Made by a program: the position numbers and the translations under genes. Below the pieces are notes generated by a model. The model was given only the letters and a program-made list of their open reading frames with translations. It was not told where the DNA came from and did not search any database. Shown here in pieces: positions 1-64,000 of a stretch of DNA of 64,000 nucleotides; the stretch's first letter is position 1; each line of letters begins with the position of its first letter. This stretch comes from Cinnamomum chago (taxonomy: Eukaryota; Streptophyta; Magnoliopsida; Laurales; Lauraceae). The stretch spans positions 40,845,501-40,909,500 of the forward strand of contig CP142461.1 in NCBI GenBank assembly GCA_038049695.1, given 5' to 3'.

Positions 1-151
1 TGCATATATACACATTTTATTGGTGACGAATGGATAGTTAAACAGGTAGCATTTATTCCAGATGAGCTAAGCAACTCATCCTACTTGGCGGGCACACACA
101 AGCTTACATGTGCACACACAAAAGATTATGGTGGATTCAAAGCAACCATAC

Positions 152-3100
152 CAGTCACCACCCAGAGGCTGAAAATTAGCATTGTCTCTTGCTTCCCCAC
201 TAGCAATCTGCTGGGCACGCCACTCCTGCTTGTAAGAGAATACATTAAGGCCCCAGTAAAGGCAAAAGTATCAAGTGGTAATATAAAAGTGACAGCATGT
301 GCCTACCTCAATTTGCCTTTGTCGCTTCTTCTCTAACCTCTCATAGGGATCCTCAGGTTCATCCTCCTTGTCACCATGTAACTCCTCCTTTGCAGCTTTC
401 CACTAACAAAATAAAATTATGCACCATGTATTAATGCTTGAAGGCCCCAAATGCCAATGATAAGGGTAAAGATATTCATGCAGAACATCACCACCAGTCC
501 ATTGAATGGATAAACAAATGATAGAAAAATCATGATTTGGACAAAGAATAGAAGGGCACATGTAAAAAGTACCTTGTCTACTAAGCTGGAAACCTTCTTA
601 TTTGACCTCAAAGTAGGTGCCGCTGCAATGGTTCGTTTCTTATTACGCACAACTGGTCAAAGAGAAATACTTGTTAGCATATATAATTGAACAGGACAAC
701 CTGTGATACTGTACAGGAATTTCAAATGATTTAGGTGTTCAGAACAGTAAATAAATACCAAGCGGCAAGTGTCACTAAAATAATTACAGGAGTCCTAGCA
801 AAAAACTGCAATTGCACTGTGATCCATTTTAGGAAACAACAAACTGTTCAGAAGTTCATACCTTTTTGTGGGTTCTTAGCATCAGCAGTTGGCAGTGGAT
901 CTGCTGCACTTTCATTTGCTACAGCAGCCTCAGTAGTATACGATGCAGTTGAGATGGATGAGCCCTTTACAGTCACCACATCAGTTTCACTACTTGAGGT
1001 ATAAAAATCAGATTGAACTTTAAGGCCTGGTATTTGGGCATATCCAGATTCAGGAGCAACACCAATAGAGCCCGTGTAATCAGAAGCCACATTATCGTGG
1101 TAACTTACAGAGCCAGATTCACTATAGAAGCTAGAAGATTCTAGGCTATTAATTACAGGTTCAGAAGGAACTGCACCATTGGGTAGGTCATAGTACACTA
1201 CAGATGTCACAGGGGTGACTACAGGTGGTGTAGCTTCAGGAAACACATTTGCTGCCGACTCATAATATGGTAGTGGCTGAGGCTCCACATTCTGGCATGA
1301 TTCCGTAGGAGCATAGTAAGTGGAATTATTGACTTCAGTAACTGCAGGTGCATAATACTCATAGGAAGGGACAGTGTATGCAAAGCTATATTGTTCCGCA
1401 TAAGGGAGTGCAGGTGTAGACTCTGCATAGGGTGGCGGAAGAGGAAACAAAGGTGTGGGTGGCTCATCAGGTGGGGGTGGAGGAATTGGTTCATTATCAG
1501 GAGGAGGTGGGGGAATCCACTCCTCGTCAGGGGGAGGCGGAGCGCTAAACTTTTCTACAGGGTCTGAAGTTGTGACATCCAATGAGGGCAAAGTTGTATT
1601 TGAATGAACTGGTTGCTCTAGCTGAGCGTTGCATGATGCATCTACAGGAACATCATGGTATTCTGAAGTTTCATTATCAACTTCCATGTCCACATCCATG
1701 TCTGCAGCATCTCCAGCATGCGATTCAGTTTTGTGATCCAAAAAGACTGGAACCAGATTCTCATTAGCTCTTGGTGCAATCTCTCCAGGTTCACTACCCA
1801 GAAATCCAGATGAAAGACCATATTTGGGTTTGTCATCTTCATTATGAACTAAATGATCCACTTGATTCTGAACCGATTCAGATGCATCAGCAGTATCAGT
1901 AGAAGCACAAGCATTTTCAAAAGTTGACAGCAATCCTTTATCCTTCCCACCCACTCCAGATGCTGTTCCCATGGTTTGATGAGATGCATCATCATCTCCA
2001 GAAGAAATATGAAATGTCTCCACCTTGTCTAAGAGTTCATGTCTAGCAGATTGAGGAACTGCTTCTTTCCCAGTGGCTAGTTCAAGCTGCTTAAGTTGTG
2101 TCTCGGTGTGCCACCAAAATGGGAGCAAAGATGATCCATAAGATGCAAGTGCTTTGCAATCAGAGAGTCTGACTTCGATTTCTGATATATACTTTAACCG
2201 CCGGTCCAGTGCTTGAGTTTGTTCACCTGATCTGTTTTTTTTTAACACGTAATGAGTGTAAGAACTTAAGAAATAATAGATTTTCCTATATTTTGCAGGT
2301 AATGAGATCTTCCACTGAAAAAACAATACGAAATATGCAAATACAAAAACATCAGGCATTTAAGGTAGACTACAATGCTAGCCTCCACAAATGTAGCAAG
2401 TAGCAACTCGTCAGCCAAACATTTAGAAAATACATGCACACCATTCTGGATGTCCTAGTTGAGGTACATGGCTCATATTTGACCAGATGATCCTAGGAAT
2501 AAATTTTGTTGCAATCAAATGGAACTGGCTACAATGATGATGGTCATGGGTTTGCTGTCAATGGGAAAGATCTGATGTTAAGACCTCCAACCCGCGTCCA
2601 TATCATCATTATTGATGTCTTACATCATCTAGAACATACCATCCAGATTCCAGACAACAATTTTGACCAGTGGATACAATGGATAAATTGCCAAGCCGTT
2701 GTGAATATAGGCATTGAGTCAATTCCTATAAAATACAGTGGAACATATAGTGTGGGAGAAAAGAGCTGAAATATACCCTTCCAGCACCTTCAACTTCTGT
2801 AACAAATTTTCACCAAGTGCTATAAGCCGAACAGAATGAACATGACTAGCTTCAGCATATTCCTTCGATACTATAGGATGGTCATTCTTTTCCTCAACAT
2901 TTACAGCCATGGGGAGCTCCATGCTTCTACTTGTTGATCCCTCAATACCAGAATTAACCATATCAGATTGCTGGTTTGATACAGAATCAATAAGTGCAGA
3001 TGCTTCCATGTATGACACACTAATTGCACTGCAGTTATCATTTAGTACTTGAATATTTTCATCTTTCGTTCCAACATTACCCGTTTCCATTTCAAAACCA

Positions 3101-6100
3101 CTTTCACAATGTTCCTTCACATTTGGAATCAAATTAGCATTCCTAGGCCTGTCAAACAAAGATACATTTCCATGCACTTCAAGGTCAGCAATTAAATCTG
3201 AACTGGATGTGTGTGCGTCCAAAAGAACACTCCCACTTTCTTCAATGATGGGTGACAGTTTCTTCTCACCAGGTGCTTCCATTCTTTGAGCCAACATGTC
3301 AGGTGCCTCCCATGAAGTTTCCCCAGTCACAGTATTCCAGTAATAATATCCGCTACTCTCTTCATGCATCACAATCTTCCATTCACCAGTTGCATCCTGG
3401 TCAATTTGTGGACCAGAATTCCCAGAGGAAGATACTTCTGCCATTGAATCAACTTCACTGCAGGGTTTCAGAGCAGTAGAATCAATTGATCCAATATCAT
3501 TGTTGTCCATGTACTTGACAGCATTTAATGGATCTAGATCACCATCTGTGTTATCTTGTTTAACCCCTGGAGAAGCAACATCCTGACCCCCATTGCTTTC
3601 CTTGTCTCTTTCAATGTCTACAGGTTCCTCTACCTGGCCAATCACAAGCAACAAAGTCAATGAGACATGTGAAAGTAACCAGGCTTGCACATGACAAAGA
3701 TTAACAAATTTACAAATTTTAACATACAATAGGTGGAGAGATCAGGTTTCACAAAAACCTTAGGCTACCTAAATCTTGACAGCCTCTACCAACCATATTA
3801 GAATTCAGAATGAAAGAAAAGTAGTTCCCAGATATACTCAAAAGTAAGTAGGCAGCAGCAGCAGCATGACAGTTTGAGAAAAAAGGTTAAAGCTGCTGTT
3901 TATCAAGTGAAAAAAAAAAAGCCAATGCCACTATGTAACACAACAGCATAAACCTAAATAATTAATGTTATTCATGCATGATTGCTCATCGATGGCACAG
4001 CAAGCCAGGTATATAGAATGAATAGATTGACGATCAGGGATGTTTACTAATATATAATAGACAGATGTACACAGAAGATATCACGTGAATCAACTATGCA
4101 GGACACATACACGTCAATGTTTAGCTGTTTACCACTATGAAAATAGTAGAAGATAGAACCGCACACGGCATCTGCCTAATAGGAGGAGGGGAAGAAATGA
4201 TTCAAGGCATGAAGGTTTATTAAAAGCAGATAAATTACCTCTTTCTGATTCACCGATGAACTCTCCTCAGCCGAAGGCTTAGGTTCCTTCTTTTCTTCGT
4301 CTTCCAGTTCATCATCGCTATATTGTCCAAGTAACAGCAATGGATTCTCCTGTTGTTCACCTGGAAAACAGGACACCAACTTCTCAGTTGCCGCATACAC
4401 AAGTTAGAAGTATGCTTTCCATTAACTAAATCATCCTATGTTCACAAAATAAAGCATTTTGTTAAGATTAGAGTAGCAATCTCCAAAACTTCCACAAGAT
4501 TATAATAAGTGACTCTATTGACCACAGCTACCTGGCACAGAGAAAAAACTGTTAGGAGGCACAAACAAAATAAAGCTAGAGACATACGAACCGAGAAAGC
4601 AACATTTTCCTGCTGAACTCTTCAAGACGCTTAGATGCTGCCAAAAGGATCATAACAGGTAGGGAGTCATTCAATTTTCACTGTGTCGGCCCGATCTGAC
4701 CTCACCATTGAATGTTCCCAAGACAACCACCCTACAGTTTCAACACAGATTCTTGGGGAAAACAGTATTGTCTTGTAGAATTTCCAAATTCCACCACAAA
4801 TATGCTGTGTAGGCATATCTTCTGTATATATTCTTTTGAAGAAAATCTGACGGAACCCACCTGGAGAAGATGGTGAATTTGGGGCCCTGGCATGAGAATC
4901 CTGATCAAGATCCCCTCCAACTTCATCATGTCTAGAGGCGCCAACTAAATCTCCTACAAAATGTAAAGAAACAAAACATTAAAGCACAATCCCATTAAAA
5001 CATGTAGCTGAACAAGATATATGCTACATGCAAACAAAAGAAATTTTGTACTGTTTAACAAGTAGCTAAAACTAAACCAACATTTTTCTTTTCAAATTGT
5101 AACACATATCAAACTACCTCGGGGTTACAACAATGAGAACCTTTCAAGTTTGTAAGGGGCTCGTCTAAACCAAACCAATAATATGGAAAAGCCACAACAC
5201 ATATCCATTGTTGTCAGCCCCAGGACTGGCATTGAATCCTAAGGAAAAATATTAGTATCTATCCAACGAATCCCACTTAAAGTAAATCTAAGGACTTAGG
5301 TAAGAGTCTTAGGATTCAATACATGTTTATTGAATCTTACAATTCAAGCGATTTGACTAGAGCAAGAATATCCACAGCCAAGGGGTTTATATTAGTAGTC
5401 TCTCTCTCTCTCTCTCTCTCTCTCTAGTATTTTTTTGTTTCTAAAAGGTTATTAACGAAACCTCATAAGAATTTTTGTGAGTTTGGGAGGTTTTGGAGAT
5501 AATGCGGATGGTCAAGCATGCCACTAAAATGTTCTAATCTATGTATGGGGCTTTGTTCTGGATTCTTTTTTCTAATTCTTTTCAGTTTTTTCTTCATGAG
5601 CACTTTTTTAACTTCAGTAGACATTCTAACCTATGTAAGCACTTTCTAACTTCAATAGACATTCTAACCTATGTAAGCACTTTTTAACATCAGTAGACAT
5701 TCTAACTTATGTAAAAAATGGATATTCTATAAAAAGAAAGGATATTTGGATTTTATTTTTATTTCTTGTTTTAAAGGAAAAATGTATTGCAACTTGTGTA
5801 TTTCTCCTATTAATATTGATATCTTAAACAAATTTAACTATTTACACATCATTTATAATATATTAGTATAAGTCAATGGTATTAATCATATCATTGATAT
5901 TCTTGGAGGCATTAGGGGTTTATGCTTTGTTGTTCATGGGGAGGTTGATAGTAATAGTAGCAAGTGATTTCGTCAACGCTATTCATTGGGTTTCAAATCC
6001 GGAAGATGGCACTTGGAAATTCCATTCCCTTCTTCAAGAGATCAAAGTCTCATCTTCCAATGGTGTGGGGTCTTTTTCTCATGTGTTTCGAGAGGATAAC

Positions 6101-7283
6101 GCTAACTACATGGCCGATTCATTAGCTAAGCAAGGGTTGGATAGGACTGTTTCTTTGTTCCCTTCCATCGTGTAATGTATTGTTGTTGTAGGGTTCTATG
6201 TATAAGGCTTTTAACACCGAGTTTTCTTGTGCTCTTTGCTTTTTGGTGTTTTTCCTTCCTTTTAATTGAAGTTATTGTTACTGATACAAAAATAAAATAA
6301 AATGATACTCTTCATATGATTGCACCATAGTCTTACTTGCCATTGTATTTATGTTGTCTTGTGGATACAAAATGGATGGATTATGAGGAAGTAGTTCTTT
6401 ATCTGTTTAAAAAAATATTTATATAAGGGAAAAAAAAACATATGATCTGCTATATTCAAAACAATGCATATATCACCAAAGTTCTTATCACCATGTCACT
6501 TTACAACACCATCCATTAAAAAGAGTCATCAAGTTGAAATTTAGTTCAAGGCCCCACTTGGTTTGTTACACCATCAGAATAACACTGTGATTGCCCATTG
6601 CATCATATAAAAAAGCTTCCCTCCTAAAACATAGGTGTTTGGTTAACGATTTAGCTCACAGCAACTACTTGATCCTTTTATTTCTGGATAATCAAACTTT
6701 TAGCAGAAAGGTTTTCTATTCTGATTAGAATAATTGCAATAGAAGGGCAATAAGAACCAAATAGACCCTAAGTTAATTACAAAGTATACGATAGAGCCAC
6801 AATGTTATGTTTATCAAATTAAACAGTTCCACTACATCTCAATTCAACAGAACTTCATAATGATTAAATCTTTCTCATTCAAAACTTAAGAAGCATCCAT
6901 AAACATACGACGGGAGTCCCCATCTGACTCCAAGTTGCAATCGTTTTCCCTTCCTTTGATAAATCTTAGATACCTATCCGCATAAATCAGAACATGAAGA
7001 CATATTTTCGCAATTCTACTGCCCAAATCGCAATCGATGATCGATTTCAATAGCAATTTGAAGCTTAAAAAACAAGGGGGAAGATAGAGAATTTAGCACA
7101 ATCTAGGGTGAAGTGCCTCTGAAACCCACAGCAGAACGAATGAGAATCAGAGAAGAGAAACCCTAGGAGAAGGAGAGGGATGAGAAGGAAGAGAATACCA
7201 GAGGGTTCCGTGAAAAGATCGAGCTTTACTCTGCGACCAGCAGCCATTTGAGCTGCAATTCGACGATCCCTTCTCTTTCCCAT
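152..7283 (-). CDS. WW-domain protein, formin-binding protein 4-like (3' end outside window)
   Basis: Eight coding exons with GT-AG borders and consistent phase can be placed: 7199-7283, 4861-4953, 4239-4360, 2777-3633, 862-2231, 573-652, 307-402 and 152-225, giving about 925 residues before the window ends. The start is MGKRRDRRIAAQMAAGRRVK, basic as in plant homologues. One WW domain lies at about residues 183-214, with signature tryptophans near 185 and 208, the YYYW aromatic block and a closing proline. Exon 5 carries three runs of four or five prolines at about 615-650, each followed by acidic residues, a likely SH3/WW/profilin-type ligand. The C-terminal part is rich in K, R and E and is the best conserved block. 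This matches the plant family annotated as WW-domain or formin-binding protein 4-like; its biochemical role is not established. No stops or frameshifts were seen. The last exon probably continues left of base 1, since the donor after base 152 splits a tryptophan codon. Confidence 0.9.
5399..5426. repeat. (TC)n microsatellite
   Basis: About 14 uninterrupted TC units lie in intron 1 of the WW gene. Confidence 0.9.
5599..5716. repeat. 38-bp tandem repeat, 3 copies
   Basis: Three head-to-tail copies of a unit containing the words GTAGACATTCTAACCTATG and GTAAGCACTTT, with a few substitutions and an A-rich break in the last copy. They lie in intron 1 of the WW gene. Confidence 0.85.
5930..6295 (+). 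mobile_element. 5'-truncated LINE tail (RNase H domain)
   Basis: The reading frame ending at 6175 contains NAIHWVSNPEDGTWKF, then FSHVFREDNANYMADSLAKQ, which is the C-terminal RNase H region of plant L1-type LINEs (the acidic/histidine tail 'REDNANYMADSLAKQG'). A short 3' UTR ends in an A-rich AAAATAAAATAAAA tail, as expected for target-primed insertion. Everything upstream of the RNase H domain is missing. It sits in intron 1 of the WW gene, opposite in strand to the gene. A target-site duplication was not resolved. Confidence 0.75.
6549..6770. mobile_element. MITE-like element in intron 1
   Basis: The left end reads GGCCCCACTTGGTTTGTTAC and the right end, reverse complemented, GGGTCTATTTGGTTCTTATT. 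These imperfect inverted ends around 220 bp of noncoding sequence resemble the GGGCC(C)GTTTGGTT ends common in plant PIF/Harbinger- or hAT-derived MITEs. The flanking trinucleotides do not form a clean duplication, so the superfamily is uncertain. Confidence 0.4.
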
Positions 7284-7431
7284 CTTCTTCTACAAGAACC
7301 GAATCAAACGCAAGACCGAAATATGGAACTTCGGAGATTTTTCCTCTTCTTCGAATTCGAACGGAAGCAAAGGACGAAAAAAGAGAATTTTGTTTGCCCT
7401 AGAAGAAGTGAACAAACCCGAATGAATCTCA

Positions 7432-7440
7432 CTTTATATA
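7432..7440 (-). promoter_or_regulatory. TATA box of the WW-domain gene
   Basis: On the minus strand the sequence reads TATATAAAGT about 150 bases upstream of the ATG at 7283. It is the only good TATA motif I saw close to the gene. The intervening 5' leader is pyrimidine/AG-mixed and contains no upstream ATG in good context that I could see. Initiation is inferred near 7400. Confidence 0.5.
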
Positions 7441-8299
7441 CATGTTTTCTTTTGGAACTTATTAGGGCATGGGAATTATGTATAGCAACCTTATTTTTGT
7501 ATTATTTACAAACAACAACTTCCACCTCTTACCTATCTTAGGGCAATGCTCGGCACCAATTTCAGACGTTTCCTCAATCTCAGACGTTTATACCCAGGAG
7601 GTGGGAAACAATGGTCGGCACCAACTCCTACTTTGTTATGGTGTTGCGCCGTCTGTCTGTGTGTCCTTATCGTGGGATTTGGGCGCGGTGTGCCCCTGTG
7701 CCTCGATGCTTATATTTGGCCTTTATGGGAGGTCATAGAAAGAAAAAGAAACTAACAAAAGCAAAACAATTGCATCTTAATATCCAAAATAATTGCCTAA
7801 TCTAAACTCCCATTGATGGACTCAATTACTTCCTGAGCATTTGGAAAAAAAAAAAAACAAAGAAGGCAAAAACCTTTGCATGAAGCTTTCTTTAATGCTA
7901 ATAGAATGACCCTTGCCTGTCGTTCTTTTGAAAAAGAGAGTTTTTGCCCACTGTGATGGCCTGCACAAACAAAAGAAATATCCATCATCATCAAATAATC
8001 AAATGAAGATTTTCCTTCTTTAGTATTATATGTTGTGCCCGAGAAAACTAATAAAGTATCATTTGAATGGGCTCCAGACAACTTTAAAGTTTTGGGACGC
8101 AATCCCCCTCCCAATTATAGGAATATATGTTTCGGATGAAGCTTATAATTTTTTTTTCTTTAGGGGGGGGGGGGGGGGGGGGGGCAATGCCAATCCCTTT
8201 ATAAATGAACTTGTTTTTGACTTTCCATCATGCCCACTAGATAATTAGAGTCATCGAAGGGAGATTGGGTTTTTTGCTTCCATGCCATATCATTCAAAT
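7441..8299. other. Spacer without recognisable gene
   Basis: AT-rich sequence upstream of the WW gene. It contains two copies of CGGCACCAA(C)T about 65 bp apart and the G run at 8163-8184. Open frames here are short and show no recognisable domain. Confidence 0.5.
8163..8184. repeat. 22-base G homopolymer
   Basis: An uninterrupted G run preceded by a T-rich stretch. One of five G/C runs of 22 bases or more in the window. Confidence 0.9.
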
Positions 8300-8870
8300 T
8301 CAGGAGATTTTCCCACCATTCTACACTATCCATAATCATTATGGAATGAGCCAATGAGCCAAGAATCCGAGGTTACAACTAAACCAAACCACTCTAGCAA
8401 AATTACATAGAAAAAGAGCACGTTCCACATATTCCTCCTCATATTCACAAATAAGGCATATATATAGTATATCCAAAACTAGTGACCCAACCATTTCCTC
8501 GCAATAATGACCTTACGAAAACATTTCCAACCAAAGAGACTAACTCTTTTCCACTTGACGGTACCATTATTACTGTTAGTACTCATTGAAGAGAGAATCT
8601 TGTAAGTAGATTTGGTGGAGATATTTCCATCTGTTGTGAAGGGCCAATTTTTTTTTTTTATCATTAACATCATATCTTTGGAGATAGATCTTGGAGATGT
8701 CATCTACATCCTTATTATTATTGAATGTATTTGAAATCATATTGAGATTCTGAGGTTTAATATCATTCCAAAGATCTTTAACTTTAAGATCAATGTTAGA
8801 TATTTGAGAGATAGGTTTCCTAAGCCCTTGATCACAAGGTATCCATCTAGAATCCTAGACACAGTGGCGG
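8300..8870 (-). mobile_element. LINE fragment (zf-RVT region)
   Basis: Minus-strand translation gives the block between reverse transcriptase and the C-terminal zinc-binding reverse-transcriptase-associated domain (zf-RVT): QGLRKPISQISNIDLKVKDL, then WPFTTDGNISTKSTYKILSS and a W-K-x-V/F block. This is the usual order in plant L1 LINEs ('DG.FS.KSAY..L'). No reverse transcriptase core accompanies it, so it is a truncated relic. Confidence 0.7.
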
Positions 8871-8871
8871 A

Positions 8872-8907
8872 CCCAGGATTTTTGTTTGGGTGGGGCTAGA
8901 TTTTTAC
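8872..8907. other. hAT-like terminal sequence (single end)
   Basis: ACAGTGGCGGACCCAGGATT followed by a GTGGGGCT word resembles the CAGTGGCGGA(G/C)CCAGG end found at the tips of many plant hAT-type elements. No matching inverted end was seen in the following few kilobases, so only one terminus seems to survive. Confidence 0.3.
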
Positions 8908-9653
8908 TTAATTTTGCTAACTTTTTCCACATTAACAATACCACAAAAATTTTCTCACATTAATAATACTGTAAATAGACACAACTTTTTCCCTTGCTAA
9001 GATCTTTTGCCTAATTGAAGGGTCTTCCCACTGCCTCTCTTAAATTCAGGTGATCATCAATTCATCATCATCAAAACATCTAAAATAATATTTTCTTTAA
9101 TCCTAAGTATTTGGATGTCCTAACACGTTGATTTGGGTGAACACCTAATTACCCAATTTGTGTTCACAAAGGGGTTCTAATTCAATCTAAGAAATTTGGT
9201 TGCCTACACCTACCTAGCTGTAAAAATAATTTCCTATAGTTGATCATGGACTAATGGCAATGAAGAAAAATTCTCACTTAAATGTAACTCAAGTTATTTA
9301 AACATATGAACCCGGGCGTGTTTGGCAATTAATTAGTTAAAGTGAAGTAAAGTGAATCCATACAAGAAATGACAAAGGGTCATATCAAAAGTACACAATT
9401 TCAAAATTCCCTTCGAATTTTTAAAAAAAAGTAAAAAAAAAAAAAAACAACCTCTTTTCTCCACTAAAAGACAAAAAAAAAAAAAAACACTCCACTTTTA
9501 TATACAAAAAGTCAAAAAGATTCTATACCAAACAACTAAAAATAAAACACCATCATAACACTTTATATTTTATTCTCTCTTGATTTGATGCTTCACCTCA
9601 CCATACTTCAATTCACCATAAGGCCTAATTTATATATGAATTGAAGATTAAAG
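8908..9653. other. AT-rich spacer with A runs
   Basis: No gene seen. The segment 9310-9560 has a GGGCGTGTTTGGCAATTAAT start and an ACCAAACAACTAAAA end that could be a decayed MITE, but no duplication supports this. Confidence 0.4.
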
Positions 9654-11689
9654 TGTAACGCCCCAATTCCGGATACCGATATACTCGTCCGAATACCCGA
9701 AATTGGCGCGCTACTTCCCGGAAAATCCGAGAACTTCCAAGATCGTAGGCCGCAGTGAGGTCCAATTTAAAACTTTTTGAACCAATATAGTTATAACATT
9801 TAATATCGCGGAAACATAACAATTTAAACAAAGCGGAAGCAATAGGTATCGGTATATATGTTAAGTATGAGCAGAACATTCGTCTAATTAAAGGATTCAA
9901 GGTTAATCAAAGTTAATACATTTTGAGTCTACCCAACTCACTACAAAATTTCACTCCAAAACCCAAACAAAAGAGTCCCTCAAAACCCATGTGGATACTC
10001 CTCGCCCTCCGGCTCGACATCCGTGTCGACCGGGCCCCACGCGTACTCTCCTGCAACGGGTGCCTCCACTAGGGCTAATGCATCGTCAGGGATCTCTGGG
10101 TCAAGGCCTAAGCACCAATGAATGGGTCAGATCTAAACGATCTGGCAAGATACAACATACTACTAACATAGAACATATATATCAAAGGAAATAGAGACAA
10201 GTACATAAATTAAATGAATAGCAAGGGAAATGAACTAGGCAGTTGTGCATGTAAATCATAAGGAACCAAGATAAATAGAAACATCTAAACTACTGTAAAC
10301 AAAGGGGCACATTCACACGAGCTGGAATACCGCGGGATATTATGCCGCGGCCCTCCCATACTGAACACAGTCGCGGCGGGGAATCTCACCAGGGAATAAC
10401 TAATCCCGAATCTCACTCATCAACTCATCATCTCAACACTCCAGACCGGCACGGTATCACACCGTCCGTCTCAACCACACGGCTCATCATGATAGCTCTA
10501 CGACACTCAACTAGCTCCTACCGGGGATGATCAGTCCACAGGCTGAGCTTAAATCAACCGAGTGAATGTTCATGCCGACTCGAGAATAACTCTAAGGTCT
10601 GTGTCTGTCTAGGCTTTGCCTTGCGTGAACAAGGTCCTAACAATATCTCTAAGAAGTCTACACATCTCAATATAATCTCTGGATCTCATTCAAGGTCCAG
10701 GCCCACTCGTTGGATCCATACCAAGGCCCACCAGTACATGGCCTAGTCTAATACCGTCCAAACGAGGCAACAAATCCACTTATACTGATAAATAGTTCCA
10801 TTCCAATCCATATAACCTAACAGTCCAATAGAAACTACCTCTTCAAGCTAAAGGGTTCACATCTCCACACTTAGGCCCATTAAGGGCCCGCCTAGACACA
10901 GACACGGGTCAATGATCTCCGAAACCACACTATCGGGTCACCTCTAGATACCCTAGGTTCAGGTCTTCCATTTATGTTCAATTAATAGTAAACAGCTATT
11001 CTAAAGATCTAAGAATGACAATAAATGATAACAGTGAAGTATAAACTTCAATTAGAGAATCAACGGGAAATCCAACGGTCCAATCCTAGGTAATGGGCCA
11101 CTTTAGGTTCGGGTCCATCTCCGGTAATTCGATCTCTAAACGATGTCATTAGTGCCGTAAAATATTGTATTTGGTGCTTAGTTAGTTAATGGCATCTATG
11201 ACAACTCTTAGAGGTCGAATCATCTTAGATTATCAACCAAAACACTAAACAGTGGTCCCCGCGAGTCAAGGTTGAGCCACACCGTTGACTCGGGCTTAGG
11301 ACACTGATAAACGCTCATTTGGATGGTCAATGGGCCCCACAACTGATCATATCTCCTAAATGTTGAAAACTGGAACAATCAGGGTTTTCCAGGTGAACCT
11401 GATGTGTTGTGAGCTCGGTTGATTTCCTGGCCTGGAAGATCAACCGAGTGCACTAACTAATCTAAATCAGGCTTCCTGGACAACTCAATTCGTTTCCAAA
11501 GGTTTCCAGCGTGTTCGGTCAAACCCCTGGCCTGGGAGATTGATCGAATACTCCAAAAACCTTAGAAAGGGTTGATGTCCCAGTTTTAAACATTATCTAA
11601 AGTAAAATCCTAAGTATCGAGTTGATTTGGGTGTAAGGAGTCTGAGTTTCGATTGAAGAACCAACTTTTAGTCACTTCTTGCACAAACA

Positions 11690-12060
11690 GCGTGAATCGG
11701 GTCAACCGGTGCGAGACCAGGTCAACCCGGCTATTTGAAATGAAATTTATGCAAGAATGGCTAAGGGCCAGTTTTCCAAGAATTCCCAGTGTGGCAGGTT
11801 AACCTGGGTGGGTACCCGGTTAATCTGCCCTACATGGACTCAGCCTGCAGAAGGAAATAACTGGGAGCAGGGTTTTGTAAAAAATACAGTTTGGCCGGTT
11901 AACCGGCCTGCACAGTCCGGTTAACCGGCTGAACTGAAAAGGGGTCCCTGCAGCAGAAATAGCTGGGAGCTGCCATTTCTGCAATTTCAGTGTGTCCGGT
12001 TGACCGGCCTGCAAAGCCCGGTCTACCGGCTACACTGCCGGTTAACCAGCCGGTCTACCG
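11690..12060. repeat. Palindrome cluster in E1 (CCGGTTAACCGG type)
   Basis: About eight perfect or near-perfect copies of CCGGTTAACCGG and its variants (GGTCAACCGG, GGTTGACCGG, GGTCTACCGG) at uneven spacing inside E1, roughly 1.2-1.6 kb downstream of its TATA-like box. CpG is preserved in most copies. Confidence 0.8.
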
Positions 12061-12419
12061 GCACCCTGAAATGGGAGAAATCCCAATTGCTGTAACCTTT
12101 CTGTTTTGCCTCCTTTTACACCCAAATCACTTCCAATCACTTCCAAACTTCACCAACACCATTCTAAACATAAAATGACTCCATAACCATCCGTCCATCA
12201 CCTTATGGCCCACTGATCTTCCAAATGGGGGGTGAAAACCCCCATCCATCAGTGACCTTTCCATCCAAAAATACAAAAACAAGCTTAGGTGGAAACTAAA
12301 CTTACTGAACACCAAAATGAGCTGAAAACTAATGAAATCACGAAAATAAACACACATCCTAAGTTATTAGTATGATGCACTTGCCTCTTGTGAAATGGGT
12401 TGTAGAGAAACAACTTAAA

Positions 12420-13120
12420 GAGGGAGAGAAACAGAATTCCAGCAGTGAAGTGGAGAAGAAGAAAACCCAGCTGCTGTAGCAGAGTGTAGCAGTAGCTCCA
12501 AATGAAATATCCAGCAGCAGGAGGACCTCCCAGGTGATATGAAGAAGAAGAAGAAGAAGAATACAGCAGCAATGGCTCTTGAAAATTGTTTCCAGCACCT
12601 CAGTGAGGGAAGAGAAGTAGTGGCAGCAGCTGTGACTCTCTTAATAAAGAATTCCAGCAGAGTAGAGAAGAAAGAGGAGTAATGGCAGCAGCTGCTACAG
12701 AGGAGGAAATAAGAAGATGAAGGGGTGGCTGCTCCAAGAAATGTTTCTCCCAGCACAGGTTCAGCCCAGCTCAGTAACAGTGACTGGGAAGGGAAATAAC
12801 AGAGGAAGAGGAGAGATGAGGGAGATGGGTTGCAACAGCTGCTCCCAGCTGAAATTGAAAAAGGGGAGAAGCACAGCAGCAGAGTGGGTGTAGCAGCTCT
12901 AGAGAATGGCTCTTCCAGCACAATAGAGTAAGTGAAGAAGAAGGAGATGACCCAGCAGCAACTCCTAAGATGGATTCCAGCAGTAACAGCAGCAGAGAAG
13001 AAGCAGTTGCAGCACAGCCCAGGGAAATTCCAGCAATGGCGGATGAGAGAAATGAAGGAGGAGGATGAAGTGGAAGAAATGAAGAAGACAAAGTGGTGGC
13101 TGCTGCAGTGGTCTTCAAGG
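12420..13120. repeat. CAGCAG/GAAGAAG-rich degenerate repeat in E1
   Basis: About 700 bp of near-uniform purine-rich sequence with recurring TTCCAGCA, GCAGCAGCTG and GAAGAAG words at irregular intervals. On the minus strand it reads as long open frames rich in leucine, serine and phenylalanine, which is a consequence of the low-complexity base composition, not a recognisable protein. Confidence 0.6.
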
Positions 13121-13720
13121 TGAAGTCTCAGCAACCAAACTAAGCTCAACGTATGAGAGGAACTTAGAGATGGAAGTTGGGAGTTGCAATGGGCTGGAGG
13201 TAGTTGGGAGTTCTTCTTGGGAAGGGGGCTGGAGGTTTTCTCGGGAATGGGGTTAGCTTAGGTTTAGGGTTTTGCAAGAGTTAAGAGAGGTTTTATAGTT
13301 TTTAGTGAGGGTGGTTAATTACTTGATTAGCCTTAGGGTTTAGTGGAATTAGGGTTAGGGTTTGAGGGTAGGCTGGTCATTAGGTTAGGAAACTTCTAGA
13401 AGAGCACCCTTACACTAACCCACACTAATTAACTTAATTAAACTTAACTAAGGACCCACCTTCACTAATAGCCTAGGATTAACTCATACACCTAACTAAT
13501 CTAGTCTACCCAAAAATCTTAGGAGATCTAACTAGTCAATCTACTTAGCCCCTAATTAGCACAAATAATTAGTAATTAGCCAAGATTAGCAAAGATTAGT
13601 AGTAATTAGCAAAGATTAGTAGTAATTAGCATAGTTAACCAATAATTAGCATAAATTAGAATTTATTAGTCTATAAAATAGCAATTAGAGGGCCCACCAA
13701 GGGCGGGACCTCACATAAAG

Positions 13721-14200
13721 TGTTGGTGATTTAGTCATCTTCAAACTTGTAGATATGCTTAGATTAGGTGATTTAGGGCTTAAGGTGTGGATTAGGATTT
13801 GTGAATTTAGGGTTTGAAATTAGAATTTAGAGATTAAGGGCTCAGATTTAGGTATAGAGTGATTAGGATTATACTACATTCAAGGAGGGAGGGAGATTGC
13901 TTTATTTAGGGTTATTTGGTGTAAGAGATAGATTAACCACGAGAGGACCGACAACAAGAAGCTCGATCCGCACAAAGAGGATCTCGAGCTCTGGAGAGAA
14001 AAAAGATGTTGAAAGAGAACGGCGCGAAGATGATCTTGTACTCTCAATCACCAAGGTTTTGTGACATGGAGTGATTATAAGGTTTAGACGTGGGGCAATT
14101 ATTTATTAGATATATAGGGGACAAGTCATACGCATTTAAATCTCTAGTAATTTCAAAATCAACATGGGCCTACCGCCCCATATTATTTATGTGCAGGTCC
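13721..14200. other. Non-genic segment between two LTR insertions
   Basis: AT-rich sequence with TTAGGGTTTAG-like words and a short purine-rich block (13935-14035). No gene or repeat end could be assigned. It continues on the far side of B1 as 17802-17958, so E1 and B1 both inserted into this older host segment. Confidence 0.4.
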
Positions 14201-14495
14201 ACCACTGATCGACACTTATAACTGCAACGCTTAACTGCATGACTACGGTGTCGTCAAGTAGTAAAGAACTAAAGAGTCCGGATTATCGATCCCACGGAGA
14301 GAGGATGGAAGAAGCAATGAATCCAATTAAAAGAGAATTGAACTAAGATATAACCAATATAGAAATTGAAGTGAACAATTAAAACTACTAAACTATGTGT
14401 GAAAAAATGGAATTAAACTAATTAAAATGCGAAACAAAACTAAAATAACAACTAAACTGAAAGTCCTTGGGATCCTAACCCTAGAGGGGAGGGGA

Positions 14496-14517
14496 GGGGG
14501 GGGGGGGGGGGGGGGGG
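14496..14517. repeat. 22-base G homopolymer in C1
   Basis: Follows CTAGAGGGGAGGGGA near the LTR tip, so it looks like expansion of a G-rich motif native to the element. The corresponding C2 end is missing. Confidence 0.9.
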
Positions 14518-14749
14518 TGAATAGGGTGTGCTACAAGTATGACCAATTAAGACCAAATTTAATTTTACTAATATCAACTAGTCACATGTGATGATAAACA
14601 ATCAAAATGCGGAAGCTAATAAAACAATCACCACAAAAGCAAGCACCACAACACAAAGGTTTATAGTGGTTCGGCCTCAATGCCTACGTCCACTACCGGC
14701 TTGTGATCTAATCACCCCACCGGATTTCCACTATTTATGCTTTTTACCA

Positions 14750-14970
14750 GGCTAAGCAATAACCCTTACAATGTTGTTTTTCTAGGCTAAACAATAACCT
14801 CTCAATGTGCTTTTCTAGGCTAAGCAATAACCTTTACAAAATGCTTTTCTTAGGCCAAGCAATAACCTTACAAGATGCTTTTCTTAGGCTAAGCAATAAC
14901 CTTTACACAATGCTTTTCTTAGGCTAAGCAATAACCTTTACACAATGCTTTTCTTAGGCTAAGCAATAAC
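14750..14970. repeat. Short tandem repeat in C1 (about 42 bp)
   Basis: Roughly seven units built around TTTTCT(TA)GGCTAAGCAATAACC. The inverted C2 copy has only about four related units (19350-19480), so copy number differs between the two LTRs. Confidence 0.75.
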
Positions 14971-15798
14971 CTTTACAAATAAAGATTTCTCTAAGAAAGT
15001 GTCTTCACAAAAGATCACTCTAAGAGATACAAATTAAGCTCAATGAAAATGCCTCTTAAATAGGCTAATATGAAAGTGAATAACAAACTCACACAAACAC
15101 TAAATGAATGCAAATGTGTATGCTCATGATGTGTGTGTGTGATAACTTCAATCAAGTTTAAAAAGAAAGCTTATTCAAATGTATGCTCAAAGCATTTCAA
15201 AGTTTAAGGCACATAAAAGATTTGATTGAAGTTTAATGCAAATCACATGTATGTAAAACAACTTGTTAATGATATAAAAATCAAAGAATCACAAGTTGTA
15301 TGAAAATGACTAACTTAGAACATGTGATGCATGTGCAATGTTGTTTTCAAAACCAAATTGATTTAACTAAAGTTTAAATGAATGAAAACAACAAATTAGG
15401 TTTCAATCAAGACAAAGAATCATGCTTTAAAGGAAATCAAAGACTTTGGCCAAGCATGATTAAGAAAGGTTTAGAAACAACTTGGATTGAAACCAAGGTG
15501 AAGAATCCAATCTTAATTAGATCAAAGATTAGGAGAAGCATGGATTCAACACATCATAGTTATTATGCTAAATATCAATTACTAATAATTTAAACAAAGC
15601 ACATAACTATGATTAAGAGAGGTAGAGCTTACTTAGAGATTTAACTTCATTAATCCAAGCTTTAGCTCACCAAATGACTCTTTGGTCTCTCTTAGTTCAT
15701 CCCCTTTGTCTTATCTCCAAATGCCTCAAAGAAGGCTTAAAAATCTCTAACTTTTGGCAAAGGAAAGAACTCATTTTATAGTCAAAAAATGCCCAACG

Positions 15799-15960
15799 GT
15801 TAGTCCTCGGTCGACCTGCACACAGGCCTCGGTCGACCGAGATCACAACGGTAAAAAAAGTGACCGTTGGAGCTCCAGGGACCCAATCAACCAGCAGTGT
15901 CGCCGGTCGACCGGGACCCCTGGGCCGGTCGACCGGCGACACTGCTGGCCGACCCCCTGG
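15799..15960. repeat. Palindrome cluster in C1 (CCGGTCGACCGG type)
   Basis: Four or five copies such as CTCGGTCGACCGAG and GCCGGTCGACCGGC within 160 bp, immediately upstream of the C1 TATA box. Confidence 0.8.
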
Positions 15961-17963
15961 GGCCAAAATTCCCAATAATTCATATTTCAAAGTTATTTCT
16001 TAGGGAAACTTTTGGCCACTAAATCAAGCTTGAAAAACATGTTTTAAAACATTCTAAGAGTTTTAAAAACATGAAACACACAAAGCCAAAAAAAGATTCG
16101 AAACTTTAAAAACAAAGGCTAGCTTGATTTCTAAAAACTCTTTTAAAAAACAAATGCATCCAAGATTTAAAAGCAAAACATGCATAAAACAAGATTTCTT
16201 CAAGTCTAAAACCAATGCATGTAAAAATCAAGATTTCAAGATATTTTAAATCAATGCAAGTGTGTGTAAATCAAATGATGCTAAAGTGAAAATGCATCCA
16301 TCAAATTGCAAATACAAAATTCCTAACATAAACTACTCTAACTAAAAATCTAAAATCTAAAATTAATAAAATCTAACAAACTTCACTAAATTAGTGGATG
16401 AATGGTAGTAGAAATTGAAGCTTTAAAGTGAAGATGTGGTGTGAAATGTATAGGATTTTAAAACAAACTATATGAAATGTGTATCTAACAATCTAAAAGT
16501 GAAAATAACAAATTAAATAAAGATTAAAGTTTAAAACAATCAAGATAAGAGATTAGGCAATCCAAAATCCATTAAGCATGTAATTAATCCAACGAATACA
16601 TGTTCTAATTCAACTCCCAAATCTACAATCCAATTAGCAATCTCTTGCTTAATTGGATTGGATGATATAGCAATGAAGATTAAAGTAAAGAAAATCAAAA
16701 GCCACGGTCCTAGATCATCATCTAGCCATTTTAACAATAATTCACCAAAATCAAGCTACAAAAGATCAAAGATAAGGGCTCTAGAACATGCTATGTGAGA
16801 GAACTTAATCTAATTACAAAGCATCACTTGAGATTATCCAAGCATTAAGTGTAGAGATAGAACATGAGAAATGAGAGAGATTATCACGACTAAATCGAAA
16901 GTCCACTAATCAATAAAGGCACAAGTAGTGAATTTAAACTAAAACATGCATGGAATTGAATTAATCACATTACTTAGCTTTAAAAGGAGAGTCTAATCCA
17001 AGAGCTTTAGCCACTAAATGTCAAGAAAGAGCTCTAAATCTTCATTAATGATATTTAATTACACACTCTCTCTCTAAATTAGTTACAATAAGCTCCTAAT
17101 TACAATCTAAAACTTAAAATAAAATTGGAAAAAGACTAATTTGCCAACAGATCTTCACTACATTCCAATTTATAGAAACATTGAGGACATTTGATTGGCT
17201 CATTTCTTTTCACAATGATTGCTTCCATTTGATTGGTTGCAACTTAGAGGCTTTTGATTTGCTCATTTGCTTTCACATGGATTGCTTCAATTTGATTGGT
17301 TGCAACAAACTTTCTTTCCAAAAGGATATGTGCTTTTTTTATTTTTGTGGTCTTTTTATTTTGGAGGCATTTGATTGGTTCATATCCTTTCACATGGATT
17401 TGTGCCATGGCTTTGTTGGGGTTTCATACACACCCAAGCTCTAACCAATACACAAATCAATCATTTGTTTTAGAAAATGACTTCTTTTATCCTTATAGGC
17501 ATCTCCTCTTATTTTAAAATTCTTCAAGTCTTTCTAAGATTTCTTCACATAACTTCTTCATTGAAATATCTTCTTGATGCCTTGAGACACTAGCCAGAAG
17601 GTTATGGTAGTCGCGGGGTCCACCTACACAAGAGAAATTACATAAAAATGCGCTATAAATAATCAGATTTATGCATGATAATCCATTAATGTGATAAAAT
17701 GATAGAATCTCCATATAAAGTAAATGATATGCACATGAGATGCTGATAAAATTCAGACTAATGAGGGGTAAAATATGCAATATTTAACACTCATCAACCA
17801 CTAACACTATTGCTGCCACTATCGGAAAGGAGACCTGATCGACGATTGAAATCTGTGCTGGAGGGGACAATGGGGTCGGGCGGGAAGACGAGGTAGGGTC
17901 TTGGTATCGACACGTTTGTTGATTTCATGAAAATGGGGTTTGAATAAAATCAGGAGAAGTTCT

Positions 17964-19655
17964 TGTTAGGAATTTTGTATATTGCAATTTGATGGATGCA
18001 TTATTATATTAGCATCATTTGAATTTACACACTTGCATTGATTTAGAAAATCTTGAAATCTTAGTTTATACATGCATTGTTTTTAAGACTTGTAAAAATA
18101 TAGTTTTGTGCATGTTTTGTTATTTAAACTTGGATGCAATTAGTTTTTGAGTTTTTTTTTAATCAAGCAAGCCATTGGTTTTAAAGTTTCAAATCTTTTT
18201 TGGCTTTTTATGTTTCATGTTTTAAAACCCTTAAAATGATTTAAAACATATTTTCAAGCTTGATTTAGTGGCCCAAAAGTTCCCTCAAGAAAATACTTTG
18301 AAAAATGTAAAATTAGGGAATTTTGGTCCCAGGCCCAGGTCGACCCGCAGTGGGCCAGGTCGACCGGCTTAACAGTTGACCAGGTCGACCGACCAAACAG
18401 GGGACCAGGTCGACTGGGGAAAGGCCAGGTCGACCGGGAAAGAGCCGTTGGCTCCTGTCAAATGGCAGTTTTATGACCGTTGTGAAGGCCAAGTCGACCC
18501 AGGGGTCATGAGGTCGACCGAGGACTAGCCGTTGGGCAGTTTTGGGCTATAAAATGAAGTTCATTCCTTTACCAAAGTTAGAGGATTTTAAGTCTTCCTT
18601 GAGGTGTTTGGAGACTAGACAAAGGGGATGAACTAAAAGAGACCAAGGGGTCATTTGGAGAGCTAAAGCTTGGATTAATGAAGTTAAATCTCTAAGTAAG
18701 CTTTACCTTTCTTAATCATATGTTATATGCTTTGTTTAAATTATTGGTAAACGAATTTTAGCATTATAACTATGATGTGTTGAATCCATTCTTCTCTTAA
18801 TCTTTGATCTAATTAAGATTGGATTCTTCACTTTGATTTCAATCCAAGTTGTTTTAAAATCTTCCTTAATCATGCTTAGCTAAAATCTTTGATTTCTTTT
18901 AAAGCATGATTCATTTTCTTGGTTGAATCTTTATTTGTTGTTTTCATTCATTTAAACCTTAGTTAAATTTATTTGGTTTTGAAAACAACATTACACATGC
19001 ATCACATGTTAGGTTAATTAATTTCATACAACTTGGTAGTCTTTGATTTTCATATCATTAACAAGTTTGTATTTATACATATGATTTGCATTATACTTCA
19101 ACCAAATCTTTTATGTGCCTTAAACTTTGAAATGCTTTGAGCATATATTGATTGAGCTTAGTTTTTAAACTTGATTGAAGTTATCACACACACACATCAT
19201 GAGCATACACATTTGTATTCATATAGTGTTTGTGTGAGTTGGTTTTTCAATTTCATATTCGCCTATTTTAGAGGCATTGTAATTGAGCTTTAATTGTATC
19301 TCTTTGAGTGTTTGTTTAGACACTTCTTTAAGAGAAATCATTTTCTTGTAAAGGTTATTGCTTAGCCTAAGAAAAACATTGTGTAAAGGTTATTGCTTAG
19401 CCTAGAAAAGCTTCTTGTAAAGGTTGTTGTTTAGCCTAGAAAAACAACATTGTAAAGGTTATTGCTTAGCCTATTGAAAAGCATAGATAGTGGAAATCTG
19501 GTGGGGTGATTAGATCACAAGCCGGTAGTGGACGTAGGCATTGAGGCCGAACCACTATAAACCTTTGTGTTATGGTGTATGCTTGTGGTGATTTCTTTTG
19601 TTAGCTTCCACATCTTGTTTGGTAAATCATCACTTGTGACTTGTTTATTTTAAAA
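17964..19655 (+). mobile_element. Solo LTR C2, inverted relative of C1 (3' end unclear)
   Basis: Begins TGTTAGGAATTTTGTATATT and is similar along its length to the reverse complement of C1, including the GTGGTTCGG-type block (19530-19555) and the AAGGTTATTGCTTAGCCTA repeats. Similarity stops at about 19645, roughly 120 bp short of the C1 terminus, and no copy of the upstream GTTCT is found, so the right end is lost or rearranged at the junction with the LINE that follows. TATAAAATGAAG lies near 18549. Confidence 0.7.
18330..18520. repeat. Palindrome cluster in C2 (CAGGTCGACCGG type)
   Basis: Seven copies of a C(C/A)AGGTCGACC(G/C) word within 190 bp, ending about 30 bp before the TATA box. 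Several are only half-palindromic compared with C1, so the array has diverged in sequence but not in position. Confidence 0.8.
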
Positions 19656-22489
19656 GGCCTGTTAAGGGAACTCTGGATTTTACCTGCCCACTATGTATAG
19701 TGTGTGTTCGGCCTTGCCTAGACAGATATGTCTTTACCATTCCCAATAATCCACCCTATATGATCATTGATAAGATTAATTGCATTCACAAAACCACTCC
19801 AAAATTAGAAATTTTCCGAATTAAAATTTGCCTCCTAAAGAGACTTCTTGGGGCAATATTTAACCTTGATTATCTTGGTGCATAATAAATTTTCATTAGT
19901 TATGCATCTCCAAGCAGTTTTGGCTAGTAAGGCTATATTATTCTCTTTGGATTTTCTAATACCAAGACCCCATTCCTCGATGGGTTTGCATAACTCATTC
20001 CATCTTATAGTATGGAACTTCTTTTTGTCAATCCCTTCTCTCGACCAGAATTTTTTCATTATCTTATCCAAACAATCCAAAGTCTTATTAGGTAACCAAA
20101 GAGCCAACATATAGTTAAAGAAGAAAAGAAAGATTTAACTAAGGTGTTCGTTCTAGCTTGAGATAAAATATTGGCTTGCCAAGACTGTATTTTTTTCTTA
20201 GTTTTTGTTATAAAAAGTCAAAGTAAAGAATTTTAGTTCTCTAAAAAAGAATAGGACTTCTTAGATATTTTTCAGTCTCATTCATAATTCTGACGCCTAA
20301 AATAGAAGTGAGCATTTCACATCAAGGCTGACATTATTCTTTGCTAAAACATGATGTTGATTTATTGAAGTAAACCAACTAACCAGAAATAATACAATAG
20401 TTATCAATAATATCTTTTAATCACTCTTAGTGAGCATTTCCCTTATTGAGGCATTACAAAAAAATAAAACAGTCATCAGCAAAAACTAAGCGTGAGACAC
20501 TAGGAGCACTCCTGTGAATTCTAATCCCATTGATTCTACCTTCGTCTTCTGCTTTAGCAAGAAGTAAAGAGAAGATCTCCGCAGCCATAATAAAAAGATA
20601 TGGAGATAATGGATCTCCTTGTTTTATGCCACACAAAGGACTAAAATTCCCAAAAGGAGACCCATTTAAAAGGATGGAGTAATACACAAAAGAGACACAT
20701 TCTTTTACTAGAGAAATAAATTTATTATGAAAACCTAAAGAAGCCAACACTTCTTCCAAGAAATCCCATTCTAACCTATCATAGGCTTTGGCCATGTCTA
20801 ACTTAAGAGCCAACGATTTATTTTTCGAGGAATGTAGAGCTTCATTGACCACCATATAATTGTCCGTTATTATTCTACCTTTAACAAAAGCACTTTGGTA
20901 AGGACTAATAACTTTATCAAGGAGATCTCTAAGTTTGTTAGCTATAACTTTAGAAATAATCTTATAGCCCACATTAGATAAGCTTATATGTCTAAAGTCA
21001 TGCGCATTTTGCGGCTTATTCTTCTTAGGAATGAGGACAATAAAAGTTTCGTTAATTTTTTGAAGAGAAAAGCCAACTCTAAATTATTTTGAACAAGGGA
21101 ACAATATCTTTGCCAATGTCCCCCACATATGTTGATGAAAAATAATAGGATAGCCATTGGGACCTGGAGCTTTAGGAGTACCTAGCTGAAAAGTAGCAAC
21201 TTTGACTTCCTCCAAGGAAGAAAGAAATAGAAATTAGTTTATCATTTTCTTCATCATTTAAATAGGTTTGATGACATATTTGATAGTTGATAGATCTGTA
21301 TCTCCATTAGTAGCCATTATCTTAGATAGGTGAGCACATAGTTCATGTCACGCTCCCGAACCCGGATCCCTGCAGTGGTCTGACCTTGAGGACGCGAATT
21401 GATGAAGTAAGTGATAAATAATATTTCTCTTTAGGATCTGCGTGTGTGAGGAAGACATAATTTCCAACACATCAAAACATTTCGCAGAAGCTTACGTGGC
21501 GTTGCGATCCGGAGTCCATGGCCATCGAATTCCACATCACATTCAACCTATCATCATAAAGCTGTCATAGCAATGCTCAAACTCAGACTGGACAAACCAA
21601 GATAATAACATATACAGAGCTGACAATAACATGTTGATTATTTCCCAAGCATAGTTATAAATTAACAAGTGCATTAATTACAATCCCAAGGGAAAAGGCT
21701 AATGAAAGCTGTACAAAATAACAAACTAAGAACAAATACTACCCAGGTGTGTAACATAACTCCGGAGTCGAGCCCGACATCTATATGACATCACTGACAC
21801 AACAAACCTGCAAAACTCGTTGCTCTACAGCCATCTGCACACGTACTAGCTTAAGACGAGAACTTGCTACCTAAAGCACCAAAGTATAGTACATGAGACA
21901 CGATGGTCTGGCAGGTAATCAATTTATGTACGAGCATATACAAAATTAAAGTTTAAAAGAGACAATTTTAAAATAATTTACTAAATTTAAAACAAATACG
22001 TGACTAAGAAACATTTCGAAGAAACGAAAGTCCATGAACGATAAACGAAACAAAACTGGCATGCATACATATAATATCATGATTAGTAAATTCACAAGAG
22101 CCCTTCCTTTCTCCATCATACAAGATGACAAGAGCAAGCAAGACAAAGCAAAAAGAATCCCATGCTACACGAGGTAGACGGGGTCTGTCCTGGGAACCGG
22201 AGCAAAGTGAAGATGTGTATATAGATATACGACTAATCTGCAGATAGTCTATATATTTAAGGATCCCCGGACAAGTAGATCAGACTGAAGGGGCAATTCA
22301 AGCTTAGTGGTATTCACCTAAATTCATGAATGCACAAAACAAGTGAAACATATACAAGACAGATAAAAAATAGGGGAAAATCACTTATCAAAACAAAGCT
22401 AAGCAGAACATAACAGAGATAGCATAAGCTATGAACATATCGAAACATAAGAAGTGATTCCCTATTTGGTTCTTGAAATAATCCAAAAC

Positions 22490-22690
22490 AAAGCTGATAC
22501 TTGTAAGTCAAAACAAGTGCAAACCAATACCCGAAACAAAACTGATACTTATTAGTCAAAATGAGTGCAAACCGATACCTGAAACAAAATTGATACTTAT
22601 TAATCAAAACGAGTGCAAACCAATACCTGAAACAAAACTGATACATAAAAGTCAAATCAAGTGCAAACTGATACCGAAAACAAAACTGAT
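22490..22690. repeat. 48-bp tandem repeat in E2, about 4 copies
   Basis: Units contain AAACAAAACTGATACTTATT and AGTGCAAACC. The minus-strand open frame across it merely repeats a YQFCFRYWFALVL-like peptide. Confidence 0.85.
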
Positions 22691-22949
22691 ACTTTCCGCA
22701 TCAACCCTAAGGTTTTCAAAATAGACTCCTCAAGCATATGCTAAGGCCCATCATTTGATCATTGTGTAATTGAAACCCAAATGTTGACATTAAAAGTGGA
22801 TGGGTGCCCCTAAAGCTAAACACCATTTCAGATTTTCAAATGCACAATATCAAGCTAAAAGCCCCTCAACATATTATGGTTTTCATTCCTACAAAAATCC
22901 TTCAAAAACCCATTTTTTCTTCGCTTAATCAACCACAAGTCAGAACTCG

Positions 22950-23100
22950 GGCTTGATAACCATCCGCTCGAGCGGACTGGCCTAAAGGCTTGCTCGCTCG
23001 AGCGGACCTAAGCTCGCTTGAGTGGGCAAAGTCCCTGGCCAGCGCCTCGCCAGACAGAGGCCTGGCTCGCTTGAGCGGGCAAGGCTACTGCCTGCTCGTT
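22950..23100. repeat. Palindrome cluster in E2 (CGCTCGAGCG type)
   Basis: Two perfect CCGCTCGAGCGG-like copies and two or three with one or two changes (CGCTTGAGCGGG) within 150 bp, about 0.9-1.05 kb downstream of the TATA-like box on the minus strand. Confidence 0.8.
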
Positions 23101-25321
23101 CAATGCAGGAAAATTCTGCCCCTTTTTACATGTATTTGTTTCCCTTTTTCCTCCATTCACTTCCAGAACCTGCAAAGAATCCTCCTAAGGACATTTCCAT
23201 CCCTTCCTTCACATCTTAATCATCCCATAGCTCCAAACAACCTCCATTTCAAATCAATTCACATTCCTAAACTCCTCCATTTCTCCAAAATCAACGATCA
23301 TCCAACACCCTATACAAGCAAGTAATTTTAGACAAAAACAGAATCAAACTTAGATAAATAGAGGATTTTCATAAAAATACAAAAAACATATGCATGCAAG
23401 TTAAAAATAGAATTCAAAACTAATCAACCTTATTGATATAAACACAAGTGCAAAACTAGTAAAGGAAATCAAACATTTGCACACAAATAATTTCCATACT
23501 TAATATGCCTTAGGACAACTAAAGAGATCACTTGCCTTTGTCTTCAAATGGACCAAAACACACTCCCAAAACACCTCCCAGTTGCTGGAACACTCAGCTA
23601 CAAAAGCCCCAAAATCCCATCTTAGAACACCCAAAAAAGAGAAAATGAGAAGGAATGGAAATGGGGGCTTGCATGCATGACAAAGAGACGCCCCAAAGGT
23701 TTCCTAATCATAATCTAGAAGGTGAGAACCTCTCCTTACCTGTAGATGACCTGATTAGCAAGAAAACAGTGAAGGAAGAGGGCTGCCCAGCTTTGTTTTG
23801 CATAAAAATGGCATGTGTAGGGAGCTAAAGGGGTGGGGAAGAGAATGGAGAAATCAAGCCTTCAATTTGGTAGAGTTTGGTGGGGATTTGGGAGAGAAAG
23901 TGGCCAAAGAGAAGAGGAGAAGGAGCTCAGCTGGCAGCTCTGCACTCAGTCACGTTTGTGGTAGAAAAAATGGAGAAGAAATTAAAGAAAGAAGATGGGC
24001 TTATAAAAGTTGTTGATAATGGGGCCCACAACTTAAAACTCTTTATGTGCTTAGAACTGGGCTTTCTGGGCCTCGGATGGACTTGATGAAGACTAAAATG
24101 ATCCTCATAAAATCTAATTTTCAAAAAGTATACTTTTGACATGGTTCAAAATTTTCGAAATTTGGGCTCAGATTTCAATGTGAAAAGGTTGTTTTGCCCA
24201 TAGGGCTGAAAAACTGATTTTATGGGCTTCGAATGGATCGGTGTGAAGATAAAAGTTGTTGGGGCCAATTTGACCTATCAAAAGAAACCAAATTTGAAAA
24301 TTTTTCAAAATCAAGAACAATCCCCCCCACGCTAACACGTGCACCCCAAGGCGTCCCCAGACTGCCAGACTGGGTTCAACGGCTCTCAAAATTCCCCAAA
24401 GTTACAGAAAACTATTCTAAACCACAAACCAACTCGATTAGGCTCAAAACTCACTTAGAGAACTAACCCAAAGCTAAAAACACACTAATCGTGAAAATTA
24501 GGAGTCGGGGTCTTACAGTTCATTACATATTGCTTCTTTATTCCTCAACCAAGAGCCCTTAGAACTTATAAGCAATTTTATTTTGTTTTGCTTTATTTTA
24601 TTTATTGTACTGGCATTGAAAATCTTGGTATTTTTGTCCCCCTCCTTTAACCACAATTCTCTTGATTTTTGCTTCCAAAGATCCTTTTCCCGATAAAGAA
24701 ATTCCTCTAGATTTTCATTGAGCTCAATTTCCTGAGATATAGTATTCTCATCTGGAGTTAAATTTTCTAACTCATCCTTAGTGTTCTAAATCATAGTTTC
24801 AACTTTCCCAAAACTAACTTTATTGCATCTAGTAAGATATTTTCCTAACTAGAAGAGAGGTTTACATAGATTTTCATTATCTATCTTATCCATGTTCCCC
24901 CATCTTTTTTTAAGAACATTTTCACATTCTTCATCTCTAAACCACATACTATGGAGTCTAAAAGGATGAGGGAGTGTTTGTTTATTTATTCTTTCAAGGA
25001 ATATGATTGGGGAGTGATCAGAACTACCCGCTGTTAAGGTAAAGAAAGATCCCTATGGAAACTTCATTCTCCAATTAATGTTACCTATAGCCTTATCCAA
25101 TCTTTCCTTAACATGAGCCAAACCTTTTCTTTTATTAGACCAAGTGAAAGACGTGCCATTATATTAAAGGGCTTCCATAAAATTAAGGCACAAACCAGCG
25201 TTTTATGGCTTGATTTTTGCCAGCCCATTTTCCAGATTTTTTAAAATCCCCTGAATCATTCATTGTCCTCCAATATTTTCACCAATTTCATACAGTTTAT
25301 CCCAAAATTCCCTTTTTTCCG

Positions 25322-25322
<1 letters not shown>

Positions 25323-25352
<30 letters not shown>
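25323..25352. repeat. 30-base G homopolymer
   Basis: Interrupts the remains of the LINE endonuclease region. Confidence 0.9.
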
Positions 25353-25353
<1 letters not shown>

Positions 25354-25530
25354 GGGAGATAAATTATTTATCTATTTCTAGTATACTTAAATCAATTTCT
25401 TCATTACAGGAAATGGCTATTCCTCTTGCCTTACCTTCAGCAACCCTCAATGCATAATTACAAAATTTAGTTTTCTTGGCAAGGGTTGTCATATCTCATT
25501 CTCCATATTATAGAAAATTTGGGTGGAAGT

Positions 25531-26022
25531 TAGGGTTGTAAATGGGTATCCGATTATTTGATTACCCGAAAGTTTTGACCTAAAAAAATTCGTGTCTAGA
25601 ACCTATTTAGGTTTCGATTCATAAATGGGCCTGGGTCCGAAACCTAATTTAGGTTCCGATTGATAAATGAGTTCGGTTCTGAGTCTATATAGGTTTCGAC
25701 CGATGGACCCGGCATATGAGTCAAAATAAAATTTATTTGGACATTTTTATGTATAATGCTGGAGGTAGTAGACTTGATGCACTGTTATAAGTTGAATGAT
25801 ACTTATTTTAAGAAAAAGATGAAGAAATTGAAGAGAAGTTAGAACCAATTTTTGAGCTAGATCCAGTTCTCTAGGTGGATCCGGTTCTGGAACCGGATTC
25901 GGGTATTTCTATCGGAATAGGGTCTGGAACCAACAAAATAGGTTCCGAGTCAAAACCGGATCCGAAACCATTATTTAGAAACGGGTCTAGGTCCGAGTCT
26001 AGTATGCCGTGCAAGAGTGCTA
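25531..26022. mobile_element. Possible hAT-type nonautonomous element
   Basis: Starts TAGGGTTGTAAATGGGTA and ends near TGCCGTGCAAGAGTGCTA, an imperfect inverted pair. The interior is packed with GGTTCCGA/GGGTCTGGAACC-like words in both orientations, a pattern seen in plant hAT-derived elements with many subterminal repeats. An 8-bp duplication is not convincing (5 of 8 positions). Confidence 0.35.
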
Positions 26023-27241
26023 CATTGAAGAAGATTCAATTCATCTTGTTCCCTGAAGCACCTTGAAGAGGCATTCAAGGTGGTGATCTCAAGCACAACA
26101 AAGGTGAACTGTGAGTTGTAAGCGAAGGTGAATCAAAATGCGTGTATGAACACCGGCTTTGGTGTTTAGGTGTATTTCTGATTAAATTGGGCTAATTACA
26201 TGTTTAGGAACATTTATTTGGTAAAATTTCCTTGATTTAAACAACTTTATTTTAAGGTCTTATTACTTTTTTGGTTTCGCTAGTTTATACTAAAGCAAAT
26301 GTGAGAGATGCTCGAGGGGCCATGTGGCATCCCATAATAGTTCTTGCAATGCCACAAGGGATTTTTGACAAAATCCTCATTCTCAACGATCTTTAAGCCA
26401 CATCAGCTTCCTTTGAGCCTCCTTAATTTCTCTTTAATTTTCATTAGCTCAGTATAATTAAGCTTACTTTACCACATCATTCTCCTTTATTTTCCTTTGA
26501 TTTTCACTAATTTTCTTTAATCCTTCTCTCTATGCCTCTTTCCTTAACTCTTCACCTCCCCTCTCTCATACCATCCACCCCACCTAGTAACACCTATGTC
26601 TCTTCGTGTTGCCTCATCTAAGTAAGGTATCTCTCATCATTTCTTTTCTTTTTTCCCCCTATTTTGTCATATGATTTGAGTTTCAGATAACTTGATTGTG
26701 AACGTACTATGAAGGTCGGACGATCGGAAGTGGAAGGATGTATTCTCTCGGTCCATTGCCTTGCCGATTGAAGAGTAGTTTCAAAGTAGGTACCTAAAAT
26801 ATCATTGACATATATATATATATCCATTTATTACTTTCTTTGTTCTTTTTGACTGGTTTGCTTTAGATGAGTAAGTTTATTTACAATTTGAGGCACTTAA
26901 AGAAGCTTCAAGGAAAAATGTTGTTACTACAACATTTTAGGTTATCACATTTTTGTGATTTTATTTTTTCTTTTTTGGACTCCAAATGGCATGTTTCAAT
27001 TCATTTTCTCTTAGTTTATATCTTCTTTTATTAGAAAACCTTCAACATGTCATAATTTTTTCTTTTCTGTATTTTGGGGATCTAAATTCTAGTTGTAGTA
27101 CAGTCTTACTGTCACTACACTACGCCCGCTATCTTTTTGAAAAATGTATATAAATGGTTCATGGTTTTAGTTAGTGGAATTCTCTTTCTTTCTTAATTTT
27201 ACTTGACTATTCCAAAATAAGAAAATAAGGTGTTAGTCTAT
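26023..27241. other. AT-rich spacer, nothing recognised
   Basis: Contains a short (TA)n at about 26812-26823 and no coding signal. Confidence 0.4.
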
Positions 27242-27250
27242 TATTCTTTA

Positions 27251-28341
27251 GAGGAGTTTATGAGAAAAGTCCCCATAGAACCCCATATGGTCTACCAGGA
27301 CCTAGTATCACGTTGGACACGGGAGGGGTCCTTATGTGTCACTTTTCTTTTCTTTTTTCTTTTTTCTTTTTTTGTGTCGTTTTGCGATATGGGCGATATC
27401 GACCATTTTCACTGAAGATAGAAGCTACTCCTTCCAAGTTAAATTGTTTTGTACTGACAGAAATGGTCGATATCGATTATTCCATATGGTCAATAGCGGT
27501 CATTTTCATTGAAAACATGCAGAAGCTACCGCCTTTCACTTAAATTGTTTTGTACTGACAGAAATGGTCAATATCGACCACTTTCACTAGAATCGCACCC
27601 TAGAATACACGAAATCGAATGAATCTCTGGCGAATAAATAGGTCAGTACAGTGGCTAGTGGTAAAAGATTAAAGATGATCGTTTTGGACGAACAGTGGGT
27701 GATCAGTTGGAGCTTGAGACCCATGATAGCGAAAATGGTTGAATGTAAGAAGTGAGTTTTCTTTGGAGCCCGATTTAGGGTTAGAAAGTTCTTGCTTTTG
27801 GGGAAAAAGAGAGGGGAATGAAATGAAGGGGGGGGGGGGGGGGGGGGGGGGTGTGTGTTGAAGGGGATTATGGTTAGTGTCTGACGGAGCTAAGCTTGGA
27901 GGTGTTTTCGCCTTCTTACATGGATTCAAATTTGGGGTTGGTGTATGAGTGGATATTAGTTTCATTTATGAAAGAAATGGAAACTCAATAAACGAGATGA
28001 GAACTTGTTTGGCTTTGGTTGGTTCTTGTTTCTGTAATCTCTTGAGGGGAAAAGCTGAGGATTTTCACAAGGAAAAAGAACTATGAGGTAGAGATGGCGA
28101 GAGTCGCAGAAACTGGAGCAGAAGAGAAGTAAAAAGAAGAAGGAGAAAGAGAAGGACAGGAAGAAGAAGATGAATAGTTACACTGCTTTGACTTCTTTTT
28201 GTGACGGTCGATATCGACCATCTAAAAAAAAGTTAAAAAAACGTTGGAGCACCATCCAGAGGACCCCTCCCATGTCCAACATAATATTGGGTCTTGGTAG
28301 GCCATATGGGGTCTTATTGAGATTTTTCCCGTAAATTCCTC
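27251..28341. mobile_element. Mutator-like nonautonomous element with long inverted ends (1091 bp)
   Basis: The first about 170 bp (27251-27420) and last about 170 bp (28170-28341) are inverted repeats, with conserved words ACCCCATATGG, TCTACCA and GGGAGGGGTCC. Flanks are TATTCTTTA (27242-27250) and TTTTCTTTA (28342-28350), a 9-bp duplication with one mismatch, typical of Mutator-like elements. No transposase is present. The interior (27580-28160) has a GC-richer stretch with a poly-G run and a possible captured fragment of unknown origin. Five copies or near-copies of GGTCGATATCGACC occur at about 27389, 27463, 27485, 27563 and 28205. Confidence 0.8.
27828..27851. repeat. 24-base G homopolymer
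   Basis: Inside the Mutator-like element, followed by TGTGTGT. Confidence 0.9.
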
Positions 28342-28619
28342 TTTTCTTTAATACGGATTTTTTATTTAAATTTTTTTTTTGTTTTTGATGGTTTTGGGTT
28401 CTTTGGATATATATAAAAGAACTTTGCAAAGTTTTTATGTAGAGAGACAAAGGAAAGTGCTCCTTTATTCTTTACTCGAGACGGCGCTTCTCATCCCCCA
28501 AGCATCTGTCGATAGATGTCCAAAAAAACATAGCATAGAAAATGGAAATTTTGATAGTCCAAATTGTGATACTTGCGTGACCAGGAGGGCCTTGTATTAG
28601 TATTGGGTGATGATTTTCC

Positions 28620-29560
28620 ATTGCTAGAATAGGAATGACTAGGATGGGCACACCAATTAGTGGGCGATAAATCTTCATTGCTAAATATGGAAAGTGGTAT
28701 TAATATGGACTCTTTATGAGGTTCGGTAATGGAGGATTAGGATACATATTTTTCATTACCTATAGATTAACTATTGTTACAGGTAAATCCACCACAAAAG
28801 ATTTTGTACACCTCAGAATTATGACTAGCATAAGGGTGATAAGTTTCCATTACTAAATAGGGTAAGGGTTATTAATTTGGCTAATTACGTTCAAACTCTT
28901 TATGAGGTTTAGTAATGGAGGATAAGGATATAGATTCTTTATTACTGTACGTAGATTAACTATTGTTGCACAGGAATCCACTACAAAAGACTTTGTATGC
29001 CTTAGATACATGACCAACATGTGAGTGATTAGTTTCCATTGTTAAATATAGAAAGGGGTATTAATTTGGTTAATTGTATTTGGATTCTTTATGAGATTTA
29101 GTAATGGAGAATAAGGATACATATTTTCCACTGCCTATAGATTGACTATTCTTGCACATGAATCTATTACAAAAGATTTTGTACACCTCAAAGATATATA
29201 TGATTAACCCATGGGTAATATGTTATCGTTGCTAAATATGCTAAGGGGTAATAAATTGGTCAATTGCATTTGGAACCTTTATGAGGTTTAGTAACGGAGG
29301 ATAAGAATACGGATTTTCCATTACTGTGGATAAACTAATTGTTGCACAAGAACCCATTGCAAAAGATTTTGTACACATCAGAGACATGACGAACGTGTAG
29401 GTGATAAGTTTCAATTTCTAAATATCTAAAGCGGTATTAATTTGGTTAATTACATTAGGATTCTTTATGAGGTTTTTGTAATGGAGGATAATGACACATA
29501 TTTTTTTTATTACTTTTAGATTAACTATTGTTGCACATAAATCCACTACAAGAGACATGA
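28620..29560. repeat. Tandem array, about 188-bp unit, 5 copies
   Basis: The word TTTATGAGGTTTAGTAATGG recurs near 28708, 28896, 29086, 29275 and 29462, so the spacing is 187-190 bp. Each unit also has GGGGTATTAATTTGGTTAAT and AAAAGATTTTGTACACCTC words. The related copy at 59860 has a single unit. Confidence 0.85.
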
Positions 29561-30836
29561 CGACTGATGAAAACCACTAATTTGCTATTATCAATATCTT
29601 GGCCATCCATTTTGAGTTAGTTTTCATGTTGGATGTGGGTCGTTGGTCTTATGCAAAAGGTATGTGGGATGGGGATGGCTATATACTTGGACAAAGTGTC
29701 TACTAAATCTTATATACAAAGGATATGAGATCATCAAGATACTTTCCACACCACCCTCTTCTCAAAATTAAACAACTTAAAAAATTGTCGTTGGAAACCC
29801 AATTGTGGGAATAAGGGGGTTCCCAAGTTGCAATTGTTAAAAATGAAATGGGGTTCATTAGTTGGGTATCAGCTTGCGAGTCTAGTATTAGAGGATAATG
29901 ATATACACTATGTTAGCATTTGCATTCAAGCCAACTTTTTATACAAATCTTAATATACCATGTAGATAAGGAGAGGAATCAAGACCGTTAATTTGGTAAT
30001 AGTTGACACCCTTGCCATCGATTTGGAGTGAGTTTTCCTATCGAGTGTGGGTCACGATCTTATGTTGAATTAGTATTATTTAAACCAACCAAGGTTCAAT
30101 GGTCCATACAAATCATCTCATGAGTCCCAACATCTATAATATATTAAAAGTAATTAGCATAACTACACAAGTGATCCAAAGTACATGTTATTTCATATGC
30201 CCCCGTTGAAATCATGACCTCTTGCCTTTCAAAATAATTAACCTAACCTCTACACCACACAATGCTTATGTTTGTCAAAACAATGAAAAGAGCAGTTAAT
30301 TAATGGAGCAGGGCCCCTAGCCATGTGGGTCATGTCCATGCTTAGCATTGGGTTATTGTGCTAGTGGATATGATTCTTTAAGTGTGTATTTCTCGATTAA
30401 TGATTCAAGGGTTTATGGTTGTGTTGTCTCACATTACAATTTTAAACCTATGCGAGTGGAACACAGTTGTTTAAGATCCTTGCCGAGGCTGCGAATGAGA
30501 CCAATCATACTATTATTCGACCAATCTGACCTAAGAAATTAAGGTGTCATCAATTTATTGTATAAATGAAGTTTGATCAGAGTTCAATATAGACCAAGCT
30601 GAATATGCTTTCAGTCATGTATAATACAAAACATAAAAAAGATATGTGATTAAAAAGATGAATATGCTTTCTTTCCCAGTCAAATAAATGAATAAATGAT
30701 TAAAGAAGTTATTGGGTGAGACCGAATGATGAGGATATTCTTCATCAATATGAAATAAAATTGGTGATAACTCAATAGAGCTGTCTCCCATTGAGTTCAT
30801 TTGAGTGGTGATGCTCAGGTGAACAAAATGACCAAT

Positions 30837-30856
30837 TATATATATATATATATATA
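30837..30856. repeat. (TA)n microsatellite
   Basis: About ten TA units. Confidence 0.85.
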
Positions 30857-31304
30857 ATATGCATTATTACATGTATAATTATATTATGTTTAATATAGTT
30901 AATAATAACGACAACCAAGTAAATGATTAGATCTTTCCAACAAAAAAAAAAAAAGGGTAAATGTTAAGATTTGAGTCCATTGGATTCATCAGTCCAAGCC
31001 AAAATTTGTTGATTAAAAAGCACTTGGTATTGCATGGACATAGACATGCATAGACCGTTTGTAGCCTTAATTGGTGAGGCAAGTCTAGGCATTGATTCTT
31101 TGTTCTCGACGTTGTGTGAATCTTGGCTTTTGCATCGACTTGGTACATCTGATTTCGGTGTTATCAGAACCCTCACATTTATCACCCTTTGAGGAATTAT
31201 GCTCAACTCATTTTGATGATGATAAGAAGTCACGAATAAATTGAAACGACATTTGAGGTAACCATTAAATTAAAGATTTTCAAAGTACAAATGGATGTGA
31301 CAAT

Positions 31305-31873
31305 TTATTTTTCTTCTGTCTCTTTTTCAGCTTGATGTGTTCTTCTTGCTGCCTTTTTCTCAAGATTAAATATTGTTCCCAACCCTTCAATGTTTGAAGG
31401 AATAGGCTGCTGATTACTTCCACCACCACTTGAAAACCAGCAGAGAAATCTCAAGACCACAACCTGAAATATATATTTCAATAGTGATGAATGAGAAAAA
31501 AGAAATGAACAGAAAAAAAGAAATGAACATAGTCTTAAAATATTGCCAAGTGCTTGCCGAGGTAATCAAGAGTTGGAAGTGGACTCACTGAATGTACAAC
31601 AAAATTGGATTCTTCGCTTTTAGGTTTGAGTTTGTATCTTGGAACCTCTCCCATTTGGGTGAAGTTGTAGACCTCTTTCTTCCATCGGAATCTATGGCCA
31701 CTCCTTGGATCATAATAATACTGCACAGCCAATGAACTCACTGAATGTACAACAACATTGGATTCTACACTTTTAGGTTTGGGTTTGTATCTTGGAAGCT
31801 CTCCCATTTGGGTGAAGTTGTCGACCTCTTTCTTCGATCGGAATCAATGGCCACTCCTAGGATCATAATAATA
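31305..31873 (-). pseudogene. Methyl-CpG-binding domain (MBD) protein, C-terminal exons, with duplicated exon
   Basis: Two exon copies of exactly 132 bp (31742-31873 and 31589-31720) each encode YYYDPRSGH.FR.KKEV, the core of a plant MBD (YYDP.SG..FRSKKEV), followed by PRYK.KPKS. Each has a GCAG acceptor and ends at a GTGAGT donor, and they are separated by only 21 bp. The upstream copy has TGA in place of the conserved Arg codon in SGHRF; the downstream copy is open. A last exon, 31305-31463, follows a TTTCAG acceptor, ends in a K/E-rich tail and TAA, and is in phase. MBD proteins read methylated CpG in chromatin. No upstream exon was found, so this is a partial gene and, because of the stop, probably a pseudogene unless the first exon copy is skipped. 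Confidence 0.65.
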
Positions 31874-32454
31874 CTGCACAGCCATTAATATTAAGGCTTA
31901 TCCAAAATAACCAATTTCAAACAAACAAATTCCATAAAGAAAAACTATAACAAACAAATCCCATAGACAAACCCAAGTTAGATTTTACTTGAGGTTTTTT
32001 TTTTAATCAATCATTTCTTCAAATGGCTGCTTGGCCATGTCTTTTACTCTTTATTTGATTAATTTTGGTGTATTCTTTTGGTCAGGTGATATTTTGATCT
32101 ATAGGTTTTTATTGTGCATTATTGTTCTTGTTTAAGGAGTGTGTGTGAAGAACATACATTTGGGCATTGATTGATTCCAAATGTTGGTGTTCGGAGCACC
32201 CTCTTTGGTTAAAATTTTTTGATCGTTGAGACCCTTCATTTATTTATTTTTGGTATAATGTGTGGAGTCATGTTTTGATGAGCTGCTGTCATTGAAAATT
32301 TATTGACACGCATAATTTTGTTACATGAAAGCATAAATAATTATGGGATGCAAACCATAGTTTGCCCAATCTGGAAACAGATTCAGCAAGTGCTGTTGAA
32401 AATGAATACGATGTGAGTGGCCTTATTTTGGATCATCTTGTATGTTAATTTCAG
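31874..32454. other. Spacer, nothing recognised
   Basis: AT-rich; no exon of the MBD gene could be found here. Confidence 0.4.
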
Positions 32455-32598
32455 CCTTGGAGGTTCTGAAGTCCGAATTGGCAATCAAACCTCTCTTTCG
32501 TGTGTGCAGTGTCTTTCAAGAATCTGGCCTAAGCGCCCATATTCGGCCGGGAAGCCTCTTGCAGAAAGTCATGAGTGCCAAGCTTTGCATAATCCAAG
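32455..32598 (+). CDS. Possible single exon of an unrecognised gene
   Basis: Between TTAATTTCAG and CAAG/GTTTGA a 144-bp open stretch in the third phase reads LEVLKSELAIKPLFRVCSVF, then QESGLSAHIRPGSLLQKVMS and AKLCIIQ. The composition (hydrophobic heptads, few low-complexity residues, higher GC than flanks) looks like genuine coding sequence. I do not recognise the family. An overlapping frame is also open across the same bases (32417-32728), so which frame was used, if any, is inferred from composition and splice borders only. No partner exons were identified. Confidence 0.3.
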
Positions 32599-33224
32599 GT
32601 TTGAAAGCCCTGTCTTGATTCTGTTCGATCCTAACCTAAAATTTGCCTCTACCTTTCTACATCATCTACTTCCTAGGCATGCGACTCTGGTAAATATTTA
32701 TTTGATCAGTTTGATTTGGTACTGTTAGGCAAATGATCCCTTCATTGGGCCTGGTTCAGGTTAGGCTGATGTTCTTGGTTATGTATGTTGATTGGATTCT
32801 TCTGTGACCAACTCCATATGATTAAATTCTGGAAGTGGATCTAGAATCTTTGTAGCTATGTAGAATCTACTATCTGTTGATTATTGTTATTAAGCATTGC
32901 TGTGGAGAAATGTAAGATCCCTGAGACAGTTGAAATATTCCTGAGAATGGGAAAAATTAAATATGAAAAATTATTTTATTTGATGCCATGTTATGTTATT
33001 TATATATGAATAGCATATTTTGAGCATGAACCGCCTAAGAATTTTACCACATTCATTAACTAGACTTATAAAGAAAATTTTGTTAAACTTTGATCATCTG
33101 TAGTATGGGCTGTGCATTGTTAAACTTGTCTATACAGTTTTTTTTTGTTCTCTTACTTTGTCTCAGTTTTTTGTTCTGGGGCTAGCATGAATTAGAGCTT
33201 CTTTGAATGAGAGGCTGCTGAATC
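32599..33224. other. Spacer, nothing recognised
   Basis: AT-rich sequence; no domain or repeat boundary seen. Confidence 0.4.
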
Positions 33225-33625
33225 ATTGATTGTTGAAAGATTTCCTGTGGCCTGATGATGAAATCCTGAACAAAAAAAATGACAATGATGACTTTGAGAT
33301 TAGTGAAAATCTCCACCTCATGAAACAGTATGTATTGGTCATGTATAAGCTGTATATTGCATGCTCATGTTATAACAAACATATCTTAACCACAGCATAA
33401 TCATACAATAAGGACATCCTTGGCCCCGTTTGGACCACTAGTGCAGGTAATTCAGTTTACATGGAAATGAGAATCCAAGCATTAGGATAACCCAAGTTGC
33501 CGGTAAGTAACAGTTACTTTGTTCTTAGCCGTAAATCATTATAGGTAAAAAGAATTAGAGCTAATTAGATTACTGTTAAGCAAAACTCAGGGCAACTGAG
33601 TTCCAATGGATTGAGAAGGGCCTTA
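33225..33625 (+). repeat. Direct repeat, copy 1
   Basis: Shares GAAAGATTTCCTGT, CATGCTCATGTTA, AATCATACAATAAG and GGACCA(C/T)TAGTGCAGGTAA in order with 34722-35087, 1.5 kb away, at roughly 80% identity by eye. Confidence 0.8.
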
Positions 33626-34721
33626 TGTATAATTTTATGTCAGTACAAGTAATTAATCAGATCTATCTCACATCAGTAATCAGATCTACTCTGTTGATCC
33701 AATGGATTCTGGTGAACCACATAGCCTGGGATTTCTCAGTTAGCCTAAGCCCAAATGATTATTGGAAAAGGGTATTCTTCAACCCAAATGAGAGGCTTCT
33801 CAAATCAAATCCAATCCGATAAGTTCTCAGTACATGTGGTTCATTTTGTAGGAATTGTATGCCACATCAATTCACACAGGGCCTCATTGGCCCTATCTCC
33901 CTAATATTGCTTTTCATAGCCCATAGGTTCCAAATTCTCAAACTGATGGAAACCTTCGTCTCTGTGGACCACCTACTTTAATTTTTTTTATCCTGATAGG
34001 AAGATGGGATGCAATAGAGCTACAGAGCTGATATCTGCCTCATCACAACTCATGCACCATCAATATAAGGAACTGCTGAGACTATCTAGCGAACAACTCC
34101 ATAGAACTAACACATTATTCAATACTAGATAGAAGCTTTATTTGGGTTTATGTTTGATTGTTTAGGTACAATTATAGATGGCCTCATCTCATAATAAGAC
34201 TGGTAACCATCATATTGTACTATAAATTAACATCATTTCTTTTATTTCAAGTCCTGTCAGGCCCTAATACCATCAGATTGAGTGGCATGCTCCCTGCAAG
34301 GACCTAAGTTAAATATCCGGCACACTTCTAGCCATAGGTTAAATATCTACGTTAGTTTGATGCAAGTTTGCCTTTACTAAAGCGTCTCTGTAGTTATAAA
34401 AAAAAGTGATATGCTCCATTGATTTGATTATGTGACATCTAGTCATAGCTTTTGCATGTGATGAATCAAATGGTATTGGTATATAGGGGAATTCAGATCA
34501 GTTTCTACATAGGGGGACCCATCTGGCATGAGCGGGTTTGATCACACAAAGATGGGTCCACACAGGTTAAAACAAGCACCTAGGTTCCATCAGCGTGAGA
34601 TCATTTCTCTTGTTTAAATAGCTTAATGGCTAAGATTTTCTAATTGGAGAGGAATAGTACGAAGTCACCTGGGGAGGTTCATAGACAGTAGGAGTGATCA
34701 AGGTCGACATGGGGGCCTCCT
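33626..34721. other. Spacer between direct repeats, nothing recognised
   Basis: No coding or structural signal recognised. Confidence 0.4.
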
Positions 34722-35087
34722 GGACCATTGGCTGCTGAAAGATTTCCTGTAGCCTGCTTATAAAATCCTGTGAAAAAAATAATGGCATGATGACTGTGAG
34801 ATTAGTGGAAATCTCTACCTCATGAAATAGTATGCATTGGCCATCGATAAGGTGTACATAGCATGCTCATGTTACAACCATACCTTACAACAGCAAAATC
34901 ATACAATAAGCACAATTTTTGGGGTCTATTTGGACCATTAGTGCAGGTAATTTAGTTTATGCGTAAATGAGAATCTAAGCATTAAGATAATCTGAGCTGC
35001 CGGTAAGAATTAGAGCTAATTAGATTTAGTGGTAAACTGAATTCAGGGCAACTAAGTGCTACACAATCAATTACTGTGAAGTCCTTT
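34722..35087 (+). repeat. Direct repeat, copy 2, cut by E3
   Basis: Second copy of the segment at 33225. Its right part is interrupted at 35087 by the E3 insertion. Confidence 0.8.
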
Positions 35088-37654
35088 TGTTACACCCCGA
35101 CCCAAATTAATCGTGATTAAGGCTAATTAATTAGGATTAATGCTAATTAAGCATGAGTAATTGGGTTAATGAAGATTAATGGCTAAGAAGAGACAAATTA
35201 GTCTCAAATGATGCATTAAGCATAATGAAATGAAATTGAGTTGGTTAAAATGAGTTTAAACTCAAACAAGGTAAGCTAAGGACTTTTTTCGTAAATACGG
35301 GTTTTTACGTATTTCGTCAAATACGGAAGTTCTTGATACCAACGTGTGTATCTCGAATAGTACGTTAACTTTCATAATAGACGCGATTCCATTTGACCTC
35401 AAATGGACCAAATGAGGCTTCATTTGACTCAAATTATAATTACACTCAATGAAAGGGGGTTTTAGTGTGAGGAGACCTTATATTAGAATGAAATGAACTC
35501 TTTCACTCATTTCACCTTAAGCAAACCCTAGACACCATTTCCTTCTCCCTTTCTCTTCCATTCCTTTTCATCAAGGGTGAGATTAGGAGTAGTTTGAGTG
35601 GCTTTGAGAGAGAAGACTCCATCTTCATCCTCAAGTCCTTTCCCCATTTTTGAAGAGTTGAAGCTTGAAAGGGAGCTTAAGACCTCTTTGCTTGGACTAC
35701 AAGTAAGTAGTTGGTCTTCTCCTAGGATTTCCAAGTTCCATTGGTTGTTTTGTAGAGATTTCTAGCTCAAATGGCTCATGAGTTGTGTATTTTCATGTTT
35801 TCATGGGATTAGGGTTTGATTTGGGGATTGTAATCTCAAGCCAAGCTAGGAAAAAGAGGGTTTTTGCTACTAAGCTTCAAGAGAGGCAAGTATAAACATT
35901 TACTTGTGATTTTGTGTGTTATTGAGGTGTTTGGAGTTCAAGGGACTCAATGTCCAGAAATTAGCTTCAGAAATCTGAAGCTCTGGAATTTGTCTTGGGT
36001 AGTTCGGCTAGCCGACGTGTTAACCGCTGAGCTAACCGCTAAAAAAATTCACAGAATGGTGCGTCTCTGAAAAGCTAACCGCTAGATTTTGGTTAGCCGA
36101 AATCTAAATTTCGGCTAGCCGAAAGGTAACCGTTGAGCTGACCGAGTTTAAGTCAGGAATCGTCAAGCTTCTGGAAAGCTGACCGCTAGCTAACCGAACC
36201 AAGTTTCGGCTAGCCGCCAGTCAAAGTTCGGCTACCCGCTAATCAAGTATCTGCTAACCGCCAGGTAACCGAATTTGATACTGGCCAAGACATTTATTGT
36301 GATTGAAAATCAGCGGATTTTAGATTTTTGCATGGACTTGGAGTACCTCTTGCAAGTATAAGTGCTCCTTCAATTAGTTTTAAGTCCAAACTTCCATGGG
36401 TGATAATTACGGGGACTATATAATGCACATATTAAATATATAAATGTGATGTCCATCGAGAATAACACGTGCATTTAGAAACCAATGGTTACACCCAAAT
36501 GGTTGTTTAGATTCGAGACTGAGTTGAGTAGAACCATAAATGATTAGTAGGTTCTCTCATTGCATCGTACACCACATTGTTGGGTTCCAATCTAGTGAGA
36601 TTGGTATTACTACTACTACCTTCTCTTGTTACGAAGAGAATTATTGAATTGAATTGAATCGAGTAATTGATTGCTTATTGGAAAGCATTAACTCTTGAGT
36701 CTGACACTACCTAGCTATGATATTAGAACTTAAATGAGTTCAATGAATTAATAAATGAAACAAATGACTAATACTACTACAGTAGATGAATTTGGGGGCG
36801 TTCCGGAACTCCGTGGTGATGCTAGTTGTCCCTGGCCCGAACACTAGTAAGTCCCACATATTCCGATCATATCTATGGGTATTGATTGATGCCTTCCATT
36901 TGGAAAATGAATCCTTCCTTTGAGGGAAGATGGTAAATTAAATGAATGAAATGAAATGAATAAATGAAAGCTATGGTAGTGACCATCTTGTACATGACCG
37001 TTGATTAATTCTTAAGTTACCTATTGTCATAGTATGATAGTAGGAATTATCCAGACTTGTCTAGAATGATAATTGTTACTAAATAGATTTGATGAATTCA
37101 ATATATGTACTAACATGTGCTATTACAAGATTTGTTTATACAATGTTGAACCGTCGTGTTTACTAGTTTTATTGATGGCATTATAGGCCCGATTGCCCTG
37201 GTCGGTGCACCAGCGCCCCCGGCGGCAGCGGAGGAGACTGTTCCGGTTCCTCGAGGAGGCTTAAATGAATGGAATGGTCGGGATACCATTTGATATGGGT
37301 ATCCGAGTGCGAGTCGGAACTATAACATTTTGAGAAACGTTTGGAAAAGTTATATTGTACATTCATTTTTGGAATGTAATTAATTGTTATTGTATGGTGT
37401 TTTGGATATGCACCAATTGACAAGCAGATGATGGAAATGATACATGTATAAGGACTTTATTCTTTTGTATACATGTAATTCGTGAATTGATATTGTCAAA
37501 TATAATTGTTTCCGCAAAAGTTGTGTATTTGACAGGTTTAATGAGAATGTTATCCCTTGTGGATTCCATTTTAACTTCGGTTAACTCGGAGTTCACGGGA
37601 GCAAGTATGGGCTCACGGCTCGGGGTTATCGTAATTCGGGCCCGGGTCGTGGCA
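35088..37654 (+). mobile_element. Solo LTR E3, long-LTR Ty3/Gypsy type (2567 bp)
   Basis: Starts TGTTACACCCCGACCC, ends CCCGGGTCGTGGCA, and is flanked by a perfect CCTTT duplication (35083-35087 and 37655-37659). CTTATATTAG at about 35471 is the best TATA-like box. A palindrome cluster lies at 36000-36290. It is noncoding, with no direct end repeat. The inverted TGT-AC-CCCG termini match E1 and E2 in style. The exact duplication suggests limited age. Confidence 0.85.
36000..36290. repeat. Palindrome cluster in E3 (TTCGGCTAGCCGAA type)
   Basis: About ten words of the forms CGGCTAGCCG, AACCGCTAGCTAACCG, GGTTAGCCGAA and AGGTAACCG in 290 bp, starting about 530 bp downstream of the TATA-like box. 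Confidence 0.8.
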
Positions 37655-37904
37655 CCTTTTCATTGGGTTCTTTATAGAGTCATAGGAAAATGTTTTAAGG
37701 CTGTTATAACTACAATTCCATTGCGTTTTTATTGGATGTCTCCGAAGAATTCCATTGCGTTTATAGTACTCTTAGCCTTAAGGTAAATGGAGTGAACCTT
37801 TTATTTCTTATTGAGTAATTTTTGTTTGTAATACTATCGTGCGTTTAGGAAAGACAAATTTATTTTTCTCACGGCATCAAAGTAAGGAGAATTATCCAAT
37901 GTAC

Positions 37905-38099
37905 CTTCATTTCATTCTTGGGGATGACATTAGCCAAGAAATGGAAAGCTTCTTTATGCCTTATGGAATCCCCAAGGTCGCTCCTTCGAACGGGTCGCCT
38001 CTTTTTCTCTTCAACGTGCAGCCATGATCTTTGTGTCAGCTCCATTATAAAGAGCTCACATGCTTTTGATAAGAGAACAGGTGCAGCTGCACTTACCAT
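37905..38099 (-). CDS. NF-YC (HAP5)-like histone-fold exon
   Basis: An exon of exactly 65 codons lies between a TTGCAACAG acceptor and an AAG/GTACAT donor. It reads MVSAAAPVLLSKACELFIME, LTQRSWLHVEEKKRRPVRRS, then DLGDSIRHKEAFHFLANVIP. This follows the conserved core of NF-YC, the histone-fold subunit that pairs with NF-YB and NF-YA to bind CCAAT promoters (family pattern MISAEAPVLFAKACE.FI.ELT.RSW.H.EENKRRTLQ). Departures at the usually invariant RRTLQ.NDIAAAI part (RRPVRRSDLGDSI) suggest a divergent NF-YC-like member or a drifting copy. The first helix (PLARIKKIMK) was not found nearby. Most plant NF-YC genes are intronless, so the splice borders are notable. Confidence 0.6.
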
Positions 38100-39077
38100 C
38101 TGTTGCAACAATAACAACATGAAAGTGGTTAAAGGCGATTATCAACACATGTTGTTTCAGTGTTTGTATGACTATTAAGATCAAACTGTCACTTGGAGGG
38201 AACTGATTGAATGAGATTAAAGATAAACCATTAACCCTTGAAGGTTTCAATGCCTACATGTCTTTCTTAGGTACTTACAGCTTACTCTCTTTCTTCATCC
38301 TTTTTCTATTCTTTTTTCTTATGTGCTGAACTTATTTTAGATGCAATCTTTATTCAAGTTTGGATAGCAAGTTCCATGTATTGTTCCTTTTTCCCCCTCC
38401 TTTTTCCATTCTTGATGTTGGTGTTTGACTGCTGTTGTTATCTTCAAGGTTAATGATTCAGACTAGTTGCATTTCACAAGGCATATATGCTGTTTTCATT
38501 TCAACCACCAGAGATTCGGTGCCATGATAAGTTAATAAACTTCAGAGTCTTAACATCTCGCTCTCATCCTCTCATAGAGTTTGACTGGTCCATTAATTGG
38601 AACTTTCCCATGGAATTGGTGTGTGCATGCATAAAGTAGAAAAAGGTCATCCTCATTGATGTGCTAGCCTGAGACTCAGGTCTGGCTTCGTTGAAAAAAG
38701 TAGTGGCTCTGTTATTAGAATTGGATCATTGAGCTGGAACATTCTTTGCTATGGTCATGGTTTGGGAGGTTAGATGATGATAGTGAAGTGAATGTCCTTA
38801 TTTCTATTCTTTAAATTTGATTTTTACTTGGGTGGTGTCATGGCAGACAGTCTCATACATGGCAGAGTGAGTGGTGGGCACTGGTTCATTTGGTGTTGTC
38901 TTTCAGGTATATATCATTACTTATTTATTTATAAATAGGGAATATGACTTGAACTCACAACCTCATGGTTGGGACTGTTTGGTGGGAAAACTCCTCGGAA
39001 TTACAGTGTGCAGATTTTGTAGTTTCAGATTTCTATAATATTTGGATATCTTTCTTGTGGTGGCATTTCATAGTTTG
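38100..39077. other. Spacer or intron upstream of the NF-YC-like exon
   Basis: Searched on the minus strand for the missing NF-YC first helix; nothing convincing was found. A good GTAAGTAC donor lies near 38273, but the sequence before it does not match the family. Confidence 0.4.
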
Positions 39078-39082
39078 CATAT

Positions 39083-40900
39083 TGGTATGCACCAAGCAAC
39101 CTAGAAATAAGCTACTGGTATGTACACAATTAAAACTCGCAAGCGCACAAGATCACTATGTAGTATAGTGAATTGTAAGTACGAGGTCGATCCCATGAAG
39201 ACTTGTGATAAAACAATATCAAAAGCAACTAAAAATCAGAATATTAAAAGAGACAATTGAATGATGAAAGATTGAATTAAATTACTAAAAACAGTAAATT
39301 AAACTATCAAAAGCTAAATGGAAATTAATCTAAAACACACAACTAATATTAGAATTGAAAACAATGAGAATGAATGAACTAGGGTTTCATCTACTCCCCT
39401 AACCAATCCTATGCATGTCCCTTATTATCTTTTAATAAAAAATCAGATTTTATTAGTGACATCTATCAACCTAGACCATGGCATATGCGTCTAGATTACT
39501 ATTCCCCTAAACCCAATTCATGAGTGGTATACTACATGAATTATTCATTATGATGCAAACACTAAGCATGGCATATGTCCTAGTCAAAACACACATAATG
39601 CATAAAAACAATGGGAAAGATAAATGCATGAGTCTAAGCATGGCATATACTTAGATTATTCATGGTTCTAAACCCTAGATGCTTAACATCAAGATCAATC
39701 AAAATTAAGTTAGCTACTCTTAAAATTAATTGAACATAACATGGTTGGCATGACATATACACAACTCATCAATTAAAATCATTGTTTAGAATCTCAACCA
39801 ATAAAACTAAAATCTGAATTAAAAGACGCCAAAAGAGACTACATAGAACTAGGCTAGGGTTTCAATTACACCCTAGCCTAAAAAATTAGCTACTCATGTC
39901 TGGAATTGAAAACAAAACATAAAATAGAGTCATAAGAAGAAAACTAGAAGATGATGAAGATGCAGTGGATGGCCAGCAGCTTTTTTCCCTTTTCCTCGCT
40001 CCGAAAGCTCTCCAAAAGATGCTCCAAAGGTGCTCCCAATAGTGTTGTATGGCTCCTAGGGTTTGTGGATGATTGTAGCTGATTTGTGGGTGATTTGTGT
40101 GATGTTTTATGGCTGGTATTATGGATGGATGTGGCTAGGTTTTTTTTTTATTTATAAGTCTTGCAACAACCCTCTTTTGTGAAGAATCTCCTCCTTTTTA
40201 TGCTTCTCCCCTTGTATGATTAGATCTCCATCTTTCTTTATAAGTATGCTTCCTAATTAGATTAGAATAGGAGTCTTCTTTTTTTAATTAGCAAGCTTTC
40301 TAAATCTGGTCCCACTTGTATCTTCTAGAAACTTATTCACATGGACCCACAAATCTGAGATTAATTGCAAGGAATTAAATCTGAACTTTTGACATAAAAG
40401 TGAGCCCTATTTGGTGCGTGTAACATGAGTGTGGGACCCCTCTTTTAGGACTTCTATCTTGACTTGAACTCTTGCTCCAAATTTTCTTTATTTCTCTCTT
40501 TGTTTTTCTCCTTTTTTGAACTCCTCTTTTAACTTGAATAAGACTTCTAATTTTTGAAATTCTTCTATTTGTAATAGATGTGGACCCCCCTTGGACGTGT
40601 AACCCTAGGATGAGTTTCTTCTTTTTTCTTCTCTTCTTTCTTTCTTTTGCTCTTCTTTTTTATTAGAATTGTAAGTTGTCCAAATAATTAGAAAGTCTTC
40701 TTTGAATCTGAAACATCTTGAATCGGACCCACCTTGGTCCTTCTTTGAGATTCACGCCCATTAATTACTCTCTTTTTGCTCCTTTCGACCTTAGCATAAA
40801 AATTAACAAAAACTATGTAAAATCAAATAAAATAAACATGAACTAGCATAGGATAAACAGAATATTAGGGCTTAGATTACAAATAATTAAGCACTTATCA
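39083..40900 (-). mobile_element. Solo LTR B2 (TGATRAGTG family, 1818 bp)
   Basis: Starts TGGTATGCACC and ends AAGCACTTATCA, with a perfect CATAT duplication (39078-39082 and 40901-40905). On the minus strand it begins TGATAAGTGCTTAATTATTT. It shares with B1 the GTAGTATAG...GGTCGATCCCA block near the 3' end and a TTATAAAT box about 745 bp from the start. It is noncoding. It inserted between the NF-YC-like exon and the LINE. Confidence 0.8.
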
Positions 40901-41399
40901 CATATCACCTAGAGTTATATAATAGTTGAAATCCGAGGGAACTTGAAATTTCTGGAGCTTCATCCAAATACTGAAATTCCTCTTGAATAGCTGACACTAG
41001 TGGAATTTGAGCCAATATAATTTGTTGCCAACGGCCCCCGTGCAGGTCACTAGATTGACAGCAGAATAATTTTATGCTTGATCAGCTAATTGAGTTAATA
41101 TAATTAGGGACGATCTCTTAATTCTTTTGCTTCAACAAGCGTCATTTCTGTTGATATTTGAATTCAATGGCATATAAAATCATGGTTATTTACTTCATTA
41201 AATTTAATTCGTAGCTCTTCCACAAGAGGATGCTTCCTCAGGTAGTTGATCTTGTATTACTCCAGTATTCACACCAAGTTTGTGGTGAAGGTGAGATATC
41301 AATTTCTATCGGTCTGGAAACTATAAATGAATTATTATATGAAGGTGAAGGTGAGGGAGGAGCTTGGTGGTGAAGGTGAAGGTGAAGGTGATGAGTTAG

Positions 41400-44300
41400 G
41401 CAGTTCAGTGGTTCTAGGTTGAGTTTTTTATTTGTGTTTTTGTGTTTGACTGAGATGTTAATTTTCATGTATTTCTCTCTTTTTGCTGATCCTTGCCTCT
41501 CACTCTTATTCTTAATTTCAACCTTCCTGATGAACAGTAAAAACCCCTCTGCAATTTCTACCCTTGCTAGTTCTTCCACAAACTCACTCATCCCAGCCAT
41601 ACCTTCATCCTCCACAAATCCTTCCAACTTTGCACTCTCAGATTTCCCTCCCCTAAACTTGTATAAACCCCCTGATCACCCTCCTGTTCACCCCATAGCT
41701 ACCTCTCTCCCGACCCCAACTGGTTCTTTCACTACAGAGCAATTAGGGGAGGTACTCACACCTGTGATCATCAACCTCAACCAGATTCAAAAGCCACACT
41801 CTCCTTAAGGTGAAAAGACCTGGTTAGACCTTTTCCTAGCTTCTCGACCTATTAACCCTTCATCTTACCCTCCCTCTTCCTTGAAAGAGGGTAAGCTAGC
41901 CATGAAGATCCCTTATGGGATGATTGAACCTAGCAAAAACTGAACCTAGCAAAAACTCCTTCTCCAACTCTGCTATTGGGCGATTTATAGGTAAAAGACC
42001 CTCTATAGAATGGCTTACACAGCATTCGAATACCTATTGCTATTGGAACCTTACCAAACCTTGCCTTATCTCTCGTACTGATAGGGGTTATTTTCTCTTC
42101 AAATTTAGCTCTAGAGAAGATAAGGATCACCTGCTCTCTCAATCCCCTATCTCAGTGCAAAACAGAAAGCTGCATCTTTTACCCTTGTCTCCTGGCCAAG
42201 GTTCCTTTGAATGGCCATCCCTTTCCCCAGTCTGGATTAGACTCCAAGGAATCCCTTACCACTGCTGGAGTAGCAACATCCTTGTTTCTAAAACTTGATG
42301 AAATAGCCGCATCCCAGAAAATCTTGACCTATGCTAGATCCAAGTTAACCTAGATCTCTTTAAACCGAAGCCTCAACAGATCTTGGTGGATATAGAAGGA
42401 GAGTCTGAGGTTTTAGTCTCTATCTTCTATGAGAATGTGCCCTGTTCAAAGTGCCTCTCCAGTGGCCATCCCAATGGCAAATGTAGTTCTGCTCCTCCTA
42501 CCTCAAGAGCTGAAGGAATCCCTCAAGAAGTCCAAAGTGGATAAGGCATTCTTGGCAAGCCCCCAAGCCCACCTATTACCTCATCAAAGACCTCTACTTC
42601 CAGCTCAATTCCCACTTCAAATACTATTGCTTCTCCAACTTCTTCTGGTCCTATTTCAACCAGTGTTGCTATCACGACTGCTACAGTTGCTGCCTCCAAT
42701 GCGCCTCTCGTGCCCACCACAGCGACCATTGCTGCAACCAGGGCTTCTACTACAGCTGCCCCCAGTGCTTCTGCAGCGGCTGCCACCTCTTCATCTCCAT
42801 CTGGTTCTCCTGTTCAAGCCCATCCCATGTCACTGCTACTCCCCAACCAGCTGACAACAATTCTATCATGGTGCAGCCTTCAAATTCTCTCCACTCGCAA
42901 GCCAAAGCAGGTGCCTTTATCTCAAAATTGAATCTGCTTCCCAAAGACGTTTTGATGGATATTCCGGACAAAATCCAAGCTCCTGTATTAGATACCTCAA
43001 ACCCTTTTTCAATATTGGAACACTGCACTTTTAAAGATCCAGCTTATGAAATCTCATTTTACGACCTCTGCTTTTGGAAAGTGGAACAACCTCAGACAAC
43101 TTCTATTGAAGCATCACTCAATCTGTACCTCCTTTGGAACAAGGTACACAACAATCTCCTTGGAAATTGATCTCACACGGTAGTCACACCCTACTCAAAG
43201 AAAACCAATAACAAAAACAGGACCAAAGATAAACCTTCTTCCTCTCGTCCCAAGACTAGGAGCTCTGATGGAAAACCTTCCCCATTCTCCCATTCAAAAT
43301 TATCAAAGTCCTCTATTGTAATTGCAGGGGAATAGCCAGCTCCTCCACCCTTAGAGCCATTCATCACCTGGTTTCTTCTCACTCTCCAGATATCATCTTT
43401 CTTTTGGAACAAATGACCTCTTCCCCTCATTCTTCCTTGCTTTCTTCTCTGGGTTTTGATGGTTTTCTATCCAATAACCCTCTCTCCGCTACTTCCCTTC
43501 GGTGCCTTTTCAAAAACAGTTTCAACCTCAACATATCTCTCATTGATTTCTCTTCCCAATTCTTGATAATCTTTCACCAACCTTGCTAATGGCTGTAAAT
43601 GCCTTCATTCTGGCATTTATGGCTCCACCAACCATGTTCAACGAAGAGACTTAAGGAGTTATCTTTCTATCACTGCCTCTACCAACCTTCCTTGGTGCAT
43701 TTTGGGCAATTTCAATGCCATCCTCTTGACATCTGAAAAATTGAGTTTTAGGCCTTCTCATCACATTCAAGATTTTCACTAGATGGTCCTGTCCCCTGAT
43801 TTGCAGGATATGGGTTTCAAAGGTACTAAATTCACTTGGTCCAACAATCGTACGGGGGATGCTTATGTTGCAGCAAGACTAGGCAGAGCTTTATGTAACT
43901 CTAACTGGTGCTTTGTTTTTAGTGACCCTTTGATTGCTCATCTGCCAAAAGACTCATCCGAGCCCGCTTTTTCTTTAGCACAAACCACGGTTCTCTCCTG
44001 CAAATGTTCCTTTCAAGTTCGAAGCTGTGTGGCTTCAGCACCTCTAGTTTCTTAAAATTGTTGAAGACTCTTGGAATTCAGGCCATGTGGGAAATCCTCG
44101 ATTTGTTTTAGCCCAAAACCTGAAATCCATGAAGCAGGTTCCCAAGGTGTGGAAAATAAACGTCTTTGGTGAACTCAGCCTAAAGGTGCCAAAGGCAGAT
44201 ATGATGGTCCTAAATCTTCAGGATCAACTAGACGCTGGTCCGACTGATCAACTGCATTCTGACCTTTTGTCGGCAAAAGCTTCTTTGCATAATTGGCTTC

Positions 44301-47020
44301 AAATCAAAGAGACCCGCTGGCATAAAAAATCTTGAATTAGATGGCTAAATGAAGGTGATAGAAACAGTGCTTTCTTCCATACTTATGCCAAGTCTAGAGG
44401 TGTTGTTAATAGAACTGACAAAATTCATATAGATGGCACTTGTATTGAAGATCCGGTTCAAATTCAGCACCATGCTGTCAACCACTTCTCCCAAATGGCC
44501 CAGCCTCTCAAGTCCATCATGGATGACAATTTGTTTGATCTTCACAACACCAAAGTCTCTATTGGTCAGAATCTCCTGTTGGGCAAATGCACCGATGATG
44601 AAGAGATTAAAGGAGCAGTTTTTGCGCTAAAAAAACAACAGCTCTCCTGGCCCATATGGTTTTTCTAGCTCCTTTTTCACAAATCACAACAACATGGTCC
44701 ATTACTGGACCCTCAATTGTTAAAGCAGTGCAACAGTTCTTCACTTCAGGTAAACTCTACAAAGCCACAAATGCCTATCATCTAACCTTGATGCCCAAAA
44801 CCCAATCCCCTTGTTCTTTTGAGGACTACAGGCCAATTAGCCTCCTTAATATTTCTTACAAAATTGTTTCAAAAATCTTGGCTTCTAGGCAATCCATGAT
44901 AATCCCCTCTCTCATTTCTGCTCACCAAGCTGCCTTTGTGAAAGGTCGTTCCATTCACCAACACATAGCCTTAACTCATTAACTTTTTCAAAAATCCATC
45001 CCAAAATTAGTGGAGGATCTATGTGCACGCAACTGGATATCTCTAAGGCTTTTGAAAAGCTCAATTGGCCTTTTCTTTTCAAGTCCCTCTCCTTCTTTGG
45101 CTTTTCTAGACCATCGATAGATCTCATTAAGCAATGTGTTTGCACGGCCAAGGGCGCTGTCCTCATTAACAGAAGTCCTTGTGGCTTCTTTGGTTCAAAC
45201 TGTGGGCTTAGGCAAGGGGACCCTCTATCTTCTTATCTTTTCATTCTAGCTGAATAAATTCTTAGCGTAAACATCCACAACATGATCACCAAGGGCCTCA
45301 TTTTCCCGTCTCAAAAGCACCTGACACCCCATGCCATTTGTTTTATGCAGATGACATCCTTCTTTTTCAAAAAGGCCCGAAGAAAAGTATTATTGGCTTG
45401 AAAGATACCCTAGCCAAATACCAATATGCTTCAGGTCAAATTATTAACTTGAACAAAAACAAACTTTTTATTGGCAAATGTAGCTTGAGGACCAAAAGAC
45501 GGATCTTGGCTTTATTATATTTTACAGAAAGTCCCCTTTCTTCAAACTACCTTGGAGCTCCTCTCTTCATTGGAAGCCCGAAAAGGCAACACTTCACTCC
45601 TCTGCTGGACATAATTCTCTCCAAACTTTTAGGTTGGAAATCTAGGTTGCTTTCCTTTGTAGGGTGCAGAACTCTTGTGAGGCACGTGATGAGTAGCATG
45701 GCCACCCACATTGCTATGGTTTTCCCTCTTCCTAAGTCTATCACCAATGACATTGAGCGCCTCATGAGAAACTTTCTTTGGTCAGCGGAAGCAACTCAAA
45801 CTAGAAGAAATCAGATTCATTGGGACGTGGTTTGTCTACCAACTAAGGAAGGGGGGCTGGGCATCAGGAAAACCCACGAGCATAATGAAGCTTCCTTCCT
45901 CAATTTAGGTTGGACAGCTGCTTCTTCAAGATCTCTCTGGGCCGACTGGATGAGGTGCATATTTTTTAAAAACAAGGCCATTTGGTGCTCTTCAAACCCC
46001 AAACCAAGTTACGGAAAATTCACATTGGCAGCAGGTGGCGAATTGGCAATGGGAAGCTATCGAACCTTTGGTATGATGCTTGGGCCCATGATGTTAGCAT
46101 TGCAACCAAATTTCCTACATTCTCCTTCCCCCACCATCGAAAGGTTGCTTTCCTAATGAATGGTAACAACTGGGTCATTCCTACGGAATTACCTAACTCC
46201 ATAGCTGATTTTTTGCAAGCGGCCATTCAAGATGTAGCTCCAGATCCACTATGTGATGATAGTATCTACTGGAAATCTCATCCAGATCAAACTCTCTTTT
46301 TCAAGGAGGCCTGGCAGAATTTGCGTACTAGAAGGGTTGGAGTTGCTTGGGCTCCCTTGGTTTGGAACTTCATGATGCTGCCAAGGGTATCCTTCTTCGT
46401 CTGGAGAATGATGCACCGTAAGACTCCAACTCAAGCATGGGCTCAATCTATAGGAATCAGTCTAGCCTCTAGGTGTTGTCTTTGTAACAGAAGCATGGAA
46501 ACGGATTTGAATCTTCTCTTCTAGTGCCCTTTTGCAGTTTCTCTCTGGGAATGGTTTTTGCAATCAGCTGGATCTCTGACTGCATCTCCTTTAACTCCCT
46601 CTACTATTTGGCATGAGCTCTCTCTGAATTGCGATCATCTGGCTCGTAAAGGAGCATCATGTTATTTTTTTACCACCACTTTTGTCCTATGGAAATACCG
46701 TAATGACCACATCTTCCAAAATTGTAGAGCCTCCTAGATGAAGGCCAGGCTCTACTTGAAAGAGCTTCTTTCTCTCTCTCTCAGGCTTATAGATAAGCCT
46801 TTTTCTGGCAGGCCTCTTCAAGCTTTTTGTAGATTTCTGGATATCAATCTCATCCTAGGCGATTAGTTCTTGGTGGTTTTTTTTTTCCCCTTATTTTTCT
46901 GGTTTCTTTTTCCTCTTCTTTTCTTCTATAAAGCTGCCATTATGGTAGTTTTGTTTTGGGGCTTTTAAGCCTTCGTTTTTCTTCTAGTCTCCTTCAATAC
47001 ACTTGCTTGATAGAAAAAAA
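41400..47020 (+). mobile_element. Nearly full-length L1-type LINE, decayed
   Basis: A GGTGAAG-rich 5' part is followed by ORF1 from ATG 41530. ORF1 has a DUF4283 RNA-binding domain (about 41950-42290: IGRFIGKRPSIEWL..., GYFLFKFSSREDKD) and a CCHC knuckle CSKCLSSGHPNGKC at about 42440-42480, then a Ser/Thr/Pro/Ala-rich tail. ORF2 has an endonuclease beginning VLYCNCRGIA near 43310, then reverse transcriptase (DYRPISLLNISYKI, LDISKAFEKLNW, LRQGDPLSSYLF, catalytic FYADD at about 45340). KEGGLGIRKTHEHNEASFL and a zf-RVT region follow (45990-46640, RPVSFFVWR-like and CCLCNRSMETDLNLLF). The 3' UTR ends in a poly(A) tract at about 47012. Many stops and frame shifts separate these blocks, for example TGA after QKPHSP and an in-frame TAA after LFILAE, so it cannot make functional proteins. 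It is about 5.6 kb, near full length. Confidence 0.88.
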
Positions 47021-49237
47021 AATCTTATTTTTTATTTCACTTTGTGAATTAAAAAAAAAAAAAAAAACCTAGTCACCCAAAGAGGAGAAATCCATTTTGG
47101 CGATATTTCATGATTTTGGTTTCTCAATTTTTTTTATTATTTACCTATATATCTCATTTCTCAATTCTTTACAAGCATTTCCCTTGTACTGAATTATAAG
47201 CCTATGGAGCTTAAATCTATGTTGGGTTATTGTAGTTCTTTCATATATTCATGTCCTTTTGATTGCTTCAGCCGTACGAGTTCTTGGAGTTAGATTTATG
47301 GAGAAACCCTATTGTATGTGAAGAAGTTTGTGACAGCTGATATGCATATAAGCTGAGTAAGGACACGTACAGTTCTACTACAGCTGCAATATACACAAAC
47401 CATATTAAGGACTGACATATAGGAGTTGAACCTATCATGGGATGGGATTCCTTCATTGACTGAACCCTATTTGCTGCATAAAGGACCTTGGCCTGAACCC
47501 AAGTTGGTATAGGAAAGTTGTAAAACAAGTAAGCTTAATCTTGACTAGTGGCCTAGCCTTGTCCACTTATTCACAAAGAAGCGTTATTGCTTCTTATTAC
47601 TTGAATCCTAGACACTCATGTTGGATACTTGTAAATCAGATTGTTAAAATCATGCGAGTTATCCTATTGTTGTACTTTCCATCTGCAATGATCATGAATT
47701 AGAATCTTGAACCATGGTCTTTTCTCATAAATTTATTTTCTACAATTTCCAACCGTCCATCCTAGAGAGAAACAAGTTAGCTATGGCCACAATATTTAAA
47801 TTCATTTTTTTAAGGGTATTACTAAGTATAAACATCTCATCTTCAAAGGTTGATTTTAAACATATTGTGGTAACTTTTTTCCTCTAAAAATCAAAACCAA
47901 GACCGAAGGCATCGAACTTGCTCTATTACCAAAACAATATTTAATGATATGATACACATTAATCAATGATATGATACTCTAATACCAATTTGATGTAACC
48001 TTAATGCCTTCACTTCCAAGCCCAAGAGAAAGCAAATCATTCAAAAGAAAGCCCGAATTAACTAAACCCAAATCAACCTTTAAAAAGGATTGCAGGGAAA
48101 GACACATCTTAAAAGAGATTTTAGCCTACTCAATCTACAGAGGGCTTGGGTATGGAATACTTGAATGTATGAAGATGAATATAAAGATAGGAAATAGATT
48201 CAACTAGCGGTTTCAGACCTCATGCTTACCCTTTTGGGCTGGATCTAAATGGGGAAAGATGGTATTTAACCAAGATTTTCACGAATAACAGTCACAAGGT
48301 AGTAATTCTCTCAAAAAATCAATCATTGGGAGTCACACAAAAAGTAGAAACTGATGAGTAATGAAATCACATTAATGCTACAGAGAGCCCCTTGGTAGAC
48401 TAGCCTACAGTACATTGAAAGGAGTTGCTATAAAAAAACAACCCTAACAGTAATCCCATCCTTTGCTTGAATGAAAGAGAATCTCAGCATTTAACTGAAT
48501 TTAAAACCGACTAAAATAGGAGTGCACATTTGCTTTAAAAAACAAGACAGTAGTAAATAAATTAACTCTTAAATATTAGGAAATGTTCAAAGAGAGAATT
48601 TTCACTACCTTTCTAGTGGCTATCTGAACTTAAAAACCTACTACATTAAGAAAAGGAAAAAAATATCTCCGAATTATTGTGAAATGGTCGGAGTAGGGGT
48701 TTGCACAAGCAAGGCTTCGTGCAAGTCCCTTCCTGCGCCTATCTTCTATATTATGAATGGGTATAATTTTGGCCCATTTCCATGTATGCATCAGGCAGAT
48801 GCTGCATAGATACTTGTAAGTTACAATTGCAGTTGCAACATATCCTACTGCACTTCGTCCATTACAGTATCTAGTTCTAGCAGATTTCTTACGTTTCCAC
48901 ATATAGGTTAGAAAGTATTGTGAATTGATACCTTTTCTGGTTGAGAAATACCCCCCCTTTCTTTAAGAAAAAAAGTGATATGTGCATTACCAATGCTCCA
49001 ACCGAGTAGCTACCAATGACATAAATTACATGCTTTTGACTTCTATATGTGTTGATCTCAACAAATCGATTAAATAATATAATCGAAAATATGAGATTCA
49101 ATACTTTAGTTGCTATTCTGATATTTCTTTTGTCATGTTTGATTATGTTTGCTTGGAGTTCAATCATAAATGCAAGGTTGTAGTGTTCATCTGTAGTAAT
49201 TGCGTCTGTATCACTTTTTGCAATAATGCAAAGTTAC
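47021..49237. other. AT-rich region downstream of the demethylase fragment
   Basis: No further demethylase exon (the expected VFADH...IPREWIWNLP block) was found on the minus strand. A 19-base A run is at about 47050. No other gene recognised. Confidence 0.4.
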
Positions 49238-50367
49238 CTCATTATCTTGAAAATAAGTGCCATGGAGTGGAAAGCTCCCTCTCATTGCCGTTCCACATGG
49301 TATCTGTCCAATGGTGATCTTTTAGAGGTCAATAAAATCTAATTCTTATAAAGGAAAATTTCTCTACAGCCTACATATATATTAGCCATGGCTATTTCTC
49401 ACCAGAAGCGTGCCTCTAACTGTTTGTGCATTTGCTCCTCGCATGTTATTGCATGTAAAGCATGTCTTCTTGCTGCATAGATTACCAGACTTTTGGGAGG
49501 TGCAATCAATTTCAGGTGGTTGAATTGATTGTGTAGTTTCACCTTTTATCAAATGCCATGTGTTATTAATTAGCAGATACAGAACAATATTTTAAAGTGA
49601 ATATAGCTATATTTCATTTTTAATGCTTGCGCATACCTGGTGTCCATATAGCAAGAAGATATGTACATGTATCCTCAGGCTCTCTTCTATCCAACTGTAA
49701 CGATAAGATTGCAAAAAGTTTAGGAATAGTTTGAGTGTATGATCATTAATCCTTGACCCACCTAAAGGGTTTTGAGTACAAATTAGCTTTAAGAAATTTG
49801 CTTTAATATATGGTTGGAGAGCAGTTAACCTTTGCAAGGAGAGGGTGTGCGTCTGGAAGTTCACAGCTGCAGTGAGGAGAAGAAAATGGTTATTGTACTC
49901 TGAAAAATAATATCAGATGTGTTTACTTTAATCATGGTATATGTAAATGAGAATGAGCTGATAATAAGATGATATTAATATTTCAATGCTTCCACGTGGT
50001 AAAGGTTTTTCTATGTATATTTTATGTTTAATACTTCATTATAAATGTTAATGCCAATACGAGGAAAGTAGGAATATACTTACACTTGGTGCTCTGTTCG
50101 CAGACGATTGACATTCTTCAACTTGGGCATAGGGATAGTGGCAGCTTCTTGAGTTAGAGCAACCAAACCCTTTGACATGTAAACATCTTGGAGTTCACCT
50201 TTTTCTTGCATGTAATTCTGTACATTCTGCATGAACTCTTCAATATTTAGTTTGATCATTGGAATCTCATCCGGATCTTCCGTCCAAAAAGCATCCTCAG
50301 TTGCACTTTCCAAAATGTCTAAGGACTCTGGTTTTGGTGTTGTTGGCTCTTCAATAATAGGTTCGCA
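49238..50367 (-). CDS. DEMETER/ROS1-type DNA demethylase, internal C-terminal exons
   Basis: Five consecutive exons join in phase through GT-AG borders: 50084-50367, 49830-49866, 49637-49694, 49403-49542 and 49238-49303. They read CEPIIEEPTTPKPESLDILE, PMPKLKNVNRLRTEHQV, CELPDAHPLLAK, LDRREPEDTCTYLLAIWTP, GETTQSIQPPE, LCSKKTCFTCNNMRGANAQT, then VRGTLLIPCGTAMRGSFPLH and GTYFQDNE. This is the permuted CXXC unit and the start of the RRM-like domain of plant 5-methylcytosine DNA glycosylases, which excise methylated cytosine. No stop or shift occurs in about 195 residues. The glycosylase domain and iron-sulphur cluster exons (upstream) and the rest of the RRM-like domain (downstream) are not in the neighbouring sequence. 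It is therefore a truncated gene segment, or a gene with very long introns upstream. HQV-C replaces the usual HQV-Y. Confidence 0.88.
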
Positions 50368-52689
50368 CTGCATGATTATAGACCTTGCTTGTGAGTGTGA
50401 GCTCTACTAAATGAGTCATATTGTAGGCTAGGTCTAACCAAAATAAATTCTATGATATATGGCCATGGTCTTGAAACATGAGTCTGTGTCCTCTTAAGAA
50501 AATGTCTTCTATGTAAAAGAGGGGGTTTGTTTAATTTCATCAAAGTTATGTTGACCAATCCAATCACATAATGACTGTGGCCCACTTAGCCCATCACGAC
50601 TTCAATCATGATAGATAATGATCTTCTCTTCTATGTTTAGATGATCTCATTGTATCCATCCTTGTCATGTATGATCCCTTACTAATAGGATCTTGATATG
50701 ATATCTTTGTATGTATCCCTATTATATAGGATCTAGGATCTTTCAAGAATCTCAATACTGTAATATAAATACATTATCAATACAAGGTTTGCATATGTTC
50801 TGATCATTTCATTATAGAAAGCAAAAATACATGGTAAATAAGAAACTGTTGAGCAGATTAAAATCATTTTCTTTTATTGAATGGCCAACATCATTTGCCC
50901 TGATGCATTTCATTGCATCACATTTAATTTTCACACTCACACATTAATTTGTTTTAAAAAACAATCCTAGATTACCTTTTCTTTTGCTATTTAAGGGATA
51001 GACTACAATCTGGTAGGATAATCCAATAAAAAACAATGTCAAGATAAGCTCAAGCTTTAAGGTCCGTTTAGATATGCATAAAAATTAAAAGTTGAGAAAA
51101 TGGATTGAGCTGACTCAGGGTCATGGATGAACTAAATATTATTGTCATAGAAAATCATAGGTTTGGGTTTGAAGCCTCAAAATCTAAGTGGCCATCCAAC
51201 TGAGTCAATTTCTTAGTGATCTGATATCAAAGCCACAACCTACAAGTTTACAAGTTACAATAATGAACTTCACGGAAAATTACATAACATTAACATTAAG
51301 AGGGCACAATCAGAGAAACTAGATTTACGAGAAGCTGAGAAACTAAGATTTAGGCTCAAATCACTAGATCTAAAAAAAAACACCAAATGATCCGAACGAA
51401 AATATCTAGATATGGGCCGAAAATCAATATACCTAAGAGAAATTAAGAGTAGATTCCAAATCTAGCTCAATTCGAGGCCTTTATTGCATTTATTTCGCTT
51501 TTTTGGAAAGAAATCATAATCGGGTTTAAAAATGAAAAAAAAAAAATGCTTAAAAATTTGAAGATGTGCTTCAAAAAATCAAATCCAACATCTTTCCTTC
51601 ATTTTGAAGGCACTTTGAGAAAGAAACTTTAGAAAAAGGAAAGAAAAGAAAAGAAGTAAAAATTCAAAATGCTTAGCTAACGTCACTTGGTTGAGATCTT
51701 TGGTTTTGTCGAAATGAAACCCACTCAAATCTTAAGAATTCGATGAAAAATGGTGAAAAAGAAGGTTTGGAAAGATGAAATAGGACTGACCTTGCAGTAA
51801 ATGAGAATGAAAGGAAATACCGAGACTAAGGATTTTAGTAAAGTCAGCTGGTACTTTCAGATACAGGCTGATATTTTGAAAACATCAACCTTGCCACTAA
51901 TATTTTCGAAATATCAGCAAATGCGAACCAATATTTTAGCGTATTCTCCCCCCCACCCCGCTACCGAGACCGATACACATCCAAAATATTAGTTTGGTAT
52001 AGTGGTCAATAATGGTATGCATCGGCCGACATCAATCATACCAATATCGGCCAATAGTTTAAACCATGCATCCAAGTCCTGTTCGGTCTACCCCTCCTAG
52101 CTATTATATTAGTTCTATAAGAATCACAAGAAGGCCGAATTTTCACGAACAGACCAAGTACATAAACCCAAATTCTCATTTCATTTGTGCACACTTTATT
52201 TGTTTAGTAAAGCCATGTTTCATGATCATCACAATTTCTTGATGCGCAAAGTAATCCTCCTTGAAAATAAATATCAATTTAAGGACAAATGTGCAGAGAG
52301 CACCTCTTCAAATATAACATAAAGCTTAGTTGTTATCTTAAAGGCTAGTTACTATCTTTAAATAGTCGTTGTTAAATTAGTTCTTTCCTATTTTACCCTT
52401 GTACAAATCCTTCCTTTAAAGATCTGGAGAAGTGTGTTTATGTGATTATGTAAGAAGGACATTAGTATATAAATCAAGCTCTCCCTCGAAGAGGTTGTAA
52501 GAGTTTCTGAAGAGCAATCCTCTTCATAAATTGTCAATCCTGACCCTTTACCATTCAACTTTTAAGTTACTTAGCTACGCAAAAATATATTTTTTTTCAA
52601 TTAGCTTTCTATTAAAGAACTTTAAAATTTCAATATTTAATCAATGTAGAGCAATGTTGTTTTTTTAATTCAATCTTATTATCGGAAGC
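50368..52689. other. Unassigned AT-rich region
   Basis: Upstream of the demethylase exons no glycosylase-domain exon was recognised. 51850-52080 holds recurring ATATC(A/G)GC / CCAATAT words (GATATTTTGAAAAC, AATATCGGCCAA) typical of degenerate plant repeats. Nothing else can be supported. Confidence 0.4.
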
Positions 52690-53215
52690 TTCATTATTGA
52701 TTATAAGTATACTTCCAATGGAGTTACAAATATGTGATTCTCTATATTATAGTTCTTTTTAGATACATTCTAATTTTATTTGTTAGTAACTTGATATTAT
52801 ATAATTGGATTTCTCCCCGAACAGGACGCTCAAACAAATGCTTTGCGGGATTTTTGGTCCCCGACATTGAAGCGTAAATAGTCCTTATGTTCAGGCAACA
52901 TGGATTGAAAACCCAATGCCCATAGATGAAATAAACATTTAATGCTATTATCTCTTAATTATAAGTATTCTTCCATTGGAGTTAGAGATATGTACTTCTC
53001 TATACTATAGTTCCTTTTTAGATACATTCTAATTTCGTATGTTAGTAACTTGATATTATATAATTGGATTTTTCCCCAACATGACTCATACAAATGCTTT
53101 GTGGAATTTTTTGTTCCCGACATTCAAGCATAGGGAGTCCTTATTCTTAGGCAACAGGGATTGGGAATTCAATGACCATAGATGAAATAATCATTTATGC
53201 TTTTATCTCTTAAAA
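52690..53215 (+). repeat. Tandem duplication, about 260 bp, 2 copies
   Basis: 52690-52958 and 52959-53215 share ordered words (TTATAAGTAT, GATACATTCTAATTT, AACTTGATATTATATAATTG, ATAGATGAAATAA) at roughly 85% identity by eye, head to tail. Confidence 0.85.
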
Positions 53216-53769
53216 TTATTGTCTAACCTGTCAAGAACCATGTGTCATTAGACGCGTGTTGCTCTCAAGCCTAGATACTCATTTTTAAATGGGATGAGGG
53301 AAAATGATTGTGTTGATTTTTCTAAAATTATTATTTATTTTTATTCAAATTATTTTTGGGATGTACAAAATAGTACATCTAGTAACGTCATAGGATTCCT
53401 ATGACAGGTATAAAGACAAAGTCTTTATTGTAGACATTGATATAATTCCGAATAGCTAATCTAACTATTTATATTTAGATTAATGTGATAAAAATAGGAA
53501 GTCAGAAACAATATCGTGAGCCATTCATCATGTGATCAATGGATTTGATCAGAATCCTTTGCTCGAGACCAATGGTATTGATTGCTTCAGGTTTAACACA
53601 TCTCTCCTCTTTGTACCTCCTATATGATCAACAGTCCTAATGAGAATCTATTACTTGCAATCAATAGACTTGATCATCTAGCGCATGGCAGTCTAACATT
53701 GAAATTATGTGTTCAGTGGATTTTGCTTCCATGATGTGGCTGGAAAAGCAAAATCCAATGCCCCCACAA

Positions 53770-53804
<35 letters not shown>

Positions 53805-56800
53805 ACATCTCTTTTGGCAATTGACTTAAGAGAAATAGTTCATATTTTCCCTCTTTCAACCCAAAAAACAAAGGCACGCTGAATCATGGAGAAACAATAT
53901 GTTCGGGAAAGTAGAATATTTTCCGCAAACATGTTGTAATGAAAAACACCTACTCAAGGTTTCACAAAACTCTCCCCTTTAGATCACCTCTATGCATGAG
54001 CATGACGGGCTACTTGTGCATACATGTGCAAAAGGAGAAACGAACAAATCCTTTTATGATCTCTTAGAGAGTACTCCTTACCATCGATGAACTCAAACAA
54101 TGGGAGTTTTCTTGATTCCCTCATTTACTAGTTATAAAAACGAATCTTGAATTGATTGGGTTGCCACGAGTAGAGCCTGGTTTGTTTTATAAAATCAAAT
54201 AAGAAAGAGATGGATTTGCTAGATCCTATGCATCAATGTAGGCCATATTACATTTCACATTTCTTTTTCTTTTATCAGTATCATCTAAACATTTTTTGCA
54301 CTAACTAATAGTTTGATATATTGAGCTGAAGCAGTGTGCCAACCAATCATTCATGTGATAGCCAACAACTGGATGCTTATGATCGTACGATAAAAATGAC
54401 TTTTATGCTTGCTCTATTTATATACAACGTTCTCTTTGTTCTGGTCTAATCATGCACCCTTCCACTCTCTCAAGTCTTAAGAAAGGTGTGGGAAGGGCCT
54501 TCTTTCTAGGATGGGACAAGCTTTATAAAATTTTGCTTCAACAATAATATGGGGAAATTTCTGAGGGAGAGGAATAAAAGATTTTCTAAAGTTGGCCAAG
54601 TAATTAATTATGATTACTTCGTTGGGGCCTAAAAGCCAAGGAATCAAAAGCAAGGATGTCATCAACTTGGGTCCAAGGTGATCCAAACCTAAACCTTATT
54701 ATTATCTTGTGAACCAGATCTAGACTAAAACAAAAATCGATGATAATACAAGGGACTCGACTTTTCTCCACTGGAGAGAACTAGACCCAACTCAAAGTCC
54801 AAGTACATTAATATATATTTATCTAAACAATACTAAATAACGTATTATAAAGTAATGGTTTTGTTCTAATATATTATTAATATAATACCTATATATATAT
54901 TATATGTTACACGTGACTCTTAATGGCGTATGTTATAGGATGATGTTTTCCCATGCGCAGATTGCGTATTGCTTATATGGCAGTCTAGCTCCAACTTGTG
55001 GGGCCTACTAAGATGCAATTTAGTCATTGGGAAGAGGGAAGATGAAATGGCCTCTTTTGGACAAGAGAGAACCATTAAATCAGGCCCACTAGATGATACT
55101 AGCCTTTGATTTAACAACCTTAAAGTCTAATGGCATCTTAACGGTTGGTTTTTCCTTTTAGATTCAATGGAACGGTTAGTGAAGCTTCAATGTGCATAAG
55201 AACGGACCTGATGTCAAATCATGGCATGAAAAGAGTATCAAAGGGGTTGCATTGATCAAAGGTAGGACAAAGTGGTCCCTGTAGAGCTGGAGCGCGCATG
55301 TAGTCCGTAGTAGAACCTTGTCCATATGATTATCTTATTTATATTGGTATAAGGGTATGTGGGCATGGACTTGATTAAACCTAATAACTAACTAGGTTCA
55401 AATGGTGGACTTTCACTCAAATCAATTATCAATTGGGCTTGAAAGAAAGGTCCATGCTCCATGCTCAGATCTTGCAACTCAGGTCCTTTAGGTAACTGTG
55501 TCATTGTGGGTCCTTTGATATTTATAATTGAAAGGTGGTTCCTTTGCTGAGCTAGACAAAAAGAGGAGTAGAGGAATAGGTTGTACGAGATTGGAAGTTG
55601 AAATGAAATAAGAATCAACTAGAGATTGGGGCCATTAGGCTTGTGAAGGAACGAAAAAAATATCATATAGATGGATTATGCTAATTTTTTCTTGTTTATG
55701 AAGTCTTTTCCGCTCCCTTGATTGAACATGATGATTCATTAAATGCCTTGGCATGGCTAAAAGTAAAGACCTGGGGTGACTTGAGTTTTAGTACTCTCAA
55801 TGGATGTATCTTTACATATTAAGCCACTTTGATAATAGATTGTAACCTTCAACGATTTCATTTTTCATGATTTTAATTATCTCATCATTGAATATGGTCA
55901 TAATATTTATAGATTATACTAAAAAGGAAACTTATCTACTTAGAAAAATTATAAACCTTTAATTCCACTCTATTCCCACAACTAGATCGTCATTTTAAGA
56001 AGGTATCAAGTGATTGGTTACATAACATATAACAGCTATGATTCTTAAGAGTTGTCACTCACTACAGACATGTATCTAGATAGGCCGAGTTGGTGGATAA
56101 TATCCTGTTAGATTAGCATTTTTGTCTATAGCTTGCGTAAATCTTCTTTAAAAGGAGAATGTTCATTAAGGTGAGAACTCGACCAAACGACATGTTAGAT
56201 TTCAAGTATGTTTCTTTTCTTTTTATTTTGTAGAACGCGATGTGATGATTGGAAAATGGCAAGTAATTTGGATTTCTTGTGTCTGTGAAAGCTTAACAAT
56301 TCGAAGTACTATTGTGGAAATCATGCATGAAATCGTATCTAATCTAGAAGGGGCACAACCATGATGAAGAAGAAGTGGACCGCCAAATGGAGCTTTGTGG
56401 TCAAGTCCGTGTCTTGGATGCCAATACACCAAATTAAAAGATGCATGGGATATGCTCACAAGGCTTTTCTCTAGGAAGAACACCCGTCGGCTTCATTGCT
56501 AAGGTTGGAACAAAATCAACTATGTTTCTTTTAAGTATCTCTTACACATGTCAAACAATGAACTCTTTCTATTTTTTTGATGACTAAAGTAATGGCTAAC
56601 TGGTTATCGTTCTCATCGTTGAAGCTTCATCCCATCTATTTGTGGTCAACTTCGTGAATTTTACTTCCCGCTGAACCTTAATAATTGGACTTATCCTTCT
56701 CCTGAGTCATTGTGTACCTATTATGACAATGTGCCATATAAAACCCTAATTGTTCTCACCCTTCTCCTACGTCCTTGTATACCCATTATGACAATATGCC

Positions 56801-57521
56801 AATTATAAATGCTAGTCCAACAAAAAAAAAAGAAAAAAAAAGAAAAGAAATAACAACTAAAGTTCTAAACCATTCCAAATCAAATCACTACTCCATGCCT
56901 TTTCTTTTTGGTTTCACTAAATAAATAAACTTACATGTACGTCCTTGATGAAATAACTCAATAATAATAATATTAGGTAGCATAAATATTCCTAATTACA
57001 TCGCTAATAGAGATATTAGCCACCCGCAGGATTGATAGACGGTCACATGCTCTTCTTCTTGGTCCTCTTCACCTGTTTTTTTTCTTATCTACCCTTTCCG
57101 TTTCTCCCGTTGCAAGCAACTAAGAGCGAAAGCCCTTTTAAAACCATTTTTTGGTGGGCTCCATCATTATGAAACCATTCAAAACAAATGTCTCTTTCTC
57201 TTTTATGGGGCATGTCATTTTGGGACCTTGGTCCTTGGCTAGAATTTAGCTTAAAAGGAGAATGGCAAGCCATCAAGTTTGACCACCAACCAATATGATA
57301 ACGAGTTCATCTAGAGTGAAATTTAACCACGGGTCCATGCCATAGAGTCTACAAATTTTTCGGTGATTGTGAGTCCTATTGAGATTTTTTTTTATATTAT
57401 TAGATTATATAACTTTCTTTATAAAGTTTTTATTATATATATTCTTTGTCAATTTGAAGTGTTCCACTACCTATTATAAAAGCAATTTGATCAACGCCTA
57501 CATCTAAAGAGCAGGAAAAAC
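53216..57521. other. Unassigned AT-rich region
   Basis: No gene recognised on either strand. A pair of 43-bp direct repeats (CCTTCTCCT...TATTATGACAAT...TGCCA) lies at about 56695 and 56763. Confidence 0.4.
53771..53804. repeat. 34-base C homopolymer
   Basis: The longest single-base run in the window and the only one written as C on the plus strand. Confidence 0.9.
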
Positions 57522-57557
<36 letters not shown>

Positions 57558-57581
57558 CATTATTATTATCATTATTATTAT
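57522..57581. repeat. (ATT)n microsatellite
   Basis: About 20 trinucleotide units with two ATC interruptions. Confidence 0.9.
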
Positions 57582-59649
57582 CTAATTGTACGTAAACTGA
57601 GGCTTGGATCGTGTAAAGATCAAACTCACAAAAACATCTCCCTCTCCTTAGCGCCTAATTATAAATATTGAAATGGTCCAAAAAAATGCCCTCCTATATA
57701 CTATGTTTGTTCTTTGTTGAATATCACTCCAATAAAAAGTTAGACCCATTGTAAGATTCATCACTTGTCAAATATGTGAATAAAACATTAAAGAAATTTA
57801 GTGTTTTAAAAACTTAAAAAGAATTACTTTATGCTTATTTGACAGTATATATAAAACATCAGAACTTGATATTATCCAAGGATTAATTATATAATGACTA
57901 CTCTTTAATTAGTCGGGTTTCATTCCACAAATGATGTTTACATTACTATATTTCTTACTATCAATCTACTATATACTATGAACTTTAAAAGAAAAGAAGA
58001 GAAAGAAAATCTGGTGGGAGTTAAACATGGAATTTCAACATCCAACCGGAAACACATGAGCGACCTAATGGTAGTCACTAGTCACTTTAAACCTTTTTTG
58101 GTTCAAGGTTTTTGACTGGTGTGAATCCCACCTTTGATCGGAATACATGATGACTCCGGTTCCTCTGAAGCTTTGACTAAGAGAAATTGTGATTAAAATT
58201 AGTAGAACTTCATTATGGGCTAACCAATTAAAAATCTGAGCCCCTCAAAATAAAGCCGCCCCAATAGTGTAGGGTATGAAATAATTAATCTTAAGGTGGG
58301 ATGAACTCTAATGCGGTAAAATTGACGATGCCCCATATATTCAGAAGGCATTTATTTCAAGCTTTTTGAATTATTAATAAATTGGTGGGCTCTAGGACTC
58401 TCCTCATGTTAGATTAATAATGTCATAAAATATAACTATAGTTGGAGCGAAATTTGAGCCTATGCTAGTGTAGAATGAGGTGTGAGCAAGTCATGTGAAT
58501 GGGTTGGATAGTAGGTACCATATGAGGGCACACATCTGTCAACTAGGTGGTAGGCCTAATGTGAGACTTAACCATTTCTCTTTATGAAAGTATATACCAG
58601 CAAACACAAGAGATAAAGAATTCTCAAGGTATTTTATTCTGCCAACAAAATGACCACCATAATTTAACATTTAATTTTTTATTCAATCCTACCATTGTTT
58701 CAAACTCATATCAATACTTCACCCTTTGTAAAACCGCAAACTGGAAGAAAGAAGATAAGGGAAAAAAACAATGAAAATCAGAAGATTAACTGCACAAGAT
58801 CTTTATATTTCCTCAAATAGTAAAATAATCTAACACTTCAAGATTGCAAAACAGATGTAAAATTGTAAATACATCAAACTACCATTTTAATCAATCTAAC
58901 ACTTCTAAATCTTCACAATAAGTAATACAATTACATATCAAACTCAGGTATATTGCCTGCATAGATTGTAAAGCAGATGTAACAATATTAGACCTAGTAT
59001 TTAATCAAACCCATCATTTTCATTATCATCATTTGATACCAAATAAGAAAAAAAGAACCAACAACAAATTTGCTATCTAAATCCAACCCTCTAATCTAAA
59101 TCCCACAAATAAAAATAAATATAAAATACTTTTAAAAAAAAGACCATAAGAGAACATATCTTAGAAAGAAGAGAGTAAAGTTGATAATATTAAATAAAAT
59201 GAACTTGAAAATCCTAAAAACTGATTTAGGTTAGTAAGGAAATAAACATGAAACAAAAAAAAGATACTATATATAAAAACTAAATAAAATTTGGAATCAA
59301 TATCTAACTCTACATTTCTACTATTTGAGACTGCATGTGTTAGAAAAGTAGAGCATATATCAATAAAAAAACCGATCAACCAAGTTACCCTATCCCCCAT
59401 GTCCTTAATGGAACTTTTCATCTGGATTTTCACGTCCATCATCCAACCATATTTCCTCTGGCGCCTCTTCCATCTTCTTTTTTTGCATCGTCCTTGATTC
59501 TCCCATTGTTTGCAATGAGAAGGATATTGGTTGCAGGTCATTGGATAGGTGAGAAGCGCTTTTTGCCAACGAGTCAGAACAATGAATTGGATTATATTTT
59601 GGGTGTTACAGAGCATGAAGGAAGATACAACAATCTCTTTTGAACTTAG
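57582..59649. other. Unassigned AT-rich region
   Basis: Contains a 165-codon minus-strand open frame (59161-59658) without recognisable domain; see the rejected list. Confidence 0.4.
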
Positions 59650-60500
59650 GGTTTCCATTTCTACAAAGCTTCTACGTAGAGAGACAAAGGAAGGTTCCTT
59701 TTAACTCGAGGCGGTGCCTTTCCTCTGCCAAACATCTGTTGTACATGTATCCTAATAAAATATGGCATAAAAATGGACGGCGTGATGCTACGATAGATGT
59801 TTATTAGTTGTCAGTGATGAGTTGTCATTGCCAAAATAGTGGAAATGACTAGGAGGGGTGCACTATCCCTGTGGGTGATGAGTTTTAATTGCTGAATATG
59901 GAATGGGGTGTCAATTTAATTAATTGCGTTCAGAGACCTTATGTGGTTTAGTACTAAAAGATAAGGATACTGATTTTCCAGCACCAATAGATTAACTATT
60001 TTTATAATAGGAAAGATTTTGTACACCTTAAAGATATGGAGGATGATCAAGACCATTGAGTTTTTCCATTTTGACTAAGCTTTCATGTTAGATGTGAGTC
60101 ACCGATCTTATACATGTGATGAATTAGTGTTATGAATTATTACATTTATAAGTATTTTAATATATTTTTTAAAAATTGCAATCCATTAAGTGATCTATTT
60201 GTAAGTCCATTGGCTCCATTAGGTTTCGGCCAGAATATATATTGATTAAAAAAATGAGTCTTGATATCACGCATTCTATAATATGGCTAAGTCCCCAAAT
60301 AAATCTAAACATTAATTTGTTGCATTCTGAGTTGTATCAAGTTGGTCTTGTGTCATCACTTGCTCCCATTCAGGTTAAATCCAAACCCTCATGTTTATCT
60401 CCCACTTAGGGATTGGCACTTAACTCAATTAAACGAAGCTAAGATGCCAACATAAATTGAACCGATATTTAAGATAACCACCAAACTAAAGCTTCTATAT
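59650..60500 (+). repeat. Dispersed repeat R, short copy
   Basis: Parallels 28420-31280: head CTACGTAGAGAGACAAAGGA at 59668, one unit of the 188-bp type (59860-60050), tail with TAGATGTGAGTCACCGATCT (about 60090), and end block (GTCCATTGGCTCCATTAGG...CTCATGTTTATC) at 60200-60400. It lacks the tandem amplification of the long copy. Confidence 0.65.
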
Positions 60501-60629
60501 GCACAAATATACCCGTTATATGAGAAATTATTGATCCTAAATATAAATAGTTTTAACATAAAAGAAACAATTATTAGGGCAAGCACAAGACACTTGATTT
60601 GAAAACGTAAATAAAACAACTAAAAGAAG

Positions 60630-61540
60630 GGACCTTATAGCTGTGGGTGACAACTTGGAGTTGCTAAAAAAGGAATGAGGGGTTTGAATGCATTTGGACT
60701 CTTTGCAATACCATAAGATAAAAGCAACTTTTAGTGCCGAAAAAATAAACTACCAGGGCACGTTTGTGTACGCACCCTTTCCGCGGAAAGAGGAAATTGC
60801 CACGTCAGCAAATTCCATAGAAATGAAAACCTCGGAAAAGGATTTCCGTTGAATTTAGAAATTCATGTTTGGTGCAAAAAGAGTTTCCTCATTGAATTGG
60901 TGCAGATGTTGTTTGGTGCGGCTGTGGATTCCTTATAGAAAATCAAAATTTCTTATTTGGTGATATAATTTTTTGAAGAAAATAACATAACATGTATATT
61001 ATTTATTTAACATTAAATAATAATTTATATAAAGAAATAAAAAATAAAAGAGTTATAGGGTTTTTGGGTTGAAATGGACAAAAGTGAGGAAAAGATGGAG
61101 AAGTTTTCCGAGGAAAACCATTTCCCATACCCCCCATGGGAAACCCATTTCCACAATTATCAAGGAAAATGCTGACGAGGCAGGAAAACATTTTCGCGGA
61201 ATTGTTCCGCACCAAACGCCGGAAAAATGGGTTTTCCGCGGAAAACCGTAAACTTTTCCGCGGAAAAGTGTTATACAAACATGCCCTAAAGGTGTTCTTT
61301 TTCCACTGCTAAAAGTCACTTTGTTTAGTACAAGTTTAATATTAGGGGATAATGATACATATGGATTTGTTATTCCTATCCAAAAGTTCATCAAAAAAAT
61401 CTATGCACCTTGGAGATACAAAGAGGGATCAAGACCTGATTTGGTAAAAACCAACATTAGCCATCCATTTTCTTTTTTCCTATTGAATGTGGGTCTTTGA
61501 TCTTCTGGTACATTAGGTGAATTAGTATTGATACATATAT
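60630..61540 (+). repeat. Dispersed repeat R, third partial copy, carrying a MITE
   Basis: 60630-60752 (GGACTCTTTGCAATACCATAAG...) and 61290-61540 (GGATCAAGACC, TTGAATGTGGGTC, GAATTAGTATT) match the unit and tail of repeat R; the MITE below lies between them. Confidence 0.55.
60754..61288. mobile_element. MITE with TTTCCGCGGAAA subterminal repeats
   Basis: Left end AGGGCACGTTTGTGTACGCA and right end (reverse complement) AGGGCATGTTTGTATAACAC, followed on both sides by CTTTTCCGCGGAAA. The inverted similarity continues inward (TTTGCTGACGTGGC against AATGCTGACGAGGC). The length is about 535 bp and it is noncoding. Flanks do not give a clean 3- or 8-bp duplication, so hAT versus PIF/Harbinger is open. 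Confidence 0.65.
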
Positions 61541-61562
61541 ACATACATATATATATATATAT

Positions 61563-61930
61563 TAGCAAGGCTCTCCTAAGCTCAAGTTTATGATAGAATT
61601 TCCGTAAGCTCATGCTTGTAGGGCCAACCTTTGGTCTATCCAAATGAACCAAACACATGACTCCTCTAAATTGCACATGTCCACCAACTTTTGATCAGAT
61701 CAGAATTTACCGGACCGTTAGATCGACTATGTATCGATCCGAATTGACTATTGACCATTAAACTTTTGGGCCCATATGAAGAATATAGAAATTACGATTG
61801 AGGCTGATTTTTTGCAGAGATGAATATCCCAAGGACTCCTTGAAATCCCTCCCATCCCCATCCCCATGTGGGCCCCACCACACACTTGAGCTTACCTTAT
61901 CCTAAGCTTGAGCTTAGGAGAGCTGACCTC
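61563..61930. mobile_element. MITE with GCTCTCCTAAGCTCAAG ends
   Basis: Left GCTCTCCTAAGCTCAAGTTTA (61570-61590, written in two parts: GCTCTCCTAAG, CTCAAGTTTA) matches the reverse complement of the right end at 61903-61924 with one mismatch. It is about 365 bp, noncoding, and set in TA-rich flanks (a possible TA target). Confidence 0.6.
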
Positions 61931-62210
61931 TATATATATAAGATATCCCTTTCATTATACTTGGATAGAGGTTGACCCAGGTAAAAAATAAAAATGTTGT
62001 GGTAAAGTCCGCTGTTGAAGATAGTCTAGATCAATATGAACTTATTCTCTATGGCAAGTTCGCTCACACAATAGAGGGAGTGGTGATTGTAGTTGGATCA
62101 AAACCGCGCCCCATAGAAGCTTTTTCCCACAAAGTTTCTTTGAGTATCGACTTTTAGGTGAATCAAATTACCAGCATTTATATTAGATTTGAATTATTAC
62201 ATGAATAGTG
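61931..62210. other. Short spacer, nothing recognised
   Basis: Contains a 61-codon frame (61972-62157) with normal composition but no family I recognise. Confidence 0.3.
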
Positions 62211-64000
62211 TGTGAGAACCCGACCCCTAATCTCTTGGATTAGTGTCGTTTTATTTGTGGATTAGTTCTTTTAGTGGGAGTAGTATTTTTTGGGTTGAGT
62301 TCGTGAGCTAGAATGGTTTTTCTTCTAGTTTTGGGCTTTTGAGTGCTTTGGTAGCTTGTGGGGCCCTTTGGGGGTTCCCTTTTCGGCTTTGCTTTTACTT
62401 GTGAGATTTTCCCGATCTGCTTCGTATTGTGTTTTTGGCCCATTGCATTCATCTTGAGGAATCCTACAACTTTCATGTTGATCCCATATCCATTTGAGAA
62501 CCCGAAAACCGATTTCTTGGCCTTGAGGGCAAAACAGTCTTTTCACACCAAATCTGTACCCAAAACTCGATATTCTCGAAATCCGTGAAACATACACTTT
62601 TTGGAAACTAGATATTTCGACGATCATTTCTTCCTTCTTCGTCGAATCCATCCGAGGTCCCGAATTAGATGATTTCAGCCACCCAAGTTCTTTAAGTTGT
62701 GGGACCCATTCTCACTTGCTTATAAAAGGAGACCCTTCTCCTTCATTCACTCCATTCACCATTGTTCTAGCTGAGCCTAGGGTTTTCCATTGTGCAACTT
62801 CTTCTTCTTCTTGCTTCTTCATCTCCAAGCCACATCAATATTTCATCAATCAAGCAATGGAGACCACCTTCTTCTTCCTCATCTTACAAGCTTTCCATTG
62901 GTACCATTTGTGAAGAGAACCCTCCATCACAAGACTTTCCTTGAGCTTACCTTGTCCATTAGAGGACCTTCCAAGTAAGTGATTCTTCCCATCTTCTAGA
63001 TTTGTAATCTTCTAGCCTTAGAGAAGCTCCACCTTGATTATTGGAAAGTTTCATTGTCATTTCATTGGTTAACCCATTTTTGGGTTTGTTTTGGGGGTTT
63101 TTGTAGAGATTGTGGATCTTGAGCTTGAGAAGGGATTAGGAGCTTGATTTGCTTGATTAGAGTCAAAGGCAAGTGGATGAATGGATTGTTTTGATTATTA
63201 ACATGTTTTGTGAGAAAATCTTGATTCATTAATGGTTTTGGTGATTTTAATAGTTGTCTTTAATATGATTAATATTGATTTCAAGATGTGCTTATTGATG
63301 AGTTATTTCTCCCTTGTTAATCTCTTGGAAATGTATGCATCATATTGTCAAGGTTTCAAATGATTTCACATGAATGAGTTTTCTCCACCTTGTGATTAAT
63401 TGTGAATGGAAAGAATGGAAAGAGAGGAATTGGAAATGAGGAGCTCTTTAGCTCATGTTATTGTCTTGGAAACATGTATTTAAACCATCTTGTTTATGGT
63501 TCTTTGTGGCTGATCATGTGTTGGAAGGAAAGGAAACAAAAAGGAAGGAAAAATCAGCTTTCCCGGACCTGCTGTACCCAGGTCCGATCGATCGGACTGT
63601 CAGTAACTGTAAGGCTTTTTGGGCCGATCGATCGGACCCTGTACATTCTTGTACAGAAATTTCGACCGATCGATCGGCCGGTGAAATTTGATATTGTGTT
63701 TTTTTGGAAACCTTTGGGCCTTCTATGAGTCCTAGGGGTGTATACCTTAGTGTTAAGACTAATTGTACCATAATCTAAGGTCTCTAAGACTAGGGAACTA
63801 AAAGAAAAGAATGGTGTTGATTTAGACACTAATTCTTGGTTCTAGGTGGGACCCTGGCTACCCTTTTTGGACTGTTTGGACCAAGTGTGAGAATGTCTTG
63901 AGCCGACACGCCTCACGGTTGGTTCGGTGGCATCGAAGTTCAATCCATTTCAATCTTGAACGGGATGGAACGACGCGATATCTTCTTTATATCTAAACAC
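62211..64000 (+). mobile_element. Long LTR E4, 5' part (continues beyond window)
   Basis: Begins TGTGAGAACCCGACCCC; its first 400 bp align in order with the minus strand of E2 (shared GGGCAAAACA, CTTTTCACA, ACAACTTT and TTTTTGGAAA-like blocks). CTTATAAAAGGAGACC at 62718 is a good TATA box, and GCCTAGGGTTTTCC follows near the expected transcript start. A palindrome cluster lies at 63575-63690. Whether it is a solo LTR or the left LTR of a larger element, and its target duplication, cannot be seen. Confidence 0.65.
63575..63690. repeat. Palindrome cluster in E4 (CCGATCGATCGG type)
   Basis: Three perfect copies: GGTCCGATCGATCGGACT, GGGCCGATCGATCGGACC and GACCGATCGATCGGCC, about 40 bp apart, 0.86-0.97 kb downstream of the TATA box. 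Confidence 0.85.

Follow-up and report, generated by a model that had tools for sequence, protein, structure and literature searches.

In the LTRs of Tnt1, Tto1 and ONSEN, regulatory regions consist of repeated transcription-factor sites, which vary from one subfamily to another and are other than CpG dyads. Closer in kind are the repeated motifs (RMs) of Sirevirus LTRs, described by Bousios et al. (2010) in a Ty1/copia survey, which have a CGG-CCG palindromic core and were called Sirevirus-specific within the surveyed Ty1/copia set (PMC2829016). In maize, a later study (Bousios et al. 2016, Genome Res., via PMC5311732 and PMC10760457) is reported to have identified the Sirevirus palindromes as hotspots of siRNA, and 10.7% of structured Helitron regions contain the Sirevirus palindrome, which means that words of this type extend beyond a single superfamily there (PMC10760457, which also points to previous studies of palindromic repeats with a cis-regulatory role in other families). 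The window (the whole stretch of 64,000 nucleotides of Cinnamomum chago DNA analyzed here) holds clusters of CG-rich palindromes that are real and that resemble the RMs in being CpG-rich, clustered in LTRs and built on words that differ between most elements (PMC2829016). The sequence-only reading, which knew of no comparable standard feature of LTRs or TIRs, overlooked the Sirevirus palindromes published in 2010. With the maize Sirevirus elements, the window elements share a palindrome-rich, rapidly evolving LTR region, whereas a Ty3/gypsy case is absent from the available text of the maize accounts (PMC5311732, PMC10760457). New here are the shared word form, a recurrent pair spacing of 20–22 bp, the half-sites of one element (E3) and the occupation of one slot by different words among related LTRs; pair spacing, half-site arrays and such variation within a slot are not discussed in the available text of the RM paper (PMC2829016).

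A blind scan of 637 segments of 400 bp, in which a word had to contain CpG and have a G+C content of at least half, detected three or more copies of one CpG palindrome in 18 of the 637 segments, at six loci, whereas none of 3,185 dinucleotide shuffles reached three copies (maximum one). These criteria favor the word form described below. Five of the loci are those of the LTR elements E1, C, E2, E3 and E4, and the sixth, a cluster of TTCCGCGGAA at 60.8–61.3 kb, was absent from the earlier list; the clusters reported at six elements were thus recovered in place except for that of the Mutator-like element, whose word stayed below the threshold of at least three copies. The genome-wide search proposed for each palindrome bore out the enrichment, with 237 to 15,936 forward-strand occurrences against 1 to 98 for the same pattern reversed: 237 against 1 for TTCGGCTAGCCGAA, 2589 against 98 for the E1 word CCGGTTAACCGG, 11616 against 21 for the C word CCGGTCGACCGG, 1151 against 6 for CCGCTCGAGCGG (a 12-bp extension of the E2 word), 651 against 1 for the Mutator-like word GGTCGATATCGACC and 15936 against 24 for the E4 word CCGATCGATCGG. 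For each word, site positions came from the 50 places listed, which lie on C1 (for the E3 word, on C1 and C2), and near-match sites in E1–E4 and C were those with up to three mismatches from the 12-bp word. In the copy searches of the genome the best 40 candidates were scored, and among the 39 scored places outside the window in each search we fetched 20 copies each for E1, E3 and C and 29 each for E4 and E2, with tandem neighbors, shorter matches and a number of additional full-length copies omitted from the E1, E3 and C sets; eight relatives were fetched for the Mutator-like element, and many more places matched.

The E1 LTR (4062 bp, TGTGAGGTCCCGCC...GGGGCGTTACA; 9654..13715, minus strand) carries ten sites of CCGGTTAACCGG, with up to three mismatches, at LTR positions 1655–2018 (11698..12061, minus strand), and one further site at LTR position 2315. 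This module lies about 1.2 kb downstream, in the sense direction, of a putative TATA box at LTR position 418 (13285..13298, minus strand; a consensus match only). Genome copies of E1 stand approximately 8.7–9.0 kb apart, and between one pair a 901-bp internal piece encodes a Ty3/gypsy protease–reverse transcriptase segment (RVP_2 and RVT_1), with PDB matches led by 4ol8 and the Ty3-G Gag-Pol structure 7q5b. E1, the sole E element so tested, is Ty3/gypsy by protein, unlike Sireviruses. E2 is a solo LTR of 3172 bp (21346..24517, minus strand), and in its relative L054 a primer-binding site of the tRNA-iMet type follows the LTR end after 3 bp; three sites of CGCTCGAGCG lie at LTR positions of about 1440–1554 (22963..23079, minus strand), downstream of a putative TATA box placed by eye at about position 510. 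E3, likewise a solo LTR (2567 bp; 35088..37654, plus strand), holds a module (36004..36282, plus strand) of five TCGGCTAGCCGA palindromes (36004–36239) together with single TRRCCG half-sites. The E4 LTR begins with TGTGAGAACCCGACC and leaves the window before its 3' end (62211..64000, plus strand); its start coincides with the 5' homology border in 26 of 29 genome copies, with differing letters upstream (exceptions L016, L018 and L024), and three CCGATCGATCGG sites occupy LTR positions 1374–1467 (63584–63677, within a module at 63582..63679, plus strand), approximately 0.86 kb downstream of a TATA-like box at 62720 (LTR position 510). On both sides, E1, E2 and E3 are flanked by 5-bp target-site duplications (TAAAG, GTTCA and CCTTT, respectively), with TG..CA ends as in LTR retrotransposons. 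Similar LTR ends occur in all of E1–E4, being the sole link for E1 and E3, and E2 and E4 are 69% identical over 255 bp near the LTR starts, which makes the earlier description of the elements as unrelated or distant doubtful for these four: they appear to represent a single type of long LTR, with modules 0.9–2.0 kb into it. The CGG-CCG core is present in E1 and E3, whereas E2 and E4 have CCG..CGG instead.

The C copies come closest to the published layout. C(-) (14481..16328, minus strand, borders approximate) ends in poly-C at its 3' end and carries four CCGGTCGACCGG sites as two pairs 22 bp apart (15807..15936, minus strand), and C(+) (17964..19652, plus strand, borders approximate) is another LTR of that type in inverted orientation, 83–89% identical to C(-), whose homology stops at 19652, before the poly-C end, and which has six near-match sites at about 18336–18521 (plus strand). 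The sites stop 25 bp before a TATA-like box in both copies (at about 18547 in C(+)); in LTR positions, the modules span about 371–556 and 396–525, with the box at 582 and 551. As in the Sirevirus RMs, the cluster begins 200–400 bp from the LTR start, a short way upstream of the TATA box, but it extends over 130–186 bp as opposed to the published 300–500 bp (PMC2829016). The C word has the CGG-CCG core of the RMs, the Vitis Sirevirus word CGGTCGACCG is identical to it and the Citrus word AATCCGGCTWRCCGGATT resembles that of E3 (PMC2829016). Judged only by LTR layout and poly-C end, C is probably a Sirevirus-type LTR. E1, E2 and E4 differ from the RMs in that the cluster lies downstream, not upstream, of the putative TATA box (418 against 1655–2018 in E1), and a Ty3/gypsy example with its module 0.9–1.2 kb downstream of that box extends the RM kind.

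Five LTR words (CGGTTAACCG, CGGTCGACCG, CGGCTAGCCG, CGATCGATCG and CGCTCGAGCG) have in common a 10-bp dyad, CG-N-YY|RR-N-CG, and two words off this form occupy E2-type slots, namely GGCTCGAGCC, without the outer CG, and CGCTATAGCG, with the center TA|TA. At the 50 places listed for each word, neighboring sites separated by up to 150 bp numbered 31 for E1, 10 for C, 7 for E2, 3 for E3 and 26 for E4, against a chance expectation of at most 0.04 per word. Forty of these 77 gaps measured 20, 21 or 22 bp, as against none of nine for the Mutator-like word, these counts deriving from related copies that are not independent; the other 37 fell outside this range, E1 also having gaps of 31–32 and 98–99 bp. 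The same spacing recurred at loci of the further words (20/21 bp for GGCTCGAGCC, 21 bp for CGCTATAGCG). A 21-bp periodicity was not significant in the unique gaps of E4 (p 0.18), and a general 10.5-bp phasing over all gaps, being weak, was set aside. E3 contains 17 TRRCCG half-sites (13 on the plus and 4 on the minus strand), compared with a mean of 0.63 and a maximum of 4 in 500 shuffles; 7 of the 16 gaps between their cores are 11–13 bp, and the half-sites stand one helical turn apart.

The reading towards which we lean, by a modest preference, is that the LTR clusters are regulatory cassettes that can be exchanged and that are bound by a protein dimer, probably of host origin. Each cluster would act as a cis-regulatory cassette of its retrotransposon, the 10-bp dyad being read by a dimer-binding protein with one half-site per subunit. 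Since 20–22 bp correspond to about two helical turns, two dimers on paired units would face the same side and could bind jointly and enhance transcription from the LTR. As the word form recurs in both Ty1/copia-like and Ty3/gypsy-type LTRs, the protein that reads it would probably belong to a host family of transcription factors that has several paralogues; the LOB-domain family, which we take to read CGG/CCG, was considered and not kept. Against a promoter role stands the placement of the E1, E2 and E4 modules 0.9–1.2 kb downstream of the putative TATA box, unlike an upstream promoter element.

This same placement would probably put the three modules in the transcript leader, as suits an alternative to which we give a minor share of probability, namely that selection acts on RNA or single-stranded DNA hairpins (for small RNA, packaging or RNA dimerization). 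The modules do fold strongly (z-scores of -9.1 for E1, -4.2 for E3, -2.8 for E2, -4.3 for E4, -10.3 for C(-) and -5.2 for C(+)), and the maize palindrome regions are reported small-RNA hotspots (PMC5311732, PMC10760457). With the palindromes fixed and the spacers shuffled, however, the scores fell to -0.4 in E2, -0.7 in E3, -1.8 in C(+), -1.9 in E4 and -2.7 in E1, remaining strong only in C(-) (-6.4). Dyad symmetry of the spacers exceeded shuffles in E1, C and E2 (0.43, 0.39 and 0.41 against 0.26–0.27), the outermost spacer pair often being just an extension of the word, but was lacking in E3 (0.27 against 0.26) and slight in E4 (0.30 against 0.25). Nor did the arms covary, symmetric pairs numbering 1003 against 1008.5 expected in E1, 405 against 404.6 in C, 426 against 427.5 in E3 and 469 against 467.3 in E4. 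The direct half-sites of E3 form no hairpins and thus suit a protein. A search for RNA selection through G-U tolerance gave no clear signal (CG->TG against CG->CA, in the sense direction, of 23:12 in E1, 7:1 in C, 17:13 in E3 and 2:4 in E4 within sites, and 23:6, 6:5, 30:20 and 10:15 outside them), and for an RNA dimerization signal the papers searched gave no matching precedent.

Compared with position-shifted masks, site conservation was higher in E1 (0.913 against 0.876, a fraction of 0.011 of the shifts reaching this level) and C (0.956 against 0.883; 0.003), and not significantly so in E3 (0.147) and E4 (0.183). CpG was kept more often inside than outside sites in E1 (233/298 against 106/180) and E3 (134/166 against 169/258), and modestly so in C (199/210 against 116/137) and E4 (239/251 against 300/333), but not in the Mutator-like element, which qualifies the earlier remark that the words retain it. 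It is improbable, in our judgment, that a chance palindrome simply multiplied by neutral, minisatellite-like duplication, its CpG preserved because the copies are young. Many fetched copies are indeed 85–99% identical to the window copy, and duplicated units occur in E1 (93 bp, 76%; 11844–11936/11947–12037) and in the Mutator-like element (95 bp, 81%; 27387–27476/27484–27577), contradicting there the claim of unrepeated spacers, which elsewhere are mostly unrelated. Within pairs, however, spacers vary while words persist, the same spacing accompanies different words across several families, and the E1 and C sites are conserved above the shifted masks.

Among the 29 E2-type loci, seven have both flanks homologous, and six of these lack homology in the middle; of the six, L041 and L046 are without the stretch, and L042 and L057 hold no or one weak palindrome there. 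The E2-type slot carries words of the CGCTCGAGCG, GGCTCGAGCC, CGGCTAGCCG or CGCTATAGCG type. Words differ between elements, as the sequence-only reading stated, without being strictly family-specific, the E3 word being found in E2-type LTRs. Sharing of the C word with such LTRs (L037, L039, L041, L042, L063, L064) was not counted, because CGGTCGACCG falls beyond the E2 slot or, on our reading, in inserted DNA. Under the cassette reading, LTR lineages would switch word by whole-cassette replacement rather than site-by-site drift. More tentatively, it is possible that a limited lexicon of enhancer cassettes is common to the two superfamilies, with dimer sites paired at two helical turns and a paralogue of one host family for each word, and that lineages change transcriptional niche by swapping whole cassettes at a fixed slot.

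The E1 internal region is approximately 4.8 kb by copy spacing, which we take to be about the size of gag-pol and little more, with ORFs read in one 901-bp piece. That size speaks against an element-encoded, VANC-like anti-silencing factor reading the word of its own family, an explanation we regard as very improbable. It would fit the variation of words from element to element and their change as one set; VANC targets, too, diverge rapidly among related elements, and VANDAL arrays share with the window clusters a short, dense motif in non-coding parts (PMC5735166). The VANC motif (YAGTATTAY; VANC21 motifs) is, however, AT-rich, uniformly oriented, frequently repeated in tandem and read by an element-encoded protein (PMC5735166), whereas the window words are palindromic with mostly unrelated spacers, and words are common to different families, also in Table 3 of Bousios et al. 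(PMC2829016). Partial VANC-like traits are the single 93-bp duplication of E1 and the common orientation of 13 of the 17 E3 half-sites. Of the element-specific dimeric protein first proposed, we retain the dimer, favored by the 20–22 bp pairs and the E3 half-sites; the element-encoded factor is unsupported.

The Mutator-like element at 27251..28341 is a genuine, non-autonomous MULE (inverted ends 82% identical; 9-bp flanks identical at 8 of 9 positions) with dispersed GGTCGATATCGACC-type words at 27391, 27466, 27566 and 28206. Across its eight relatives the palindromes were no more conserved than the spacers (0.837 against 0.834), and CpG retention showed no excess inside sites (19/41 against 79/163); we dropped the element as an equal case despite the genome-wide abundance of its word. 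The sixth cluster spans 60777–61265, within a possible small TIR element (60756..61286) bearing TTTTCCGCGGAAAA-type palindromes at 60777, 61230 and 61252 and two degenerate ones; its inverted ends were recognized by eye, an ungapped comparison of 36 bp giving 18 mismatches. A LINE context was rejected, as the reverse-transcriptase ORFs at 20457–21083 and 45266–46153 adjoin clusters and do not host them.

If the cassette reading is true, a motif called the mark of one Ty1/copia genus would be a wider device of long plant LTRs, and a simple grammar would predict the host factor that drives each element family. It would allow direct tests of how retrotransposons gain and change their regulation, and would supply a marker for cassette exchange between distant families.

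The palindrome clusters of the window (C11:40845501-40909500) are real. Perfect and near-perfect palindromes were located in the window where the sequence-only reading had placed them, and a blind scan, in which no word was preset and the criterion was at least three similar 10-bp CpG palindromes per 400 bp, gave hits in 18 of the 637 windows, which resolved into six loci: the four LTRs E1, E2, E3 and E4, one copy (C(-)) of an inverted pair of Sirevirus-like LTRs, and a previously unlisted TTCCGCGGAA cluster at 61.1-61.3 kb. In the control, the 3,185 shuffled windows held at most one member each. Set against the proposal that six elements each carry a CpG-rich palindrome cluster of their own, the scan recovered E1, C(-), E2, E3 and E4 and left the Mutator-like element (MULE) and the second C copy, C(+), below its threshold. 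Searching the genome (1.06 Gb, 14 contigs) revealed a large excess of the words, with counts against their reversed-letter controls of 237/1, 2589/98, 11616/21, 1151/6, 651/1 and 15936/24; since four of the six reversed controls lack CpG and the genome is CpG-poor, those controls are, if anything, too generous.

TG..CA ends together with 5-bp duplications, TAAAG at E1 (9654-13715), GTTCA at E2 (21346-24517) and CCTTT at E3 (35088-37654), identify these three as LTRs; the LTR of E4 starts at 62211, with a border that also begins 26 of 29 genome copies, and has its other end beyond the window. The four open with similar bases (TGTGAGGTCCCGCC, TGTAAGACCCCGAC, TGTTACACCCCGAC and TGTGAGAACCCGAC), and close to the LTR starts a 255-bp stretch of E2 aligns with E4 at 69%. 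A 901-base piece between two E1 copies encodes a Ty3/gypsy-type protease and reverse transcriptase (RVP_2, 7.1e-21; RVT_1, 1.3e-13), with PDB matches to 4ol8 (1.5e-34) and the Ty3-G Gag-Pol 7q5b (7.4e-34), a protein-based assignment that covers E1 alone among E1-E4. E1 copies lie 8.7-9.0 kb apart at several places in the genome; same-strand series with this interval, observed at C6:65749391-65790978 (six LTRs, the first gap being 4.6 kb), C5:68982369-69000636 (three) and C10:39262432-39272085 (two), resemble LTR-internal-LTR chains. A tRNA-iMet-type primer site was found 3 bp past the LTR end in one E2 relative (L054), and none adjoined the other 12 of the 13 LTR ends examined.

C consists of two inverted copies of an LTR of 1.7-1.9 kb, with a poly-C end on one copy and palindromes ending 25 bp upstream of a TATA-like box, matching the published Sirevirus layout. 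The MULE is a genuine element of 1.1 kb, with weakly clustered words. Adjoining it, 28652-29555 harbors tandem repeats of ~170 and ~360 bp with distant similarity (65-72%) to 59664-60037. In the source assembly, GGTCGATATCGACC occurs ten times at a spacing of ~12.9 kb (G000:C1:34189675-34306031), which suggests that a large element using the MULE's word is arrayed in tandem there. By eye, 60756-61286 may be a small TIR element with ends GGGCACGTTTGTGTA.../GGGCATGTTTGTATA..., which past their first bases align poorly without gaps (18/36 mismatches); its TTTTCCGCGGAAAA palindromes, close to both ends and with two degenerate copies inside, are possibly transposase-binding subterminal repeats. The segments 851-2359 and 2722-3741 (-) are likely host-gene exons, with a proline-rich product and a WW-domain-like stretch recognized by eye.

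Palindrome clusters in LTRs are of an already known kind. In the Sirevirus literature, the repeated motifs of the LTRs are palindromic, mostly with a CGG-CCG core, and form CpG islands upstream of the TATA box; 13 elements carry them, with mostly distinct words, OPIE-2 and PREM-2 having one in common, and in this survey of Ty1/copia elements they are called Sirevirus-specific (Bousios et al. 2010, PMC2829016). Among those motifs, the Vitis one (CGGTCGACCG) is C's word and the Citrus one (AATCCGGCTWRCCGGATT) is similar to E3's. In later sources, maize Sirevirus palindromes are reported to be fast-varying small-RNA hotspots (2016 study as cited in PMC5311732, PMC10760457) and also occur in many structured Helitron regions (PMC10760457).

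Conservation of the palindromes was assessed in E1, C, E3, E4 and the MULE. Mean pairwise identity among aligned copies, in sites versus position-shifted masks, was 0.913 versus 0.876 in E1 (shifts as high, 0.011) and 0.956 versus 0.883 in C (0.003), 0.879 versus 0.856 in E3 (0.147) and 0.940 versus 0.892 in E4 (0.183), and in the MULE, at 0.837 versus 0.832 (0.447), the words were no more conserved than the spacers; taking the sites from the window copy favors them somewhat, a bias that the shifted masks correct in part only. CpG retention was higher within sites than outside in all four aligned LTR families (E1, C, E3 and E4).

The modules, as we term the clusters within LTRs, of E1, E2 and E4 start at LTR positions 1655, 1440 and 1374, with putative TATA boxes at 418, ~510 (by eye) and 510, and hence lie 0.9-1.2 kb downstream of these, whereas C's module is upstream of its TATA-like box. 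The form CG-N-YY|RR-N-CG describes each of the window's five LTR words, but not the words of the MULE and the possible TIR element, nor the further words GGCTCGAGCC and CGCTATAGCG at the module's place in E2-type LTRs. Among the genome sites listed, 40 of 77 neighbor gaps of up to 150 bp were 20-22 bp for the five LTR words, a figure that carries no formal probability because the copies are related, with the spacing nevertheless recurring across different words; for the MULE's word the count was 0/9. Gaps of 20-23 bp were also observed at loci with further words. The E3 module holds 17 TRRCCG cores, 13 in the same orientation (shuffled mean 0.63, maximum 4), with 7 of 16 gaps at 11-13 bp.

This spacing of about two helical turns, together with direct half-sites one turn apart, leads us to lean toward the modules being cassettes for a predicted dimeric DNA-binding protein. 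That modules fold far better than shuffled sequence would fit palindromes serving a hairpin or small-RNA function, but we consider this rather unlikely: no covariation of arms was found inside families, and shuffling the spacers alone removes most of the folding excess, except in C(-) and partly in E1, so that folding is mostly a side effect of self-complementary words.

The place of the module was also compared across E2-type LTRs. Both flanks are present in 7 of 29 loci, and in six of these seven the middle lacks homology, with CGGCTAGCCG-like words in two (L043, L056) and no palindrome or one weak palindrome in two others (L042, L057). In the remaining two, L041 and L046, the flanks are joined and the entire palindrome stretch is absent; therefore, the cassette is either dispensable or was deleted there. 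With only the downstream flank required, 27 loci can be compared, and 25 of them share at most half of the middle with E2; these include four with CGGCTAGCCG-like sites (L044, L061, L063, L064), two with GGCTCGAGCC-like sets (L038, L060) and one with CGCTATAGCG (L062), and several others with none of the six tested words.

In the literature searched, a set with few subscription papers that was consulted mostly at the level of listings, no description of comparable clusters in LTRs of the Ty3/gypsy superfamily was encountered. What goes beyond the prior art is the superfamily and place of the modules, the form of their words, the gap spacing, the half-sites and the apparent replacement of words within the slot.
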